The translations under genes and the position numbers were made by a program. The notes beneath the pieces are model-generated. The model searched no databases. It was not told the DNA's origin and saw nothing but the letters and a program-made list of their open reading frames with translations. This document shows positions 1-64,000 of a stretch of DNA of 64,000 bases, piece by piece. How positions within the stretch are numbered: the stretch's first letter is position 1; the number at the start of each line of letters is the position of its first letter. The stretch comes from Martelella lutilitoris (lineage in GTDB: Bacteria; Pseudomonadota; Alphaproteobacteria; Rhizobiales; Rhizobiaceae): the NCBI RefSeq assembly GCF_016598595.1, contig NZ_CP066786.1, forward strand, positions 2,503,501 to 2,567,500. The letters run 5' to 3'.

Positions 1-1
1 C

Positions 2-2851
2 CTCGAGCGTACCGGCAACCTCGCCGGCGTCGGCGGCTGGGAAGTCGATCTCGCGCAGCAGAAGATCTACTGGTCCGAGGAAACCTGCCGGATCCATGGC
101 GTCGAGACCGGATACAGTCCGAGCATGGAAGAAGCGATCGCCTATTATGCCCCCGAGGCGCGCGCCGTCATCGAAGCCGCCGTCGAAACCAGCATCGAGA
201 CGGGCGCGCCGTGGGATATCGAATTGCCGTTGATCCGGGCAGACGGAAAGCAGATCTGGGTGCGTACCGCCGGCTCGGCGGAATTCGACAGCAACCGGAC
301 GCCCGTGCGCCTGATCGGCGCGTTTCAGGATATTTCCGAACAGGTCGAGCAACGGGTCGAGCTGGAGAAGCTCAACGAACGGATGGCGATTGCCACCGAG
401 AACGGCCGGATCGGCGTCTGGGACGCCAATCTCGTGACCGGCAAGACGCACTATTCGAATATCTGGTGCGCCCTGATCGGCTATCGACCGGACGAAATAT
501 CCGACAGCGGCGCGGAATGGCTGAAATTCATCCATCCCGACGACGTCGAGCGCGCGCGAACGGCCGATGTCGCCCACATCCGCGGCGATGCGCCCTATTT
601 CGAGGAAGAATTCCGCATGCGCCACAAGGACGGGCGCTGGATCTGGATCATGGACCGCGGCCGCGTGGTCGAGCGCGGCGAGGACGGCGCGCCGAGACGG
701 ATGATCGGAACCCACACCGACATCACCGCCCGCAAGCGCGCCGAGGAAGAGCGGCTGTTGATGAGCGAGCGGATGACGATCGCAACGAACAGCGGCGGGA
801 TTGGCATATGGGAAATGGAGATCGACCGTCGGATCGCCCATTGGGACGCCCTGATGTACCGGCTCTATGGCGTCGACATTTCGGACGGGAACGATATCGG
901 CGACGTCTGGAGGCGCGCCGTGCATCCCGAAGACCGGGAGCGTGTGGAAAGAGCCGTTTTCCGGACCGTCGAGACCGGGGAACATCTCGACGAGGAATAC
1001 CGCATCATCCTGCCCGACGGCGCGCACCGCCACCTTCACATCGCCGCCAATCTGGTGCGCGACAAGACGGGAAAGCCGAGCCGCGTCATCGGCGCCGCGT
1101 GGGATGTCACCGCCAGACGGCAGATGACGCTCGATCTCGCCGAGCAGCACGAGTTGATGCGGGTGACGCTCAATTCCATCGGCGACGCGGTGATCACCAC
1201 CGATGCGGCGGGAAGAATAAGATGGCTCAACCCCGTGGCCGAGCGGATGACCGGCTGGAGCGTCGAAGAGGCGGCGGGAGAGCCGTCCGATCGCATTTTC
1301 TCGATTCTCAACGAGGAAACGCGCGAGGCCGCGCCGGATCCGATTGCCGCCTGCCTGGACCGTGGACAGGTCGTGGGTCTGGCGGAGAATACGCTTCTCG
1401 TCGCCCGGCGCGGCCTTGAATACAGCATCGAGGATTCGGCAGCGCCGATCCGCAGCTCCGAGGGCGAGATCCTCGGCGCGGTGCTTGTGTTCCACGATGT
1501 CAGCGAACAAAGGCGGCTCTCGCGCGAGATGACCTATCGCGCCAGCCACGATCCGCTGACCGGCCTGCTCAACCGTTCGGAGTTCGATCGCCGGCTGCAG
1601 CGGGTATTCGAGACGGCGCAGGAAGCAGACACATCCAGTGTTCTTCTCTATATCGACCTCGACCAGTTCAAGATCGTCAACGATACCTGCGGCCACACGG
1701 TCGGCGACACGCTTCTGAAACGGGTCACCCAGTTGATGCAGGAATGCCTGCGCAAGCGCGACACGTTTGCGCGGCTTGGGGGCGACGAGTTTGCCGTGCT
1801 GCTCGAACATTGCACCGCGGAGGATGGACGGCGGATCGCCCAGACGATCTGCGACCGGATGGGCGCGTTCCGGTTCGTGCATGACGACAGGCAGTTCAGG
1901 GTGGGCGCCAGTATCGGCCTCGTTCCGCTCGACCGGCGATCAACCAGCGTCTCGGCGGTGCTGCAGGCGGCTGACACGTCCTGCTATGTCGCCAAGGAAA
2001 GCGGCCGCAACAGGGTTCACGTTTGGGAGGAGAGCGACGAGACGCTCAGGCTGCGCTCCGGAGAGACGCGCTGGGCCGCCCGCATCGAACGGGCATTGCA
2101 GGAGGAGGCCTTCGTTTTCTATGCCCAGGCGATTGCGCCGATGAACCAGGACCGGCCCTCCATCCGCCATATCGAACTCTTGCTGCGCATGGTTGATGAC
2201 GACGGCGAAATTGTTGCTCCCGGCGCGTTCCTGCCGGCAGCCGAGCGTTTCAGCCTCGTCACCCGGATCGATCGGTGGGTGCTCGACAAGGCGCTGGAGC
2301 AAATCGACGCGTCGGGCCTTGCCGGCGGTCGGGCGCGGCTGTGCGTCAACCTCTCCGGCCAGTCGCTCGGCGACCTTGCCTTTCACAAGGAGGCGCTCGA
2401 CCTCCTCGACGCGGCCGGAGGTCCCATCTGCCACAGCCTGTGCATCGAGATCACCGAGACCGCGGTCGTCACCAATATGGAGGAAGCCGCCGCCTTCCTC
2501 GAGGATTTGCGCCGGCGCGGGATAGCGATAGCTCTTGACGATTTCGGCGCCGGCTCGTCGTCCTTCGGTTATCTCAAGCATTTCGCGCTCGACTATCTGA
2601 AGATCGACGGCCAGTTCATCCGTGAGCTCTTGAGCGACCCGCTGAACGAGGCGACGATCAAGTGCTTCGTCGAGGTCGCCCGCGTGCTGGGGCTCGAGAC
2701 GATTGCAGAACATGTCGGCGACGCGCCGACCTGCACCCGGCTGAGGGATTACGGCGTCGATTTCGCCCAGGGCTTTTTTATCCACGAGCCGGAACCGCTT
2801 GACGATCTCCTGCAAAGACTGGATCTCTCGCTTGAGGACGCATCCGGCTGA
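2..2851 (+). CDS. PAS-GGDEF-EAL cyclic-di-GMP signalling protein (5' partial)
   Basis: The reading frame is open from base 2, before the first ATG at 125, so the gene enters the window from the left and lacks its N-terminus. The visible part has about four PAS/PAC units (the first partial), then a GGDEF diguanylate cyclase domain with an intact RLGGDEF motif, then an EAL phosphodiesterase domain. In the EAL domain the signature is ELL rather than EAL, but the NLSGQS, EITET, DDFG and AEHV blocks are present, so activity is possible but unproven. In this family GGDEF makes and EAL degrades cyclic-di-GMP, with PAS domains sensing signals. No membrane segment is seen in the part present. It stands alone, 38 bp from the convergent oxidoreductase gene. 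Confidence 0.93.
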   Translation, partial: LERTGNLAGVGGWEVDLAQQKIYWSEETCRIHGVETGYSPSMEEAIAYYAPEARAVIEAAVETSIETGAPWDIELPLIRADGKQIWVRTAGSAEFDSNRTPVRLIGAFQDISEQVEQRVELEKLNERMAIATENGRIGVWDANLVTGKTHYSNIWCALIGYRPDEISDSGAEWLKFIHPDDVERARTADVAHIRGDAPYFEEEFRMRHKDGRWIWIMDRGRVVERGEDGAPRRMIGTHTDITARKRAEEERLLMSERMTIATNSGGIGIWEMEIDRRIAHWDALMYRLYGVDISDGNDIGDVWRRAVHPEDRERVERAVFRTVETGEHLDEEYRIILPDGAHRHLHIAANLVRDKTGKPSRVIGAAWDVTARRQMTLDLAEQHELMRVTLNSIGDAVITTDAAGRIRWLNPVAERMTGWSVEEAAGEPSDRIFSILNEETREAAPDPIAACLDRGQVVGLAENTLLVARRGLEYSIEDSAAPIRSSEGEILGAVLVFHDVSEQRRLSREMTYRASHDPLTGLLNRSEFDRRLQRVFETAQEADTSSVLLYIDLDQFKIVNDTCGHTVGDTLLKRVTQLMQECLRKRDTFARLGGDEFAVLLEHCTAEDGRRIAQTICDRMGAFRFVHDDRQFRVGASIGLVPLDRRSTSVSAVLQAADTSCYVAKESGRNRVHVWEESDETLRLRSGETRWAARIERALQEEAFVFYAQAIAPMNQDRPSIRHIELLLRMVDDDGEIVAPGAFLPAAERFSLVTRIDRWVLDKALEQIDASGLAGGRARLCVNLSGQSLGDLAFHKEALDLLDAAGGPICHSLCIEITETAVVTNMEEAAAFLEDLRRRGIAIALDDFGAGSSSFGYLKHFALDYLKIDGQFIRELLSDPLNEATIKCFVEVARVLGLETIAEHVGDAPTCTRLRDYGVDFAQGFFIHEPEPLDDLLQRLDLSLEDASG

Positions 2852-2889
2852 CCGCCTGTTGTTCGGCCAGCCGAATGCCTTTCACACGG

Positions 2890-4191
2890 TCACCATTCTT
2901 TCTGCGGCAGGTCGATCCCATGTTCGGTGAGGAACTTGCCGATATGGACGGTCTGACCCGTCTCGATGGAGCGATTGGCGGCGATGCCCGTCAGGATCGA
3001 CCAGGCGCCGTCGATATGGGACGAGGAGCGGCCGTAGGGGTCGTCGCCGGCATCGGGGTCGAAAAGATAGCCGAGCATCACCGGATCGGCGCCGCCGTGA
3101 TCGCCCTCGCCTTCCCAGACGTCGAGTTCCCGGGGCTGTTCGCCCGCCAGATGCAGCGTGGTCGTCATCGTTTCCGAGCCTGCCGCCTTCTCCCGCTTGC
3201 CGCCGAAAACGCCGTGAACCTCGACATGGCGGTGCGATAGCTCGCCCTTGGTGCCATAGAACTTCACTTCCAGCCCTTCCCAGGGCGAATAAGCGCAGAG
3301 CGTGTAGTTGAGGCTTGCGCCCGTGCCATAGACCGCCTGCACCTGCATCGTGTCCTCGATGGTGATATCGTCGTCGAAGACGCAGCGGTCGCGCAGATAG
3401 CCGTCCTCGTCCTCGGCATCGAGATAGAGCGCCTTCAGCGCCTGGTCGGCTTCAAGGTCCAGCCGGAAGTCGCAGCTTCCGGCGCTTGGACAGCTGTGAC
3501 AGCGCGGACCGCGCGGATTGAGCCCGAGCGCTTCGGCCGTTTCCGCCCGGTAGAAGGAGCGCGTTCCATGGGCGGCGACCGAAACCGGCGAGGAGCCGAG
3601 CCACCAGTTGACGAGGTCGAAATGATGCGTCGACTTGTGCACCAGCAGGCCGCCGGACTGATCCTTGTAGCGATGCCATCGGCGGAAATAATCGGCGCCG
3701 TGGACGCGGTCGAGATACCAGCGGAAGCTGACGGCGGTGACGTCGCCGATCGCGCCGGACATCAGGATATCCTTCAACTGCGTGCGGGCCGGCGTGTAGC
3801 GGTAGTTGAAGGTGACCGTCACCTTGCGACCGGTTTCCTTCTGCGCGTCGAGGATCGCCTTCAGCTTCTCAAGGTCGATCGTCATCGGCTTTTCGGTCAT
3901 GACGTCGCTGCCCGCCCGCATCGCCTCGACGACATAGTCGTGGTGCAGATAATCCGGCACGGTGACGATCACCGTATCCGGCTTCTGCTCGCTCAGCATC
4001 TGCGGAAAATCCTCCGCCCGATAAGTGGCGACGCCATTGCCTTCGGCCGGCACGGCGTTTGCCGAGAGCGCAAGCCGTTTTTCATTGATGTCGCACAGAC
4101 CGACAAGCGCGTTGCGATCGGCATAGGTTTCGGCAACGGCGCCGCGAAACATCTTGTGCCGCGACCCGGTTCCGACAATGGCGTATTTCAT
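2890..4191 (-). CDS. Gfo/Idh/MocA family NAD(P)-dependent oxidoreductase
   Basis: A 433-residue protein. The N-terminus (IVGTGSRHKM) is a Rossmann NAD(P)-binding turn and TEKPMT matches the conserved EKP motif of the Gfo/Idh/MocA family, which oxidises or reduces sugars, inositols and related polyols. The longer open frame up to 4398 is not used: the extra 69 codons translate the dispersed repeat at 4235-4337, and the ATG at 4191 has an AGG-rich ribosome site (GGGCAGG). A cysteine cluster (CHSCPSAGSC, around residue 235) is unusual for the family and could bind a metal. The substrate cannot be named from sequence. There is no operon partner: the next gene on either side runs the other way. 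Confidence 0.88.
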   Translation of the reverse strand: MKYAIVGTGSRHKMFRGAVAETYADRNALVGLCDINEKRLALSANAVPAEGNGVATYRAEDFPQMLSEQKPDTVIVTVPDYLHHDYVVEAMRAGSDVMTEKPMTIDLEKLKAILDAQKETGRKVTVTFNYRYTPARTQLKDILMSGAIGDVTAVSFRWYLDRVHGADYFRRWHRYKDQSGGLLVHKSTHHFDLVNWWLGSSPVSVAAHGTRSFYRAETAEALGLNPRGPRCHSCPSAGSCDFRLDLEADQALKALYLDAEDEDGYLRDRCVFDDDITIEDTMQVQAVYGTGASLNYTLCAYSPWEGLEVKFYGTKGELSHRHVEVHGVFGGKREKAAGSETMTTTLHLAGEQPRELDVWEGEGDHGGADPVMLGYLFDPDAGDDPYGRSSSHIDGAWSILTGIAANRSIETGQTVHIGKFLTEHGIDLPQKEW

Positions 4192-4234
4192 GATCCTGCC
4201 CTTCTGTCCGGCCGGCAAGCAGCCGCCGGCCCTG

Positions 4235-4337
4235 GCGCATCGGCCCGAAAACCGCAGCCGATTTTCGGAAAGCGCGATGCGCAGATTCAATAGGCTGGAG
4301 CGCCCTTTGTGCGTCCGAACGGACTCACGGCGCTCCA
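4235..4337 (-). repeat. Dispersed intergenic repeat, copy A
   Basis: About 100 bp that, read on the minus strand, matches 62121-62228 read on the plus strand. Both copies contain cctattgaatct, ctttccgaaaatcg and ttcggacgcacaaag. It lies between the oxidoreductase start and the lipoprotein gene and is translated spuriously in long open frames. It resembles the short intergenic repeats spread through Rhizobiaceae genomes; that identification is from memory of the family. Confidence 0.75.
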
Positions 4338-4771
4338 GTGCTCCCGCCGCGGCCGCATTGCCATGCGCCGCGACCTCCCAAACGTTTTCAGCACACATGC
4401 CCCTCCCGATCGCACCGCTTACCGGCGCCGAGTTCTGTTTCTCAGCCGGGCCGGAACGCCAGCGGATCAGGGAGAATCGAGAGGCGACAATGCCGAGAAT
4501 TCAACTCTGCCAGACTAGCAGATCAGAATCAATCGTGCCCGATCAGCCTTTGTCGGCGCGACGCGTTATCGGCGTCCAGACCGCCATTTCACGCAGTCCG
4601 CAATTCAGCGGAGAAAAGTATGGAACAATCGCAGCCCCGGCTGGTTGGCCCATGAGCAGCCGCTATGCCGAGCCGGGTCTCTGCCGCCGGCGAGCGATCG
4701 GGAGCGCTTCTCCGGTTCTTCGGCCCGCGGCCTGCCAGTCACGACCAATCTCGCAACTGGAGTGAAAAATC
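4338..4771. other. Intergenic region without a supported gene
   Basis: Open frames here are short, mutually overlapping and lack ribosome sites. Together with 4192-4337 this is the 580-bp divergent spacer between the oxidoreductase and the lipoprotein genes, so promoters for both should lie here, but I could not assign clear boxes. A good ribosome site (CTGGAG) precedes the lipoprotein ATG. Confidence 0.5.
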
Positions 4772-5023
4772 ATGAAACGACTGTTCTTCGTTGTCGCACT
4801 CGGCGCATTGACCGCATGCTCGGCCACCGAGAAGGGGGCAACAGTCGGCGGACTGTCCGGCGCGGCCGTCGGCACCGCCGTATCGGGCGATGTCGGCGGC
4901 GCGGCACTTGGCGGCGCCGTGGGCGCTGCCGCCGGCGCACTGATCGGCCGCGCCAATGAACCGGGCCGCTGCTATTACCGCGACGCCAATGGCGAACGCT
5001 ACGTGGCCGCCTGCCCGAAGTGA
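4772..5023 (+). CDS. Small glycine-zipper lipoprotein
   Basis: An 83-residue protein with an N-terminal export signal ending in a lipobox (LTAC at residues 13-16), then a glycine/alanine-rich segment with GxxxG spacing (about residues 22-62) and a short C-terminal tail with a possible Cys-Cys pair (CYYRDANGERYVAAC). This is the layout of glycine-zipper outer-membrane lipoproteins of the SlyB/YMGG-like group, which affect envelope integrity. The start is supported by GGAG 9 bases upstream. Two hairpins follow the stop. The exact role is unknown. Confidence 0.8.
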   Translation: MKRLFFVVALGALTACSATEKGATVGGLSGAAVGTAVSGDVGGAALGGAVGAAAGALIGRANEPGRCYYRDANGERYVAACPK

Positions 5024-5034
5024 CCGGAACGCAG

Positions 5035-5119
5035 AAAGGCCGGCTCCATTTCCGGCCTTTCCTCCTGCCGGTCGCGCCGGCGTCAAAAAAGCCGCCCCGC
5101 GGAGGCGGCTTTTCTTTTT
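5035..5119. terminator. Tandem hairpins, bidirectional terminator
   Basis: The first hairpin pairs aaaggccgg (5035-5043) with ccggccttt (5052-5060). The second pairs gccgcc (5091-5096) with ggcggc (5104-5109), has an A6 tract before it and a T-rich tract (ttttcttttt) after it, so it can act in both directions. It lies between the convergent lipoprotein and BON-domain genes. Confidence 0.8.
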
Positions 5120-5142
5120 CGAAACCGAGGAACGATGTTCGG

Positions 5143-5634
5143 CTATTCGTCAAAGTCCGGCGGGACATGGCTGTCGACGCCGATCAGGACGACCTCGTTC
5201 TCCACATCGCGCACGCCCTTGACCGAAAGCACCAGGGTTTCGAGCCGCAGTCGTTCGGGCTCGGTCTCCACTTCGCCGCTCACCATCGCCACCCCGTCGC
5301 GCACCGTCACGGTGACAAGATCAGCGTTGAAGCGCTCGTCTTCATCGATCAGCCGGGTGATGGCATCCGACAGGCCGTCATCGTCAACGGTCGTATCGTC
5401 CGGCTCAGGCGCCAGACGCTGGGCGGTGTGGACGGCGGTATCCTCGGAGACCTGGGCGCCCGGCGTTTCGCGCCGGTCCAGATTGGCGGGATTGGCGCCA
5501 TAGGGCGCATTACGCGCGCCCGGCCTGTTTTCCTCGTCCGAATACGGCCATCCGTCATCGAGATTGCGGTCCTCATAGTCGCGATAATCCTCCTCGCGCG
5601 GCGTTTCATGCGGCTTCATCTTCGAACCAGCCAT
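5143..5634 (-). CDS. BON-domain protein
   Basis: A 163-residue protein. The first ~80 residues are very hydrophilic and acidic (EEDYRDYEDRN), and the C-terminal half (about 90-155) is a BON domain: an alpha/beta unit with the pattern VTVRDGVAMVSGEV followed by a second strand ending VRDVENEVVLI. BON domains bind phospholipid or other envelope surfaces and occur in OsmY-like stress proteins. The start at 5634 is set by AAGGAG seven bases upstream, rather than the upstream ATG at 5685. There is no obvious signal peptide. A candidate ECF-type promoter lies 34 bp upstream. Confidence 0.8.
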   Translation of the reverse strand: MAGSKMKPHETPREEDYRDYEDRNLDDGWPYSDEENRPGARNAPYGANPANLDRRETPGAQVSEDTAVHTAQRLAPEPDDTTVDDDGLSDAITRLIDEDERFNADLVTVTVRDGVAMVSGEVETEPERLRLETLVLSVKGVRDVENEVVLIGVDSHVPPDFDE

Positions 5635-5667
5635 GGTGTTTCTCCTTTCAGGTGTCCGTGCAGAAGA

Positions 5668-5692
5668 AACGGCTGGAAGCGGCAAATGTTCT
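5668..5692 (-). promoter_or_regulatory. Possible EcfG-type stress promoter for the BON gene
   Basis: On the minus strand AGAAC is followed by 16 bases and then CGTT, ending 34 bp before the start codon. The alphaproteobacterial general-stress sigma factor EcfG recognises GGAAC-N16/17-CGTT, so this differs at one base. Short motifs like this arise by chance; treat as a candidate. Confidence 0.3.
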
Positions 5693-5828
5693 CCCCATTT
5701 GAGCGAAGTCGGACGAATGGACCTACAAGACGTCTCGGAACAAGACCGGCCCGGAGGTTTTTAGACATAAGGATGTTCATTCAAAGCGCGCGGATTTTCA
5801 CCGCGCCCAATGCCAAAGGAGATGAAAC

Positions 5829-6560
5829 ATGCCCGAATGGCTTCATCTGCTCGCCATCATTTCCCTCCTCGCCGGCCTAGGATCCGCGATCATCATCGCC
5901 GTCGACGTTTTCGCAAATCCGCAGCATATGTGGATCATGAATCTGGTCTGGCCCCTTGTCGCGCTGTTCGGCTCGGTTGCGGCGCTGTGGGCCTATTTCC
6001 GCTATGGCCGGCTCGCCACCCGCGCAGCCCATCACCACGCCATGGAACACGACGAGACGCCGCCGAACATGACCGAGACGCCGTTTTCCGTCATGGTCGG
6101 CAAGGGCGCTGCCCATTGCGGCTCGGGCTGCGCGCTCGGCGACCTTGTGGCGGAATGGCTTGCCTTCCTGGTCCCGGCCATCGCCGTCTGGTTCGGCTGG
6201 CAGACGATCTTTGCCGAGAAGATGTTCGCCGTGTGGATCCTCGACTTCATCTTCGCCTTTTCCTTCGGCGTCATCTTCCAGTATTTCACCATCAAGCCGA
6301 TGCGCGGCCTGACACCCGCCCAGGGCCTCGTTCAGGCGGTCAAGGCCGACTTCCTGTCGCTGACCTCCTGGCAGGTGGGCATGTATGGCTTCATGGCCTT
6401 TGCCCAGTTCTACCTGTTCCGCCATCTCCTCGGGGTCAAACTGGAAGTGCCCACGGTCGAATTCTGGTTCATGATGCAGATCGCCATGTGGGCCGGTTTC
6501 GCGACGGCCTATCCGGTCAACTGGTGGCTCGTTTCCAAGGGCATCAAGGAGAAGATGTAA
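5829..6560 (+). CDS. DUF4396 domain membrane protein
   Basis: A 243-residue protein with about six hydrophobic helices and the pattern of DUF4396 proteins. A His-rich cytoplasmic stretch after helix 2 (residues ~66-72, AAHHHAMEH) and a GAAHCGSGCALGD motif (~94-106) in front of helix 3 carry His and Cys residues that could bind a metal. The family is often found near copper or other metal genes, but its function is not established. AAAGGAG lies eight bases before the ATG. It converges with the interrupted gene at 6564. Confidence 0.85.
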   Translation: MPEWLHLLAIISLLAGLGSAIIIAVDVFANPQHMWIMNLVWPLVALFGSVAALWAYFRYGRLATRAAHHHAMEHDETPPNMTETPFSVMVGKGAAHCGSGCALGDLVAEWLAFLVPAIAVWFGWQTIFAEKMFAVWILDFIFAFSFGVIFQYFTIKPMRGLTPAQGLVQAVKADFLSLTSWQVGMYGFMAFAQFYLFRHLLGVKLEVPTVEFWFMMQIAMWAGFATAYPVNWWLVSKGIKEKM

Positions 6561-6563
6561 GGT

Positions 6564-7037
6564 TCAGCAGCCGCCGATGGTCGAGCGCACGATCGTGTTG
6601 AGCGCCTGATCGGTCGCCTGATCAACGACGCCGGTCGGGGCAAAGCCGTATTGCGTCTGGAAGGCGACCACCGCTTCCCGCGTCTTTGCGTCAAAGACCG
6701 GGTCCGGATAGGCAAGGAACAGCCCCAACCGGTTGAGCGAGGCTTCCAGCGCCGTCACCCTCGGCAGCATGTCGCCGATCTCAAGCGCGGCGAAGATCGC
6801 CTCCGGCTCGGCAATGCAGGCCTCGTCGTCAACTGGCGTCAGCACGAAATTGCCGCGCAATTCGCCGCCATCGGCATCCATGACATTGGCAAGCGCGCTG
6901 TCGATCAGTTCATTGTCCTCGAGACGCAGGCGCTCGCTGTCCAGGTTGAGAACGCCGCCATCGGCGAGCGTCAGATAGGCATTGCCGCCGTCGCAATCGA
7001 TGCTGCAGTGGACCCTATCGCCGCCGGAACAGCCGGC
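6564..7037 (-). pseudogene. 3' half of phage-interrupted gene for an exported peptidoglycan-binding protein
   Basis: The coding frame runs upstream of the ATG at 6881 (through codons reading CSGGDRVHCSIDCDGG) to the prophage end at 7038 with no start codon, so it is a headless fragment. Its C-terminus (about the last 70 residues) is a peptidoglycan-binding type 1 domain (LNRLGLF..PDPVFDAKTREAVVAFQTQYGF). The 5' half is at 47942-48201. Joining the two across the CCGGC duplication restores ATT-GCC-GGC-TGT in frame and gives 242 residues: signal peptide, a Cys-containing middle domain, and the binding domain. Translation from the internal ATG at 6881 could still make a 105-residue cytosolic fragment. 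Confidence 0.9.
7033..7037. repeat. Target-site duplication CCGGC, left copy
   Basis: CCGGC directly abuts the prophage end beginning TGT at 7038 and is repeated at 47942-47946 after the terminal ACA. Five bases is the duplication length made by Mu transposition, and CCGGC is close to the Mu target preference CYSRG. Confidence 0.9.
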
Positions 7038-7088
7038 TGTGGCGCGCCGTCACCTTTGGCGCAAAAATGAAACACCTTTGACACGGAA
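7038..7088 (+). other. Prophage late (right) end with transposase-binding sites
   Basis: Reading inward, the terminal TGT is followed by a site starting at 7052 (acctttggcgcaaaa) and a second at 7074 (acctttgacacggaa). The opposite end has acctttgtcacacgg, also starting at its 15th base. By analogy with Mu R1/R2/L1 these are MuA recognition sites. That function is inferred; the repeat itself is seen. Confidence 0.8.
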
Positions 7089-7116
7089 ATCTTTGCGCAA
7101 GCTAACGCTTTGGCGA

Positions 7117-7494
7117 TTAGTGGCTACGTCTTTTTTCATTGGCCTCGGCAGAAGTTTCTCCTCCATGCACTTGGCAGTACCCACCATCAAGTTCTTTCCA
7201 TCGTTTGAAGTCTCGCTGCCCTCCTCCGGCTACTGACAGAGTGCAGCGCTTACCCTTCTTGGTAAGCGCACCGCATTGAGGGGTTCCTTCCGTTTCGATC
7301 CAGCGAAGATAATCTTCCACAGAGGCACCAAAATGTTGGGCCGTAAATCCAACGGGATCAGAGACGTATTTCTCAAGATCACGCGCTTCTATCGTTATCG
7401 AACGGGAGCCACCGACCCAGCGCAAATCAACGACAAAATAGACTCCCGACTTGCTCAATAACTCAATAGTCGGCTTGTGCAGCTTTGCATCCAT
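7117..7494 (-). CDS. Hypothetical protein with C-terminal Cys/His zinc-type motif
   Basis: A 125-residue protein and the last gene before the late end of the prophage. The N-terminal ~85 residues are unrecognised (VDLRWVGGSRSITIEARDLEKYV). The C-terminus has CGALTKKGKRC, then about 20 residues, then YCQVHGG, a C-x9-C...C-x2-H spacing that resembles small zinc-knuckle domains in phage proteins. It sits beside the methylase remnant in the accessory region that corresponds to mom in phage Mu. No catalytic motif is seen and the function is unknown. Confidence 0.7.
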   Translation of the reverse strand: MDAKLHKPTIELLSKSGVYFVVDLRWVGGSRSITIEARDLEKYVSDPVGFTAQHFGASVEDYLRWIETEGTPQCGALTKKGKRCTLSVAGGGQRDFKRWKELDGGYCQVHGGETSAEANEKRRSH

Positions 7495-7543
7495 AAGAAC
7501 GCTCCAGGTTGGTCTCGATATGCGCGATTACCTTATCAAGCCA

Positions 7544-7760
7544 TCAGCTGATAATCACCTCCTTCACGCCCTTTCCATTCCCCTCCGAGATCGAATAGGT
7601 GCAATCGACCTCCTCGATGGCGAAGCGTGAGAAGGTCTCATAGACGCCTTGAACGGCGTTCAAGGACAAGATGAAGGTGCCTTGAAGGCCGGCTAAGGCC
7701 TCCGCCGTCGCCTCGAAATCCTCCCGGCCGAAGACGCCCGCGCCATAGTCGATCTCTTTT
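7544..7760 (-). pseudogene. C-terminal remnant of a phage DNA adenine methylase (D12 class)
   Basis: About 70 codons (DYGAGVFGREDFEATAEALAGLQGTFILSLN ... VDCTYSI ... KEVIIS, shown in pieces) match the C-terminal third of phage Dam-type N6-adenine methylases: the segment after the DPPY motif, the FILSLN strand, and the terminal strand. The catalytic DPPY motif and S-adenosylmethionine site are missing. The open frame runs on to 7849, but residues upstream of about 7760 do not look like a methylase and overlap the start of the opposing gene at 7835. Methylase or mom genes usually sit at this late end of Mu-like phages, so this is a decayed modification gene. Confidence 0.65.
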
Positions 7761-7834
7761 TGTAGTGCAGCCGCTAGACCGAAAATCAAAATGAGTGGAC
7801 TGTCGTAAACAGGACCCATGGGAGGATTCGGAAC

Positions 7835-8470
7835 ATGCCGCAGCAACAAGTACTCTCTGCACAGGACCCACTATCTATTCAAATCCGAGACGAGTTTTTT
7901 CCTGGAAGCGATATCATTGAGGTACCACGCTTTGGCGATGGTCCGAGCGGACAATGCTACACCAATGCTCGAGCGCTCGCTGAGAAGTGCAATGGTAGGC
8001 CTCTGCTCGGGTGGATGTTGACGAGTTTAACCGGCCACTTTGGCGAGGCGCTTCATCACGCGGTTATCGAGCTTCCAACCGGTGAAATCCTTGACGTGAC
8101 TGCTCCTGCGTTTGAGGGTGCCGACTACTCTTCAGCGGCCTTCATAGCCGACCGCCAGCAAAAACTTGGTAAAATTGACCCTTGCGTTCCCTCCAAGTTC
8201 ATTCAGCTAGACAACGAGAGAGCAACAGAAGAGTATATCGCACTTACCGTTGATCGTATGCGACTGAGTGGACGAATGAACGAGATTTTCATCGAGCACT
8301 TTGAGATCAACGACAGATACCCTTTTCCTCCTAGTTTTTCTGTTGACCCGAGACATCCTGCTCTCTCTCAAATCCGTTCTCTCCAAGAACAAATCAACCG
8401 GCTGCAACATCGCCGTTCACAATATTTCAGACGGTTCATGTTGGGCAATTTTGAGCGATTGCCTTCTTGA
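7835..8470 (+). CDS. Accessory protein with papain-like Cys/His pattern
   Basis: A 211-residue protein on the strand opposite to the late operon. The first ~100 residues have GQCYTNA, then GWMLTSL, then EALHHAVIELPTGEILDVT. Cys...His...Asp in this order, with Gln just before the Cys, suggests a papain-like or transglutaminase-like fold related to small uncharacterised bacterial proteins of the CHWNV...GW...HAV...ID type. The C-terminal half is helical and charged, ending in a possible coiled coil (LQEQINRLQHRR). GGGAGG lies eight bases before the ATG. The region is richer in A/T than neighbouring genes, suggesting recent acquisition. The function is unknown; immunity or toxin roles are only guesses. 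Confidence 0.7.
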   Translation: MPQQQVLSAQDPLSIQIRDEFFPGSDIIEVPRFGDGPSGQCYTNARALAEKCNGRPLLGWMLTSLTGHFGEALHHAVIELPTGEILDVTAPAFEGADYSSAAFIADRQQKLGKIDPCVPSKFIQLDNERATEEYIALTVDRMRLSGRMNEIFIEHFEINDRYPFPPSFSVDPRHPALSQIRSLQEQINRLQHRRSQYFRRFMLGNFERLPS

Positions 8471-8579
8471 TCGTCAGATGTGTGTCAGCCGATTTCTGCT
8501 TCGAGGTGGATCGTCGAACGCCAAACTTTGACCCCGCCGCGCCAGAGCCGTGAGGCCCTGGCCACCTGCCTGCTATCTG

Positions 8580-9350
8580 TCAGCCCAGCCCGTAAACGGA
8601 GCTGTCGAACGCGCGCAAAGCCGCGAGATGAGCTTCGTTTGAAGCGTGGAACAGGTCGATCGTCAGCACGCGGATATCGCAGACGTAGCCTTCCCAGGAA
8701 ACGCCGCCGCCTGACGCGATCCCGGAAAACACATAATCGCCTGTCGGTGCCGGAACGGTCGCGGAATTCGAAGATACGGCAGCCGAGCCATCAACCGAAA
8801 GATTGACGCGATCGGCTCCGTTGAAACTGCCGATCGAGGAATGCCACTTGGTCTCGTCTATGGATACTTCCGCATTGCCGACACCGCTGCCGCCGCAATG
8901 CATGCGAAGGACATTGGCCGCCGTTCTGCCCATGTAGAAATTGGGGCTGCCGCTGACGCCGAACAGAAACTTGTTGGTCGACTGACTGCTCGACTGCGAA
9001 AACAGGGCAACCGCCGAAACGCTGAAAGCGGCCCCGGCATTGAAGCCGCTGTTCTTGATCGTGTACTGGATGCTCTCGGCGCTGGAGGCCGGCGTGAAGT
9101 GGGCGGCATTTCCCCCCATATTCGGAGCATCTTCCACGAATAATGCGCGGCGGGCCGGATCGGCCTGTTCGAGGGTAGCGCCGCTGCCAGCGCGGTCATG
9201 CCACCTGACGATCTTCCCGTCTTCAATGTCGACGAGGGAAGGTGCCGCCTGAAACCACCTTATGGTGGGAATTGCGAGCACTCCGTCGGAGGCGCGCTCG
9301 AAGGGCATGAACGGGTCGGAGAAAACTCCGTCGAGTTGGATACCAGCCAT
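8580..9350 (-). CDS. Phage tail-associated protein with lectin-like (LamG-type) fold
   Basis: A 256-residue protein directly downstream of the tail spike gene (2-bp gap). After a short N-terminal region, residues ~45-245 are beta-rich with the pattern of concanavalin/LamG domains (KIVRWHDRAGSG, AFSVSAVALF, KFLFGVSGS, DRVNLSVDG, YVCDIRVLTI). Such modules bind cell-surface carbohydrate, so it probably helps receptor recognition at the tail tip. There is no enzymatic motif. Confidence 0.7.
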   Translation of the reverse strand: MAGIQLDGVFSDPFMPFERASDGVLAIPTIRWFQAAPSLVDIEDGKIVRWHDRAGSGATLEQADPARRALFVEDAPNMGGNAAHFTPASSAESIQYTIKNSGFNAGAAFSVSAVALFSQSSSQSTNKFLFGVSGSPNFYMGRTAANVLRMHCGGSGVGNAEVSIDETKWHSSIGSFNGADRVNLSVDGSAAVSSNSATVPAPTGDYVFSGIASGGGVSWEGYVCDIRVLTIDLFHASNEAHLAALRAFDSSVYGLG

Positions 9351-9352
9351 TT

Positions 9353-11644
9353 TTAAACTCCTGTCGTTACGGGAACAATGTCCCTGGAGAGGTAAAATCT
9401 CTTCTCCGGAGAGACATATCTGGGAAAATGCGGATGCCAGAAAGACGGCGGTCCCGAGACATAGATGTCGGTCATGCCTCCGGGCCTATGTGGGTCAGTG
9501 GTGTTTTCGACGCCGCTGATCACAATTCTGGGGTTCGAGCCGGTCGGCTCGTTATCGAGCGTGATGATGATCTTGCGGTCTTGATAAGCACGATAGCTGT
9601 AGAGCTCGACTGCCGTGATCGACGCAGAGTTCGTATCGTCTACATATTGCAGGCCGTGGTTCTGGAGACTGAAATCCAGCCAATCCTGGTCGAATTCGAG
9701 GATGCCGTCAGGCCCTTCGATGACGATCTCAATCGTCGTTCCTGTCCTGACTGCCGGCTCCAGGTTCCCGCTGCCGTCGCGCTTCGCGTGCAGAGGTCGG
9801 AAATCACCGCCCTCGCGCACGATGTCGTGCACGTGGGCAAAGAGGTCTGCGGTCATCAGCTTGCCCATCATGTGGATGCCGTAGTCGGTGGTCCGCTCGT
9901 GGTAGACGGGGCCGATACAAACAATGTCAGGGTCCGTGAATGAACGTGAAAGCGTGTCCAGCGCGGTGCTCTTGATATTGCCGAGCGGTTCGGTGATCGC
10001 ATCATTGGGCTGGTAAGCGAGCAGCTTTGGCCTCAAGCCCGCTGCAACGTTGCCCGGCAAGGCCTCGCCGACGCCGAGAACATAGTCAGCGAAAGCCGAG
10101 AGAAGATCGCCATAGCTGTCGTAACCGGTGTAGACATCCATCTCATGGCCGATCAGAAAATGGGTATGCATGATCGAAGGCCGGCCATATTGCGACTGCA
10201 GCATGGACGACGCCTCATTGATCATCCCGGCGATGTTGTCGCCTTTTGCAGTCCCCGGCATGTATTCCAGGAGAGACGTGCCGCCTTCGGCCGAGGTCAG
10301 CTGCATGTAGATGCGCTGTACCCTGGACTTGTACTGATCTTGAGCGATGACCGAAAACTGGATGGCGTCAGGCGTCCATTGATTGATACCTCCTTGCTCC
10401 GTGTCACGACCGGCAGGCGCCAATGCTGCTATGTCGCCAGCCTGCCATGGTGGAGCCGATCCGTCTCCGTCGCCGAAAGCACGATCACCTGCAGCTTCGA
10501 ACGCGCGGTGTGGATCAGAAATCCCCTTCGTCACGAAGCCATAGAGATCAGGATAGCCGCCTCCCGCCATCGTATTGCTCTGACCGGAACACGAAAGCAG
10601 TTCGATGGGCTCGTTCGTTGCCGCAAACGCAATCCCTGCACCGGACTTTTTCCAGAGCACGTCGACCGGCCCGAAGAACGTCGGAACTGTAATGAGGTAA
10701 TGATCGGCATCATAAGAGCGATGGTTGTAGCCAGGCACACCGGCGATCAGTTGGCCGGTTGCGATCACTTCACCCTGAATACGACTGGCCAGATCATCGA
10801 CAGTCTCGCCGGCAAGCCGGTGGATGAAAATCTCCCCGGTTTTGCGGACCGACATCGCAACGCGCCCCTGCTTGTCGCGCACGATCGGCGTGCCGATGCT
10901 CCGGTCAGGCAGGACGCTGGCCTCGGATCGCAGCCGCATCAATATGTCATGGATGAACGTCTGACCGCTTTTCAGGACGCCGATTGCGACCTTGCCGGCC
11001 ATATCCTTGGCAAGCGGAGTGCCCAGCGAGGAATCGGGAAGGTCGGTGTCCTCAGTCATTGAAGCGCGGAACGTCCGCGCCATGAATGTACCCGCCCAGT
11101 CCTTCCAGCCACCGATAACGCCGCCCTGGTTGAAGAACGGGAAAGCCCAGCCGCGAGCGGCATCGTTCAGAAGCAGTCGCTGGCGGAGGTCCACATTGAC
11201 GCGTTCCTGAGCGCTCTGTCTGAGTTCAGTCGTCGTCACCCTGCTTTCGAACTTTGAATAGGGCGGATCGCCGATGCGCAGCCAGCGGCCCCAGCCGGCC
11301 ACCGCCTTGTATTGTCCCGCGTTGTCGACGACAGGACCATCATAGCCGGTTGCCGTTGCCTGGTTATGTGTACCTTCATCCTCGACAACCACTTCTGCAC
11401 CCTGACCATCCTCGGCGGCGGACCTGCCTGCCAGTTCGGACCAGCTCTCGGCAAAGATCTTGTCGTGCGTGATGGACTGCTGGACACCGCTTATCTTTTC
11501 GGCAACCGCTCCGACGCCCGCAAGCTGGTTGGCGAGTTCGCCATAGGGCTGAAGCCCGGTCCCGCTTTCGTCGTTGACAAGCACTTCCTTCGCGAGTGAG
11601 ACGCGATTGCCAATATTGTCGGTTCTGACGCCGTTCTCAGCCAT
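9353..11644 (-). CDS. Tail fibre/spike protein with SGNH esterase domain
   Basis: A 763-residue protein. The N-terminal ~300 residues look like a fibre shaft with two similar segments (SSLGTPLAKDMAGKVAIGVL and RSIGTPIVRDKQGRVAMSV). From about residue 345 there is an SGNH/GDSL-type hydrolase: CSGQSN carries the nucleophile Ser, and DYGIHMMG (around 570) supplies the Asp-x-x-His pair. This is the arrangement of sialate O-acetylesterase-like phage enzymes that deacetylate surface polysaccharide or LPS. The C-terminal ~150 residues form a beta-rich tip. It lies after the tail hub gene, as expected for a receptor-binding protein. Confidence 0.8.
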   Translation of the reverse strand: MAENGVRTDNIGNRVSLAKEVLVNDESGTGLQPYGELANQLAGVGAVAEKISGVQQSITHDKIFAESWSELAGRSAAEDGQGAEVVVEDEGTHNQATATGYDGPVVDNAGQYKAVAGWGRWLRIGDPPYSKFESRVTTTELRQSAQERVNVDLRQRLLLNDAARGWAFPFFNQGGVIGGWKDWAGTFMARTFRASMTEDTDLPDSSLGTPLAKDMAGKVAIGVLKSGQTFIHDILMRLRSEASVLPDRSIGTPIVRDKQGRVAMSVRKTGEIFIHRLAGETVDDLASRIQGEVIATGQLIAGVPGYNHRSYDADHYLITVPTFFGPVDVLWKKSGAGIAFAATNEPIELLSCSGQSNTMAGGGYPDLYGFVTKGISDPHRAFEAAGDRAFGDGDGSAPPWQAGDIAALAPAGRDTEQGGINQWTPDAIQFSVIAQDQYKSRVQRIYMQLTSAEGGTSLLEYMPGTAKGDNIAGMINEASSMLQSQYGRPSIMHTHFLIGHEMDVYTGYDSYGDLLSAFADYVLGVGEALPGNVAAGLRPKLLAYQPNDAITEPLGNIKSTALDTLSRSFTDPDIVCIGPVYHERTTDYGIHMMGKLMTADLFAHVHDIVREGGDFRPLHAKRDGSGNLEPAVRTGTTIEIVIEGPDGILEFDQDWLDFSLQNHGLQYVDDTNSASITAVELYSYRAYQDRKIIITLDNEPTGSNPRIVISGVENTTDPHRPGGMTDIYVSGPPSFWHPHFPRYVSPEKRFYLSRDIVPVTTGV

Positions 11645-11657
11645 CTTTAAAGCCTCT

Positions 11658-14600
11658 TCAAACGATGGTTACGGGAAATGGCCCGCTCACCGGACCGGCC
11701 GCGCCGTCCGAGTTGAGCGGTTCGATGTAGTAGTCGTAGTCGCCCTGCGGTATCGACGCGCCGCTCTCCTCAAACAGCACGACATCGTCGATCGAGCCGT
11801 CGAAGGCGGTCGATGCGGCAAGAGCCATTGCATCGTTGCCGCTGCCGGCCTGGATGCGGTCGAGGTGATAGCCGTTGGCGGATCTCGCCGTGCCAGGCCC
11901 CGGCGTGCCGCCGGTCAGCTGCGGCGTCACCGACCCGGCCGACCGACCCGAGACGGCAAAGGCCATCCGGTAGTATTTGCCGGCTGTCAGCGTTATGGCC
12001 TGGCTGATCAGATCGGCCGTGCCTGCCGCATGCGCGGCCTTGCCGCCTGCAATCGTCCATCCGCCTTCCGGCGTCCAGGCATCGCTGCCCGCAAAGGCGC
12101 CATTGTTGACGAGGCTCACGCGTGTCGTATCGCCGTCGACCAGATTGACCGAACTGGACGGCACGACGGCAACCTGCGCGCCCGTGCGGTGGACATCGCG
12201 ATCCAGCATGCCGCCTGAAGGCACGCGATAGAGCTGCAGCGCGGCCGTCGCCTCGTCGGCCGTGGTCACCAGCGAGACGCGGGCAAAACCGAGACCGCCG
12301 GCAGCCGTGATCGATGCGGCATTGAGCGCGCCAGGCAGGACCGGGTCGTCTGCGCCGATCGTGACGCTGACCGTGCCGCTGGCAGGCCCTTCCGTACCGC
12401 CGCCGCCGATCGCATAGACGCGGATGTCGACCGTCTGGCCTTTGACATAGCCGCCGATCGACGCGCCGCCATTGGCGACCGGCACGGTGAAGCTGGACCA
12501 TGCGCCGCCAGAAAGGCGGTGTTCGATCCGATAGCTCGAAAGCGTCGCGGCCGAGCCGCCGCCGGGGGCGATCAGGATCGCCAGTCCGTTCTCGCTTTCT
12601 GTGCCGGAGAGACCGGAAACGACGCTGGCGATGCGGGGCGCGACAGGCGCGACCTCGTAGTTTGCGATCTCGCCGCCCACTCTGCCGTCCCAGGCGGGCG
12701 GCACCTCGGCGTCCGTCAGATCGTCAATGACCGGCGCGGCCTCGATCATGTGGATCGTGGCGGCAAAGTCCTGCCCCGGTTCGATGCCCTTCACCTTTAC
12801 GAGATGCGAGACCGTTTCCAGCTCGCCGAAATGGATGAGATCGCCGACCAAGGGCATGGTCGAGGCATCCTCAAGAATCAGCGTCTGCCACCGGCCTTCC
12901 TGCGTCGTTACCTTCCGCACGAGCGAAACGCCGACTTTGTCGTTCGCGTCGGCAAAGTGACGGAAGCGGATTCCGTACGCCTTACCGGCCTCCATGGTGA
13001 CGATCTCGTCGAGCGCAACAAGCGCGCCCTGGACGGCGCGGACGCGGGCCGAAACCTGCGTGCGCGTCAGAACGTCGGAGGACAGCGCCACGAGGTCGCC
13101 GCGCGTCGCCACGCGGGCAGCGCCCGATTGCATGGCGCGGTAGCTGTCCGGCCGGTAGATCAGCTCGTATTGCCGCCGGCGCGCCTCGCGCCAGATCTCG
13201 GCCGGATCGGTCTTGCCCGGCATTTCAATCTGCTCGGTCAGATCGATCGGCCCGGCATGGCCCGGCCAGGGCACGATCCGCTCGGCCGGTTTGTAGTCAT
13301 TGGTGGCGTCGAAGAACTTGACGCGGAAGGCATGCGGCGGCCCGAAATAGGTCCGCGACCACTGGAAATCCGAGGCATTGCGCGGGCTGATATGGTCGAT
13401 CACCAGATCGTCCGGACGATCGATGACGACGGTCCAGCGCACGCCGTCATGGCGCGGCGTCGCCCGGCCGGCAGCGCAGATCGCGAGCAGCATCTCGCCG
13501 AGGTTTTCGGCGGCATCGTGCAGGCGGTCATATTTGAGGCCCTTGGACTGGCACCAGTCGTACCAGTCGGTAACAGCGGCCATGTCGATCGACGCGGCCG
13601 GTACCGGATAGGGATTGCACGGTCCGGTCAGCGCCTTCACAAAGGCTGCGGCCGGGTTGCTGACGTTCGCCAGTTCCCCGACCTCGGCAATCCGCGCGGC
13701 AAGCGCATTGACGCTGTCGAGCGCGCCGTTCAGCTGATAGGTCGCCTTGATCCTCATGGCGAGCAGGCAAAGCGGCTTGCCGAAATTGATCGGATATTCC
13801 GGCCGGATCGACTGAATGGCGGCAAGCGTGACCCGGTCGGAAACGCGCGTGGACGTCTGCTCGTCGGTCATCCGGGTGACTTCGATCTCGTATTTGCCCC
13901 GGTTGGGGAAATCCCAGCTGTGCTGGCGAAAGAAGGTCTCGCGCTTGGCGGCGGTGATATCGAGGGTCGCGACATCCTGCCAGTCCGGGCTTCCGACAGG
14001 GCGCTGGCGGATGCGCACGGAAACCGTCCGCTGGCGCACATTGCCGCCGTCATCGACATCGAAGAGGCCCGACGGCATGGCTATGATCACCGAGCAACTG
14101 GCGCTGTCGAGCGCGGTCGCGCGCGTCACCGGCTTTTCCTCGGCCGGCTCGCCGTCGATCACCTCGCCGGCATCGTCGCGCGGCAGCGGCCGGACAAGCT
14201 CGATGCCGGTCGCCTCCTCGATGACCTGGCGCGGATAGAGCGTGACCGGTTCATCGCCGGCAGAGCCAGCGCGGGTCTCGATCTCGACCTCGTCATATTC
14301 GTCGATCGACGTTTCGCCGATGCGGATGTCCGAGAGCGAAAGCGGGCCATAGCCGAAGGTAAAGAGCCCACGGACGAACTGCTCGTCACCGACGATCTCG
14401 GTATAGGTGGTCGCGGCAAAGACGGGCGCAACGCGATGCGTGCCGAACAGCATGGGCACGGGATCGCTGTCCGTCGGCACGCGATTGCGCCAGCCCGATA
14501 CCTGAAACGTGTCGCGCTTCTCGCCGTCATTGGTCTTGGGCGGCGGGATCAGCGCGTTGATGGCGAGCGACGCGATCGCCGTCAGACCGGCCGTGATCAG

Positions 14601-14978
14601 ACCCTTGACCAGGCCGAAGCCGGCCGTCCCCGCCGTAAAGCCGAAAGCGCCGGCGATGGCCGGAGCGAGCGCGAAAGCGGCAATCGAAACGACGACCATC
14701 AGAATGGAGCGGACGGCGTTCTTGCCCGGCACTACGCGGATGACGACGCGCACGCCGGGCTTCGGCCGCACATGCCGCCAGTATTCCCGCGCTACCGGCA
14801 TCATGCTTTCGGCCGAGACGAGCGTGATGCGCAAATGTCTGCGGTCGACGGCGGCAAGCGCCGGCAGGCCGAGCGTGATCATCTCGTCGATCGTCGCGCC
14901 GGCCGGCACGGTCATGTCCAGGCGCGCGGAGCCTGGATCGATGACGGGCGCTGTCGTGAGCTGAACGAGACCGGTCAT
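11658..14978 (-). CDS. Tail hub / host-specificity protein (lambda J-like)
   Basis: A 1,106-residue protein. Residues ~90-160 are hydrophobic with Gly/Ala-rich helices (SILMVVVSIAAFALAPA; GLITAGLTAIASLAINAL), as in many phage hub proteins of the lambda J family. These are followed by a large beta-rich region with fibronectin-like stretches (residues ~760-1000). It is preceded by the NlpC/P60 gene with an ATGA overlap and followed by the spike gene, the usual order of tail-tip genes in siphoviruses. It should sit at the distal tail tip and carry the fibres. Confidence 0.85.
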   Translation of the reverse strand: MTGLVQLTTAPVIDPGSARLDMTVPAGATIDEMITLGLPALAAVDRRHLRITLVSAESMMPVAREYWRHVRPKPGVRVVIRVVPGKNAVRSILMVVVSIAAFALAPAIAGAFGFTAGTAGFGLVKGLITAGLTAIASLAINALIPPPKTNDGEKRDTFQVSGWRNRVPTDSDPVPMLFGTHRVAPVFAATTYTEIVGDEQFVRGLFTFGYGPLSLSDIRIGETSIDEYDEVEIETRAGSAGDEPVTLYPRQVIEEATGIELVRPLPRDDAGEVIDGEPAEEKPVTRATALDSASCSVIIAMPSGLFDVDDGGNVRQRTVSVRIRQRPVGSPDWQDVATLDITAAKRETFFRQHSWDFPNRGKYEIEVTRMTDEQTSTRVSDRVTLAAIQSIRPEYPINFGKPLCLLAMRIKATYQLNGALDSVNALAARIAEVGELANVSNPAAAFVKALTGPCNPYPVPAASIDMAAVTDWYDWCQSKGLKYDRLHDAAENLGEMLLAICAAGRATPRHDGVRWTVVIDRPDDLVIDHISPRNASDFQWSRTYFGPPHAFRVKFFDATNDYKPAERIVPWPGHAGPIDLTEQIEMPGKTDPAEIWREARRRQYELIYRPDSYRAMQSGAARVATRGDLVALSSDVLTRTQVSARVRAVQGALVALDEIVTMEAGKAYGIRFRHFADANDKVGVSLVRKVTTQEGRWQTLILEDASTMPLVGDLIHFGELETVSHLVKVKGIEPGQDFAATIHMIEAAPVIDDLTDAEVPPAWDGRVGGEIANYEVAPVAPRIASVVSGLSGTESENGLAILIAPGGGSAATLSSYRIEHRLSGGAWSSFTVPVANGGASIGGYVKGQTVDIRVYAIGGGGTEGPASGTVSVTIGADDPVLPGALNAASITAAGGLGFARVSLVTTADEATAALQLYRVPSGGMLDRDVHRTGAQVAVVPSSSVNLVDGDTTRVSLVNNGAFAGSDAWTPEGGWTIAGGKAAHAAGTADLISQAITLTAGKYYRMAFAVSGRSAGSVTPQLTGGTPGPGTARSANGYHLDRIQAGSGNDAMALAASTAFDGSIDDVVLFEESGASIPQGDYDYYIEPLNSDGAAGPVSGPFPVTIV

Positions 14979-15379
14979 GCCATCAGCCTCTCATGGCGAT
15001 AGATGCCGCGCAGTCTTTGTTGCCAGGAGGGCATGCCGTAGCATTCGACGCGCGCGCCGGTCTCGGCCATATGCAGCATCCAGTGCGGCCGAACCACAAT
15101 GCCGATGTGAGACGTCACCTGACCGCGCCGAAACAGCACCACGTCCATGGCCTGTGGATCGTTCTGGCGGTGCCAGGTGCTCGATGCCGCCGCCGTGCCG
15201 ATCAGGCCCTCGATCTCGGCGCGCTCGTCCGTGGAGGCATAGGCGTGGCGATAGCTCGGCAGATCGATCCGCAACTCGCGGGCATAGACCAGGTGGACCA
15301 GGCCCCAGCAGTCGCAGCCGGAAATATCCCTTCCCAGATCGCAGAACGGAATGCCAAGATATCTGTCGGACCAGCTCAT
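14975..15379 (-). CDS. NlpC/P60-family tail tip peptidase
   Basis: A 134-residue protein. CDCWGLV contains the catalytic Cys and SHIGIVV the catalytic His of NlpC/P60 cysteine peptidases, which cut peptidoglycan stem peptides. In lambda-like tails the equivalent (gpK C-terminus) acts at the tail tip during DNA entry. It overlaps both neighbours by 4 bp (ATGA), indicating translational coupling. Confidence 0.9.
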   Translation of the reverse strand: MSWSDRYLGIPFCDLGRDISGCDCWGLVHLVYARELRIDLPSYRHAYASTDERAEIEGLIGTAAASSTWHRQNDPQAMDVVLFRRGQVTSHIGIVVRPHWMLHMAETGARVECYGMPSWQQRLRGIYRHERLMA

Positions 15380-15903
15380 CGATAAATCCCCGGAAAACGA
15401 TCTTTGGTGAAACGGTCCATCGGTACGCGTTCGTCCTCGATCGGACGGCGTCCGATCGCGATCCGCACCTCGCCGGCATCGCCGTCGGCCGACACAAGCT
15501 TGAGGTCGCGATATTCGACCTCTATCAGGTCCGGAGACCCGGCCAGCACCACGGCCATATGCACGGTCGCGTAATCGACGATGGAGCGCAGGACGGCGGC
15601 GATCTCGTTGTCGACGTTTTCCAGCACCAGCGTTGCCGAGGCCGGCGCGTCCTCCATGTCGCCCGGAACTTCGGCGCTCGCGAGCACGAACAGATAAGGG
15701 TCGGTCACCGGGTTCGCGCCCATCCAGCTTGAGCGCGTGCCGTACATTATCGGATCGGCCGAAAGCCGTTCGGTCGGGTCGGTTGAAAGCCGGATCGGCT
15801 CCGACAAAAAGGAGTGCTCAAAGACGAACAGCGCGACCTCGACGTCGCCGCCGGTCTCGGCGTCGAAGGCGGTTCTGGCATTCACACTGACACGGCGGCT
15901 CAT
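15376..15903 (-). CDS. DUF1833-type minor tail protein
   Basis: A 175-residue protein. The opening MSRRVSVNARTAFDAETGGDVEVALFVFEH and the segment ADPIMYGTRSSWMG followed by LATLVLENVD-like residues match DUF1833 minor tail proteins, which occur just before NlpC/P60 genes in tail-tip operons. The start at 15903 is chosen over 15990 because its ATG overlaps the upstream stop (ATGA) and the extra codons read through the upstream gene. Confidence 0.8.
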   Translation of the reverse strand: MSRRVSVNARTAFDAETGGDVEVALFVFEHSFLSEPIRLSTDPTERLSADPIMYGTRSSWMGANPVTDPYLFVLASAEVPGDMEDAPASATLVLENVDNEIAAVLRSIVDYATVHMAVVLAGSPDLIEVEYRDLKLVSADGDAGEVRIAIGRRPIEDERVPMDRFTKDRFPGIYR

Positions 15904-16322
15904 GGCATCACCGTCACGCTGAAAGAAATGCGGAAGCGGATGCCCCGGACGGTCTCGCGCGGCGGCTCCTTGCCGAACAGGCAGAGCCAACGCGCCGCCA
16001 TCAGGATCGGCGTGCCGTCGGGCAAGAGCAGCGGCCTGCCGTCGCTCGCAAGCAGCGGCCAGCCGTCCGTGGTCGGATCGGGCATCCAGATGAGGTTCGA
16101 CCCGAAATCCGCATCCTCCTCGTAGAACCGGTCAAAGACGGCCTTGCGGCTGCGGTCGACGTCGATCGTCAGCGACACGCTTTTGGTGACCGAGGACCAG
16201 CGCCGCCGCCATCCGGCAGGGCCGGCGTCGCGGCTGCGGCCGAGACGCGGATCGTCGATCTGGCGCTGATAGCCGTCGCGGTCTGGCTTGGGGAGTTCGG
16301 AAGGCCAGGTGAGAACAGTCAT
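15900..16322 (-). CDS. Phage tail protein downstream of the tape measure
   Basis: A 140-residue protein with no motif I can name firmly. It begins MTVLTWPSELPKPDRDGY, a pattern seen in small minor tail proteins located between tape measure and DUF1833 genes, and has a central RRRWSSVTKSVSLTIDVDR strand and a C-terminal beta region. ATGA overlaps occur on both sides. Position suggests tail tip assembly, the place of lambda gpM/gpL-type proteins. Confidence 0.7.
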   Translation of the reverse strand: MTVLTWPSELPKPDRDGYQRQIDDPRLGRSRDAGPAGWRRRWSSVTKSVSLTIDVDRSRKAVFDRFYEEDADFGSNLIWMPDPTTDGWPLLASDGRPLLLPDGTPILMAARWLCLFGKEPPRETVRGIRFRISFSVTVMP

Positions 16323-19300
16323 CGCGCCACCCCGAGTGGTCTGACGCCGTACTGGTCGCGCATGACCTTCCGGGCTTCGCCGTCACGGGCGCGCAGGCCA
16401 TCGGCGACACCACCAGAGAGCACGAGCCGCGCTGACGGGCGACCCTGCGCATCGGTCTCTTCGCGCACTTCGGCCTCGGCCGGGACGCCAAGGTGGTTCT
16501 CGACGGTGATCTGGAAAGGTCGATTGTCATTCTGGCTCGCCGCGTTGCGGTTCGCCGCCTGCGGCCAGTAGGCCGGGCCGGTTTCGACGATGCCGCCAGA
16601 GGCAAAGCGACCGAACGGACGCCCGCTGTTGATCGCTTCGAGGATCGGGCGATGCTTCGCCGTAGCCTCTGCATTGACCATGAATTCGCCATCGGACGCC
16701 CAGATCGGCACCATGTCATCGCGCGGTCCGCCAGGGCCGACGATCGGTCCACCATCTTTGTAAAGACCGGCCGTTCCCGCCACGACATTGGCTTGCGCGA
16801 TCTGCATCTGCGAACCGCCGCCGAAGATCCCGCCGAACAGGTTGCCGAGCCAGCCGAACAGACCGCCGCCGCCGCCGCCGGACGCGCCGCCGCCGATCTG
16901 GACGTTTCCTAACGCCTGTCCGAACTGATTGAGCCCGTTGCCGAAGAGGCCGAGACCCTGATTGGCGATGCCGGTGTTCTGCGCAAGCGCCTCGAGCGCG
17001 CGGCTCGCCTGCATACCGTTTGACTGGATACCGGGCCAGAACGCCATTTGTCGGGACGTCAGGCCGCCGGCCCATGAGCCGCCGCCCATGCCGACCCGGT
17101 CACCGCCAAGATCGAAATGCATGAGGTCGAGCGCGCCATATTTGCCTTTCGGGCCGGAGAAATAGCCGCCCCAGCGAAACTGGTCGGCAAGTTCCGGATA
17201 ATCGCGCATCTGGATCATGCGGGCGAGTTGGGCAAAGCTCTCATACTCGCCGAAAGCCGAGGCATCCTGATAGTTCGGCAGGATCTTGCCGGTCAGCATG
17301 TCGGTGAGCTGGATATCGAGCGCTTTTCCGAGACTGTGAAAGCTGTCCGTATCGCCGGAGCGAAGCCCGGAAATCGCGTCGACCCGGAAACCGCTGGCCA
17401 TTGCGGTTTTCTCAAGGATGTCCTTCAGCCGGGCATCGACGCCGTCATAGATGCCGCGAACGTAATTGAGCGGTTGTCCGCTGCCCGCCGTCAGGCCGGC
17501 AAGGCCCGGATTGTCATTGGCAGCGCTGGGCATAATTCCGCCCGGTCCGGCCGCAACGCCGCCATTGACGATCACGGTCGCCGCCTGGACGTTCATCGCG
17601 GCAACCGACTGACCGACGCCAAGGATGGTGGACAGGATGTTTTGACCGGGCTTCCGGAGATCGTCGAACGTGCCGTAATTGGTGCCGATCGTGCCATTGA
17701 GGGTCGGATTGATCGCGCCGAGGTCGAGGATCGTCTGTCCGATCCGGTTGGCCATGTCTTCAAGCACACCGGAGAAATCACCGGAAGCGAGCTTTTTGAA
17801 GTCCAGAGCCGACCGAACGACGTCTTCCTGTGCCGAGCGGACCTCGCCCCAGGCATCGCGCTGGCGTTCCAGCACGGTTTCCATGTCTGCAAGGTTGCGA
17901 ACATTCTGAAGGCGCTGCTGGGCCTCCCGGTCGCCGATCGACAGGCCCTCGCGGCGCAGCGCCTGCATTTCCTCGAGCACGGCAAGCTCACGGCGGCGCA
18001 CAGCCTCGCTCGCGCCGACAAGATTGATCTCGGCTCTGAGCCGTTCGGCATCCTCGCCCTGGCTACGCAACGCCTCATATTGCGCCTGCCGGCGTTCCAC
18101 GGCGCTTGTCAGCTCCGCCTCTGCAGCGGCCAGCGCCAGCCGCGTGCGACCGGCCTCGCTGTCGAGCGCGATGCCTTCGCGCGTCAACCGGTTTTTCTCT
18201 TCCAGAACAGCAAGCGCCCGGCGCTGTTCCGCCGACGTCGCGCCGATCAGCGCCATCTGGGTTTTCAGGGTTTCGATGTTTTCCTGGCGCGTCCGGATGG
18301 CATCGCGATTGCTCTCTGCCCGGTCGAGCTCGCTTTCGGCATCGGCGATCTTCTTCGCCTGCTCGATCCGCTCGGCGTACTGGGGATCGTTTTCATCAAC
18401 CCGGAGTTCTTTCAGCTTCTTCTCTTCTTCCAGGACGGCCAGGGCGCGACGGCGTTCGGCCGTTTCCGCGCCGACAAGGCCAAGCCGGGCCTGCAGTAAG
18501 GCCAGTTCCTGCTGGCCCGCGCGCAGTGCCTGCTCATTGGCGGAGCGGCGCTGCTCTTCGGCTGCATCCTCATAGGCTTTCCGCAAGCCCTCGAGCGCTT
18601 CCGTCAGCTCCTTCTTGTTCTCGATGCCGGCGACATCGGCAGCCGCAATCAGCGGCCGCAGCTGCAGCTCTTCCTGGAGCAGGCGATTGACGTCTGCGGC
18701 CGGGATGATGCCGGCGGCGACCTGGGCGTTGAGCCGTACCCGGATCTCGGTTTCGGCATTGATCTGGTCGATCTGCGCCTTGGTACCCGCGATCGTCGCC
18801 TCGATAACGTTGTTGTAGGCGCGCTTCGTCTCGAAATCGACCTTCGACTGCGTCGCCTCCTGGCTCGCGAATTCAAGTTGCTTGCGGCGGGCTTCCAGTT
18901 CGGCCCGCAGCACCGCGTTCTTCTCATTGGCGATGCGGATATCGAGCCGGTCAAGTTCGAGGAGGTTTTCCTGCTGGTTGCCGAGACCGGCAAGCGCGCG
19001 CTGCTTGGCATTGAGCGCCATGGTCTGACGCCTGATCTCTTCGTCGGGCGTTTCGCCGTCCGTTCTCGCGGTTTCAATGCCGGTCGTCAGCGCCGCGATC
19101 TGGTTGCGCAGCGCCGTCTCGCGATTGGTGCCGGAAAGCGCGGGAGAGGCATCGGCAATCGTCGATGCGGCGGTGACGCGCTGGCGGGCAGCTGCCGCCT
19201 CGCTGTCATCGGCACGGTTCTGACGCCGGGCAAGCTCCAGCTCGGCTTCCTGCTTTTGCGCCCAGCTGCTGCCGGACCTGCCGCGACCGGCAAAAGGCGC

Positions 19301-20902
19301 GTCAAGGATGGCTTGCAGCTCTTCATCCGTCTTGCCGCTCAGGTCACCGAAGAAAGCGCCGATCCCTTCGCCGGTCGCATTCCAAGTATTGCCGGCCACT
19401 GTTGCGATAGCCCGCCAGGCCCGGCCGAGCGCCGTGGTCGACTGCTCGGCATCGGCCAGCTTTCCGGGCAGGCTGTCGAGCAACAGCGCCTGGGCTTCGA
19501 CAAGGCGGTTCTGCTCGGCAAGGTTCCTCACCTGCCGGGCAGTTGCGGCACCGATCAGATTATACTGCTGGGAAAGGGTGTCGGCGGCCTTTGCCGGATC
19601 CGCAAACATCTTGGCAAGCGCATCGCCCGAATCCGATGCGGCAATGCCGATCGTCGCCGCGAAATCACGGCTGATACCGATCAGGTCCTCGAAATTCTCC
19701 GATCCGATCTTGCCGGTCCGAAGGAATGCCGTCTGCATCGAGCGGGCCGCGCCGATCGAGATCCCGGCCGCGGCGGCTCCCGCCTCGGCCGAGGCCTCCA
19801 TCTCGGCCGTTGTCCCGGCCATGGCCCGGCCGAGACCGGTGGCGGCGGTCTCGACCGACTTCATTGAGGTCAGATAGCTGTTATAAGCTCCGGCACCAAC
19901 GCCGACGGCGGCCGTCAGAGCGCCGATGCCGAGCGTCAGGGGATTGAGGACGCCAAGCGCGCCGCGTCCGATCGCCGAGAAATCCGAGAGGAAGGACTTC
20001 AGACCGCCCTGACCCGCATAGAGCTGAATGATCTGCGGCAGCTGCTGAACGCCGACCATGCCGAGCGGCATGCCCGAGGCCAGCCCCTGACCGATGTCGA
20101 AGGCCTGATAGCCGAGGTTCTGACGGCGAAACCTCGGATCGATGCCGAAACCGCCGCCGCGCATCATCGCGGCATTCCGGCCCTTGATAGCGTCGATGGA
20201 GGCAAGCGTCGCCTGCCGCTGACGGCTGATCGCCGCCGTCATCTCGTCGGCCGATATCGCTCCGGCCCGATGCACCTGACGGATCTCCGCGACCTCCTGT
20301 TTGTATCGCTGCGTGACGGCGAACAGAGGATTGTATTTCGCGCGCAGACTGTCGAGCTGAGCGCCATAGGCGGCAATATCAGCGCGGCGATCGGGCGTGA
20401 TCGTGGCACGGCCGACAATATCCTCGGCCGCTTTTTTCTTTGCCAGGGCCGTCCGCTCCGCTGCCGCTGTCACGGCGTCGAACGCGTTGCGTTCCCGCAA
20501 TCTGAGGTCAATGGCCTGGCTGGCGGTTACGACGCCGGCCCCTTGCGCCCGGTCGATATCCTCGACAGCCTGCCGGTAGCGCTGCTGTGCGGCAAAGAGT
20601 GGATCGAACTTTGCCTGCAATGCGTCGAGCTGGGCACCATAGGCGGCAAGCGCGGTATTGGCTGCCGAAACGCCGGATCCGGTGCGGTCAAGGCCGGTCG
20701 TTGCTGCAACAAGCTCCTGCATCGCGGTTCGGGCCGAGCCGGCAGATCCGGCAAAGGCGGAAAAACCTTGCGCAGCCTTACCGCCGAACGCCTCGGCCGC
20801 GCGGCCGGATTGCTGCAGGGCCTTGTCGACTTCCTGCGTGGCCGACTTCGCCTGGGAATTATCGGCCGTAAACACCATGGAGAACTTGAACGGCTGGGCC
20901 AT
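16319..20902 (-). CDS. Tape measure protein with embedded M15-like peptidase domain
   Basis: A 1,527-residue protein, the longest phage gene. The N-terminus has repeated helical segments (YGAQLDALQAKFDPLFAAQQRY twice in similar form, given here only as an example of the repeat at residues ~110 and ~190), then hydrophobic helices (~300-380) and long coiled-coil Glu/Arg/Ala repeats (~640-1020). Around residues 1165-1275 there is SFHSLGKALDI and later LMHFDL, the SxHxxGxAxD and HxD zinc ligands of M15/D-Ala-D-Ala peptidases, so the tail carries a second wall-cutting enzyme. A Gly-rich segment follows. Length sets the tail at roughly 200+ nm by the usual tape-measure ratio. Confidence 0.9.
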   Translation of the reverse strand: MAQPFKFSMVFTADNSQAKSATQEVDKALQQSGRAAEAFGGKAAQGFSAFAGSAGSARTAMQELVAATTGLDRTGSGVSAANTALAAYGAQLDALQAKFDPLFAAQQRYRQAVEDIDRAQGAGVVTASQAIDLRLRERNAFDAVTAAAERTALAKKKAAEDIVGRATITPDRRADIAAYGAQLDSLRAKYNPLFAVTQRYKQEVAEIRQVHRAGAISADEMTAAISRQRQATLASIDAIKGRNAAMMRGGGFGIDPRFRRQNLGYQAFDIGQGLASGMPLGMVGVQQLPQIIQLYAGQGGLKSFLSDFSAIGRGALGVLNPLTLGIGALTAAVGVGAGAYNSYLTSMKSVETAATGLGRAMAGTTAEMEASAEAGAAAAGISIGAARSMQTAFLRTGKIGSENFEDLIGISRDFAATIGIAASDSGDALAKMFADPAKAADTLSQQYNLIGAATARQVRNLAEQNRLVEAQALLLDSLPGKLADAEQSTTALGRAWRAIATVAGNTWNATGEGIGAFFGDLSGKTDEELQAILDAPFAGRGRSGSSWAQKQEAELELARRQNRADDSEAAAARQRVTAASTIADASPALSGTNRETALRNQIAALTTGIETARTDGETPDEEIRRQTMALNAKQRALAGLGNQQENLLELDRLDIRIANEKNAVLRAELEARRKQLEFASQEATQSKVDFETKRAYNNVIEATIAGTKAQIDQINAETEIRVRLNAQVAAGIIPAADVNRLLQEELQLRPLIAAADVAGIENKKELTEALEGLRKAYEDAAEEQRRSANEQALRAGQQELALLQARLGLVGAETAERRRALAVLEEEKKLKELRVDENDPQYAERIEQAKKIADAESELDRAESNRDAIRTRQENIETLKTQMALIGATSAEQRRALAVLEEKNRLTREGIALDSEAGRTRLALAAAEAELTSAVERRQAQYEALRSQGEDAERLRAEINLVGASEAVRRRELAVLEEMQALRREGLSIGDREAQQRLQNVRNLADMETVLERQRDAWGEVRSAQEDVVRSALDFKKLASGDFSGVLEDMANRIGQTILDLGAINPTLNGTIGTNYGTFDDLRKPGQNILSTILGVGQSVAAMNVQAATVIVNGGVAAGPGGIMPSAANDNPGLAGLTAGSGQPLNYVRGIYDGVDARLKDILEKTAMASGFRVDAISGLRSGDTDSFHSLGKALDIQLTDMLTGKILPNYQDASAFGEYESFAQLARMIQMRDYPELADQFRWGGYFSGPKGKYGALDLMHFDLGGDRVGMGGGSWAGGLTSRQMAFWPGIQSNGMQASRALEALAQNTGIANQGLGLFGNGLNQFGQALGNVQIGGGASGGGGGGLFGWLGNLFGGIFGGGSQMQIAQANVVAGTAGLYKDGGPIVGPGGPRDDMVPIWASDGEFMVNAEATAKHRPILEAINSGRPFGRFASGGIVETGPAYWPQAANRNAASQNDNRPFQITVENHLGVPAEAEVREETDAQGRPSARLVLSGGVADGLRARDGEARKVMRDQYGVRPLGVAR

Positions 20903-21270
20903 CAGTTCCCCCCGTTCAGAACGGCAAGCGCCTCGGCTTCCATGACCTGCAGATCGCCGAACACGCTGCCGGGCAGCGGAAGCCGGTCCATCACGACGTC
21001 AACGGCGTTGTAATCGAGGCCGATCCAGATCATGCCAGCCATGGAGGAGATGACGCGCCATTGCGTGCCGACCGACAAAAAGGCCCTGAGACTGTCACGG
21101 TTGCTCGCCATGATTTCCATCGTTTCGGTTTCAGCGGTTTCGGGCATGGCCTCGGTAGCCATTCCCATTTCGGCAAATTCGTCCGCAGTCTGCCGGTCCA
21201 TGGAGACCGGTTGCTGCGGATCGGCGCGGCCGGTTTGGGCCAGCGCCCAGGCACGGGCCGCGCGCTTCAG
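20902..21270 (-). CDS. DUF1799 tail chaperone extension (T part of a G/GT-like pair)
   Basis: The downstream part of this frame (from ATG 21201) reads as a DUF1799 protein (VGTQWRVISSMAGMIWIGLDYNAVD). The frame stays coding-like upstream of the ATG (GKLKRAARAWALAQTGRADP) as far as the slippery heptamer at 21270-21276. It therefore looks like the -1 frame extension of the tail assembly chaperone encoded at 21267-21641, giving a fused product of about 246 residues, as in lambda G/GT. Independent initiation at 21201 remains possible. It lies directly before the tape measure gene, the standard place, and its stop overlaps that start. Confidence 0.75.
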   Translation of the reverse strand: MKRAARAWALAQTGRADPQQPVSMDRQTADEFAEMGMATEAMPETAETETMEIMASNRDSLRAFLSVGTQWRVISSMAGMIWIGLDYNAVDVVMDRLPLPGSVFGDLQVMEAEALAVLNGGN

Positions 21271-21276
21271 TTTCCC
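21267..21276 (-). other. Probable programmed -1 ribosomal frameshift site
   Basis: On the minus strand the chaperone ends CT-G-GGA-AAC-TGA. G_GGA_AAC is an X_XXY_YYZ heptamer in the correct phase with a stop right behind it; slipping back one base continues CTG-AAG-CGC into the DUF1799 frame. Lambda uses GGGAAAG at the same gene position. Confidence 0.75.
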
Positions 21277-21641
21277 AGGCGCGCTTCCTCGCCAGACATC
21301 GATTCCCGATAGGCGCGATAAAGAGCCTGACGGAACCAGGCCTTGTTGAGCGCGCGGCGGAAGTTGTCCGGGGTAAAGGTATAGGCGTTGCCGTCATCAT
21401 CCTCGACGCCGCGCCAGCCCTTGACGACATCGGTGAGATGCTTTCGCTCATGCTCGATCTGCTCGCGCGCCGTCGTCAGGCTTTCGGCCGCTTCGAGACG
21501 GTCGATCGCCTCTTCCTGCGTTTCAGCCTCGAACAGGACTTCGAGTTCCTGCTTCATGTAGCGGCCGGGATGCTCGGGATCGGGAACGCTGACGATCACC
21601 GGCCACCAGTAGCTGTCGGTTCTCGTGAGGATGAACTGCAT
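21267..21641 (-). CDS. Tail assembly chaperone (lambda gpG-like)
   Basis: A 124-residue helical protein located between tail tube and tape measure genes. It begins MQFILTRTDSYWWPVIVSVPDPEHPGRY and then has a long charged helix (EEAIDRLEAAESLTTAREQIEHE, in short excerpt). In lambda-like phages this slot holds the chaperone that coats the tape measure protein during tail assembly. Its last two sense codons are part of the slippery site described at 21267-21276. Confidence 0.75.
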   Translation of the reverse strand: MQFILTRTDSYWWPVIVSVPDPEHPGRYMKQELEVLFEAETQEEAIDRLEAAESLTTAREQIEHERKHLTDVVKGWRGVEDDDGNAYTFTPDNFRRALNKAWFRQALYRAYRESMSGEEARLGN

Positions 21642-21682
21642 TGTGCTTTTCCTTTTGGTTCGGGTTTTGCCGGAGGCCGGGA

Positions 21683-22621
21683 TCAGCGGACCGTGATCTT
21701 GAAGTCGTCGAGGCCGGCGTCCGGCGTGAAGGCGAGCGGCAGTGAATAGGTCGTGACATTGCTTGTCTGACCATAGGTCGGGCGGCCGATCTCGACGGCG
21801 GGAGCCGTGATCTCGACAATGTTGCCTTCCGTGGTGCCATGGACGAAGGAGAGCGCGCCGAGCGTTCCGGCCTTCGCGATTTCGAACCAGTTGATCGTGG
21901 CAAGCGAGCGCGCCTCGACGACGGCCGTGCCGCTCGCCGACCGGTCGGAAATGAGAATGTACTCATCGCCAAAGGGAAAGCGCGGCGTCAGCTGGTTGCC
22001 GAGATCCAGCGAAAGACTGTCGCCCGTCGCCGTCCAGCCGTGCAGGGTCATGACCGAATTGGCCTTGGTGACCGGGACCGGCTTTAGCCAACCGGCCTTC
22101 GTAACGGCCGGCATGTTCGCCAGATCGCTGATCGTGCCCAGCAGACCGACGCAGGTGAAGCGGAAACGAGGTACTGCGGTGATATCGAATGTCGGTGCGA
22201 CATTGGCCTGGACGCCGAGCATCGCATGCTGGACGCCGTCGAGCATGAAATAGATCGACGCCGATTCAACGGCATCCTCGACGATCTCGTACTCGACACT
22301 GGTGTCGGCCGTGATCGTCTGGGCAAAGCCGCAGGCCCTGAGCAGCGCATCATATTTCGGGGCGGTGCCCGCATCGCCGGATCCGGCGATCTCGACGTCA
22401 AACACAAGGCGGGCATAAAGGCCCGTCAGAATAACGCCCTGGTTGCCAAGATAGGGCATGATCAGGTCACGCTGCAGTTCCTGGCCTTCCATCGGCGTGA
22501 ACTCGACATTGGCAGCGACAATGCCGTCGGCAACGGCCGGAGCGGCGTCAGTCCCATAGGTGTCCTCGATCTTGACGAGGATCGCTTTCTTCGGCCAGCG
22601 GCGTACATCGGAAGCGGGCAT
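21683..22621 (-). CDS. Phage major tail tube protein
   Basis: A 312-residue protein rich in beta strands. The opening RRWPKKAILVKIEDTYGTDAAP and the segment VEFTPMEGQELQRDLIMPYLG match tail tube proteins of Mu-like siphoviruses. Gene order (DUF1320, gp37-like, small gene, this gene, chaperones, tape measure) is the normal tail module, and there is no tail sheath gene, so the tail should be non-contractile. Confidence 0.8.
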   Translation of the reverse strand: MPASDVRRWPKKAILVKIEDTYGTDAAPAVADGIVAANVEFTPMEGQELQRDLIMPYLGNQGVILTGLYARLVFDVEIAGSGDAGTAPKYDALLRACGFAQTITADTSVEYEIVEDAVESASIYFMLDGVQHAMLGVQANVAPTFDITAVPRFRFTCVGLLGTISDLANMPAVTKAGWLKPVPVTKANSVMTLHGWTATGDSLSLDLGNQLTPRFPFGDEYILISDRSASGTAVVEARSLATINWFEIAKAGTLGALSFVHGTTEGNIVEITAPAVEIGRPTYGQTSNVTTYSLPLAFTPDAGLDDFKITVR

Positions 22622-22623
22622 GG

Positions 22624-22791
22624 TTACTTTCCTTTCCCGGTGGCGTTCTTGGACGCCGCGTTGTTGGTTTCAGGGGTACTGGAGCTGCTCTCGGCGCTCG
22701 CATCTGCCTTCGGCATCTCCTTCGAGACAGGTTTCAGCGCCTTGGTCTTGGGATCGCGGATGTAGCATCCGCCCTTGTTTGGCCGTTTCAT
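22624..22791 (-). CDS. Small basic, Ser/Asn-rich protein (55 aa)
   Basis: A 55-residue frame starting ATG at 22791 and ending TAA. The start overlaps the stop of the upstream gene (ATGA) and the stop is 3 bp from the tail tube ATG, so it fills a gap in a fully coupled operon. The sequence opens MKRPNKGGCYIRDPKTKAL and ends in a low-complexity tail. Similar short Lys-rich proteins occur before tail tube genes in Mu-like phages; the function is unknown. Confidence 0.75.
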   Translation of the reverse strand: MKRPNKGGCYIRDPKTKALKPVSKEMPKADASAESSSSTPETNNAASKNATGKGK

Positions 22792-23216
22792 GCGTCTGCT
22801 CCTTCGAGATAACGGGATGTTTGCCAGGTCTGGACATAGACGGTGACGTTATTGCCCAAAGGCGAGCTTTCGCCGCCAACAAGCGCCATCGGCTCGGCAT
22901 GTTCGTCATACTGCCAGCCCGCCAGAACGCCCTCGATGGAGGCCTTCATGCTTTCGAACAGGGCGACCCGGTCGGCCCCCTTGGCATCGGCGTGGTAGCG
23001 AATGACGACGGCGACAAGAAACTGCGCGTCGACCAGCTGACGAAAGCCACCGGTGGCGATCATGTTGTCGCCGCCGCGTTCGCTCCAGGGAACGAGGAAG
23101 GCAGTCCCGCTTTTGGCGGCCGTCCCCCTCGCAAGGGCGTCAAGATTTTCGGCAAGCTCGACCGCGACGATCGGTGCGCCTGCTGTCAGAAGTCGTGCCT
23201 CGATCAGGTCAAGCAT
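22788..23216 (-). CDS. Tail terminator-like protein (Mu gp37-like)
   Basis: A 142-residue alpha/beta protein lying after the DUF1320 gene with an 8-bp overlap. The layout (MLDLIEARLL...VAVELAENLDAL...FLVPWSERGGDN...GFRQLVDAQFLVAVVI) fits the tail terminator family placed here in Mu-like phages, which caps the tail and joins it to the head. Assignment rests on position and fold-like pattern rather than a diagnostic motif. Confidence 0.7.
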   Translation of the reverse strand: MLDLIEARLLTAGAPIVAVELAENLDALARGTAAKSGTAFLVPWSERGGDNMIATGGFRQLVDAQFLVAVVIRYHADAKGADRVALFESMKASIEGVLAGWQYDEHAEPMALVGGESSPLGNNVTVYVQTWQTSRYLEGADA

Positions 23217-23640
23217 GGTTCCAGCCTTTCAGGATCGTGCTCGCATGCGACGTTGGCGCATCGGCGCTCAGATAGTCGCCGGAATTGGAGGAGGCATCCG
23301 GCGTGGAACCATCGGCGATCGTCAGCGTGATCGCGCCGCGCGCGACATCCTTCAGCGCCGCGATCGCATCCTTGTAGTCGGCAACGACATAGTCGGGCGG
23401 ACCTTCGTGATGGAGGCGGTAGCGCGCGATCGAGACCGCCCAGGTCCTGACGAGGTCCGGAACGCTTGCGAGCGGCAGGCTGTATTTTCCGGCAAGATAG
23501 CCGTCGATGATGTTGCCGGCATGGGCAAAGGCGGCGTCGATGACGTCCGGATCCGCCGCGCCGTTTCCGTCGCGGTCGGCCACCTGGAGGATTTCGACCT
23601 CGCCGGCCCGTTCGATCAGATCGTCAAGAGCGCCGTACAT
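23209..23640 (-). CDS. DUF1320 protein (Mu gp36-like head-tail connector)
   Basis: A 143-residue protein. The segment VIDAAFAHAGNIIDGYLAGKYSLPL followed by VPDLVRTWAVSIARYRLH is the typical DUF1320 signature (helices with GYLAGRY.LPL). Family members are head completion or adaptor proteins located immediately after capsid genes in Mu-like phages, as here. Confidence 0.88.
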   Translation of the reverse strand: MYGALDDLIERAGEVEILQVADRDGNGAADPDVIDAAFAHAGNIIDGYLAGKYSLPLASVPDLVRTWAVSIARYRLHHEGPPDYVVADYKDAIAALKDVARGAITLTIADGSTPDASSNSGDYLSADAPTSHASTILKGWNHA

Positions 23641-23646
23641 GATGGA

Positions 23647-23901
23647 TCAGCCCTCGTCTTCCGGCAAAGCCACGCGGCCAGGCTGGAACACGGCGCGGTT
23701 TGCCGCCATGAAGCCCTGTTCGATCGCGGTGCGGCCGATGGCAAGCCAGCGCTTGTCGATGGCCGGATCTTCAGCCATGGCATCGAACTGGCGCAGGACG
23801 CGCTCTTCCAGCTCTTTGTTGAGATTGACGGCGGCGATCCGGTCGCCCTCCTGCGGGCGATACCCCTTGACCGGCAGACCGTCAGAAACTTGCTTGCTCA
23901 T
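23647..23901 (-). CDS. Acb2/Tad1-like hairpin protein, putative cyclic-nucleotide sponge
   Basis: An 84-residue, all-helical protein between the capsid-accessory gene and DUF1320. It opens VKGYRPQEGDRIAAVN, has a long charged helix (LNKELEERVLRQFDAMAE), and ends with DKRWLAIGRTAIEQGFMAANRAVF. This two-helix pattern (GYR...RIA.VN...RW.AI..T..Q.GFMA..RA) is what I recall for the Acb2/Tad1 hairpin family, whose characterised members bind cyclic nucleotides made by CBASS or Thoeris and so block host defence. The start at 23901 is chosen because longer frames only shadow the next gene. Family assignment is from memory of the pattern and untested. Confidence 0.55.
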   Translation of the reverse strand: MSKQVSDGLPVKGYRPQEGDRIAAVNLNKELEERVLRQFDAMAEDPAIDKRWLAIGRTAIEQGFMAANRAVFQPGRVALPEDEG

Positions 23902-23965
23902 GGCGTCCTCTAACGTTTCGGGAAAAGGTCCGGAGGCGACAGAAGCCGCCGCCGGCAGGAAGGCC

Positions 23966-24532
23966 TCAGGCCTTCGGGGCGGAGGTCTTGCGGGTCTTCG
24001 CCGTCTTGCCCTTGCCGCCGGTTGCACCCTGGGAGGTGTTCGTGGTGGTGCTGGCGGTCTTGTCGCCGCCCTCGCCGGATGCGGAACCCGAAGACTGCGC
24101 TTCGCCCGCACCGCTGTCGGTCCCGTCCGGCTGCGCCTCGCCGGAGGGGGGTGCCGACGCATCGCTCTTCGCGCCGGCTTCGGACGTTTCCGGATCGGGC
24201 TGTTCAACCGTACCGGTGGCACCGTCCTCGCTTTCGGGGGTCTCCCCCCGCTCGGAATTGATGTCGGCAGCCGCAGCCTCCAGTTCGGCAATCCGCGCAT
24301 TGGCGGCATCGAGCTGGCGGGTCAGGCTGGTGACCTGCAGTTTTAGATCGCGGATCTGCGCCGCATCATCGAGCGCGTCCCGCGAAAAGACTGCGGGCGG
24401 CGGGGTTGCGATGCCTTCCCGGAGCAGTTCGATGGCGAGCTGTCGCGACACAGTGACCGTGTCGCCATCGCGGTGGCGTTTGCCGGCGATCTTCGCCGGT
24501 GTTTTAACGATCAGTACAACCTGGTCTTCCAT
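23966..24532 (-). CDS. Capsid-associated low-complexity protein (Mu gp35-like)
   Basis: A 188-residue protein. The N-terminal ~50 residues form a small domain (VVLIVKTPAKIAGKRHRDGDTVTVSRQLAIELLREGIA) like the Mu gp35/HI1506 type. A short coiled coil (LKLQVTSLTRQLDAANARIAELEA in outline) follows, then ~90 residues of Ser/Gly/Thr/Glu-rich disorder ending in a Lys/Arg-rich tail. The start overlaps the capsid gene stop (TGATG). The role is unknown; Mu gp35 is located at the same place. Confidence 0.7.
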   Translation of the reverse strand: MEDQVVLIVKTPAKIAGKRHRDGDTVTVSRQLAIELLREGIATPPPAVFSRDALDDAAQIRDLKLQVTSLTRQLDAANARIAELEAAAADINSERGETPESEDGATGTVEQPDPETSEAGAKSDASAPPSGEAQPDGTDSGAGEAQSSGSASGEGGDKTASTTTNTSQGATGGKGKTAKTRKTSAPKA

Positions 24533-25482
24533 CAGTCGCTGGCCCCCGCATTGGTGAAGAGGAAGCCCGCCATGGCGCTGGTGAGAAGCGGCGCGCGTTC
24601 GGCCGTCGTCGGATAAATCCAGGACGAGTTGGATTTATCGAACCAGGGCTGCGCGACCATGGGATAGCCGCGCAGACGATAGGTGTAGCCGTAGGACGGA
24701 ACTTGGTAGCTGTCGCCGGCAGACGGCACATAGGCCAGCACGGCGTCGTTGCCCCAGACATCGAGCGCCAGATCGTCCTCGGCGGCGTTTTCCGGCAGAT
24801 AAACGGCCTTGCCGACGACCACCTCTTCAATGTCGAAATACGCGGCGAGCATCACATCCGTGATGCTGTCCTTCGAAACGTATTTGAACTGTTCCTTGAT
24901 CTTGGGATGGTTCTTCAGGCCATTGGCCGAGGTCGGGCCAAGGCCGAGCTTGTTCGGATAGCGGCCGGTCGAACGCCGGATGGCCTCCTTGCCCGCGTCG
25001 ATATCGGCCTTCGGATCACTGTCCGGATCGGTCCAGCGGTCCGTACCGGCAAGCGTGATCTTGTGGTTGACGTCATAGTTGGCCGCATTGCGCGCCAGAT
25101 TGGCGGCGGAAACCTCATCGCCGAGCTGGATGATATCGAGCACCATATTGGTGGCGCCAACGCCGAGATCGATGCCCGGAACGGCCTCGGCCTCCTCCAT
25201 GTGTTCGAGCGGCACGATGCCGTCGAGCGCATCCTGGTAGAGCGCCAGCGGTTCATCGGCATAACCATACTGGACGCGCTTGCGGTCTGCGCCTGGCGCG
25301 CGCCGGGTGTTGAGCAGGCGGAACGATTCCTTGCCGAACTTGATCACGCGCATCGAGCGGTTGGGCACCGTCACGATCGGAAACAGGCTCGTCGAGATCA
25401 TCAGGGCGTTGCGATAGCCGACGGCGTGGGTGGTGAGGATCGGGTCGATGACGGCTGCGCCGCGCTGGTTCATGGGGGCCAT
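24532..25482 (-). CDS. Major capsid protein
   Basis: A 316-residue protein following the decoration protein gene. It has the features of Mu-like/HK97-fold head subunits: N-terminal region with PNRSMRVIKFGKESFRL, a long spine-helix region (EVSAANLARNAANYDVNHKITLAG), an EAIRRSTGRYPNKLGLG segment shared with phage capsid proteins of the Mu gpT-like group, and a C-terminal P-domain strand (YTYRLRGYPMVAQPWFD). Length and position are as expected. Confidence 0.88.
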   Translation of the reverse strand: MAPMNQRGAAVIDPILTTHAVGYRNALMISTSLFPIVTVPNRSMRVIKFGKESFRLLNTRRAPGADRKRVQYGYADEPLALYQDALDGIVPLEHMEEAEAVPGIDLGVGATNMVLDIIQLGDEVSAANLARNAANYDVNHKITLAGTDRWTDPDSDPKADIDAGKEAIRRSTGRYPNKLGLGPTSANGLKNHPKIKEQFKYVSKDSITDVMLAAYFDIEEVVVGKAVYLPENAAEDDLALDVWGNDAVLAYVPSAGDSYQVPSYGYTYRLRGYPMVAQPWFDKSNSSWIYPTTAERAPLLTSAMAGFLFTNAGASD

Positions 25483-25497
25483 GTGAGACTGCTCCTG

Positions 25498-25833
25498 TTA
25501 GCGGATGAGGATTTCGACCCACTCGCCATCGGCGGCGTCGGTCAGGGCGGTGGAGAAGATGTTGACGCTGGTCTCGTCAGCAGCCTGGACGCCACCGGCA
25601 GCGGCCGAGACCAGACCATCGCCGGCCGAGATCGCACCGGAGGCCTTGACGCGCTCGATGCCGATGGCCGTGGCGGCGACATCGAGGCCGATGGAGGCCG
25701 GGACCTGGGCAACGCCCTTGACCGGCGCGTCGTCGGCCGTGATCTTGCCGTCGTCAAAGCCGACAAGGTCGGAGGCCTCAAGAGCGGTGGTTGCCGTGAT
25801 GGTGAGGGACAAAAGGGCGTGGAACTGACGCAT
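25498..25833 (-). CDS. Capsid decoration protein (DUF2190-like)
   Basis: A 111-residue protein between protease/scaffold and capsid genes. The pattern (EASDLVGFDDGKITADDAPVKGVAQ...LDVAATAIGIERVKASGAISAGDGLV...GEWVEILIR) is typical of DUF2190 head-stabilising proteins, which trimerise on the outside of heads. Confidence 0.8.
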   Translation of the reverse strand: MRQFHALLSLTITATTALEASDLVGFDDGKITADDAPVKGVAQVPASIGLDVAATAIGIERVKASGAISAGDGLVSAAAGGVQAADETSVNIFSTALTDAADGEWVEILIR

Positions 25834-25844
25834 CGTGTTCTCCT

Positions 25845-26954
25845 TCAGGATACGGCGCGAACGGCGTCGAGATAGGCCGTGCCCGGATGCTGTTTCTGAT
25901 AGGCCATCGCCTTTTCGTGCGTGGCGAGGCGTTCGGGATCGACGGCCTTGCCATCGGAGGCGAATGCCGCGCGGCCGGAACCGTTCTCCGGACCATCGCC
26001 AAGATCGAATTCGCCGTAGTCGACGACTTTCGGGAGACCTTCCATCAGGTCGGTCAGCGCCTTGCGGGGAGAGACCTTTTCCTCGCCCTCGGCAAAGGCG
26101 ACGGATGCGTCATCGGGAAGACCGTCGAGGATGGCGACGAGCTTGTCCTTCTGCGCCGGCGGCAGCTTGCGGTCGGTGACGAGTTTCTCGGCAAAGGCGA
26201 CATGACCGTCATGGGCGATTTTCTTCTCGCTGGTGCTGACGGCAGCTTCGCGGGCTGCAAGCTTCGCCTCGCGATCCGCGAAGGCCGGATCCTTCTCATG
26301 TGTCACGGCAGGTTTCCTTTCGGGGGTTGGTGCGGAAAACGCCGGGCGGCCGGGCTTTTCGATCTCGATCTCGTCGAGCCATTCAAGCCGCCATCCCGGA
26401 ATTGCCTTGTCGGCCTCTTCCAGGCCGAACTTCTCGATGATGAAATCGCGCAGGCTGCGCAGGATGTTCGCCGTTTCCTCGAAACCGCGTTCGCCGAACT
26501 CGGCCGAAAACACGACGGCGTCGTCCTTGTCACCGAACTGGACGTTCTTCAGGCCGGATACGGCCGGGGGCGTGCCGCCGAGAAAGCCGACATGACGCGG
26601 GTACCATGTACCCTTGAGGGGATTGGCTGCAGCGTCCGGACGAAAGAAGGCCAGCGAGACCTTCTTGTAGCGGCCGGCCTTGACCGCATCGGAAAAGTCC
26701 GGGTCGATGTCGGAGAGATTGGCAAACAGCCGGTCGGCGGTTGCGTCATAGTCAAAGCTCTCGACCCAGCCATAGGCCGGAGCGTCCATCGTCGGATGAC
26801 CGACGACGATCGGGGCCGGCGCGGTGTCGCGGTCATAGGAATCGGCGATCGCGCTCAGATCGGCCGCCGAATAGGTGATCGGCTCGCCGTTCATCGGCGT
26901 GAAGGTTCCGCTGCGGAAGACCTCGATACGGGCTTTGCTGGACTTTTTCGACAT
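25845..26954 (-). CDS. Prohead protease and scaffold (Mu gpI-like)
   Basis: A 369-residue protein. The N-terminal ~170 residues match Mu gpI-type maturation proteases (IEVFRSGTFTPMNGEPITYSAADL; PIVVGHPTMDAPAYGWVESF; KKVSLAFFRP with a plausible catalytic Ser; HVGFLGGTPPAV). The C-terminal part is charged and coiled (KLAAREAAVSTSEKKIAHD) and would act as scaffold, the role of Mu gpZ. The start at 26954 is supported by GGAGG seven bases upstream, better than 26981. That ribosome site lies in a small hairpin (26958-26978). Confidence 0.85.
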   Translation of the reverse strand: MSKKSSKARIEVFRSGTFTPMNGEPITYSAADLSAIADSYDRDTAPAPIVVGHPTMDAPAYGWVESFDYDATADRLFANLSDIDPDFSDAVKAGRYKKVSLAFFRPDAAANPLKGTWYPRHVGFLGGTPPAVSGLKNVQFGDKDDAVVFSAEFGERGFEETANILRSLRDFIIEKFGLEEADKAIPGWRLEWLDEIEIEKPGRPAFSAPTPERKPAVTHEKDPAFADREAKLAAREAAVSTSEKKIAHDGHVAFAEKLVTDRKLPPAQKDKLVAILDGLPDDASVAFAEGEEKVSPRKALTDLMEGLPKVVDYGEFDLGDGPENGSGRAAFASDGKAVDPERLATHEKAMAYQKQHPGTAYLDAVRAVS

Positions 26955-26957
26955 GAT

Positions 26958-26978
26958 GCCTCCGGACAATCTGGAGGC
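26958..26978 (-). promoter_or_regulatory. Hairpin enclosing the protease gene ribosome site
   Basis: On the minus strand GCCTCC (26978-26973) can pair with GGAGGC (26963-26958) across a 9-base loop. The second arm contains the Shine-Dalgarno GGAGG of the gene starting at 26954, so the structure would mask it. Pairing is exact; a regulatory role is inferred. Confidence 0.45.
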
Positions 26979-26991
26979 CACCTTGGCGCGA

Positions 26992-27028
26992 CTGAAAAAA
27001 AGAAACGGCCGGAAGTAAGTTCCGGCCG
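26992..27028 (-). terminator. Intrinsic terminator between gpG and protease genes
   Basis: A perfect 9-bp stem (cggccggaa at 27006-27014 with ttccggccg at 27020-27028, loop gtaag) is followed on the minus strand by tttctttttttc. An almost identical stem-loop occurs at 34974-34996. It ends transcripts from the gpG side just upstream of the protease gene, so the head/tail genes need their own promoter or antitermination. Confidence 0.75.
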
Positions 27029-27218
27029 GTCGTCATGTCGATCCGGGCTGACAATGGCCCCGATCGGTCAGGTTTGCAAGATTGCATCCGCCCGCGAGCG
27101 CCAGATACCGTCACAATCGATTTCTAACGGGGGTCTAACGCGCCATGACCGGATTTTGGGTATATCGGGGCGTGCGCGACCATGTGCGGCCATTCTGAGG
27201 CCTCCCACGACAACCGTT
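27029..27218 (-). promoter_or_regulatory. Spacer with direct repeat, possible late promoter region
   Basis: About 190 bp without a gene. It holds CTAACG at 27124-27129 and again at 27135-27140, spaced 11 bp (one helical turn). This spacing suits a protein binding one face of DNA. No sigma-70 boxes are convincing, which would fit an activator-dependent phage promoter, but the terminator at 26992-27028 lies downstream of it. Confidence 0.3.
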
Positions 27219-27791
27219 TTATTCTGTCTCGAGCCAGCGTTCCGCGATGGCAATGATGGCGACCTGGTCGTCTGCGCCAACGCCGAGATATTCACGCGCC
27301 GGAATGTGGACCGTGTAGCTGCCGACAGTGACGTCCCTGGCGAAGTTCGATCGCGATTTCTTCCTGAAGCGCTGATCGAGCGTGTCCGTTCTCGCGTCAT
27401 AATGCTGGTAGATCGTGCGGGTGTGTGCGGGGATGGTGATGTCGCCGCCGAGCTGGTGAATGGCGGCATAGGGCATGGGCGAGCCGATACGAACCTCGTC
27501 AGCCGTGGCGGCATAGTTGATCGATCCGGCCAGTCGGCCGCGCGCCCTCAGGATCCGGATCGGCGTCAGGCCTCTGCGTTCGCGCTCCTTGACGGTGCGG
27601 TCTTTCAACCGTTTCCAGGGCTTGCCGTCAGGTGCTGCCTCCCTCTCGAAATTATCCTGGGTGGCATTTTGAAGATATTCGCCGACATTGCGGTAAAAGC
27701 CCTCCGGCCGGTCCATGAGACCGGTCAGCTCTGCCAGGCGGGCGCGGACCTCTGCGTTCGTAATATCGAGCCTGTAGCTTATCCCGGTCAT
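27219..27791 (-). CDS. Phage virion morphogenesis protein (Mu gpG-like)
   Basis: A 190-residue protein. The segments AELTGLMDRPEGFYRNVGEYLQNATQDNFERE, PWKRLKDRTVKERERRG and GRLAGSINYAATADEVRIGSPMPYAAIHQLGG are diagnostic of the virion morphogenesis family (Mu gpG), needed for tail attachment or completion. It lies 90 bp downstream of the gpF gene, as in Mu. Confidence 0.9.
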   Translation of the reverse strand: MTGISYRLDITNAEVRARLAELTGLMDRPEGFYRNVGEYLQNATQDNFEREAAPDGKPWKRLKDRTVKERERRGLTPIRILRARGRLAGSINYAATADEVRIGSPMPYAAIHQLGGDITIPAHTRTIYQHYDARTDTLDQRFRKKSRSNFARDVTVGSYTVHIPAREYLGVGADDQVAIIAIAERWLETE

Positions 27792-27875
27792 GGACTTCTC
27801 TCTCGCTCCGTCTTATATTCATGGTGTCAGGCACGCGATGACCGGTGATGGTCCTGGTAGCTCCCTGACGAACAG

Positions 27876-27902
27876 GCCGGATCACCCCCGGCCTTTTTTC
27901 CG
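27876..27902 (+). terminator. Possible plus-strand terminator at the gpF 3' end
   Basis: On the plus strand ggccgg (27876 region) and ccggcc flank a short loop and are followed by tttttt. It would stop antisense transcription into the head genes; on the minus strand the same hairpin has no T tract after it. Confidence 0.3.
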
Positions 27903-29156
27903 TTTGTACAACAGCTTTCCGCCGCGCCTCAGATCGACTGTCCGGAAGTCCGGCGCGCCGCTCTTTTTCGTTGCGCTATAGGCGGTGATCGCCTCCCAGA
28001 ACCGCTCTCCGATCTCGAATACGACAATCAGGCCGGTCTTGCGGTCGACGCGTATGTAACGGCGATCGACGAGGAGTTCCTCTTCTTTCCTGTCGGTCGC
28101 GTCCTTCTTGCGCGCCACGCCCATCCAGATTTCGTCCGGATCCATCAACGCCTCGGCGAGCAGCGGCGCGATGACCGCCCGTTTGCGCTTCATCACCTTC
28201 CATGCCCCGGAGCGATCGCGGAACAACTGATCGGAAACCGGGATCTTCGCGCCGGCCTTGTCCTCGAACAGGACGGCGCGGCCGATATCCGCGCCGAAGG
28301 GCTTGAGGAAGGCACGCACATAGTCTTCCGGTTCCTGCCCGCCCTTCATCGGCTTCGACTTGAACGGCCGCGCGGCAGTGACGAGATCATCGATCGGTTC
28401 CGGTTCGTCGATCGAAACCGCCTGGCGCGGATTGACCAGCTGCGTCTCGCCCTCATCAAGGAGCGCCTGCGGCGTCAGGCCGCGCTCCCACAGGTCGCCC
28501 GGCATATAGTCCCAGCCATAACCGACGCCCTGGGGCTTTTCCGACAGTTCACCCGTCACCGGATCGACAAAGGGTTCGAGCAGTTCGCCGGGATCCTCGT
28601 CCGGTCCGTCCCGGCCGCGACGCTTCAGGTCATCGAGCGAGAGCGTGCGGACGCCGCAGGAACAAAGCCAGCCGTTCGGGGGAAAGTGCTTCTCCCACCA
28701 GGGATGGTCATGACGCAGGATACGGCCGTGCCAGGCAAGATGCGACGGCCTCGGGCTTTTCGGGACACGCGTCTCGCCGTGACGGTACTCCCAGAACGGC
28801 CGAAGCTTGACGACATCGGGGTCGCGCATCTGTTTGAGCCGGCCGGCCATGTAGGAGGTGCGGATATTGGTCTCGAAGATCACCCGCGTGCGCCAGCCGC
28901 GCTTGCCCTTGTAGCTCCAGCCATGCCGTTCGACGATCCGGTCGAAGGCATCGCGAAAACCGTCGAGCGTCCCGCCGTTTTCGATGGCATCGGCAATGGC
29001 CGACTGAAAATCGCTGACGATCGCCATGTCGTTTGCACCGGCGACAACAAAGGCGCGATCGTGAACGCCGCGCATGGCCTCGGTCCAGGCCTTTGTCGGC
29101 TTGCCGCGCTTCTGGCGGAAGAAGTCGATCTGTTCGCGGAACGGCTGGTTGATCAC
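27882..29156 (-). CDS. Head morphogenesis protein (Mu gpF/SPP1 gp7-like) with PBECR2 nuclease-like C-terminus
   Basis: A 424-residue frame from GTG 29156. Residues ~1-190 match SPP1 gp7/Mu gpF minor head proteins (EQIDFFRQKRGKPTKAWTEAMRG; HGWSYKGKRGWRTRVIFETNIR; HPWWEKHFPPNGWLCSCGVRTL). The C-terminal ~115 residues (PVSDQLFRDRSGAWK; LMDPDEIWMG; YIRVDRKTGLIVVFEI; GGKLLYKRKKG) look like the phage barnase-EndoU-colicin-RelE type nuclease domain PBECR2. The reading frame is open far upstream of the GTG, through ~100 coding-like codons with no other start, back to an A9 run inside the portal gene's end (29451-29459), suggesting fusion to the portal by frameshift. The GTG has only a weak ribosome site. 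Confidence 0.85.
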   Translation of the reverse strand: MINQPFREQIDFFRQKRGKPTKAWTEAMRGVHDRAFVVAGANDMAIVSDFQSAIADAIENGGTLDGFRDAFDRIVERHGWSYKGKRGWRTRVIFETNIRTSYMAGRLKQMRDPDVVKLRPFWEYRHGETRVPKSPRPSHLAWHGRILRHDHPWWEKHFPPNGWLCSCGVRTLSLDDLKRRGRDGPDEDPGELLEPFVDPVTGELSEKPQGVGYGWDYMPGDLWERGLTPQALLDEGETQLVNPRQAVSIDEPEPIDDLVTAARPFKSKPMKGGQEPEDYVRAFLKPFGADIGRAVLFEDKAGAKIPVSDQLFRDRSGAWKVMKRKRAVIAPLLAEALMDPDEIWMGVARKKDATDRKEEELLVDRRYIRVDRKTGLIVVFEIGERFWEAITAYSATKKSGAPDFRTVDLRRGGKLLYKRKKGRG

Positions 29157-29459
29157 CTCAAAGGCATCATCCGCGAAGGCGGCTTCCGCGTCGGTATATA
29201 CCGCCTCGCGACCATAAAAGGCCGACAGCTCCAGAACCTCGCCGATCGGGCGGGAAAGTGCGGCCGGAGACCAGCGGGCGGCAAGGCCCAGCAGCCCGGC
29301 CTGCGCGTCCGGGAAGCTCGTTGCGTTGTCGATAACGCGTCGGACAGCTTCGATCCGGCGCGCAATCAGAGGCTCGGCCTCGTCCTCAAGGCGATCGGTC
29401 AGACGTTCGACAGGATCGTCATCGGCCGCGAAACACGCTGAACTGTTCAGTTTTTTTTT
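29157..29459 (-). other. A9 slippery run and in-frame extension joining portal to gpF
   Basis: The portal frame ends TCA-AAA-AAA-AAC-TGA. A_AAA_AAC is in slippery phase directly before the stop; a -1 slip gives AAA-CTG-AAC and continues without stop for about 98 codons into the gpF frame. That stretch (LIARRIEAVRRVIDNATSF; AALSRPIGEVLELSAFYGREAVY) resembles the missing C-terminal end of DUF935 portal proteins, and has no ATG, GTG or TTG in frame before 29156. Confidence 0.6.
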
Positions 29460-30799
29460 GAGCCATCACCGAAGAGCGCGGCGAAGACAGGATTGTCCTC
29501 GGCGACCTTGCGCAGGTCCCGGCCGCGTTTGCCGCCCTCCATGAAGGCAAAACGCGCCTCAACCAGACGCTCGATCGCCGTCTCGGAAAGATGGTCGACA
29601 ATGCCGGAACCGACAATGATCTCGCGCGCGGCATCGTCGTCATCGATCATGCCGGCCGTCTCGAGAACGGCAATCAGAGCCTTGTCGGTGGCGCTTGCCG
29701 CATCTGCCTTGGCCTTGCGCGTGTCGGCAGCCTTCTTTTCGTCTTCCGGCTTGACCCGCCAAATATCGGGAACGCCGGCTCCGGGGAAATTATAGTCTAT
29801 TAGCCACTGCGCGAACTGGTTCTTGAGCGTTCCGGAGAGCATATCGCCGTCCGATCCGACCAGCAGGGACAGGATATCTGCATGGGTTTCTGATGCGGCA
29901 CGCGATCCGTTGGCGCCGATATCGGTGGTCAGCGTTTCTCCATTGACGCAGATCGTGATCTGCTTGTCCCAATAGGCCATCCACTCGCCGTAGGACACGC
30001 TGCCCGATCGCGCCGCTTCCAGGAACGAAACCTCGGCATCGAGCGGAATGACCGTGGCCGCGCTCGTCCGCATCTCGGTGAGCTTGTTCAGAAGTTTCTG
30101 CTGTTCTGCGGGCAGGCTTCCGACGGGCGATTTTCCGACAATGGTCGGCCCGGCGAACTTGTCGAGAAAATGCAGCCAGAAAGCCACGCCTTCGCGCTTG
30201 AACAGAACCGCCCAAAACAGGCGATTGCCGAGGCCGAGGCCATAAGGGTTGTTGCCCTTCACGCCAAAGCGATGGACGATGAACTTCCGGGCCGGAAGTT
30301 GAATGCCCCTGTCCATGTTCTGCCAGGTCAGAAGGCGCGGTTGCCAGTCCTCGCCAAACACGAAACGGCGCTGGTCGTGGGTGACGACACGCTCCGGAAT
30401 GATCCGGTTGCCATCCCGTTTCCAGACGATTTCGCTGATGGCGTACCCTTTGAGGGTCGCGTCGAGCAGGCCTTCGCAGATATCATCGAAAGGCAGTTTC
30501 TGAAGCGTTTCGCGCACAAAGTCCGCCGCCTCGACATCGAGCGTACTCTCCGATGCAGCATCCACGTCCCATTCGCGCGCCAGAAGAAGACGCTTGCGCT
30601 TCTGAAGCACGGCATAGGCATGGGTATCGCGCTCGATCTGGTCGTAGATCTTGAGGCCGAGACCGCCACCGCGCTCGATCAGCGTGTCGTCGGCCGGCTG
30701 CAGCGTAGCGTTAAAAAACGGGATGGTGATGTCGTTGCGGGCGTTAGCGATCAGCGCCCTTGCGTCCGACGGAAGGTTCTTGCGCTTGTCGTCGCTCAT
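29447..30799 (-). CDS. Portal protein (DUF935, Mu gp29-like)
   Basis: A 450-residue protein. Typical DUF935 segments include PADDTLIERGGGLGLKIYDQIERDTHAYAVLQKRKRLLLAREW, GLLDATLKGYAISEIVWK, FWAVLFKREGVAFWLHFLDKFAGPTIVGK and INGETLTTDIGANGSRAASETH in short excerpt. The start at 30799 overlaps the terminase stop (ATGA); the longer frame to 30922 only shadows the terminase. The zero-frame end (FGDGSKKN) falls at an A9 run and is some 60-90 residues shorter than I expect for the family; see 29157-29459. Confidence 0.88.
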   Translation of the reverse strand: MSDDKRKNLPSDARALIANARNDITIPFFNATLQPADDTLIERGGGLGLKIYDQIERDTHAYAVLQKRKRLLLAREWDVDAASESTLDVEAADFVRETLQKLPFDDICEGLLDATLKGYAISEIVWKRDGNRIIPERVVTHDQRRFVFGEDWQPRLLTWQNMDRGIQLPARKFIVHRFGVKGNNPYGLGLGNRLFWAVLFKREGVAFWLHFLDKFAGPTIVGKSPVGSLPAEQQKLLNKLTEMRTSAATVIPLDAEVSFLEAARSGSVSYGEWMAYWDKQITICVNGETLTTDIGANGSRAASETHADILSLLVGSDGDMLSGTLKNQFAQWLIDYNFPGAGVPDIWRVKPEDEKKAADTRKAKADAASATDKALIAVLETAGMIDDDDAAREIIVGSGIVDHLSETAIERLVEARFAFMEGGKRGRDLRKVAEDNPVFAALFGDGSKKN

Positions 30800-32451
30800 A
30801 GCCGGTACCCTCTCAATGCGTCGCCGCCGCCAGTCGAACCGGCCGTCAGGATCCCGCCGCCAAAACCGGCCGAAGCCCCGCCCGAATAGTGGACGGCATT
30901 CTGCCACAACATATCCAGGCAATCCGGCCCGTCGTCATGGTCGGCATTCGGCCATTGCTGGAGCTGGTCGATCAGGGTCTGTTGCGTCGAGTGAACACGG
31001 ATCATCCCTGCGGCAAGCGGCGGCTGCAGGCGCTCGATGCGCAGCATCTTGTCGACCGAAGGCGTAACCGGGATGGCCGAAATCGCCACACCCTGCTTTG
31101 CGGCGGTCGTCATCAGCGATGTTCTGAGAAATTCCTGGAACTGGATCGCCTCGACGAACCAGAGGAGGCAGCGATAATCGCGCTGGAGCGCGATGATATC
31201 GTTGATGATCATGTCGGGGAGACGGCGGCGAATCGAGGCAACGGCAAGGTCCATCGTCCCGGTCAGCCGGTCGATGCCGCCGATCAGAATAGCGGAAGGA
31301 TCGCGACCCTTGCCCTTCTTGCCTAGCGACGGGTCGACAGCGCCGAAAAACAGAAGGTCGCGGCGTTCAAGCACCCAAAACGTCAGGTCGCCGAACGGGT
31401 TGCCGTCCGAGATCGGCTTGTTCTGATATTCCGAGGCAAAACCGTCATGCGATCCGGCCCGTTCGCTCATCAGGAAATAGAGAGGCTGAACGGAAGGCCA
31501 GTTGACGACCGCGCCGGCATCCATGTCTTCTCTGCGGTCGCGATAGAATGCCAGCGCCGCTTCGTCACCCTCGTTGCGCAGCTCTTCTTCCCAAAGCTCC
31601 CAGAGGTCCATCCGGTCGGGCCACTGGACGATCGCCTGAAACGTCGTGGTGCGCCAGACATGCGATTTCGAGGCGCGGACAATGACGGCATCGAAATGCA
31701 GCACGGTCCCGACCCATATGACATCCATGGTGCCATCCGGCGGGCCGACCTTGAGCGCGGCCCGGTTGATCCAGTTCTCCAGTTTCTGACGCTGTTCGGG
31801 CGAGCGGACCGCCTCGTCGTTTTCGAGATCGTCAAAGAACATCAGGTCGGGGCGATAGGGGCCGTGGCGGCGACCACGGATCTTCTGCAGTGCGCCGAGG
31901 CCTTCGATGCGGATATTGTTGCGGGTGACGATTTCGCCCTCGCGCCAGATCCGACCTTCGCCGCAAGCGTCGGGAAAATCATAGGACAGTCGCGGGTTCG
32001 TGGTCAGTTCCGCCTTGATTGCCTCGATCAGCAGCGCGGCCTGGGCATAGACATCGCAGACTTCGAGCAGGTAGCGCTTATGTCCCAGGACGATGCAATA
32101 GAGCGCGAAGCCCAGCGAAAGATGGGTGGACTTCGATGAACCGCGCGGCGCGATGAACAGATCCCGCACGCCCTTGTCGCTGGCGATGATCTCCGGGCAT
32201 CGCGCAAAGATCGCCTCGTGGAACAGGCTGTGATCGCCGCGCACGTAATGCGGCAGATAGGTCTCCATGAAGAACCGGAAGCCGGTTTCCGGATCCTTGA
32301 CCTTGAGAAGCCTCTCCCGGCGCGCGGCCGGATCGGCCGGAAACGCCTCGATCGAAAGCTCGATCCAGCGCGAGAACTCGCTCGCCATTGCGGCAAGCGA
32401 TTCCCTGAGCTCTTTCGCCGAGACCGCAGCTTTCAGTTTCGGCTTTCTCAT
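30796..32451 (-). CDS. Terminase large subunit (Mu gp28-like)
   Basis: A 551-residue packaging motor. APRGSSKST (about residue 104) is the Walker A loop and LMFFDDLEND (about 204) the Walker B with the DE-like acidic pair. FFGAVDPSLGKKGKGRDPSAI (about 370) carries the first catalytic Asp of the RNase H-like nuclease domain, and HDDGPDCLDML near the C-terminus another. In Mu-like phages the enzyme packages by headful from host-flanking DNA. Confidence 0.93.
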   Translation of the reverse strand: MRKPKLKAAVSAKELRESLAAMASEFSRWIELSIEAFPADPAARRERLLKVKDPETGFRFFMETYLPHYVRGDHSLFHEAIFARCPEIIASDKGVRDLFIAPRGSSKSTHLSLGFALYCIVLGHKRYLLEVCDVYAQAALLIEAIKAELTTNPRLSYDFPDACGEGRIWREGEIVTRNNIRIEGLGALQKIRGRRHGPYRPDLMFFDDLENDEAVRSPEQRQKLENWINRAALKVGPPDGTMDVIWVGTVLHFDAVIVRASKSHVWRTTTFQAIVQWPDRMDLWELWEEELRNEGDEAALAFYRDRREDMDAGAVVNWPSVQPLYFLMSERAGSHDGFASEYQNKPISDGNPFGDLTFWVLERRDLLFFGAVDPSLGKKGKGRDPSAILIGGIDRLTGTMDLAVASIRRRLPDMIINDIIALQRDYRCLLWFVEAIQFQEFLRTSLMTTAAKQGVAISAIPVTPSVDKMLRIERLQPPLAAGMIRVHSTQQTLIDQLQQWPNADHDDGPDCLDMLWQNAVHYSGGASAGFGGGILTAGSTGGGDALRGYRL

Positions 32452-32951
32452 GACTGGTAGAGCCCTGCCAGACGCATGCCGAACGGTTCGATGATTTCGA
32501 GGATCGCCTCCGCATGCTGCGGGAACTCATCGCGGACGAACTCAAGCAGGTGACGCATCACGTCCTGGGCAACGCCAAGTTCGGATATGGACGGCGCAAG
32601 CTTGCCGGCCGAAGACGTCATCTTCGTCATCGCGTCAGCAAGGGCGACCAGGTGTTTGACCTTGTCGCCGACGCTCATATCCTTGCCATGCTTGATCTCG
32701 TCGAGCACGGCCTCGGCCATGATCATGAAGTCCTCGACGACCGTTGAGACAACCGTCTCGATGCCTTCGCCGGCGACGATCGAGGCCGACCGCATCATGT
32801 CCCAGTTGTCGCCGTCTTCCTTCGCCGCCTTCTTCCAGCGGGAAATCGTTGCCTGGGAAACGCCGCGGATCGTCGCGATCGTCGCAATGGCCATGCGCCG
32901 GTTGATATAGTCGGAGCGGACTTTCCGCTTCAGGTCGGGATCAGAGGCCAT
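32448..32951 (-). CDS. Terminase small subunit-like HTH protein (DUF1804/DUF3486 type)
   Basis: A 167-residue protein. The N-terminus (MASDPDLKRKVRSDYINRRMAIATIATIRGVSQATISRWKKAAK) is a helix-turn-helix, and the rest is helical. The gene directly precedes the large terminase subunit with an ATGA overlap, the place of Mu gp27. The start at 32951 is favoured over 32993 because the latter reads back through the upstream gene. Confidence 0.82.
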   Translation of the reverse strand: MASDPDLKRKVRSDYINRRMAIATIATIRGVSQATISRWKKAAKEDGDNWDMMRSASIVAGEGIETVVSTVVEDFMIMAEAVLDEIKHGKDMSVGDKVKHLVALADAMTKMTSSAGKLAPSISELGVAQDVMRHLLEFVRDEFPQHAEAILEIIEPFGMRLAGLYQS

Positions 32952-33192
32952 TGACCAGACCTCCGCGCACGATGAAGGTAACGATCGCGGCAATGATGCC
33001 GGCGACGAAAAGCCAGAAGATCTTGCTGAGATTGTTGTCGATCTTCTGCAGCGATTCCTGGATGCCCTGCAATCGCTGCTCCAGCACGGCCGAATTGGTT
33101 TCGACCTTGCCGACCCGTTCGGTCAGCTTGTCGAGCCGCGCATGCGCCTCCTGGACGCGTTCGCGGACTGTCTGATAGACGTTGTCAGTCAC
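32941..33192 (-). CDS. Small membrane protein, XhlA-like
   Basis: An 83-residue protein from GTG 33192 (GGAG seven bases upstream; overlaps the spanin stop by 8 bp). Residues 8-55 form a heptad coiled coil (RLDKLTERVGKVETNSAVLEQ), followed by one transmembrane helix (IFWLFVAGIIAAIVTFIV) and a short tail. This is the layout of haemolysin XhlA-type lysis accessory proteins. It lies between the spanin and terminase genes and could assist holin function. Confidence 0.72.
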   Translation of the reverse strand: MTDNVYQTVRERVQEAHARLDKLTERVGKVETNSAVLEQRLQGIQESLQKIDNNLSKIFWLFVAGIIAAIVTFIVRGGLVNGL

Positions 33193-33499
33193 TCTTCTCT
33201 CCAGTCGCGGCTTCTGCGGCCGCGTTTGCATTATCGACACTTGCGACAGCGCCGGCACGGCGACTGTCGCAGACTTTGACCGCCACGCGGTCCTGGCCCC
33301 ACTTGTTGGTGACCTCTTCCTCGCTCAGACCGCCGTCTTCCGGCAGAACCGACATCAGGGAGAGACACGACTGGCGCGAGGTTTCGGGGACGTCGACCCG
33401 CGTCGAGACAAGGCGGATGACGGGTTCCGGACTATCGGGGGAGCAGGCGGACGCGGTCAGCGCCAAGGCCGCAAGCATCGCCGCCAGGCAAGGCCGCAT
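33185..33499 (-). CDS. Outer-membrane spanin lipoprotein (Rz1-like)
   Basis: A 104-residue protein starting at an ATG nested in a different frame inside the inner spanin gene (33432-33806). It has a lipoprotein signal with lipobox LTASAC, followed by a polar region. The nested Rz/Rz1 arrangement is typical of spanins, which fuse inner and outer membranes at the end of lysis. The longer frame to 33673 is not used. The tail after residue ~70 is longer than usual for Rz1. Confidence 0.8.
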   Translation of the reverse strand: MRPCLAAMLAALALTASACSPDSPEPVIRLVSTRVDVPETSRQSCLSLMSVLPEDGGLSEEEVTNKWGQDRVAVKVCDSRRAGAVASVDNANAAAEAATGEKSD

Positions 33500-33806
33500 T
33501 GGCTTTCTCCATCTGTTCGAGCTGATCCCTGGCCGCGTTCTCGGCGGCCTTGATTTTCCGGTCGACCTGTTTGACCTGTTCGGAGAGCGCCAATTCCAGG
33601 CGGGCAACCTCCAGGCTCTTTTCGGCCAGTTCGGCTTTCCAGAGCGCGTCACATTCGCTCTTCGCCGATGCAACGCGCGCGTCGATCAGGTCGGAAACCT
33701 TGCCGACTGCTATGCGCGCGGAAATGCCGCCGACAGCGAAAAGCAGCGCCACGAGGATCCACGGCACTGTTCTCTTTGTGAATACGGCAGCGAGAAGAGC
33801 TTGCAT
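33432..33806 (-). CDS. Inner-membrane spanin (Rz-like)
   Basis: A 124-residue protein with one N-terminal signal-anchor (VPWILVALLFAVGGISARIAV) followed by a periplasmic coiled coil (AELAEKSLEVARLELALSEQVKQVD). Its 3' part overlaps the Rz1-like gene out of frame. The ATG at 33806 overlaps the holin stop (ATGA), so holin, Rz and Rz1 are coupled. Confidence 0.8.
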   Translation of the reverse strand: MQALLAAVFTKRTVPWILVALLFAVGGISARIAVGKVSDLIDARVASAKSECDALWKAELAEKSLEVARLELALSEQVKQVDRKIKAAENAARDQLEQMEKANAALPGGDACGLGADRVRLLPR

Positions 33807-34054
33807 CACGAGCCTCCCTGCTTTTCGGCAGAGGCCTTCGCGATCGTCCGCATGTCGAGCGATCCGCTGAAACGATGAATACCGAGCATCGCAGCAATCA
33901 GCCCGGCCATGATCGGAACCACGGTCGAAGCCAGCGCGCGCGCGCCTTCCGAACCAAGGCACGCGGCCACGACAATCGTGAAGATCACCGCCCACGCGCA
34001 AACATGGGAGATCGTCAGGTGCATCTTTGACGAGCTGTAGCGGGGTTTCTGCAT
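33806..34054 (-). CDS. Holin-like protein
   Basis: An 82-residue protein with two transmembrane helices (VCAWAVIFTIVVAACLG and TVVPIMAGLIAAMLGIH) and polar ends. Between endolysin and spanin genes this is the expected position and topology of a class II-type holin, which makes the inner-membrane lesion that starts lysis. The start at 34054 is chosen because longer frames only shadow the endolysin. Confidence 0.75.
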   Translation of the reverse strand: MQKPRYSSSKMHLTISHVCAWAVIFTIVVAACLGSEGARALASTVVPIMAGLIAAMLGIHRFSGSLDMRTIAKASAEKQGGS

Positions 34055-34064
34055 TTTGGTGGTT

Positions 34065-34910
34065 TCAGCCGAGATAGGCACCATGGACCCACCCCCGCGT
34101 ACCGGCTCCGCCACCACTCTTGACCTCGACATACCGCCAGACGCCCTCGCTCGAAAGGACTTCGACGACATCGGCGGAGGCGATCGAACCCGGAGGATCG
34201 AGCTTTTCATACTGGGTGCCGGGACCGCCGCGAATATTGAGACGGGTCGCGGTTACCTCCATGAGCGGGACGTCATCATGGTCTTCGCCGAGCAGAGCGC
34301 GGAAGCTCTCCATCGGGAAAGCCGGACCCGGATCGGTTTTCCAGCCGCGCGTATCGACTTCCTCATGGCTGACGATCGCGCGGATATCGTAGCCGGCGGT
34401 CAGCGCCTCAACGATCGAACGGCCGGTTGCAAGCTGGGCCTCGGTATAAAGCGGCCACGCATAGACCTGGCTGCCGACCCGGCTGTGCGGCGCACTCACA
34501 TAACCGCCGAACTCGTCGAGGTCACCTTCGGTGCGGCGATTGCCGTAACCATCGGCATAACGGCCACTTCCGTCCGGGCTCAATGGACCGGGATTGACGA
34601 ATTCGATGCCGACCGCGTGATTATTAAGGCCCTTCAATGCCCCGTAACGCGAAGGCCCGGCATGCCAGGCGACACGGTTGAACGGCGCGATCTGCCAGGC
34701 CGTCCCGTCTCGATTGACCACGACATGGGCGCTGGAACCGCGATTGGACGTCCCGCCCGCAGCGCCCATCAGCCAGTCGCGGCTTCCCGTTCCGCTCCAG
34801 CCCGTGGTGTAGTGCATGACAATGATGGTCGGATCGAGGACCTTGCCGGCCGAAAGATTGCTGGTCTCGCGGTACCAGATCGGTTCGATACGATGGTCGG
34901 TGACTTTCAT
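34065..34910 (-). CDS. Endolysin: N-acetylmuramoyl-L-alanine amidase with SH3 domain
   Basis: A 281-residue enzyme. IIVMHYTTG gives the first zinc His, AVGIEFVN the conserved strand, and SHEEVDTRGWKTDPGPAF the second His and downstream Asp of amidase_2 (PGRP-like) enzymes. Residues ~215-281 form a bacterial SH3 domain (ATRLNIRGGPGTQYEKLDP...GTRGWVHGAYLG) for wall binding. There is no signal peptide, so it needs the holin. GGAG precedes the ATG at 34910. Confidence 0.92.
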   Translation of the reverse strand: MKVTDHRIEPIWYRETSNLSAGKVLDPTIIVMHYTTGWSGTGSRDWLMGAAGGTSNRGSSAHVVVNRDGTAWQIAPFNRVAWHAGPSRYGALKGLNNHAVGIEFVNPGPLSPDGSGRYADGYGNRRTEGDLDEFGGYVSAPHSRVGSQVYAWPLYTEAQLATGRSIVEALTAGYDIRAIVSHEEVDTRGWKTDPGPAFPMESFRALLGEDHDDVPLMEVTATRLNIRGGPGTQYEKLDPPGSIASADVVEVLSSEGVWRYVEVKSGGGAGTRGWVHGAYLG

Positions 34911-34960
34911 GGCGGACACTCCATTCGGCTTGGCGGCGTTTGGAGTGACTCTTGTCAGTG

Positions 34961-34996
34961 CCACAAATAAAATCGGCCGGAAGTCAGTTCCGGCCG
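34961..34996 (-). terminator. Terminator after mor
   Basis: Perfect 9-bp stem (cggccggaa 34974-34982 with ttccggccg 34988-34996, loop gtcag) begins 1 base after the mor stop and is followed on the minus strand by attttatttg. It separates the early/middle transcript from the lysis genes. It is a near copy of the stem at 27006-27028. Confidence 0.8.
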
Positions 34997-34997
34997 G

Positions 34998-35384
34998 TCA
35001 TTCAGAAAACAAATCGGGATGGTCTGGTGGGGGATCGTTCGCCATCTTGCGGACCCATCGCTCGGTCAATCCGAGCCGTCTGGCGATCTGTCCGCGCGTC
35101 AGGCCCTGGGCTTCCAGGCGCTCGATATCGGCCTTCGCATTGCGGCGCGGCCGGCAGTGCGGCACGGAGAACCGTTGCCCGCCCATATAGTCACATATCC
35201 TCAAACCGTCCTCCTTGCCAAGAGCGAGGATAACGGGGTGACGATCATGCGGCTTCACCGGGAATTTGACTTCCTGACCGCCAAAGGTCTGGACGAGCTT
35301 CAGCGCCAGGCGAACGCCGATCGTATCGGCGATCTCCTCGATCGACTGCGGCAACGTCTCTCGGCGATCCGGAAGCCCGCTCAT
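34998..35384 (-). CDS. mor: Mor/C-family transcription activator
   Basis: A 128-residue protein. ETLPQSIEEIADTIGVRLALKLVQTFGGQEVKFP is the dimerisation half, and LTRGQIARRLGLTERWVRKM the DNA-binding helix-turn-helix of the Mor/C family, which switches on middle or late phage promoters. It is the last gene before a strong terminator and follows gemA with an ATGA overlap, as in Mu. Confidence 0.88.
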   Translation of the reverse strand: MSGLPDRRETLPQSIEEIADTIGVRLALKLVQTFGGQEVKFPVKPHDRHPVILALGKEDGLRICDYMGGQRFSVPHCRPRRNAKADIERLEAQGLTRGQIARRLGLTERWVRKMANDPPPDHPDLFSE

Positions 35385-35818
35385 CTCCTGCCCTCCCTGT
35401 TCTCGCCCTTTGCGCTCCCCGCCTCTTGTCCGCGCGCCTCCATGACCTTGAGCGCTTCGATGATCGGGCTCGCCTCCTCATAGGTGAGGAAATCGGGATC
35501 GTCCTTTGGCGATCGGGCGCTGACAAACGAACGGAGAGCCTTCCGCGACCCGTCAGAAATAACGCCGCGACGGTGGCAGCTCTTCCAAAGCGCGTGGATC
35601 ATCCGGACATAGGGCTTGGTCGAGACCGGCAGGGCCTTGCCGCCGGAGCGGACGCGAAAGCCCCGGCGCTTCATCTCCTCGACGACATCGATGCGCTGGC
35701 GCTCGGTCATAGCCCGCAGCGAGCTTTCGCCGGTAACCCGGACAAGCAGCGCCCGGTAGGTCTCTTCGTCCAGGCCGAGCTGCTGTTTGGCGATGTTGAT
35801 GATGGCCGTGGTGTTCAT
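35381..35818 (-). CDS. gemA: GemA regulatory protein (Mu gp16-like)
   Basis: A 145-residue protein with the family opening IINIAKQQLGLDEETYRALLVRVTGESSLRAMTERQR and the block YVRMIHALWKSCHRRGVI. GemA (DUF1018) of Mu alters host gene expression and DNA supercoiling. Overlaps both neighbours by 4 bp. Confidence 0.88.
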   Translation of the reverse strand: MNTTAIINIAKQQLGLDEETYRALLVRVTGESSLRAMTERQRIDVVEEMKRRGFRVRSGGKALPVSTKPYVRMIHALWKSCHRRGVISDGSRKALRSFVSARSPKDDPDFLTYEEASPIIEALKVMEARGQEAGSAKGENREGRR

Positions 35819-36501
35819 GCCGCACCTGTCTTACCGGCAATGACTTTCGGCCCTGCGGAACCATTGACGCCGTGCGAAAGATTGACGTTATTGGCGGCGA
35901 GATAGCCGAGCGTTGCGATATTGCCGTTTTTGACCGAACCTGCACGCTGGCGGACAGCGACCGTATCGGGGTAGCGCTCAGCCAGCGCGCGTTGGGCGTC
36001 GCTCATTGCGGCTTCTGACAACTGGTCCGCAAAGAGCGCCCGCAGTCGGATACCGAGGCGCACAACCATACCGGCCGTGAAATCATAGACGGCCTGACGT
36101 TTGGTTTTCTGTTTGCGCAGCCGGGTATAGCTCGGCGTCTTTTTGAATTCGCGGACGGCGCGGTCGATTGCCCGGTCGAGAATGACAAACAGATAGGTGG
36201 CGATCTCGGGGCCGGGCGCGCGGCCGACAAAGGTTCTGTGCTCTCCATCGACGTCGCGAACAAGCGTTGCCGTGTTGGTCAGCCAGGCCAGATCACGCCA
36301 GAGACGATCGCGGATCGAGGCGCCATGGGTTTTCGCCTTTACCGAATCCTGGCTGATCTCGATATCGAGGTCCGACAAGCCATATTCGCGCATCAGGCTC
36401 GCGGCCTTTTCCGCAGCCGCGAGCGCTTCCTGTTCGGTGCAGCCGCGCGCGGTGGTCATCTGCCGCAGCGCCGCGATACGGCGTTTGATGCTCTCGCTCA
36501 T
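35815..36501 (-). CDS. DUF2786-containing early phage protein
   Basis: A 228-residue protein. The N-terminal 45 residues (RRIAALRQMTTARGCTEQEALAAAEKAASLMREYGLSDLDI) are the DUF2786 helical domain; the rest resembles the domain that follows it in many phage and bacterial proteins. The function is unknown. The ATG at 36501 overlaps the upstream stop (TGATG); a GTG one codon earlier is an alternative. Confidence 0.82.
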   Translation of the reverse strand: MSESIKRRIAALRQMTTARGCTEQEALAAAEKAASLMREYGLSDLDIEISQDSVKAKTHGASIRDRLWRDLAWLTNTATLVRDVDGEHRTFVGRAPGPEIATYLFVILDRAIDRAVREFKKTPSYTRLRKQKTKRQAVYDFTAGMVVRLGIRLRALFADQLSEAAMSDAQRALAERYPDTVAVRQRAGSVKNGNIATLGYLAANNVNLSHGVNGSAGPKVIAGKTGAA

Positions 36502-36779
36502 CACGCGCCTGCCTCTCCGAAACCCCGATCGATCTGATCGACCAACAGGCCTCCAATCTTACGAAGATCCGCGTTCTCGAGCATCTGCCCAGCGATGCGC
36601 CAGCCGCTCTCGGTATCGGGCCAGGGACCAAAACAGACGGTCGGTTCGATGCCGTGGCGTTCCGAAACCTGCACCGCGATTACAGGGCCGGAACGACCTT
36701 GATCATCTTCATCGCGGCGCATCGTCATCAACACCTGGCCGAATTCGTGCCTTTCGAGGCGGGCAAAATCCCTGCTCAT
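36501..36779 (-). CDS. Hypothetical early phage protein
   Basis: A 92-residue protein I do not recognise by function. It opens MSRDFARLERHEFGQVLMTMRRDEDDQGRSGPVIAVQV, a beta-sheet-like pattern, and has a Trp/Pro-rich middle (FGPWPDTESGW). Chosen start 36779, since the longer frame to 36863 shadows the DUF3164 gene. It is coupled to the DUF2786 gene. Confidence 0.7.
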   Translation of the reverse strand: MSRDFARLERHEFGQVLMTMRRDEDDQGRSGPVIAVQVSERHGIEPTVCFGPWPDTESGWRIAGQMLENADLRKIGGLLVDQIDRGFGEAGA

Positions 36780-36789
36780 CGCTCGCCCC

Positions 36790-37440
36790 TCACGCATTCG
36801 CCAGATCAAGCGCGACACGCCGTTCGCTGCCGGACTGCCTGTCGGTGCAATAGAAGTTGGCATACTCCTTCGAGGCCATGACGCGGACGCTGTCGGAGAT
36901 GATGTCCATGGCTTTTTGCCATTCCCCGGTTTCGTCCTCGATCTTCAACCGACGCAGGCCGAGAATGCGATCGGTGTTGATCTTCCCGGCCTTGTCGACC
37001 TGGAAGGCCTGATCGACCAGAGCGCGGATATTGTCGTTGGAACCGACCGACCAGCGGCGGATGCAGCCGTCAATGACTTCTTTTGCAACCTCCAGCGCCG
37101 GACCGAACGTCAGCGTTTCTCCGACCTTGATCGAGAGGCGCAGCGATGTATCGACCGTGGAAAAGGTGATATTCCCCTTCTTGCCGCCCTTGGTAACGCC
37201 GTACTTTTCCGCAAGCAGTTCGCGCATCGCCAGCGCCTCTGAGAAGATTTCCTCCCGGAACGCCGCCAGTGTCGCGTTCATCTTGGCAGCCTTCGCCGAC
37301 AGACGGCGCACCATCTCGTCTTCCTCGATGTCCTCGGGCTTGATCGCCGAGAGAGGCTTCATGTCGCCCTTCGCCAGAGTGACATACTGGATGCCGTTGA
37401 TCGTCTCAGTCGGGATCTCGGTTTCGATTTCATGTTTCAT
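36790..37440 (-). CDS. DUF3164 early phage protein
   Basis: A 216-residue protein. The pattern VRRLSAKAAKMNATLAAFREEIFSEALAMRELLAEKYG, followed by GNITFSTVDTSLRLSIKV and ALVDQAFQVDKAGKINTDRILGLRRL, is typical of DUF3164 proteins in Mu-like early regions. The function is unknown; the genomic position suggests a part in transposition or replication. Confidence 0.85.
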   Translation of the reverse strand: MKHEIETEIPTETINGIQYVTLAKGDMKPLSAIKPEDIEEDEMVRRLSAKAAKMNATLAAFREEIFSEALAMRELLAEKYGVTKGGKKGNITFSTVDTSLRLSIKVGETLTFGPALEVAKEVIDGCIRRWSVGSNDNIRALVDQAFQVDKAGKINTDRILGLRRLKIEDETGEWQKAMDIISDSVRVMASKEYANFYCTDRQSGSERRVALDLANA

Positions 37441-38123
37441 GCGTGTTCTCCTGTCTTCGCAAAGAGGGGTGAAAGGTCTTTCAGAGCGTTCTCAAGCGCG
37501 GTCTGAGCGACCCTTTCAAGGGGCGTGAAACGCCGCGCCTGAAAGTGCTGCCAGGCTGTTGCAACGCGCGCGGCGGCGTTGAGCTTTTCCCGGTCGGCCG
37601 GGTCGAGCAGGGTGACGGTTTCGCCGATCTCGTTCAGCTGCCACCGCAGTTCGACATTTGCGCGCTCGAGTGCACGCGTGCGGGTGAGGTAGTGCATCAG
37701 TCCGGCGACCATTGCCTGGGCGACGCTGCCGGCCATGGGTTGCGGCTCGCCGCTCTCATTGGCGCGCAACATGGCCGTCTCCAGCACCCATTCCCCGGGT
37801 GCCGGCCACAGGCCCATCGCTTTCTCCTCGGCATAGCTGAGGATCAACCGGCGCAGGTTGTCGTAGCGCTCCCGCAATTCTTGGTCCTGCCGCATCTGCG
37901 CACTGATCGTGCGGCATCCGTGCAGGATGGTCGTATGATGGTATCCGCCCATCAGCCGGCCGATTTCCGGCAGCGAATGCGTGGTCATATCCCGAGCGAG
38001 TTGCCAGGACACATGCCTCGGCTCGACAAAGGCGTGGGTCCGGCGATGGGTGTAGATCATGGCAGGCGACACGAGATAGGCGTCGCAGGTCGCGAGCGTT
38101 ATGGTCTGGCAACTGACGGTCAT
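37437..38123 (-). CDS. Early phage protein with DnaA domain IV-like DNA-binding module
   Basis: A 228-residue protein. Residues ~30-80 (VSWQLARDMTTHSLPEIGRLMGGYHHTTILHGCRTI) match the C-terminal DNA-binding domain of DnaA, including the GG-x-x-HTT-x-x-H signature that contacts DnaA boxes. No AAA+ domain is present. The C-terminal ~120 residues are helical (LEWVLETAMLR-type helices) and unrecognised. It may bind DnaA-box-like DNA to control phage or host replication. The start at 38123 overlaps the upstream gene by 4 bp. Confidence 0.78.
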   Translation of the reverse strand: MTVSCQTITLATCDAYLVSPAMIYTHRRTHAFVEPRHVSWQLARDMTTHSLPEIGRLMGGYHHTTILHGCRTISAQMRQDQELRERYDNLRRLILSYAEEKAMGLWPAPGEWVLETAMLRANESGEPQPMAGSVAQAMVAGLMHYLTRTRALERANVELRWQLNEIGETVTLLDPADREKLNAAARVATAWQHFQARRFTPLERVAQTALENALKDLSPLFAKTGEHA

Positions 38124-38401
38124 GACTGCCCCTCCGCCCGGTTCTCGATGGGAAACACGACAACGTTCTTCGGGAGGCGCGCCCTCAGCATTTCTAGTTG
38201 CTCGCGTCTGGCGCGCGCGTTCCAGGTCTCGCGGGAAAGCGCGTTCTCAAGCCGTTTGGCCTCGTTGCCCATACGTGAGCTGAAATCCGCAAGTGAGCCG
38301 ATGTCGTCCGGCCCGACATAGCGGCCTTGGTCGCGAGCCTGCCGAAGGAGGCGCGCAACCTCCCAAAGCTGATCGCTTATCGAGAAGAGGTCACGAGACA
38401 T
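38120..38401 (-). CDS. Hypothetical early phage protein
   Basis: A 93-residue charged, helical protein (LWEVARLLRQARDQGRYVGPDDIGSLADFSSRMGNEAKRLENAL) without a recognised domain. It fits tightly between neighbours, overlapping both, which supports it being real. The last 20 residues include a hydrophobic strand (KNVVVFPI). Confidence 0.65.
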   Translation of the reverse strand: MSRDLFSISDQLWEVARLLRQARDQGRYVGPDDIGSLADFSSRMGNEAKRLENALSRETWNARARREQLEMLRARLPKNVVVFPIENRAEGQS

Positions 38402-38588
38402 TGCGCGCCTCCTTTTGCGGCGGATCGGAAATCAGCATGCCATCGAGCGGCACATGCGGACGGCCTGTGAGCATCTGCAGGCGGCTTTCCATCTCACGTG
38501 CCTCCATTTCGCAAATGTGCAGGATGATGGTCATTTCCGGATCGTCCCGGAATGTCTTTCGGAGATCGCGCATCGTGTCCGACAGCAT
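38391..38588 (-). CDS. Small hypothetical early phage protein
   Basis: A 65-residue protein (MLSDTMRDLRKTFRDDPEMTIILHICEMEAREMESRL...). It has a strong ribosome site (GGAAGAAGAAAG) before ATG 38588, and overlaps the upstream HTH gene by 95 bp in another frame and the downstream gene by 11 bp. Unrecognised. Confidence 0.55.
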   Translation of the reverse strand: MLSDTMRDLRKTFRDDPEMTIILHICEMEAREMESRLQMLTGRPHVPLDGMLISDPPQKEARNVS

Positions 38589-38943
38589 GGCTTTCTTCTT
38601 CCATGTTTTTCGGGTTGAGCGGGCAGGCATGGCACGCCGCCCACTGTTTCAGCCTAACTGGGTCAGACATCGTCATCGGCGCGTTGTGGTTTTCCCGGCA
38701 CTGATCATTGCTGATCGACGTGCGAAGATGGGCGCACCAGACCTTCCGGCCGTAGAGCGCCATGACCTTGGCGGCGATCTTGACGCCGACCTTGTTCAGC
38801 CGGGCCGTGTATTTTCCTGCGCAGATCAGCGAGACGGCCGGGCGCGAAATGCCGAGTTCCTTGGCAATCGCCGCCTTCGTGCGGCCTGGCTTTTCGGCCT
38901 CGGCGCGCAACGTCTCGATCCAGTCGGGATCCGGCAATGGCAT
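38494..38943 (-). CDS. HTH protein with Cys cluster
   Basis: A 149-residue protein. Residues ~20-45 (RTKAAIAKELGISRPAVSLICAGKY) form a helix-turn-helix of the Cro/XRE type, followed by WCAHLRTSISNDQCRENHNAPM and AACHACPLNP, a set of Cys/His residues that could hold zinc. Such HTH plus Cys proteins recur in Mu-like early regions. Start at 38943 (AGGA seven bases upstream; overlaps the upstream stop as TGATG). The extreme C-terminus overlaps the next small gene. Confidence 0.68.
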   Translation of the reverse strand: MPLPDPDWIETLRAEAEKPGRTKAAIAKELGISRPAVSLICAGKYTARLNKVGVKIAAKVMALYGRKVWCAHLRTSISNDQCRENHNAPMTMSDPVRLKQWAACHACPLNPKNMEEESHAVGHDARSPKDIPGRSGNDHHPAHLRNGGT

Positions 38944-39545
38944 CAGCTGTTCCTGACGCATGGCACATCCTCCCGCAGATTGTAGTCGTAAAGCGCCTTC
39001 TTCTTTTCCCGATAGACCGGGGCGGCCGGGCCGGTGTCGCGGATCAGGCGGAACCGTTTGAAGCCGTTCGACGTCAGCCGCGTGCCCTTCTGACGAACGG
39101 GCATTTCCATCAGATAGCCGGCAAGCGTCAGCTGCCGGGCGTATTTCATGGCGTTGGAGGTTGAATCACGATCGTCGACAGACGCAGCGACAACAATATC
39201 GCCGATCGTGAACGTGACGGACATGCGCATGGCCGACCAGGCGCGCTGACGGAATGTATCGCGCCAGGGCTTGCGCGCCCGTCCGGTGTGCGGACCGTTG
39301 GGACCGCTGGTAAAGACCCGGCCTTCGGCCCGCGCGACTTCCCCATCGGCCGTCAGTTGATAGCAACCCGCCTCGGCCCGTTCGACAAGGCCGTGACGCA
39401 CAAGCGTGGACATGGCGTTGGATATCTGGCGGCGCGTCAGGCCGAGATCGGCCTCCAGCACGTCGATGGTCAGGCAGACGCCGCCGACGAGATGGTGCAG
39501 GACCTTTGTGAGCAGTTCTCCGGGGCCATGGTTCTGTTCAGCCAT
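38943..39545 (-). CDS. Winged-helix phage regulatory protein
   Basis: A 200-residue protein. LTIDVLEADLGLTRRQISNAMSTLVRHGLVERAEAGCYQLTADG is a MarR-like winged helix; a second similar HTH (FTIGDIVVAASVDDRDSTSNAMKYARQLTLAGYLMEM) follows, so it may have two DNA-binding domains. It lies just downstream of the MuB gene. ATG 39545 overlaps the MuB stop. Role in early regulation or transposition is inferred from position. Confidence 0.72.
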   Translation of the reverse strand: MAEQNHGPGELLTKVLHHLVGGVCLTIDVLEADLGLTRRQISNAMSTLVRHGLVERAEAGCYQLTADGEVARAEGRVFTSGPNGPHTGRARKPWRDTFRQRAWSAMRMSVTFTIGDIVVAASVDDRDSTSNAMKYARQLTLAGYLMEMPVRQKGTRLTSNGFKRFRLIRDTGPAAPVYREKKKALYDYNLREDVPCVRNS

Positions 39546-40312
39546 CACAGAACCTCCGGCACAATGATCGCCGTGCCGCTGGCGCGGTCGTTCATCAGCT
39601 TTTCGCCGGCCATATCCGCCATTGTGATGCCGTCCTCGCCGACATCGATACGAAAGCCGAAGCGTTCGATGCTGGCGATGGCCTCCAGAACCTCGCGGTT
39701 ATACCCCTTCGACATTTTGGCGACGAAGGTGACAAGGTCGTCGGCAACGCGGATTTCGCAGCGCTTGTCGATCAGCCTGCGGACGTCTTCCTTGTCCATC
39801 ACGTCGAACCGCACTTTCTGGCTGACGCGCGATGCGACCTGGGGAAACCGCTTGAGATTGTCGTTGACCTTGCCCATACCCACGAAGATGGTCGGCAGCT
39901 CCAGCATGTCGGAAATGTCACGGCATGTTTCGAGAATGGCGGGGCGGGACGAGCAATGGTCGAACTCGTCGATGACAAGCGTGAAGATCTTGCGGTTCTG
40001 GATGGCAAGCTGCTGGCGCAGGGCCAGTTCGGAAACCACCTTGGCGTATTTCTGTTCAATCCCGCGCGGCTTCTCGACGCCGAGTTCATCAAGCAGCTCG
40101 TTGAGCATCCATTTCGGCTGCCATTCCTTCTTGGCGCGCAGATAGATCGACCCGGTCTGCGCGATATGCTGTTTCATCGTGGTCGTTTTTCCGAGACCGG
40201 GCGCACCGTCAACGACCACAATGCAGGCCTCTTCGGCCCCGCGTTCTTCGAGCGCCGAAAGCGCCGAATGATAGGCCTTGACGTTGGCTGTCTCGACAAA
40301 CACGTTTTTCAT
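39545..40312 (-). CDS. MuB-like AAA ATPase, transposition target protein
   Basis: A 255-residue protein. GAPGLGKTTT (residues ~37-46) is Walker A and FTLVIDEFDH (~113-122) Walker B; the rest fits AAA family target-selection ATPases of Mu and Tn7-like elements (TnsC/MuB). It should bind target DNA with ATP, deliver it to the transposase, and give target immunity. It follows MuA with a 30-bp gap. Confidence 0.9.
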   Translation of the reverse strand: MKNVFVETANVKAYHSALSALEERGAEEACIVVVDGAPGLGKTTTMKQHIAQTGSIYLRAKKEWQPKWMLNELLDELGVEKPRGIEQKYAKVVSELALRQQLAIQNRKIFTLVIDEFDHCSSRPAILETCRDISDMLELPTIFVGMGKVNDNLKRFPQVASRVSQKVRFDVMDKEDVRRLIDKRCEIRVADDLVTFVAKMSKGYNREVLEAIASIERFGFRIDVGEDGITMADMAGEKLMNDRASGTAIIVPEVL

Positions 40313-40341
40313 GCTATTTTCCTTCTCTCTTCTAGGGGGTG

Positions 40342-42585
40342 TCAGGCAGCGGCCGAACGGATGAGGTTTCGAAGCGCATCCAGGTCGATGCCTGACATTC
40401 TCAGCACCTCGCGAGCCGCCGGCCGCTCAAGGCACGAGCGCAGAACGCGAAGCTGATTTGCTGATAGTTTTTCCGGATTTTCGATGGCCCAGGCGGCAAG
40501 GTCTTCGTCCGTGCGGATGATGTTGCGGCGGGAGGAGACGCGCGTAGGTTCCTTGTTGTCGACAACAAGATGGACGGCCTCCGGTGCGGCGATCGGCTCC
40601 ATGGGGATGGCGTCGGTCTGATCGAGAAGTCCGGCCGGAACGAACTCTTCCTCGATTTCCTGACGCTTCTTGTCGACCCTGTTGAGGCGACCCTTGTACC
40701 GCCTTTCCTCTGCCGCTCTCTGTGCGGTCAAAGGCAGATAGTCGCGGCGGTTACCGTGGAAGACAGCAACGCAGATCAGTCGGCCGGGTTGGCCTTCCTC
40801 GCGATCGATCTCGCGCACCCAAACCTTCGAGGCGTCGGCAAAATCGTAGCCGACCATGACCTCCTCGTCGTGATAGGCTTCGAGCGCCTCGTGGAAATAT
40901 TCGTTGTTGTTCCAGAAGACCTGCGAGCGGCGTGCCACTCGGATCTCGTAAGGGCGGAACAGATCGTCGATTTCGTCTTCGGATACAGGCACCGGCTCGA
41001 AACCGTCGCGAACATGCAGCTGCCAGAACTCATCGGGCGAATAGTGCCGAAATTTTCCGGTTTCCTCGTCCCGGTAGCGCGGCAACCCGGTGTGCGGCGT
41101 GGCGTTATAGTCGGCGATGGCCTTCTCGCACATGGCCCGGAATTCATCCCATTCTGGCAAGACGCGGGACGCGCCGAATTCCTTGATGTCCTTGCGGGTC
41201 TGCTTGTGGACGAAGTGAGCCGCCTCCTTGTCCATCTCCTCGCCGAGGTATGTCGGAAGCTTCCGGGCAAGCGGGTTCCAAGCGGTTTTGTTGAACCGCT
41301 CGATGATGCCCTTCGCCTGCGAATTATACGGCAGGGCGTGCATCTTCGTGATGGAGAGCCGACCCATCAGGCCGTTGACATCGGCATCGAAGGTCTTGTT
41401 CTTGTAGCCGGGGCCTCGGTCGACATAGAAGATCGCCGGAATGCCGTGATCGCAGCAGGCCTTCCGGAGCGCCTCGGTCACCGAAATGACGTTTTCCTTG
41501 AAGGCGATAGAGAAACCGACGCAACGCCGTGTCGCGACATCCAGAATGGACGTGATCTCGGGCTTGAACGGGCGATGGCTGACCGGATGCTCGACCTCGG
41601 CGTCGAAGGTTTTGCCGTCGGCCGTGTAGATCGTCGTCGGGAGCAGGTTTTCCGTCGAGCGGGTTATATAGGCCATGCGGGAACGCAGCGTCAGGAGACC
41701 CTCGCGGCCGACATTGCGCTCGATATCGTTGAGCTTGCGTTTCAGCGTGTAGCGCACCTGATCGATCGTCAGGGACGTATCGGGATTGGCCTCCCGGTAG
41801 TCCGCAAGCGCTTCCGTGGCGGTCGGTTTCGAGGGCTTGGCGTAAAAGGTGAGGAACGCCCGGAATTCCTCCGAGACCGGCTCGTCTTCCTTCGTCAGGG
41901 CCGGGGCAAGGGCCATGATCCCGCCCTTGTCGCGCGTGGAGAACCACCGCTGCACGGTACGCGCGGAAACACGAACCTTCTCGCCGCCGCGATCATTCGC
42001 AATGGCAAGCGTCTCCTCCAGGAGGCCGAAACCGTTCGGATCCGTGAGAAGCGAGGGCCGTTCGATAAGCGAACGTTCCCGATCGTTCAAAGGCTCGCCG
42101 GCATTGACCTTTGCCAGCACCGCGGCGCGTTCGAAGTGCTCTTCCTGGGCGCGCACGAACATCAGGATCGCCTCCCGGCGCGCTGTCATGCCGTTGATGG
42201 CGATATAACGGTCGATGGCCAGAAGGATTTCGCCGCGCGCCTCCATGGCGTTGCGCTGGCGAAACCTGAGCGACGTGACCGGGATCAGGGCAGCTTTCCG
42301 GCGGGAGACTTCGCGGTGACCTTCCTGCGCGGCAATCTGCTTTTCCTTCATTTCGCGGGCGTGAAGCGCTGCGGCCATCGCGTCCGGCAGAAGCGAGCGG
42401 TGATATTCGCGACCGCCGCCGCCGCCGCTTCCGCGCCTCATGCGGCATAGATTGTCCGGCAGGTCGTTCCAGCCGTATTCGGTCGCCCTATCCCTGACCC
42501 CTCGCTCCGAATTCGGGAAGCTCCTGAGGCCGCGCTCTTTGGCGATGTCGGCCAGTTCCCTGGCCGTGAACCATTCCTTGATCAT
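40342..42585 (-). CDS. MuA-like DDE transposase
   Basis: A 747-residue transposase. The N-terminus (WFTARELADIAKERGLRSFPNSERGVRDRATEYGWNDL) is the Mu-type winged-helix DNA-binding domain. The catalytic core has Asp in ILDVATRR (about residue 347), Asp in YVDRGPGYKNKT (about 389) and Glu in KGIIERFNK (about 428), the DDE triad of the RNase H-like integrase fold. A Mu-type C-terminal beta-barrel and MuB-contacting tail follow. The start at 42585 follows GGGAGG; the longer frame to 42675 has no ribosome site. It catalyses integration and replicative transposition. Confidence 0.93.
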   Translation of the reverse strand: MIKEWFTARELADIAKERGLRSFPNSERGVRDRATEYGWNDLPDNLCRMRRGSGGGGGREYHRSLLPDAMAAALHAREMKEKQIAAQEGHREVSRRKAALIPVTSLRFRQRNAMEARGEILLAIDRYIAINGMTARREAILMFVRAQEEHFERAAVLAKVNAGEPLNDRERSLIERPSLLTDPNGFGLLEETLAIANDRGGEKVRVSARTVQRWFSTRDKGGIMALAPALTKEDEPVSEEFRAFLTFYAKPSKPTATEALADYREANPDTSLTIDQVRYTLKRKLNDIERNVGREGLLTLRSRMAYITRSTENLLPTTIYTADGKTFDAEVEHPVSHRPFKPEITSILDVATRRCVGFSIAFKENVISVTEALRKACCDHGIPAIFYVDRGPGYKNKTFDADVNGLMGRLSITKMHALPYNSQAKGIIERFNKTAWNPLARKLPTYLGEEMDKEAAHFVHKQTRKDIKEFGASRVLPEWDEFRAMCEKAIADYNATPHTGLPRYRDEETGKFRHYSPDEFWQLHVRDGFEPVPVSEDEIDDLFRPYEIRVARRSQVFWNNNEYFHEALEAYHDEEVMVGYDFADASKVWVREIDREEGQPGRLICVAVFHGNRRDYLPLTAQRAAEERRYKGRLNRVDKKRQEIEEEFVPAGLLDQTDAIPMEPIAAPEAVHLVVDNKEPTRVSSRRNIIRTDEDLAAWAIENPEKLSANQLRVLRSCLERPAAREVLRMSGIDLDALRNLIRSAAA

Positions 42586-42688
42586 GCCCGGCCTCCCTTG
42601 CGGAGCCGGTAAAAAAACATAACCGTAGGCGAGCACGGCCGGATCGTTTCCGGAGAAACGCCCAGGACCAAACACAGGAGAACCTGTA

Positions 42689-43111
42689 ATGTCGCTTTCC
42701 GCCTATTCGCAATACGCACACAGCGTGGGAACAAACCTGCGCCTGGAATTGCTCGCCGAGGAGTATGAACCCTTCCTGGCGAAACTTTCAGTTCGTTCTC
42801 GGCTCGATCTAAACGCCTTTGTGCGCGAGAACGTCGTGCTGATAGAGAAAGTGGCGACATCCACTCCGAAGCGGCAACATCAACTGCTATCGGCCTTGTC
42901 GACCGAACAACGGTTCTGGACGATAGCTGCGGCTGCTCAGATGACATTTGAGGCATCTGCCCTGCTGTCGGCTGTTGAACTCCACCTTGTTCCTGGCTGT
43001 GGCTATCGAGATATGATCGGTTATGCTCAGGATGTTCTCTGCGCGGCGGATATGGATGAAGACTATCTGTGGCCGTTTCCGATTCCCCGACCTCCTGAAG
43101 AGAACGGTTGA
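42689..43111 (+). CDS. Hypothetical protein encoded antisense to the early operon
   Basis: A 140-residue protein on the plus strand, placed between the transposase and the upstream regulatory gene, which both run on the minus strand. AGGAGA lies seven bases before its ATG and base composition is more A/T-rich than neighbours, so it looks like an inserted accessory gene. The protein is helical and acidic (LRLELLAEEYEPFLAKLSVRSRLDLNAFVRENVVLIEKV) with no recognised motif or signal peptide. It may be expressed in the lysogen when the early operon is off. Confidence 0.65.
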   Translation: MSLSAYSQYAHSVGTNLRLELLAEEYEPFLAKLSVRSRLDLNAFVRENVVLIEKVATSTPKRQHQLLSALSTEQRFWTIAAAAQMTFEASALLSAVELHLVPGCGYRDMIGYAQDVLCAADMDEDYLWPFPIPRPPEENG

Positions 43112-43141
43112 GTGTCTTCGGTTTCACCTTTTCAATGTCTG

Positions 43142-43606
43142 TCATCGTCTCCCCTTCCTCTTTGCGGCAAGCACCTGACGGCGCGCCTGCATTTCCTCGA
43201 TATGATCTTCCAGAAGCCGTTCCTCGATCAGATCGGCATATTGGGATTCGATAACCGCCAGACCGAACTCGCCGGGCACAAAGCCGAGCAGGTCTTTCGC
43301 GCCGGTCGCGTGGACGAGCGCGATGAACGCGTCGAGCGGTATGCGGTGCCCCTCGGAGCTTTCCGAGGTCCATTTGTAGAGCGTGGTCGCGCTGATATCC
43401 CGGCCAAGAAAACGGCTCATCTCAGCCGCGATGTCCTCGCGGGACATCCCGTCCTCGCGGGCATCGCGAAAGGCCTGACCGACGAGACGCGCGATCTTGC
43501 CGTCCAGCCGTCCGCGCCCGATCACGTCGGCGCTGTAGCCAACGGCCACCTTCGGCGGCTCCCATGAAAACAGGTCTTTCGTGAGCGGGTCGCGGCGGCG
43601 GGCCAT
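43142..43606 (-). CDS. Early phage DNA-binding protein
   Basis: A 154-residue protein with a helix-turn-helix near the middle (MSREDIAAEMSRFLGRDISATTLYKWTSES) and a C-terminal basic helix (EEMQARRQVLAAKRKGRR). It sits between the ParB-like and transposase genes; similar proteins in Mu-like phages are often labelled DNA transposition proteins. The precise role is not known. Confidence 0.7.
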   Translation of the reverse strand: MARRRDPLTKDLFSWEPPKVAVGYSADVIGRGRLDGKIARLVGQAFRDAREDGMSREDIAAEMSRFLGRDISATTLYKWTSESSEGHRIPLDAFIALVHATGAKDLLGFVPGEFGLAVIESQYADLIEERLLEDHIEEMQARRQVLAAKRKGRR

Positions 43607-43608
43607 GG

Positions 43609-44433
43609 TCAGATGCGCCCCCGGCGCCTCAGGGAGGCGATGACGCGCTCCTCATTGGCCAGCATCAGCCGGTCGAATGTCTCGTCCGGCAGTTCGGATA
43701 TCGTCTTTGAGATGGTCAGGAATTTCTTTTCCGTCGGCGCGACGGCAACACCGTTGTTCAGATAGTCGAGCGCCTCCTGGATGCTTTTGGCCTTGTGTTC
43801 CTCGGACAGAACAAGGTCGAGCACCTTCTTCTGAAGCGGCCCGGCCTGCGCCGATAGCAGCTTCAGTTCGGTCTGCTTTTCCGCGATAGCGGTTCCGGCG
43901 AGGCGGGCGCGGCTGACCGGCGTCAGGTCTTTCCAGATCTTGACGGCAATCTGGATGGCGCGCGTCGAAAGACCGATCTTTTCGGCGATATCGACAGCAA
44001 ACGAAAAGATTTCGTTTGCAGCGCCATGCCGTGCGAGCGCGCCGGCCGTGCCGGCCCTGGTCTCCGGATGAAGCCGCTCATAGACCTGTTTCAGCTCATA
44101 GAGATGGTGGCAGCGATCGAGCGCGTTCAACTCGTTGCGGCCGAGGTTTTCCATAACCTCTTCGAGCCGGGCTTCATCGTCATTGGCTGCCGTCGACAGA
44201 CGCACCCGGATCGTCTCCAGCCCGATCAACCTGTGCGCTTCCAGTCGGCGCAGGCCGGTGACAAGGCTGTAACCGTCGTTCGATTTCCGCACCGTAATGG
44301 CGTTGATCTGCCCTTGGGCAGATATCAGCTGACCGAGCGCCTGAGCCCAGGCGGGATCAAAATCGCGGGCGCGATCATCGGGGATCGCGATCTGATCAAG
44401 AGGAAGTTCGAATTCACCGATTTGCATTGTCAT
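43609..44433 (-). CDS. ParB/Srx-domain phage protein
   Basis: A 274-residue protein. Residues ~10-100 match the ParB N-terminal domain (LPLDQIAIPDDRARDFDPAWAQALGQLISAQGQINAITVRKSNDGYSLVTGLRRLEAHRLIG in outline), including the GxRR(L)EA box that binds CTP in ParB. A KorB-like helical region with HTH (EKIGLSTRAIQIAVKIWKDL) follows. No parA or parS is visible, so it may act as a transcription regulator or nuclease rather than in partition. GGAGA precedes the ATG. Confidence 0.82.
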   Translation of the reverse strand: MTMQIGEFELPLDQIAIPDDRARDFDPAWAQALGQLISAQGQINAITVRKSNDGYSLVTGLRRLEAHRLIGLETIRVRLSTAANDDEARLEEVMENLGRNELNALDRCHHLYELKQVYERLHPETRAGTAGALARHGAANEIFSFAVDIAEKIGLSTRAIQIAVKIWKDLTPVSRARLAGTAIAEKQTELKLLSAQAGPLQKKVLDLVLSEEHKAKSIQEALDYLNNGVAVAPTEKKFLTISKTISELPDETFDRLMLANEERVIASLRRRGRI

Positions 44434-44482
44434 CTGTCTTCTCCGGCAACTGTCGGGTTGCCATTATTGCTGGTATGGTTGC

Positions 44483-44516
44483 GGTCTCCGGCGGTGGGGG
44501 AACATCGCCGGAGACC
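44483..44516. promoter_or_regulatory. Perfect 11-bp inverted repeat between divergent genes
   Basis: ggtctccggcg (44483-44493) pairs with cgccggagacc (44506-44516) across a 12-base G-rich loop. It lies in the 123-bp spacer between the ParB-like gene (minus) and the small plus-strand gene at 44557. No T tract follows, so an operator or RNA control element is more likely than a terminator. Confidence 0.5.
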
Positions 44517-44556
44517 TGTCATCACCCCGCAACACAGATACGGAGGGACGATTGAA

Positions 44557-44715
44557 ATGAGCGAAGAAACCGAACAGCGCATCGCCATGCTAGAAGCGCG
44601 CGTCGCCGATCTCGAACACCTGGTCAGATCATTGGCGGCAAGCAAAACAAACCTCGTCAGGAATTCGGCGCAGGCCGTGCATGGACAGAGGAAACCTCTC
44701 GGCCCGAAGCGATAG
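44557..44715 (+). CDS. Small coiled-coil protein (52 aa), antisense to the early operon
   Basis: Reads MSEETEQRIAMLEARVADLEHLV then a basic tail. The heptads form a short coiled coil resembling SlyX-like or phage accessory peptides. CGGAGGGA lies upstream of the ATG. Its 3' end overlaps the convergent gene at 44657-45046 by 59 bp. The longer upstream frame shadows the ParB-like gene. Confidence 0.5.
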   Translation: MSEETEQRIAMLEARVADLEHLVRSLAASKTNLVRNSAQAVHGQRKPLGPKR

Positions 44716-45046
44716 CTCTCGCAACCTCGACACAAAGAACCGGCTGCAGGGTGTAGGTCATCCAATCGAACATGAGCTCGGAGACCTTCGCAGGCAGCCC
44801 GTTCGCCTTCGCGCCCAAAAGGGAGAGAGCGATCTTTCCTGCCTCCGCGTCGATGAGACTGTCGTGGCAGCCTTCCGGTACTTGCTGCCGCAACCAGGTC
44901 TTCAGCGCCTCATTGACGATGCCGCCGAGGTTGTCATTGACGCCGGCAAACAGGACTCCATCTGCCCGAAGCGACTGGACGCCCGTGGAGCGGATAAGAT
45001 CGGCGGCGTCTACAATCACTTTCTCCAATGCATTCAAATCGTTCAT
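44657..45046 (-). CDS. Hypothetical early phage protein
   Basis: A 129-residue protein (MNDLNALEKVIVDAADLIRSTGVQSLRADGVLFAGV...), mostly helical with a conserved-looking C-terminal half (ELMFDWMTYTLQPVLCVEVARAIA). No recognised domain or membrane segment. It is 4 bp downstream of the membrane micro-protein genes in the same orientation. Confidence 0.65.
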   Translation of the reverse strand: MNDLNALEKVIVDAADLIRSTGVQSLRADGVLFAGVNDNLGGIVNEALKTWLRQQVPEGCHDSLIDAEAGKIALSLLGAKANGLPAKVSELMFDWMTYTLQPVLCVEVARAIASGREVSSVHARPAPNS

Positions 45047-45050
45047 TGCC

Positions 45051-45197
45051 TTAGTTCCTTCTGTCGCAGGTGTTGATCGCCCGCCGCCACACCGCGTCGA
45101 CGATCCAGATGATGGCGCCGAGAACGGCGACCACCTGCCAAAGCGCGATGCCCGGAGCGACGGGCGTACTGAAAAGGGAAAGGAGGGCGCGCAACAT
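45051..45197 (-). CDS. Membrane micro-protein (48 aa)
   Basis: ATG 45197 to TAA 45051. After MLRALLSLFSTPVAPG there is one transmembrane helix (IALWQVVAVLGAIIWIVDAVW) and a basic tail (RRAINTCDRRN). Start overlaps the upstream stop (TGATG). First in a tight set of three single-helix proteins; function unknown. Confidence 0.65.
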   Translation of the reverse strand: MLRALLSLFSTPVAPGIALWQVVAVLGAIIWIVDAVWRRAINTCDRRN

Positions 45198-45301
45198 CAG
45201 CGCGCACCGTCATCGGTGATGAACCACGCCACCACGGCCGCTAGAACGAACAGCACAAGCACGACGGCCAGTCCGATCCAGATCCAGTCAACAAGGCTCA
45301 T
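45197..45301 (-). CDS. Membrane micro-protein (34 aa)
   Basis: ATG 45301 to TGA 45197. Almost the whole protein is one transmembrane helix (WIGLAVVLVLFVLAAVVAWFI) with a polar tail TDDGAR. Overlaps both neighbours by 1-4 bp, so it is probably translated by coupling. Confidence 0.6.
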   Translation of the reverse strand: MSLVDWIWIGLAVVLVLFVLAAVVAWFITDDGAR

Positions 45302-45444
45302 GACGCGCTCCTGACCTGAAGAACGATCTCGGCCAGGCGCTCGAACCAGATCGAGAACACCAGAATGAAGGCAACGAGAACGATCAGCGCGCAGGCCTCG
45401 CGCAGTAGGTCGAGCAGGGTTTCGATGATGGGAACGGAATTCAT
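45298..45444 (-). CDS. Membrane micro-protein (48 aa)
   Basis: ATG 45444 to TGA 45298. One helix (ACALIVLVAFILVFSIWF) flanked by amphipathic ends (PIIETLLDLLRE; ERLAEIVLQVRS). ATGA overlap with the next micro-protein and with the gene upstream. Confidence 0.62.
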   Translation of the reverse strand: MNSVPIIETLLDLLREACALIVLVAFILVFSIWFERLAEIVLQVRSAS

Positions 45445-45797
45445 GCCGCTGCCCTTTCCCGGCGAAAGCGCATCGCAATCGACCGCAGGATCTCGAACTC
45501 GAATTCGTTGACCAATGCGACGATGACCTTCTGGTCGATCGACAGATCATCGAATGCCGCCTCGATATCGAAGCCCGGAGAGGAAACGCCGTGGCCGAAA
45601 CTGAAGATGCCGGGACCGTTGTCAGCACCCGCGTCGAGAATGCGGTGAATCGCGCGGCGCTGCCTGGGGCTGGAGGAAAACTGTTCCGGCGCGATGTCGA
45701 CGCGTGACGCCAGAGCGATCTCGATCGCCTCGTCGAGCGTCAGAGGCGCGCCGACCGTGTCAGAAACCGGCCGGTCATGGGACAGAAGAGCCGTCAT
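45441..45797 (-). CDS. Hypothetical early phage protein
   Basis: A 118-residue protein directly after ner (ATGA overlap). It opens with LTLDEAIEIALASRVDIAPEQFSSSPRQRRAIHRIL, helical, then a Gly-rich turn (GPGIFSFGHG) and an acidic helix (SIDQKVIVALVNEFEFEIL). Not recognised; its place suggests an early regulatory or accessory role. Confidence 0.65.
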   Translation of the reverse strand: MTALLSHDRPVSDTVGAPLTLDEAIEIALASRVDIAPEQFSSSPRQRRAIHRILDAGADNGPGIFSFGHGVSSPGFDIEAAFDDLSIDQKVIVALVNEFEFEILRSIAMRFRRERAAA

Positions 45798-46093
45798 GCC
45801 GCCCTCCTGCTGTCAGAAACCGCATCCGATTTTTGACTTTCTAACGGTCCCCACTTTCGGCTATCGTAAATCCGGTGCTTCGTTGAGGTATACCGGTCCG
45901 GCCAGAGAACCTTGGCATCGACGCCGATGAAGTCGGCGATGATCTGCTGATCGATCGTGTTCTTCTGGCGTGAGACCTTGCGGAATGAATTCGGATTGCG
46001 GCCGTTCAGAAGGGCGAGCTTTTCGAGCGTCATATCGCGCTCATGGATCTGCCAGAGGATTCTCTTCCAGGTCCAGGTGGTCGGTTTACTCAT
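45794..46093 (-). CDS. ner: Ner-like transcription regulator (Nlp/SfsB family)
   Basis: A 99-residue protein. WKRILWQIHERDMTLEKLALLNGRNPNSFRKVSRQKNTIDQQIIADFIGVDAKVLWPDRY matches Mu Ner and the Nlp/SfsB HTH family throughout, including the conserved ending PxxxWPxRY. Ner represses early and repressor promoters during lytic growth. GCAGGAG lies eight bases before the ATG at 46093; the frame to 46162 runs through the leader hairpins and is not used. First gene of the leftward early operon. Confidence 0.9.
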   Translation of the reverse strand: MSKPTTWTWKRILWQIHERDMTLEKLALLNGRNPNSFRKVSRQKNTIDQQIIADFIGVDAKVLWPDRYTSTKHRIYDSRKWGPLESQKSDAVSDSRRAA

Positions 46094-46108
46094 GCGAAAC
46101 TCCTGCCT

Positions 46109-46180
46109 GAAAGCGGGCGCGGCAACGCCCGCTTTCTTTAGGTTGGTTTGGAACAACAGCACCCCGCTGCAATGGGGTGC
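46109..46180 (-). promoter_or_regulatory. Two perfect hairpins in the ner leader
   Basis: gaaagcgggcg (46109-46119) pairs with cgcccgctttc (46126-46136), loop cggcaa; gcacccc (46159-46165) pairs with ggggtgc (46174-46180). Both lie in the 5' leader of the early transcript, the first ending 16 bases before the ner ATG. They could act in attenuation or RNA stability. Confidence 0.5.
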
Positions 46181-46187
46181 ACAGTGA

Positions 46188-46233
46188 GAATTATTCCAAA
46201 TTAGGAATTACGTCAATTCCTAATTTGGAATAA
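46188..46233. promoter_or_regulatory. Early operator palindrome and early promoter
   Basis: ttattccaaattaggaatt (46191-46209) and aattcctaatttggaataa (46215-46233) are exact inverted repeats around acgtc. Each arm is itself a near-dyad of the form TTCC-N6-GGAA, so two repressor or Ner dimers could bind side by side. On the minus strand TTGACG (46216-46211), 17 bases, then TAATTC (46193-46188) fits a sigma-70 promoter for the early operon whose -35 lies in the palindrome centre. The repressor GTG is 6 bp beyond the right edge. Confidence 0.8.
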
Positions 46234-46239
46234 CTGGAT

Positions 46240-46920
46240 GTGCACGTGGCTAAAAAGGAAGACCCAGAGGAGCTGGCTTTTCGAAAGAGGGTTCGAGATG
46301 CCATCCAGGCAGGCGGTAAGTCCGGTGAGATGGCAAAAAAGACAGGTATCCCGGTCGGAACCCTCAACAAATACGTTGCGTTAACTTCGACGCCATCAGG
46401 TGTTAACGCCATTAAGATAGCAAAAGCTCTGAATTTGACTGTCGAGCAACTCGCAGATGGCGATATGCAATCAACGGCCAGCCAGTCGCTTCACACTGAG
46501 GATATGGTGAGCGTTCGTTTCCAGGATCTCAGGGTTTCGGCTGGTCCGGGTCTCACCGTGATCGATGAACGCAACGCTGAAATGATTGGCTTAAGCCGGC
46601 GCATACTGAACGAACTCGGCCTATCGCCACTCCAGACACTGATCATGATGGTCGATGGCGACTCCATGTCGCCTACCATCACTGACGGAGCAGTGATCTT
46701 CGTAGACCGAAATGAACGGCAGCTGCGAGAGGGGAAAGTCTATGTGTTGTCGCTGGCAGGGGATTTGGTCGTTAAACGCATCCAACTCGATTTCGACGGA
46801 GGCGTAACATTGCTGTCTGACGCAGACGGACCTGCTTTTCCTCCGCGCAAAATTGACCCGGTTGATGTCGAGCACGTAAACGTGGTGGGGCGCGTCGTGT
46901 GCGCCATGTCGCCTGTGTAA
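46240..46920 (+). CDS. Phage repressor, LexA-like (HTH + S24 peptidase)
   Basis: A 226-residue protein, GTG start at 46240 (GTG 46246 is an alternative). Residues ~25-70 form a helix-turn-helix (GEMAKKTGIPVGTLNKYVALTSTPSGVNAIKIAKALNL). The C-terminal half is an S24/LexA-type domain with Ser in VDGDSMSPT and Lys in GDLVVKRIQ, the Ser-Lys pair for RecA-stimulated self-cleavage. It should keep the lysogen by binding the operator at 46191-46233 and allow SOS induction. It is divergent from ner, as Mu c is. Confidence 0.9.
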   Translation: MHVAKKEDPEELAFRKRVRDAIQAGGKSGEMAKKTGIPVGTLNKYVALTSTPSGVNAIKIAKALNLTVEQLADGDMQSTASQSLHTEDMVSVRFQDLRVSAGPGLTVIDERNAEMIGLSRRILNELGLSPLQTLIMMVDGDSMSPTITDGAVIFVDRNERQLREGKVYVLSLAGDLVVKRIQLDFDGGVTLLSDADGPAFPPRKIDPVDVEHVNVVGRVVCAMSPV

Positions 46921-46943
46921 AATCCAGCTGGGAAAGGCGCAGT

Positions 46944-47465
46944 ATGAAGTGCTTGTCTATCGTGGTTTCGGCGGCCCTACTCTTGCCAACAGTAGGGTTT
47001 TGCGCTGATCAACCTACTGCCGAGGAGACCGTTGCGTTTATCCTTTATGGTATCGAGAATGGAAGCTATGTAGATGTCGGCTCCACCTCGCTCGGGACAT
47101 ATAAAAGTGGCATTGTATCCCAGACGAGTTCAGCCCCAGCCGAGTATTCTTTTCCCGCCGGCATGGGAGAGTACAGCAGCATCTCTGTGAAGCAGACTGA
47201 TCCATGCGTTTTTAGCGTCATTAGCCGCGATAAGGCCGGACAGAACGAAAGCCGCAGTTACGACTTCAACCATTTCGCCACGTTGGTTTTTACCAGCCGG
47301 GGTGATGGACGGATTGGCTTCTCTGGAGAATGCCCGATCGTGCGAGAGGACGGCAATTGTGGGAAGAACGGAACGGTCAAGGTCGACAACATAATCTTCG
47401 CGGACCGATTGGAAAAAGCAGTCGATTTTTTGAAGCAGACCTATTGTCCGGGAGCGCCGTTTTGA
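46944..47465 (+). CDS. Secreted accessory protein co-oriented with the repressor
   Basis: A 173-residue protein with a clear Sec signal peptide (MKCLSIVVSAALLLPTVGFCA). The mature part is beta-rich with Cys pairs (TDPCVFSV; GECPIVREDGNCGKNG; QTYCPGAPF). The segment EETVAFILYGIENGSY resembles openings of small periplasmic proteins. It starts 23 bp after the repressor stop with GGAAAGG before the ATG, so it is probably made from the repressor transcript in the lysogen. Function unknown; a lysogenic conversion factor is an inference. Confidence 0.7.
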   Translation: MKCLSIVVSAALLLPTVGFCADQPTAEETVAFILYGIENGSYVDVGSTSLGTYKSGIVSQTSSAPAEYSFPAGMGEYSSISVKQTDPCVFSVISRDKAGQNESRSYDFNHFATLVFTSRGDGRIGFSGECPIVREDGNCGKNGTVKVDNIIFADRLEKAVDFLKQTYCPGAPF

Positions 47466-47941
47466 GGTTTGGTATTTCAGTTCGGAGCATACTTCGACTG
47501 CCGACCATCCATTTCGATACATCGCGCTCGGAATAACGAAAAATATATTTAAAACAATGCTCTATTAATGGTCGGCAGTTTTCGTTGATGGTCGGCACAG
47601 ATTGCCGACCTTGACGCCTGCGATTGAAACTACCTTTGGCGCAAAATCCGGCCTGCTCTTGTGTCGGCGATGCGCGGGGCGGATCGGCAAAGCAGCGAAA
47701 AGCCTGCAATTCAGCGGCCCTGGTCGGTTTGAGGGCTTTATGCGCAAAGTGAGCGGCTTCCGGCGTTTTCTGATAGCATTCTGATCGAGAATGCGATGAT
47801 TTTCGCCGTTTTCGATCCGCCTTTTGCATTTTGTGCACCGCAAATCTGGAAGCCGTTAGCGAATATTCCCTTTTAAACTCAGCGAGTTAATCGCTCAGAC
47901 CCCACACCACCCCCGTGTGACAAAGGTATTACCCCCCTACA
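47466..47941. other. Prophage early (left) end: repeats and transposase sites
   Basis: About 475 bp with no gene. It contains four copies of TGGTCGGCA or its complement (47499-47508, 47568-47577, 47588-47597, 47602-47611), an AT-rich tract between the first two, an outward copy of acctttggcgcaaaa at 47632-47646 identical to that at 7052-7066, and the terminal site ccgtgtgacaaaggt (47913-47927, inward on the minus strand) beginning at the 15th base from the ACA end. Confidence 0.7.
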
Positions 47942-47946
47942 CCGGC
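47942..47946. repeat. Target-site duplication CCGGC, right copy
   Basis: Abuts the terminal ACA of the prophage and repeats 7033-7037. See the mobile element entry. Confidence 0.9.
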
Positions 47947-48201
47947 AATCGTGCCAAACCGCTCGTTCGGCACGTCCCAATAGCTGAGGCTGAGCGTCAT
48001 CAGATAGGGCGCACTGTCGGCAATGTCAGACGGATCGAGCCGCAGCCTCATGTTGCGGATGTCGTTCTCGCCCCGCTCGAAGGAAAGCGCATAACAGGTG
48101 CCGCTGATCGTCTCGGCCGTATCCTGTTGCGCAATAACGAATGACGCAGACAAGAGAACAGTCATAAAAACAGAGACTTGTGCGGCTTTTCTAATTTTCA
48201 T
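47942..48201 (-). pseudogene. 5' half of phage-interrupted gene for an exported peptidoglycan-binding protein
   Basis: Starts ATG 48201, overlapping the CHAT gene stop by 4 bp (ATGA), and encodes a signal peptide (MKIRKAAQVSVFMTVLLSA) and the first ~86 residues of the protein whose remainder is at 6564-7037. In the lysogen the frame runs into the phage and stops after GVGG at 47929, giving a 90-residue truncated product. In the uninterrupted strain it would be the last gene of the CHAT operon. The intact 242-residue protein would be periplasmic and bind peptidoglycan. Confidence 0.9.
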
Positions 48202-51200
48202 CGCCAGTTCCCCATCAGCATGAAAGGCGCCCAGAAGATCGGGTGATCGAAATCATAGGTGATCGGCGAACCCGGATCGGCGGGAAGGCCGAGGCGGCCA
48301 GCGGTCTGGAAGACGACGCTTTCCCTGTCGAGCACATCGCGATCGCCGATCCGGCGCTGGATGAATTCGCGCTGGGCGGTCGCCAGCGCCTCGGCCTTGG
48401 ACAGACCGCCGAATTCGCGCAATTCATAGAAGCGCTGCATGATCAGCGGCGTCGAAATATCGAGCACCGGCCAGAGGGTCGCCAGCGTCGCCTTGGCGCC
48501 GCGCTCGCCGGTGACCTTGGCAAGGCTCTCGATCTCGCGTCCGTCCGAGCCCGGATTGGCCCGGCCCGTCTCGCAGGCCGACCAGGTCAGAAGGTCGACA
48601 TTGGAGAAATCGAAATCGCCGGCCGTTCCCTTGATCTCGCTCACCGGCAGATGCTCGCCGGTGCCCAGCAGAAGGTAGGAATCGTCCTCGTTGTTGCCGA
48701 GCACGAAATGCGAGGCGACATGCACCGTCCCTGCCCCGACAGACGAGGACCCGCCGATCGTCAGCGCCTCGGCAAGGGCTGACCGGTCGAAGGCCTCATC
48801 GAGCGCGAGAGCGCCATCCATGAAACCGTAGCGCTCGTCGCCGCTCAAAAGCCCGCCGAATTCCAGCGCCACGCCCGGCAGCTCGGAGAAATCGCCGACC
48901 GCACGGGTCAGCCCCAGCCCGGCAAAGGGCGTCTCGGCCACGGCAACGCCGGTGATCTCGCTCTCGCTGCTGGTGAGGCTGGCGATATCATAGCGCTCCA
49001 CCAGATATTCCGCGCCGTCATAAAGCGCCTGATAGGGCAGATAGCGAAGCCGCCTGTCCTGCGAGAGCAGCAGAAGATCGGGATCAATCCGGGCAAGATC
49101 GTCCTCCACCGGCCCGATCAGAAGGTCATGGAGCATCTCGCTCTCGGCGCGCGGATCGCTGAAGAAATCGTTGAACTTGAGATGCAGATCGGCGAGCACC
49201 GCATTGAGCGTGGCCTCCGAGAACGGTTCGCCGTTCCAGCTGTCGATCGTGTAGCTCAGTTGTTCGTCCCGCGATGTCAGCAGGATGTTGAGCCGATCCG
49301 GCATCACCAGATAATGCAGCGCCACCGCATTGGTTTGCAGACCGGACAGGATGGTCGCCTGGACGGATTGCTCGGCAAGCGGCGTCTCGCTCGCCGGCTC
49401 GCTCTCCTCGAGATCGGCAAGCGCCGCGAAGATCGTCTCCAGCCCGGCCTGATACGCAACATCTGCCTCGGCGAGCTCACCGTTCAGAACATTCAGCCGC
49501 TCCTGCTCCGCCGCCGTGAGCGTGCCCGCCTCCTGGCGCGAAAGCAGGGCGTCGCGCTCGCGCACATCGGCAATGGCTGGCGGCTGAAGCGCGGCAATGG
49601 CCGCCTGAAGCGCCGTCTCCGCCTCCGTCAGCGGCAAGGTCGCGAAGGCATCGCCGGCAAAGTCCAGATCGCGATCGGTAAACTGGAAGGCTTCGAAATC
49701 CTTCAGCAGGCCGAGGACGAATTCGGCATCGCTCAGTCGGTCCTGCTGGATGAAGAGGTCGGCAAGCCAGCGATAATTGTCGGCGATCAGATCGCGGAAG
49801 CAGCCGCGCAGGTTCTCCGGCAGGGTCGCAAGGTCCGCCCGCACGCCCTGCAGCCGGTTGATCGCCTGCTTGGCGAGCAGAACGGCAAGCGAATCCGAGC
49901 CGAGGGCAAAGGCGCGCTCGCTGGCATTGGAGAGATGGCAGACGCGGGTGAGCTCGGCCGACAGCGGCCCCTCGGAGAGTTCGCGCAACCGGTCGAGCCG
50001 GAGTTCGGCGGAAAGCGCCGTCAGCTCCATGGCCAGCGCCTGGCCATTATCGCCGGCCGCCTGCAGCGCATCGCCGTAGCGCCTGGCGGAATTGACGAAG
50101 CCAAGACTTGTGCCGCCGCGCGCGCGCACCGCCGCGAAGGTCTCGGCAGCCGACTGAAGGTCCGGCAGCGGCGGCTCCGCTTCCGGATCGGCGGCGCGGA
50201 TCAGGCGGAGAAAATCGGCCGCCGCCTTGTCGCCGTTGGAAGCCATCAGGCCGAGGAAGCCGACCAGCCCGTCCGGCAGCGATTGCAGGTCGCCGGGCGC
50301 CCGGTTTTCCACCAGCCGGCGGATCGTGGCGTTGCGGATATTGCTTCCCTCGCGGTCATCGGCAGGGCTGGTCAACGCGCCGAGCTCATAGTCCTTCGCC
50401 CGCTCCGCCCGCTCGGCAGCACCGCGAAAATCGCCATAGGCCGCGAGCACGTCGACAAGCTCGATGGAATCGAGCGCCATCAGCCGGTCAAAGCCCACGG
50501 CAACAAGATCGGCGCCAAAGCGTCCGGCGGCAAACTGCTTGGCGACGGTCTCGCAACTCTGCCAGTCATCGTCGCAGACGCGCGCCAGCGTGGCCTCGGC
50601 CACATCGACGGGCGCTGCGCCATCGTCTGCCGCGCGCGCCATGCGCATGTCATAGGCAACAGCGCCGGCAACCGATTCCCGCCTGATGCTGTCGCGCTCG
50701 AAGCCCTCAGGCGCGCCCTCATAACGCTGCTTGAACACCCGAAGGAAATCCTCGGCCTTGTATTCAGAGATCTCCGGAAAGGCATCGAGAAGCCGCGCCA
50801 GCTTGAAGAGCGCTTCGGCGTCTCCCTTCTCGGCCGCCTTGGCCAGCCACTTCGCGCCCTCCATCGGGTCGAGCACCGCGCCGCATTCCGCGCAGAGATT
50901 GGTCTCGGCAAGCCGCGCGGCAAAGGCAGCGGACCGGTCGGCGGCGGTCGCGATCATCATCGCTCCCGCAGGCGACAGGAGCGCCGGGCTGCCATCCATC
51001 ATCCGGTTGGCAAGGAAGTCGGCAATCCAGGAATGGGAGAAGGCCCAGTCGGCATCCGGTCCGTAGTCCTCGGCTTTCCGGCCAGCGAGATCGACAAGCG
51101 CCTGATACCAGGAAAGTGCGGCCGCAATCGCCTCGGGCGTGGCGCCATCTGCCTGCCGCGCCAGCTGCGCCATGGCAAAGCCTTCGCCGGCTTCAGCCGC

Positions 51201-53054
51201 CGCCTCGTAGAGCGCGCGGGCGCGCGCAGCGTCCTTTTCGCCGCCCTGGCCATATTCCAACATCAGCGCCAGATGGGCCTTGGCATAGGGAGCACCCTTC
51301 AAGGCAGCATCTTCCAGCAGGCGGCGCGCGCCGGCGGGGGATTTGCCGTGGATGGTCGCGCCCTGCAGCATCCGCTCGGCGATGAGATACTCGAAGGCCG
51401 GCCCGGAGATGACCGTCAGGGCTTCAAAGGCTTCGGGATGCGCGAGAACGACATTGGCGACGCGGCTCGTCTCCTCGCGGTCGGAGACGGTCAGCACCAG
51501 CCCGTAGTCCGACGTGGTGAACATGCCGAGCGGCATGGAAAAGACCTGTTCCTCGCGCATCTGGCTCTGCCGCTGCGCCGCCTCGATCGTGAAGGCGACG
51601 CCGGCATCCGCCGTCTCCATCGCGGCAAAATAGGCCGGAGCGCCCCATGCCGGGCCGTCCTCTCCCATCAGTTCGGCCACGGCCCTGGCGCGCTGATCTC
51701 CGCCCGGCGCGACGGCCACCTTCTCGGAAAGAAGCGTGAGCGCCGTTTCCTCTTCAAGCGCGCTCCATTCGCCGCGCGCCGCGATCCGGTCAAAGGCGGG
51801 GCCGAGCGTTTCCCGAACCCATGGCCGGTCAAGCGGCGGAAGCGCGTGCGGCAGATAGAGGAAGTCGAGAAGCCGGAGGCCTTCTTCATTCGTGGCGAGA
51901 ACGTTTTCCGCCGTCACGCAAGCCCTGCCCGTGACCGGCATATCGGCGATCGCCGCGACATCGGAAACAGTGGGGGTGAATTCTCCGGCGCGCGGGTCAA
52001 GGCCGAGCCCCTCGCGCATGCGGTTCCAGGCCGCCCGGCTCGCCGGGCCGAAAGCCGCGTCCAGCGCACCATCATAGCAGCCATGGCGCTGCATCAGCGA
52101 TTGGGCGACGCGGAGATAGTCGTGGAATAGCGCATTGAAATCGCGCTGGGCGACGCGCAGGTCGCCGAGGCCGACATAGCCGTAAGCGAGGTTCTGGGTC
52201 GTCATGCCAACGACCAACGGACAGAAGCGATTGCCGTAGCGATCGACATCGTCGGCCATCGCCCTCACCGCGCCCGGCAAGGTTTCGGCGACACGCCGCA
52301 GATTGGCGTCGGAAAGATCGAGACTGTAGCCATCGTTCTCCGAGATCCCGGCGTCATAGGCGATGTCATCCACCTTGATCGCCGACCAGGCGGAAAAGGC
52401 GGTCATCATGAACGCATTGCGCTCATTGGCGTTCATTGTGGCAAACAGGTCTTCGGAAACGCAGGAGAGCCCCGAAAGCGCCTGAACCGCGCGGCCATAG
52501 GCGTTGTTGCCAAGCCCGGCATGGCCCGAAGGCGGCGCAAGACCATTATTGCTGCGGATGCTGGCGATCACGTCCGGTGCATCGGCCTCGTAGGCATCGC
52601 GCGTGTCATCGGCGTAGCGAAAGTGCAGCGCGGAGAAACAGTCGCAATCGTCAATCAGGATATAAAAGGAGCTCACCGTCTCGCCAGTGTCGGAATTGCG
52701 TATTGTGACACTGCATTCACCCTCCGACACAAGACGTTGATCGGCCTCGTCAAAACCGTATTTCTTCCAGTTCGATATGCGCTCGTCGACGAGCGCCGCG
52801 CAATCATCATATTGGTCCTGGATCAGGCGCAGATTGCCTTCGACCGGCCCGAGGTCGAACCGACGGTCGACGCCGTCCGCGTCGAACGCCCCGCCGTCCG
52901 GCAGCGCGGCATTGATGTCATAGGGCACGCCGTTGCGGTAGATCTCGAGGGCTGCTGCCGGGACAGATGCAAGAAGGGGCGCAAGCGCCAGCACGGCCAC
53001 GATGACGGCGGCAAGGCCTTGCCCCGGCTTCCTCTGCGATCCCCGACTTCTCAT
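48198..53054 (-). CDS. Exported CHAT-domain protein with Sel1-like repeats
   Basis: A 1,618-residue protein. Start at 53054 (GGAAGGCGGGG upstream) gives a Sec signal peptide (GLAAVIVAVLALAPLLASVPAAA); ATG 53084 is an alternative. Around residues 330-365 is a peptidoglycan-binding-like segment (LMQRHGCYDGALDAAFGPASRAAWNRM). Sel1/TPR-like helical repeats lie at ~580-760 (ALKGAPYAKAHLALMLEYGQGG; KAAEKGDAEALFKLARLL). The C-terminal ~250 residues form a CHAT protease domain, related to caspases and separase: His in HVASHF (about 1444) and Cys in SACETG (about 1492). Both catalytic residues are present. It is unusual in being exported. It lies between the MscS and peptidoglycan-binding genes in one operon. 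Confidence 0.88.
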   Translation of the reverse strand: MRSRGSQRKPGQGLAAVIVAVLALAPLLASVPAAALEIYRNGVPYDINAALPDGGAFDADGVDRRFDLGPVEGNLRLIQDQYDDCAALVDERISNWKKYGFDEADQRLVSEGECSVTIRNSDTGETVSSFYILIDDCDCFSALHFRYADDTRDAYEADAPDVIASIRSNNGLAPPSGHAGLGNNAYGRAVQALSGLSCVSEDLFATMNANERNAFMMTAFSAWSAIKVDDIAYDAGISENDGYSLDLSDANLRRVAETLPGAVRAMADDVDRYGNRFCPLVVGMTTQNLAYGYVGLGDLRVAQRDFNALFHDYLRVAQSLMQRHGCYDGALDAAFGPASRAAWNRMREGLGLDPRAGEFTPTVSDVAAIADMPVTGRACVTAENVLATNEEGLRLLDFLYLPHALPPLDRPWVRETLGPAFDRIAARGEWSALEEETALTLLSEKVAVAPGGDQRARAVAELMGEDGPAWGAPAYFAAMETADAGVAFTIEAAQRQSQMREEQVFSMPLGMFTTSDYGLVLTVSDREETSRVANVVLAHPEAFEALTVISGPAFEYLIAERMLQGATIHGKSPAGARRLLEDAALKGAPYAKAHLALMLEYGQGGEKDAARARALYEAAAEAGEGFAMAQLARQADGATPEAIAAALSWYQALVDLAGRKAEDYGPDADWAFSHSWIADFLANRMMDGSPALLSPAGAMMIATAADRSAAFAARLAETNLCAECGAVLDPMEGAKWLAKAAEKGDAEALFKLARLLDAFPEISEYKAEDFLRVFKQRYEGAPEGFERDSIRRESVAGAVAYDMRMARAADDGAAPVDVAEATLARVCDDDWQSCETVAKQFAAGRFGADLVAVGFDRLMALDSIELVDVLAAYGDFRGAAERAERAKDYELGALTSPADDREGSNIRNATIRRLVENRAPGDLQSLPDGLVGFLGLMASNGDKAAADFLRLIRAADPEAEPPLPDLQSAAETFAAVRARGGTSLGFVNSARRYGDALQAAGDNGQALAMELTALSAELRLDRLRELSEGPLSAELTRVCHLSNASERAFALGSDSLAVLLAKQAINRLQGVRADLATLPENLRGCFRDLIADNYRWLADLFIQQDRLSDAEFVLGLLKDFEAFQFTDRDLDFAGDAFATLPLTEAETALQAAIAALQPPAIADVRERDALLSRQEAGTLTAAEQERLNVLNGELAEADVAYQAGLETIFAALADLEESEPASETPLAEQSVQATILSGLQTNAVALHYLVMPDRLNILLTSRDEQLSYTIDSWNGEPFSEATLNAVLADLHLKFNDFFSDPRAESEMLHDLLIGPVEDDLARIDPDLLLLSQDRRLRYLPYQALYDGAEYLVERYDIASLTSSESEITGVAVAETPFAGLGLTRAVGDFSELPGVALEFGGLLSGDERYGFMDGALALDEAFDRSALAEALTIGGSSSVGAGTVHVASHFVLGNNEDDSYLLLGTGEHLPVSEIKGTAGDFDFSNVDLLTWSACETGRANPGSDGREIESLAKVTGERGAKATLATLWPVLDISTPLIMQRFYELREFGGLSKAEALATAQREFIQRRIGDRDVLDRESVVFQTAGRLGLPADPGSPITYDFDHPIFWAPFMLMGNWR

Positions 53055-53151
53055 CCCATCCCCGCCTTCCGTCTCATCTGACAAATGTCAGGCCCCACTT
53101 TGCCACCGGCCTCTACGGTTGGAAACCTCGGAAACAACCGCGCCGGCGTTT

Positions 53152-55245
53152 TCAGGCGCCCTCATCACCGTCTCCCTTGGTCAGCGACGACGGGACGTCC
53201 CGCTGCCGCGTATAGGAGAAATCGGGTTCCGCCCGGAGCCGCACCTCGCGCGGCGCGATCGAAATGCCCGCCTCGCGGAACATGCGCCGCACGGCGTCAT
53301 AGACGACCGCGCGCAGGGCAAACTGGGTTCCGGGCCGGCACTTGTAAACGATGCGCAACACCATGGCGCTGTCGTCGATCATGACGATGCCGGCATTTTC
53401 AAGCGGCGCGACCAGGTTCCGGCCATGAACGGGATCGGCAAGGAACGCATCATTGAGAGCCCTGAAGCGCGGCTCCAGCCCGTCGAGATCGGTTTCGAGC
53501 GGCAGCCGGAACTCCAGCCACATGGCCGCCCAGTCGCGCGACTTGTTGGCGATGGTGCGGATCTCGCCGAAGGGAACGGTATGGATCGCGCCGAGCGGAT
53601 GGCGGATCTGGACCGAACGGATGCCGGCCCGCTCGACCGTACCGCTGGCGACCCCGACATCGACAAGATCGCCGACGCGGAAGGCGTCGTCGACGAGGAA
53701 GAAGATGCCGGAAATGACATCCTTCACCAGCGTCTGGCTGCCCATGCCGATGGCGATGCCGACGATGCCGGCGCCGGCCAGAAGCGGCAGCACGTCAATG
53801 CCGAGCGCCGAGATCGCAATGATCGCGGCGATCGAGGCGATCGTGATCAGCAGGGTGTTGCGCACCAGCGGCAGGACCGTGGCCACGCGGCTTTGGCGCA
53901 ATGCCTTTTCCGCCTCGTCCGTCCCTTCAGCATAGGCCGCCTTCAACAGCATGCGCTGCGAGCCGATTAACACGAGATGCCAGCCGACATAGGCGAGCGC
54001 CAAGGTGACGAGAAGTTGGGTCAGCGAGGGCATGATCGCCGTGATGCGCGGGTTGGAAAGCCCCTGCCAGGGGCCGCTCCACAGGCGGATGAGCGCCAGC
54101 AGCGCCACAAGCACGGCGGCGGCCTGCCCGAGCCGGGCAAAGAACTGCGCGAAGGTCGGCACGTCGTCCGGCAGCGCCATCTGCGGTTCGGCTTCAAGCG
54201 CTGCCCGCCGTCGGGCGCGATCGCGCGCATCCGCCCGCGCCGCCCAGTCATCCATCAACAGGCAGCCGATGACGAGCGCCAGAATGATCATGAAGCTCAG
54301 AACCGAAAGCGTTCCTGCCTGCGGTCGGTTGAGCAGCAAAAGCAGCGACGTGCCGAACCAGGAGAGGCAGATGTAGAAGATCGCGAAGAGGTGCCAGACG
54401 GCGCTCAGCGATTTCCAGCCAGGCCCGCGGCTGCGCCCGGCCGGATCGGTCGCCAGGATCGCCGCCACGGAGAAACGATTGGTCAGGCAGGCGATGATCA
54501 GAAGCAGCGTGACTACCGAGCGCGAGAACAGCGAGAGCGTCAGCGTCTCGTCGGCCGGCATGCCGGCCTGCCTCAGGAGCGAGGTCGTGGCGAGAAAGAA
54601 GATTGCCAGCGCGAAAATACCGACGGACTGCCAGTAGAGCTTGCCGGCGGCCGGATCCGAGAGCGCCACGATCCTCAGATCGGCGCGTCCGGGCGACAGC
54701 GGTATACGGGCAAGCAGCGCGAAACCGCGGATGGCGAAGAAAGCCGTCAGATAGGTGACGACGAAAAGCTGCGCGCCGGGATCGGCCTGAACGCTCATCA
54801 ACAGCGGCCAGCCGCCGACCATGGCGAAGATCAGGAGACCGGCAAGATCGACGGCGACATGGATGATCCTCTGGGCGAGGCTCTTCGGATCAAACCCGGC
54901 CCTCAGCCGGCGGAAGATCGTCCTGAACACGGCCTCGGCGGCCGCGCCGATGCCGAGACAAAGGATGACCCGCAGGATCACGGCCCCGAGGCTGAAGCCG
55001 TCCTCGCTCAGCCCATGCAGGAAACCGGAAACCTCGGCCGGAAAATCATCAAGTCCCAGCATCAGCACTTCAAGCCGCGCTGCCGCCGCCGTCGCATTGT
55101 CGGCAAAGAAGGAGAGCACGGCGCCCAGCCGCTCGATCGGCGACAGCTTGTCCGGCGCGTCAGAGACGTCCTGAGCAAGAGAAAGGCGCGGCAGCGCAAG
55201 GATAGCGAAGGCAAATGCGGAAAGCCGCGCGGTTATTGCTGTCAT
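53152..55245 (-). CDS. MscS-family mechanosensitive channel, large form
   Basis: A 697-residue protein. It has a signal peptide (MTAITARLSAFAFAILALPRLSLAQ), a short periplasmic helix, about ten transmembrane helices, then the MscS core: Gly/Ala-rich pore helix (LPLLAGAGIVGIAIGMGSQTLVKDVISGIFFLVDDAFRVGD in outline) and the cytoplasmic beta and alpha/beta domains (GTVERAGIRSVQIRHPLGAIHTVPFGEI). Such channels open on membrane tension. The ATG at 55245 overlaps the upstream stop (TGATG); the frame to 55299 is not needed. Part of the CHAT operon, 97 bp before the CHAT gene. Confidence 0.88.
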   Translation of the reverse strand: MTAITARLSAFAFAILALPRLSLAQDVSDAPDKLSPIERLGAVLSFFADNATAAAARLEVLMLGLDDFPAEVSGFLHGLSEDGFSLGAVILRVILCLGIGAAAEAVFRTIFRRLRAGFDPKSLAQRIIHVAVDLAGLLIFAMVGGWPLLMSVQADPGAQLFVVTYLTAFFAIRGFALLARIPLSPGRADLRIVALSDPAAGKLYWQSVGIFALAIFFLATTSLLRQAGMPADETLTLSLFSRSVVTLLLIIACLTNRFSVAAILATDPAGRSRGPGWKSLSAVWHLFAIFYICLSWFGTSLLLLLNRPQAGTLSVLSFMIILALVIGCLLMDDWAARADARDRARRRAALEAEPQMALPDDVPTFAQFFARLGQAAAVLVALLALIRLWSGPWQGLSNPRITAIMPSLTQLLVTLALAYVGWHLVLIGSQRMLLKAAYAEGTDEAEKALRQSRVATVLPLVRNTLLITIASIAAIIAISALGIDVLPLLAGAGIVGIAIGMGSQTLVKDVISGIFFLVDDAFRVGDLVDVGVASGTVERAGIRSVQIRHPLGAIHTVPFGEIRTIANKSRDWAAMWLEFRLPLETDLDGLEPRFRALNDAFLADPVHGRNLVAPLENAGIVMIDDSAMVLRIVYKCRPGTQFALRAVVYDAVRRMFREAGISIAPREVRLRAEPDFSYTRQRDVPSSLTKGDGDEGA

Positions 55246-56420
55246 CACGACGTCGCGCCCTCGTTGCGGGCAAAGGCGGAGGCGCGCGGCAGATCGCACT
55301 GCTTCAGATCCTCCATGCCCTCAAGCGGCTTGAAACCCGCCTCGCCCATTGTTCTGAGCGCCGTCTGACATTCGCGGCGCGGATCGATGGCCGAACCGGG
55401 GGCGCCGAGCACCGCGATGGGACTTGGATTGCGCTCCACTTCCACGGCAACGGGCGACGGATTGAAGGGGCTGGCCTCCTCGCCCAGCGCTTCCAGCGTC
55501 TGCGCCAGACGCTCCGCCTCAAGCACGCGCGCAAGAAGCGTCGCAAGGCGCTCTCCGTCTCCGGCAAGATCGAAGGCAAGGCCGGTCGGCGTGTCGTCGA
55601 TCGTTGCGGCGGGACCGAACCAGAGCGTGTTGTCCTTCAGCACGATCTGCCCGTCGAAGACCTCTTCGGGAAAACCGGCGCCGATTCCCGTTCTATCCGA
55701 CGCGGCCTCGAGCGCTTCGGCGACACGCGTGCCGATCCCCGTTCCGGGCGCAAGCGGCAGCCCGGATTCGATGTCGAAAACCGGCGAGAAGGCGACGGTC
55801 AGCGTCACCGGGCTTGCCTCGATCTTGGCGAAACGCGTCGTTTCGGGAAGGCTGCCGGAAAAGACGCAGAGGGCATCGAGGTGCGGAACGCAGTCCTCGG
55901 CCACAGGGCGCAGATAGGCCCGGCGCGGCTCCACGGCCTCCGCCTGGGCATAGCCGAGAACGGCGTCTTGCCGGCCGGCGATTTCGGCGACGAGCGCCAT
56001 CACCGTCCCCTCCTCCAGGCCGTGCGGCCGACGGGCATCGACCGTATCGCCATCGACGAGAAAACGCTCCGGGCCGGCATAGCCTTGCCGACCGAAGACC
56101 GGCTCACCGATCATGTCGCCTTCCCAGAGCGGGGTCTGCACCGCGCCCATGCCGAAGCCGCTGCCCCGGTTCAGTTCGGAAAGCACCGACTGGAACAGCT
56201 GGCGATAGGTCAGAGCCCGGCCGCTTTCGAGCCTCGAGGCGATCGCGGCGGTGAAAAGACCGAACCATTCGCTATCATCGCCGGCGGTGGGGCCGCGCAG
56301 ATCGGGAATGTCGGGATCATCATAACCGGCAACGCCGATGAACAGCGCGCGGGGTTCGGCCTGAGCGGCGTTTGCTCCGAGGACAAGTGCCAGCAAGAAC
56401 AGACGGAACAGTTTTCCCAT
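55245..56420 (-). CDS. Exported protein with caspase-like N-terminus
   Basis: A 391-residue protein, first gene of the operon. Signal peptide MGKLFRLFLLALVLGANAAQA. The mature N-terminus (PRALFIGVAGYDDPDIPDLRGPTAGDDSEWFGLF) looks like the first strand and helix of caspase/metacaspase p20 domains, but I cannot see the usual His-Gly and Asp-x-Cys catalytic motifs, so it may be inactive or only distantly related. The middle is beta-rich (VTLTVAFSPVFDIESGLPLAPG), and the C-terminus has Cys residues (RRECQTALR; LKQCDLPRA). It overlaps the MscS gene start, implying coupled synthesis. Start chosen at 56420 for the signal peptide. Confidence 0.6.
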   Translation of the reverse strand: MGKLFRLFLLALVLGANAAQAEPRALFIGVAGYDDPDIPDLRGPTAGDDSEWFGLFTAAIASRLESGRALTYRQLFQSVLSELNRGSGFGMGAVQTPLWEGDMIGEPVFGRQGYAGPERFLVDGDTVDARRPHGLEEGTVMALVAEIAGRQDAVLGYAQAEAVEPRRAYLRPVAEDCVPHLDALCVFSGSLPETTRFAKIEASPVTLTVAFSPVFDIESGLPLAPGTGIGTRVAEALEAASDRTGIGAGFPEEVFDGQIVLKDNTLWFGPAATIDDTPTGLAFDLAGDGERLATLLARVLEAERLAQTLEALGEEASPFNPSPVAVEVERNPSPIAVLGAPGSAIDPRRECQTALRTMGEAGFKPLEGMEDLKQCDLPRASAFARNEGATS

Positions 56421-56570
56421 GCAGAATTCCCGAGCAATAACAACAATATTATACAACCGATTAAAAGAACGATCGAAGCTTGGCTCTTTCCGCGCAGATC
56501 GGCTGTTTACTTAGTCAGGACTGACGATAGACTAGCTGATATTCGATCGTCAATTTCACAGGCCTGAAAC
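56421..56570. promoter_or_regulatory. Divergent promoter region of the CHAT operon and hydrolase gene
   Basis: 150 bp between the caspase-like gene (minus) and the hydrolase gene (plus). It is clearly richer in A/T than its surroundings (for example acaacaatattatacaacc at about 56442-56460), as expected for promoters of both units. No operator is evident. Shared control is plausible. Confidence 0.5.
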
Positions 56571-58328
56571 ATGCGTCTTGCGCGAATTGCCCTCCTCTCC
56601 CTCCTTCCGCTGTTTGTCACGCCGCCGCTCTTCGCCCAGGAAGCCGCACGCTTCGACCCGATCGCTTTCGAGCTGGAACTGGCTGCTGTCGAGGCTCCGG
56701 CGGAGCGTCTTGTCCTGGTTGATGCGGCCATTGCAGCGCTCGAAGCTGCGCCCGATCCGGACCCCGAAATCTATTTCGATCTTTCGGCGCTGAGGCTTGA
56801 GATCCTGCGCGAGGCCGGCGAGACGGCGGCAGCGGCAGCGGCAGCCGAGGAACTGGCCGATTTCGCAATCCGCATGAGCGGGCAGCTTGACCGCAATCCG
56901 CTCCCCTATCTGGATCTTGCGGCCACGCTCTACACCGAGACGGAAGCCTATCGCGAAGCCTTGCGCGTGCTCGATACCGAGATCGCCTATCGCCGGAATG
57001 GCGGTCAGGCGGGTCAGGTGCTGGCGGACCTTCTGAACCGCAAGGCGGAGGTCGCCAGGCTGCGCGGCGACATGGCGGCGGCTGAGGAATTTGCGGGCCA
57101 GGCCCAGTTTGCGATCATGTCCACGCGCATGGGCAAGCGCAGCGGTCAGGATGGGGGGTTCAGCGCGGTGGACGTCTTCTACGCCACGGACCGCGCGCGC
57201 ACCGGCGATGCCGACCCCGCCGAATTCTACGGCTATGGACGCGGTGATCTCGAATATGGCGTCGTCACCGTCACCATTCCCGATACGCATGTGCCGGGCG
57301 CCATCGAGACACCCTCCATCTGGAAGCTCGAATTCGGCCCCTCACCCGCCAGACACGTGATGGTGCAGAAGGTCGACCCGATGGAGGCGGATGCCTATTT
57401 CTCGAAGATGAGCAGCGATCTTGCGGGGCGCGAGCGCAAGGAAATCGTCGTCTTCATCCACGGCTTCAACACCCGGTTCGATGCCGCCGCCAAGCGCGCC
57501 GCCCAGCTCGCCTATGACATGGATTATCGCGGCGTGCCGGTGCTCTATTCCTGGCCGTCCGCCGGCCAGACGGTGCGCTATGTCGCCGATACGGCGGTCG
57601 TCCGGCTCAGCGGCCGGCGGCTTTCCATGTTTCTGGAAGACCTGCGCGCCCGCTCCGGCGCCGACACGATCCACATCGTCGCCCACAGCATGGGCAACCG
57701 CGCGCTGACCGACGCGCTGGAACTGATGGCGCTGCGGGACGGGATCAAGGAAGGCGACGATCCGGTCTTCGGCCAGGTGTTCTTCGCCGCGCCCGATGTC
57801 GATGCCGGCCTGTTCAGGGAGATGATGAAGACCATTCATCCGCTGGCCGAGCGCCTGACCCTCTACACCTCGGAAAACGACTGGGCGCTGGTCGCCTCGA
57901 GGAAGCTGCACGGCAATGCGCCGCGCGCCGGTCAGGGCGGCGACAGCGTGACGACGGACGAGTTGTTCGACACGATCGACATGTCCGATCTCGGCGAGGA
58001 CATGCTGGCGCATACCTATTTCGCCGATGACAGTTCCGCGCTCGCCGACATCGTCTCGCTGATCTGGCGCAACCCGCCGCCGAATGTGCGCTGCGGCATG
58101 ACCGAGACCGTCACTGAAACCGGCGAGACGGCCTGGAAATACCAGAAGGGCAGCTGTTTCGACAAAACCATGATCGGCCTGATCAGCCATTTGTGGAGCA
58201 AGAGCGATATCTCGCGCGCGGATATTTCAACCCTGATTTCCGAGCTCGTCACCGACCAGGCAGCGGCGAGCGAGATCGAAGGCCGGCTCGACGCCTATAT
58301 CGCGCCCGAAGGGCAGGAGGCGAATTGA
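56571..58328 (+). CDS. Exported DUF900-type alpha/beta hydrolase with helical repeats
   Basis: A 585-residue protein. Signal peptide MRLARIALLSLLPLFVTPPLFA. Residues ~25-185 are Ala-rich TPR-like helices (LRLEILREAGETAAAAAAAEELADFAIR). From ~200 the alpha/beta hydrolase (DUF900) begins: VDVFYATDRAR, KEIVVFIHGFNTRFDAA with the oxyanion region, IHIVAHSMGNRAL with nucleophile Ser, and VFFAAPDVDAGLF with the acid Asp. These enzymes are esterase-like with unknown substrates and are often found with caspase or CHAT proteins. Divergent from the CHAT operon. Confidence 0.87.
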   Translation: MRLARIALLSLLPLFVTPPLFAQEAARFDPIAFELELAAVEAPAERLVLVDAAIAALEAAPDPDPEIYFDLSALRLEILREAGETAAAAAAAEELADFAIRMSGQLDRNPLPYLDLAATLYTETEAYREALRVLDTEIAYRRNGGQAGQVLADLLNRKAEVARLRGDMAAAEEFAGQAQFAIMSTRMGKRSGQDGGFSAVDVFYATDRARTGDADPAEFYGYGRGDLEYGVVTVTIPDTHVPGAIETPSIWKLEFGPSPARHVMVQKVDPMEADAYFSKMSSDLAGRERKEIVVFIHGFNTRFDAAAKRAAQLAYDMDYRGVPVLYSWPSAGQTVRYVADTAVVRLSGRRLSMFLEDLRARSGADTIHIVAHSMGNRALTDALELMALRDGIKEGDDPVFGQVFFAAPDVDAGLFREMMKTIHPLAERLTLYTSENDWALVASRKLHGNAPRAGQGGDSVTTDELFDTIDMSDLGEDMLAHTYFADDSSALADIVSLIWRNPPPNVRCGMTETVTETGETAWKYQKGSCFDKTMIGLISHLWSKSDISRADISTLISELVTDQAAASEIEGRLDAYIAPEGQEAN

Positions 58329-59031
58329 CGCTGGAGCGCCCGGGTTCATCAGGCCGCCTGCAGCCATTCGCATCCTTCTGCTTGCGCTTCTGCTCAGCGT
58401 CGTCCCGGCGCGGGAACAGGAAAACGAAACCGCGTTCCAGGCGCTTCTCCGGCAGTTCTCGACGCTGTTTCAGAGCGGCGACTACGCCGCCGCCCCCGTG
58501 ATGGAGGAGGCGATCGCCGTCTATGGCCGGAATCCCGGCAATCCGATCGAACGCGCCAGCCTCGCCTATTATCTCGCGCTTGCCCATGTGAATGCCGGAA
58601 ATGCGTCGGCGGCCCTCAACACGACGCAGGCAGCCTTTGCCTATCGCCCCGAGCTTGTGAGCCGCTATCCGGAATTCTACTGGATAGAAGGGTGGGCCAA
58701 GGCAAGGCTCGGCTTGATCGCGCAGGCGGTCGCGTCCTATTCGGCCGGCATCGGCCTGGCGGAAGCCTACAATGAAGCCGAGCCGGGCCGGTTTGCGCCT
58801 GAAACGCTTGCGGCCCTCAGGGTTCAGGAGGCCTATCTCTCGGCCCGCTCCTCCACCGTTCCGTCGGCGGCGCTGACGACCGGCGTGTTCGACGCGCTGG
58901 CCGACATGCCGGACAATGACAGCGGCGCAAAGGCGCTCCGCCGGTCAATCCTGGCGATGATCGACGATCCGGAACATTCCTCCTGGAGCCAACCCGGCGT
59001 CTGGGCGCCCTTCGTCACCGTCGGCTGGTAG
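58324..59031 (+). CDS. Exported helical-repeat protein with uncertain start
   Basis: The ATG at 58498 gives 177 residues, but the frame is coding-like further upstream: codons from 58324 on read DAGAPGFIRPPAAIRILLLALLLSVVPA, a good signal peptide, and there is no ATG, GTG or TTG in frame after the preceding stop. AGGAGG at 58315-58320 stands just before ATT 58324 and a TTG at 58325 that is in the wrong frame. Either a rare ATT start or an indel near the start explains this. The mature protein has TPR-like helices (AALNTTQAAFAYRPELVSRYPEFYWIEGWAKARLGLIAQAVASYSAGI) and ends before the convergent ATPase gene. Probably partner of the hydrolase. Confidence 0.6.
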   Translation: MDAGAPGFIRPPAAIRILLLALLLSVVPAREQENETAFQALLRQFSTLFQSGDYAAAPVMEEAIAVYGRNPGNPIERASLAYYLALAHVNAGNASAALNTTQAAFAYRPELVSRYPEFYWIEGWAKARLGLIAQAVASYSAGIGLAEAYNEAEPGRFAPETLAALRVQEAYLSARSSTVPSAALTTGVFDALADMPDNDSGAKALRRSILAMIDDPEHSSWSQPGVWAPFVTVGW

Positions 59032-59035
59032 GCCA

Positions 59036-60892
59036 TCATCCGTTGGCGGCTTCGCGTCCCGATGACAGTGCCCGCAGGGCATTGAGCACCACGGCGAGAT
59101 CGATTGCCTCCTGCAACAGCGCGCCGGCGACGGGATCGAGATAGCCGGCGGCGGCAAAGCCCATCGCCGCGATGGAAAGAACTATGCCGGCGATCATGCT
59201 CTGGTAGGCGATCCGCATGGTGCGGCGGGCGATTGAGAAGACCGGCACCAGAAGGCCGAGGTCATCCAGAAGCAGCACCGCATCCGCCGCCTCGACGGAG
59301 GCCGCAGAGCCGCGCGCGCCCATGGCGACGCCGATGTCGGCCGCCGCCAGCGCCGGCGCATCGTTAACGCCGTCGCCGACCATCATCACCGCGCCGTTCT
59401 TGCGCTCGGAGAGCACGCTCAGCACTTTCTGGTCGGAGGAAAGGTTCGAGAGCACGCGGTCGAAGCCGAGACCGGAGGCCATGTGTCGCGCCGCCGCCTC
59501 GGCATCGCCCGTCGCGAGCACGATGTTCTCCACGCCATTGCCGCGCAACGTGTCGAACACCGAGCGGGCGCCGGCCCTCACCTGATCGGAAAAATGCAGT
59601 TCGCCGGCGCGCGCTCCGTCGACCAGAACATGGACGACCGAGGTGCCGGCCGGCGTCGCGGCCTTCTCCCAACGGCAGGAAACATCGTGGCCGCGCCGGC
59701 GCGCCTCGGCAAAGCGCCGTCCGCCGACCACTACATAACGGCCATCGACATAGCCTTCGACGCCTTCTCCCGGCGTCTCGACAACCCTTTCGGGCTGGCT
59801 GAGCGAAAGCTCCTTCCGCTTCGCCGCAGCAACGAGCGCGCTGGCCATCGGATGTTTGCAGGCAAGATCCAGCGAGGCGGCAAGCTGAAGCAACGCGTCC
59901 TGTTCATAGCCGTCGGTGGGCCGGATCTCCGTCAGTCCCGGCCGGCCGACGGTGAGCGTGCCGGTCTTGTCCAGCACCACGGAACGGACTGAAGCGATCG
60001 CCTCGATGACCCTGCCGCCCTTCAGCAATATGCCACGTCGAGCCGCGGAGGAGACGCCGGACATCAGCGCGACCGGCACGGCGAGGATCAGCGGACAGGG
60101 GGTCGCGACCACCAGCACGGCGACCACGCGCAGCGGATCGCCGGTAACCCACCAGGTGGCGGCGACGCCTGCAAGCGTCGCGGCCAGGAAGAACAGCGCG
60201 TAGCGATCGGCAAGGCGCGCCATCGGCGCTTTCGCGGCCTGCGCCTTTTCCACCAGGCGGACAATTCCGGCATAGGTGCTCTCGGCGGCCGCGCGCCGCG
60301 CCGTCATGTCGAAGGCATCGCCGACATTGGTCGCCCCGCTCAACAGGCTTCCGCCGGAGGCCTGGCGCACCGGCTCGGCCTCGCCGGTCAGCGCCGACTG
60401 GTCGAGCACGGCCATGCCCGAAAGAAGCTCGCCATCGGCCGGTATGACATCGCCCCGGCGGATCAGCAGGCGATCGCCCGGCAGGACGGTTTCGACCGCA
60501 ACCTCCTCGGTGTGTCCGTCGCGATAGCGCAGCGCCGTGCGCGGCGCGCGTTCCAGCAGCGCCGTCATCTCGCGGCGCGCCCGGCGGTCGGCGAGAACCT
60601 CAAGATAGCTGCCGCCAGCATACATCAGCGCGACGATGGCTGCGGCCAGCGTCTCCCCGAAGGCGAGCGCGCCCGTCATCGACAGCGCCGCCAGGAGGTC
60701 GATGCCGAACTCGCCGCGCTTCAGAGAGGAGACAGCATCCGCCAGCAGAAAGGCGAGTACCGGCAGGGTCGCGACGAAGAAGGCCGCGACCGCCAGTTCC
60801 GCGGCGCCGGCATAGCGCGCGGCAAGCCCGGCCGACAGGCCGACGAGGGGAAATGCGACGAGCAGTCGCCTGATCTGTTCGCGTGACGTCAT
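59036..60892 (-). CDS. Heavy-metal translocating P-type ATPase (P1B, TPC type)
   Basis: A 618-residue transporter. LTGEAEP (actuator), VVATPCPLIL (about residue 265, the membrane metal site as TPC rather than the usual CPC), VLDKTGTLT (about 309, phosphorylated Asp) and GDGVNDAPAL (about 509) are present. It lacks an N-terminal metal-binding domain. Pumps of this kind export divalent metals such as Zn, Cd or Co; the metal cannot be fixed from the motif. It stands alone, convergent with the helical-repeat gene. Confidence 0.9.
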   Translation of the reverse strand: MTSREQIRRLLVAFPLVGLSAGLAARYAGAAELAVAAFFVATLPVLAFLLADAVSSLKRGEFGIDLLAALSMTGALAFGETLAAAIVALMYAGGSYLEVLADRRARREMTALLERAPRTALRYRDGHTEEVAVETVLPGDRLLIRRGDVIPADGELLSGMAVLDQSALTGEAEPVRQASGGSLLSGATNVGDAFDMTARRAAAESTYAGIVRLVEKAQAAKAPMARLADRYALFFLAATLAGVAATWWVTGDPLRVVAVLVVATPCPLILAVPVALMSGVSSAARRGILLKGGRVIEAIASVRSVVLDKTGTLTVGRPGLTEIRPTDGYEQDALLQLAASLDLACKHPMASALVAAAKRKELSLSQPERVVETPGEGVEGYVDGRYVVVGGRRFAEARRRGHDVSCRWEKAATPAGTSVVHVLVDGARAGELHFSDQVRAGARSVFDTLRGNGVENIVLATGDAEAAARHMASGLGFDRVLSNLSSDQKVLSVLSERKNGAVMMVGDGVNDAPALAAADIGVAMGARGSAASVEAADAVLLLDDLGLLVPVFSIARRTMRIAYQSMIAGIVLSIAAMGFAAAGYLDPVAGALLQEAIDLAVVLNALRALSSGREAANG

Positions 60893-61045
60893 GGCATGCG
60901 CCTTTCGCGGGCCGTCCGGCCCGACCTCTTGCCGTTCATCGCCACCATTCTTGATGGAAGCAAAAAAACGGCAATGATCGAGGTCATGTCCGGCGCCGGA
61001 CGGGAAAAATGGAGCATCGACGCCGGAGCGCCGCCGCCCCGCGGT

Positions 61046-62083
61046 TCAGCCGCCCATCCGCCGGATCGTCCCGCCCGCGATATAAGTGACGCCCTGAACG
61101 GCCTTGATGACCGGCGCATCGGGCTTCTCGATCCTGCGGCGCAGAAGCCGGATCGCCTCCTCGGCCATGCCGATGCGGTCATAGCGGATCGTGTCGAGAC
61201 GCGGCGCCGTCATCGCCGACCAACTGATGTCGTCGAAGCCGATGACGGAGAAGTCGTCCGGCACTGTCAGGCTGTTCTCGCGCGCGGCCTGCATCGTGCC
61301 AATGGCCATCAGGTCATTGCCGCAGACCATGCCGGTCCAGTCCCAGCTTTCGTGCTCGCCGAAATAGCGCTTGAAATATTCAAGCGCGGTCTCGTGGCGG
61401 TCATGACCGATGACCAGTTGCTCGCCGCTCGCGTCCGGACACTCCGACACGGCGTCGAAAAAGCCGCGCATGCGCTCGCGCGGGCTGTAGCGCAGATTTC
61501 CCGCCACGAACAGAAGCCGCCGGTGGCCGGCCTCGAGCATCGCCTCGGTGGCGCGCTTCATGCCGGCGTAATTGTCGACGATCACGCTGTCGAAGCGCAT
61601 CCTGGTATCGACATTGTTGACCAGAACGAGACTGCCGTTTTCCTGAAAGAAACGAGCAACTTCCGGGATCGGGTCGACATAGAACATAAAGGCGGTGGCG
61701 GTCCCGTGCTCTTCCGCCTGGCGGGTGACGAAATCAATATCCAGGTCTTCCTCGGGAAGAAGCTTCGGAAACAGCTGGAGCCCGTTTTCGGCGGCGGCGG
61801 CCACCATCCCGTCATAGGTTTCCTGGAAGATCGGATGCAGGCCGCCCGTAACCGGATGCATGGGCAGATAGACCACGGTCTTGATCTCCGCCTCCGGCAT
61901 GCGCGCGGGCAAAGCCCTTTCGCGCTCGCTGTAGCCCAGTTCCTCGGCAATGCGGCGCACCCTTTCGCGCACCACCGGGCTGATGCGCTGCGCACCGCCG
62001 AGCGCGCGCGAGACCGTGCTGATCGAGACATCGGCCCGAAGCGCGATGTCCGCCTGACTGATCTTCTTGCCCCTGGTCGTCAT
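61046..62083 (-). CDS. LacI-family transcriptional regulator
   Basis: A 345-residue regulator. Residues ~8-55 form the LacI HTH and hinge (ISQADIALRADVSISTVSRALGGAQRISPVVRERVRRIAEELGYSERE in outline), followed by a periplasmic-binding-type effector domain (LVLVNNVDTRMRFDSVIVDNYAGM; WTGMVCGNDLMAIGTMQAAREN; SVIGFDDISWSAMTAPRLDTI). GGGGAGGG precedes the ATG. It likely controls the upstream transporter and PLP-enzyme genes (62226-64000), all on the same strand; the ligand is unknown. Confidence 0.9.
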   Translation of the reverse strand: MTTRGKKISQADIALRADVSISTVSRALGGAQRISPVVRERVRRIAEELGYSERERALPARMPEAEIKTVVYLPMHPVTGGLHPIFQETYDGMVAAAAENGLQLFPKLLPEEDLDIDFVTRQAEEHGTATAFMFYVDPIPEVARFFQENGSLVLVNNVDTRMRFDSVIVDNYAGMKRATEAMLEAGHRRLLFVAGNLRYSPRERMRGFFDAVSECPDASGEQLVIGHDRHETALEYFKRYFGEHESWDWTGMVCGNDLMAIGTMQAARENSLTVPDDFSVIGFDDISWSAMTAPRLDTIRYDRIGMAEEAIRLLRRRIEKPDAPVIKAVQGVTYIAGGTIRRMGG

Positions 62084-62120
62084 CGAAACCCTCCCCGTTT
62101 CGCCTTGCCGACGGCGAAAG

Positions 62121-62228
62121 CGCTAGAGCGCCGTGCGTCCATTCGGACGCACAAAGGACGCTCTAACCTATTGAATCTACGCATCGTTCTTTCCGAAAAT
62201 CGATTCCGATTTTTGGGCTGATGCGCTA
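62121..62228 (+). repeat. Dispersed intergenic repeat, copy B
   Basis: About 108 bp between the MFS and LacI genes, inverted relative to copy A at 4235-4337 and strongly similar over its whole length. It contains internal inverted segments (gcgtccattcggacgc). Its right edge supplies the stop codon of the MFS gene. Confidence 0.75.
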
Positions 62229-63434
62229 GCCATGCGCCGCGCCCCGCCGCTTCATCAGCAGCACCCAGACGATCAGCATCGCTGCAATACCGATCAGCAG
62301 GGATTGCTGCAAGTCGAGGGTATCGCCGAGACCGCCGAGCGTGACCGCGCCGAGCGCCGGACCGACCCGAAAGATGATGCCGTGCAGCGACATGACCCGC
62401 CCGCGCAGATGGGCGGGGCTGCCAAGCTGCAGCACGGTCTGCGAGGCAACCCCGCCGGCGGCCAGCGCGCCGCCGAAGAGGACCGCGCCGATGAGCGCGA
62501 CCGTGACATTCTCCGTCAGCGCCAGAACCAGCGCCCCGAGAACCGCCAGAAGCGTCCCCCAGACGGCAAGCGGCACCTGCATGCGCGCGCCGCCGATCAT
62601 GTTGGCGAACCCGGCGATAATGGCGCCCAGCCCCATGGCCGAGGACAGGAGCGCCAGCGTTTCGGCGCCGCCGTCCAGCACCCGGTCGGCAAGTTCCGGC
62701 AAAAGCTCGCTGATGGGCCGGATCAGGAAGGCGGCCGTTGCATAAAGCATGAAGACGAAGGCAACCGTTGGCTCCACGAAGATCTGCCGCATTCCCTCGG
62801 CAATCTTCAGCCAGATCGAGCCATCCCCGGAAAGCCGCGGCAGGACATTGAAGCGCACGACCATCAGCATCAGGAAAAACAGCCCGGCGAAGCACGCCGT
62901 CGCCACAAGCGCGACAGCCCCTCCGAAGGCTGCGATCAGCCCGCCGGCAAGCGCCGGGCCGGCAAAGCGGGCGAGATTGAACAGGATGGAATTGAGCGAG
63001 ATCGCGGTTCCAAGTTCGGCATTGTCGACAAGCCCGGTGATCGCCGCCTGGCCGGCAGGCTGGGCAAAGCCGACGACAACGCCGTTGACCGCCATCAGCG
63101 ACAGCAGGAGCGGAATGCTCAGCGCGCCCTGCATGGCCAGAAAGGCCAGCGCGGAATAGATGCAGACCGTTGAGAACTGGACCCGCATGAGGATCGCCCG
63201 CAGATCCGCCCGGTCGGCCACGACGCCGGCATAAAGCCCGACGAGCACGGTCGGGATCATCTCCGCCGTCACGGCGAGGCCAACCCAGACCGATTTATGG
63301 GTCAGTTCCCAGGCGAGCCACGCGATCGTCGTCTTGAACATCCACTGCGCCAGAAGCCCGGATGCATTTCCGAGCGTGTAAAGCGCGAAATTGCGCCGGG
63401 CAAAAAGCGTGCGCAGGTCCGTGGCTGCCGACAT
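62226..63434 (-). CDS. MFS transporter
   Basis: A 402-residue protein with about 12 transmembrane helices. The pattern NFALYTLGNASGLLAQWMFKTTIAWLAWELT, then VGLYAGVVADRADLRAIL (loop 2-3), AGQAAITGLVDNAELGTAISLNSILFNLARFAGPALAG in outline, fits the enterobactin-exporter-like/MFS_3 group of drug or metabolite exporters. Start at 63434, 8 bp after the PLP-enzyme stop; probably co-transcribed with it. Substrate unknown. Confidence 0.85.
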   Translation of the reverse strand: MSAATDLRTLFARRNFALYTLGNASGLLAQWMFKTTIAWLAWELTHKSVWVGLAVTAEMIPTVLVGLYAGVVADRADLRAILMRVQFSTVCIYSALAFLAMQGALSIPLLLSLMAVNGVVVGFAQPAGQAAITGLVDNAELGTAISLNSILFNLARFAGPALAGGLIAAFGGAVALVATACFAGLFFLMLMVVRFNVLPRLSGDGSIWLKIAEGMRQIFVEPTVAFVFMLYATAAFLIRPISELLPELADRVLDGGAETLALLSSAMGLGAIIAGFANMIGGARMQVPLAVWGTLLAVLGALVLALTENVTVALIGAVLFGGALAAGGVASQTVLQLGSPAHLRGRVMSLHGIIFRVGPALGAVTLGGLGDTLDLQQSLLIGIAAMLIVWVLLMKRRGAAHG

Positions 63435-63442
63435 GACGCCCC

Positions 63443-64000
63443 CTATCGCGTCATGCCGCGGGCATCGACGCGCCACTCGGAAACGCCGCCATTCTCCAGG
63501 ACGAAAATGCTGTCGTGGAGATTGGAAACCGGACAGACATGGTTCGGGATGACCCTGAGCCGTTCGCCGATTTCCGGCTTTTTCGCTGAGGTCGAAAGGT
63601 CGACCATGCCGTGCTCCTCCGTCAGCCGCTCGATCACGGCATCGGGGTATTCGCGGATCAGCCCATGGCCGGAACCGCCCTTGCCGGCAGGATCGCTGGT
63701 CAGCGATTTGGTGCCGGCATCGATAATGGCGCGATCGGGCGTCGGTCGGCTGACGACGGTCACAAGAACGTCAAATGCGCAATCCTTGAGTTCGGCGTGG
63801 CCAACGCCCATCATCATCCGGTCATTGTAGAGGTAGGTGCCGACCCTTAGCTCATCGATGACGCCGAATTCATGGGTTCTGAAGGCATTCGGCGTGCCGC
63901 CGCCGGATACTTTCGGGATCGCGAGGCCGGCTGCCGCAAAGGCGTCGCGCGCCCGTTTCACGAAGGCGACCGAAGCCTCGCTCGCGGGATAGGTCATCAA
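63443..64000 (-). CDS. D-threonine aldolase / D-serine dehydratase-like PLP enzyme (partial)
   Basis: The C-terminal ~185 residues of a gene that continues beyond the right edge. PKVSGGGTPNAFRTH, VDELRVGTYLYNDRM-like (IDELRVGTYLYNDRMM), and DAGTKSLTSDPAG, then EEHGMVDLS, RLRVIPNHVCPVSNLHD are signatures of the DSD1/D-threonine aldolase family (alanine-racemase-like barrel); the His and Cys in PNHVC are the metal ligands. These enzymes act on D-3-hydroxy amino acids. The transporter downstream may move the substrate or product. Confidence 0.88.
   Translation of the reverse strand: MMTYPASEASVAFVKRARDAFAAAGLAIPKVSGGGTPNAFRTHEFGVIDELRVGTYLYNDRMMMGVGHAELKDCAFDVLVTVVSRPTPDRAIIDAGTKSLTSDPAGKGGSGHGLIREYPDAVIERLTEEHGMVDLSTSAKKPEIGERLRVIPNHVCPVSNLHDSIFVLENGGVSEWRVDARGMTR

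Follow-up and report, generated by a model that had tools for sequence, protein, structure and literature searches.

Ends of a Mu-like prophage in Martelella lutilitoris and its relatives suggest repeated, joint switching of transposase and end sites between two recognition codes

Introduction

In the 64 kb stretch analysed here (the window), 40,904 bp of phage DNA split a Martelella gene that encodes a secreted peptidoglycan-binding protein. What kind of element split it, by which mechanism, and what do its exact ends, compared with those of relatives, say about how such elements are recognized by their own transposases? With a probability of about 0.93, positions 7038–47941 are a Mu-like prophage inserted by transposition, in which a helix carrying R239, Q242 and R243 would read positions 20–23 of the ends, helix and sites apparently having been switched together in related phages. 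No paper on a Mu-like phage in Martelella was found in a search of the open literature.

Boundaries of the element and the interrupted gene

The ends, the duplicated target and the neighbouring host genes are as follows; the transposase-site cores are putative, picked out from the sequence.

7038..47941, minus strand: Mu-like prophage, TGT...ACA, majority of genes on the minus strand
7033..7037, no strand: target-site duplication CCGGC, copy 1 (window sequence)
47942..47946, no strand: target-site duplication CCGGC, copy 2 (window sequence)
7038..7116, plus strand: late (R) end TGTGGCGCGC (window sequence; TGTRGCGCGC is common to RR1-B and RcapMu)
7054–7062, plus strand: putative late-end core CTTTGGCGC
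7076–7084, plus strand: putative late-end core CTTTGACAC, 22 bp from the core at 7054–7062
47634..47941, minus strand: early (L) end TGTAGGGGGG (window sequence and relatives)
47917–47925, minus strand: putative early-end core CTTTGTCAC
47634–47642, plus strand: putative internal inverted core of the early end CTTTGGCGC
47929..48201, minus strand: 5' portion of the interrupted host gene, reading 86 host residues followed by GVGG and a stop within the phage
6564..7032, minus strand: remainder of the interrupted gene with a PG_binding_1 domain (domain match and join)
48198..53084, minus strand: upstream neighbour, 1628 aa with a C-terminal CHAT domain, with a 4-base overlap between its stop and the start of the interrupted gene

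TGT starts at 7038, ACA occupies 47939–47941, and ACCTTTG starts at base 15 counted from either tip. The ends had been described in just this form, with CCGGC on both sides, by a sequence-only reading of this DNA, and every base that it gave is present. In phage terms the right side of the window (47941) is the early, repressor end and the left side (7038) is the late, tail end. A scan of the 64 kb window for TGT-N11-ACCTTTG returned one match per strand, at 7038 and 47941, both with CCGGC outside. Genome-wide the pattern matched 11 times versus 2 for a reversed control, so an ACCTTTG-type motif by itself is not diagnostic; the diagnostic features are the duplication, the conserved termini and the empty site. 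Further, weaker copies of CTTTG lie in the late end at 7091 and 7108. The G+C content is 61.3 % in the prophage and 63.2 % and 65.1 % in the flanks.

Joining 48201–47942 to 7032–6564 gives a frame of 242 residues without a stop. The original frame necessarily returns once an insert and one duplicate are taken out, and thus the join being in frame adds no evidence. The disrupted gene named in the sequence-only reading nevertheless stands: of 13 genomes of the genus surveyed, the window's own included, 3 of the 12 others have an uninterrupted copy. These copies cover residues 1–242 at 92 % (G317) and 83 % (G834) and residues 6–242 at 80 % (G833); some of the remaining genus genomes have weak matches to the peptidoglycan-binding domain only. 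Within the genus the gene is therefore accessory, and before the insertion it was intact.

Used as a query, the C-terminal fragment of the interrupted gene returned three loci, in M. lutilitoris GH2-6 (L011), M. radicis DSM 28101 (L012) and, weakly, Marinicella sp. W31 (L013). The joined flanks align with the M. lutilitoris locus along all 2001 bases without a gap and with 100 mismatches (95.0 % identity), with the M. radicis locus at 84.8 % identity with five gap openings, and with the third locus over 165 bp only. The search of relatives for an uninterrupted copy, which had been proposed as a check, thus yields a gapless empty site; together with the duplication it upholds the boundaries 7038–47941.

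Gene content and mode of insertion

The genes that carry the classification are listed below. Transposase residues are numbered on the 777 aa version that starts from GTG 42675.

40342..42585, minus strand: MuA-like transposase, 747 aa from ATG 42585 (Pfam PF09299, PF02316, PF00665; PHROG 310)
41935..41967, minus strand: proposed recognition helix SARTVQRWFST, residues 237–247, with switch positions R239, Q242 and R243
39545..40312, minus strand: MuB-like AAA+ transposition protein (PF13401, PF05621; PHROG 296)
43609..44433, minus strand: ParB-like protein, also in RR1-B and RcapMu (family matches and comparison)
46240..46920, plus strand: S24/HTH repressor (family matches)
46191..46233, no strand: 43-base inverted repeat adjoining the repressor gene, a probable operator
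34065–34964, minus strand: endolysin/amidase (family match)
34998–35384, minus strand: late activator (family match)
24532..32451, minus strand: terminase, portal, MuF-like minor head, neck, head protease, scaffold-like and major head genes (PHROG)
9353..23640, minus strand: head-tail adaptor, tail, tape measure (1527 aa), central tail fibre and tail fibre genes (PHROG)

Forty proteins were compared with PHROGs, seven of them without a family match at the cut-offs applied (42582–43373, 46899–47465, 7835–8470, 7117–7494, 8580–9350, 33185–33673 and 45441–45797). No tail sheath family was matched among the ORFs scanned, which suggests, from the genes alone, a siphovirus-like morphology. The element thus combines a DDE transposase with Mu-type domains and a MuB-like ATPase, TG...CA ends with repeated putative transposase sites, a 5 bp duplication, and phage morphogenesis, lysis and repressor genes. 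No tRNA is located in the 64 kb window.

Right ends were sought for 15 left ends in 14 records, most of them cropped (G796 is the same phage as G393). Three of these left ends have a partner with a matching duplication, namely the window, G794 (GTAGC/gctac) and G795 (GTCCC/gggac); no such end was found for the other 12, again with most records cropped. In G206 a right end was found whose 5-mer does not match that of the left end (cttga versus gttca), G393 gave no matching right end, and the G081 and G142 contigs end inside the phage by coordinates. Among 20 additional virus records one end was usable (L334). Duplications at other sequences, as in G794 and G795, are to be expected if such elements transpose, but not if they integrate site-specifically. 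They agree, as do the 5 bp duplication in the window and the MuA/MuB pair, with the mechanism first proposed for this locus.

Could a prophage integrated site-specifically by an integrase, or an artefact of assembly, resemble a Mu-like element here? Nothing speaks for this beyond the generic flanks that any insertion leaves. However, no integrase family was matched among the ORFs scanned, whereas the DDE transposase and MuB are present, and apart from remnants there is only one copy of the element. The 5 bp duplication and the gapless empty site in M. lutilitoris already refute such an explanation, which is left with a negligible probability. Assignment to the site-specific temperate phages was likewise rejected: no integrase family was matched among the ORFs scanned, and in place of a conserved att site there is a coding sequence that is intact in relatives. 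The possibility of another full-length copy elsewhere in the genome was rejected as well, only remnants being found (G000:C1:1617770 and 1619241).

The preferred reading is therefore of a complete-looking and possibly active Mu-like prophage, which would have been inserted via replicative-type transposition with the target cut at a 5 bp stagger (CCGGC) inside the host gene. The MuA-like transposase would bind the repeated sites at both ends.

Two types of end among relatives

The early end TGTAGGGGGG-N4-ACCTT occurs in 6 of 394 family genomes (7 places), in 1 of 385 class genomes (the window's own) and in 28 virus stretches, 6 of which have a different shared context and no transposase match in the DNA examined. 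The late-end consensus in the group is TGTRGCGCGS. The outermost bases, to about position 19 counted from the tip, are common to the group. Positions 20–23 vary, being TGNC, as in the window, or CYGG, with two smaller sets:

TGNC: window, G081 copy C18, G142, G782, G784, G795, G799, L088, L334
TGAG: L353, L401
CYGG: RR1-B, RcapMu, G081 copy C17, G393, L073, L076, L078, G783, G793, G794, L307, L311, L321, L324, L329, L367
TTGC: L090, L308

TGNC and TGAG together are called type T, and CYGG type C. The resulting 27-row set omits G005 (no end found) as well as L090 and L308 (intermediate core), the latter two being kept in a 29-row table. RcWaterboi, which shares 95 % identity with RcapMu, fits the code and was left out of the counts.

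A proposed recognition helix that covaries with the ends

Among 690 transposase columns only 242 and 243, adjacent in one helix-turn-helix, separate the two types perfectly. Column 242 is Y in 16 of 16 type C rows and in 0 of 11 type T rows; column 243 is R in 11 of 11 type T rows and in 0 of 16 type C rows. In 5000 shuffles of the labels, two perfect columns arose 0 times and one perfect column 14 times, and the six independent pairs are all concordant (sign test p 0.031). Over the full set of 29 transposase/end pairs, R243 and G21 go together in every one, R239 and C23 in 28 (the exception is G799, S239 with C23), and Y242 and C20 in 28 (the exception is L090, Y242 with T20); thus two of the three residue–base rules are broken. 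No single-residue code was found elsewhere in the helix, where 238, 239 and 246 separate the types imperfectly.

A rule was fixed before further pairs were considered: R243 predicts CTTTGNCAC-like ends, and Y242 with E or D at 243 predicts CTTCYGGAC. The ends of L311, L321 and L329 fit. The new R243 cases L353 and L401 have CTTTGAGAC, not CTTTGNCAC, and L334 has CTTTGGCCA; in all three CTTTG is as predicted and NCAC is replaced by AG or a changed tail, with 20–23 as predicted in L334. Outside the rule lie L307, L324 and L367 (Y242 with A, Q and G, respectively), which have CYGG ends, and L308 (Q242, N243), which has TTGC. In a second round with six transposases one end was recognized, CTTTGGCAC in G716, matching the prediction.

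A profile of 11 transposases matches ShTnsB at 4.8e-05, with R77 at 239 and R81 at 243, and MuA 4fcy at 0.0016; a single-sequence search against solved structures gave no match at 0.001. Passages of PMC9527255 describe R77 of ShTnsB contacting dG37, R81 contacting dG36 and dT37, and activity being lost in R77A and R81A. A passage of PMC9371665 places the I-gamma domain and linker on positions 5–19, and the same source argues that R58, R77 and R81 of I-beta may contribute little to end recognition. For MuA, binding of the ends by I-beta and I-gamma is described in a passage of PMC3362531. A conserved part up to position 19 followed by a variable 20–23 fits a putative reading of 20–23 by I-beta. 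Positions 20–23 (TGNC here) would accordingly be read, as in the proposed correspondence with R77–R81, by the helix of R239, Q242 and R243. Searches of the open literature turned up no description of such a recognition code, as judged from titles and abstracts.

Proposed switching between codes, and stacked late ends

Two close pairs document the change in DNA. At the first L site, copies C17 and C18 of G081 differ in a block of four bases whose flanks are conserved; their internal inverted site near 308 is likewise of opposite type. Between L073 and G795 there is a block change at site 1, and near position 152 a degenerate CTCTGTCAC stands in place of CTTCTGGAC.

Helix and ends could also covary without any direct reading of bases by this helix, either through shared ancestry or because end-plus-gene cassettes recombined as a whole. 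Phages are mosaic and near-copies exist. Additionally, the codon 211–240 stretch diverges by 0.39 even in the same-type pair of the window and G081 C18, and lacks a local peak in L307/L334; it may thus simply be fast-evolving. Import of a helix segment by recombination at each switch was considered and is not established, as the same-type pair is also highly divergent there. However, the end type is nearly as scattered on a catalytic-domain tree as shuffled labels are (8 changes over 27 rows, at least 6 on starred branches, versus a mean of 8.8), details of that tree being unsure (9 of 24 inner branches starred, a long L401 branch). The signal is also confined to two adjacent columns, the DNA change at the first L site of both close pairs is a four-base block in conserved flanks, and the helix aligns with TnsB base contacts. 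Such an origin of the covariation is therefore judged unlikely.

Stacked late ends occur at 4 of 23 loci, 3 of these among 18 stretches of two single-end scans. A scan for stacked ends as such matched at least 120 stretches, 80 of them listed. The outermost end of G795 is type T, in agreement with the element's own TGNC-type transposase, and has the matching duplication; 68 bp further in lies a C end, and the nearest relatives of G795 are type C. The remnant in the window's genome at G000:C1:1617770 / 1617835, beside tRNA-Leu, also has T outside and C inside. L203 has two stacked ends of one type, and L163 has three, two CYGG-type and one decayed TGNC-like, which indicates that stacks are not solely fossils of switching. 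In some relatives, stacked late ends nonetheless look like such fossils. Repeated independent insertions beside a resident end, unrelated to specificity, would account for the two of four stacks without a clean switch (L203 and L163) and are in keeping with the head-to-head L ends in L092 and L387. They fit less well with G795, whose outer end matches its own transposase and duplication and whose inner CYGG end matches its nearest relatives. The odds of independent insertion are put a little short of even.

Taken together, the sequences suggest that transposase and ends were switched repeatedly and jointly between two recognition codes, TGNC and CYGG. A more specific scheme, towards which we lean with modest confidence, has the transposase and all end sites toggling jointly between two four-base codes via one helix. 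R243 would read G21 and R239 would read C23, Y242 going with C20/G22. The TTGC ends of L090 and L308, whose helices are intermediate, would be stepping stones, and switch fossils would be seen in stacked late ends like those of G795.

Exact ends make a predicted prophage a usable data point, and in the window they enabled the comparison of end types, helix and switching. Pooled with its relatives, the prophage offers a natural experiment on end recognition by MuA/TnsB-type transposases, a question on which the readings of two published ShTnsB structures diverge. It also bears on how elements change a transposase and several dispersed sites yet stay mobile.

Comparison with known systems

One system compared is ShTnsB of a type V-K CRISPR-associated transposon, in which the helix-turn-helix SLRTVQR places the base-contacting R77 and R81 on 239 and 243 of the window's transposase. 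Unlike the window's element it belongs to a transposon and not a phage, and the profile match (E 4.8e-05) is weak beyond the helix-turn-helix and catalytic core.

The Pseudomonas D3112-group phages (DMS3, JBD30) have TGT at the start and ACA at the end of their genomes, according to a passage of PMC5977238, as does the window's prophage. Their L end is TGTGGGGAGG, with TTTTGACAC at positions 17–25, and the R end of JBD30 is TGTAGCGCGG. The DMS3/JBD30 transposases are about 37 % identical to the window's, and the group's helix SVRSLERF fits SxRTxxRW only after a three-residue shift by eye.

Rhodobacter phage RcapMu (NC_016165) has a transposase 48.6 % identical to the window's, siphovirus-like tail genes as in the window, and ends TGTAGGGGGG and TGTAGCGCGC; its cores CTTCCGGAC and helix GRSAIYDW differ. 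Rhizobium phage RR1-B (NC_021557) has a transposase 68.7 % identical and shares with the window the early gene order, the ParB-like gene and the ends TGTAGGGGGG and TGTGGCGCGC. RR1-B differs in its end cores CTTCTGGAC, its helix SRATIYEW and an annotated tail sheath, for which no match was found in the window. The nearest match of the window's early region is RR1-B and that of its tail genes RcapMu, and the prophage by itself is an ordinary member of the RR1-B/RcapMu kind.

Late-end remnant and cargo genes

Outside the window, a remnant of late ends adjoins a tRNA-Leu in the same genome (locus L048, G000:C1:1617712–1619440), and 200 bp of it are 93 % identical to window positions 7551–7750. 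Two R-type ends lie within it:

G000:C1:1617770, R-type end, CTTTG core
G000:C1:1617835, R-type end, CTTCTGGAC-like

No matching early end was found for this remnant in the stretch covered, up to 1668000. Cargo genes occupy 7117–8470 at the late end of the prophage, and part of this region is found again in the remnant at G000:C1 1619241; with E 0.01 as the cut-off, neither 7117–7494 nor 7835–8470 matched a family in Pfam or PHROG.

Host genes

Beside the interrupted gene, window positions 48198–58328 encode a CHAT-domain protein, a mechanosensitive-channel-like protein and a DUF900 hydrolase, and may constitute a gene neighbourhood of interest.

Closely spaced ends

In another genome, G206, a late end and an early end are spaced only ~1.28 kb apart (C23:357354–358630; L131–L133). 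The 5-mers flanking the two ends differ, and no transposase match was found in that genome; this is possibly an internally deleted element. Early ends are also found head to head, at 4811 and 4904 in locus L092 (~92 bp between) and at 1778 and 2114 in L387 (~335 bp between). Two early ends so near each other are unexpected if target immunity acts.
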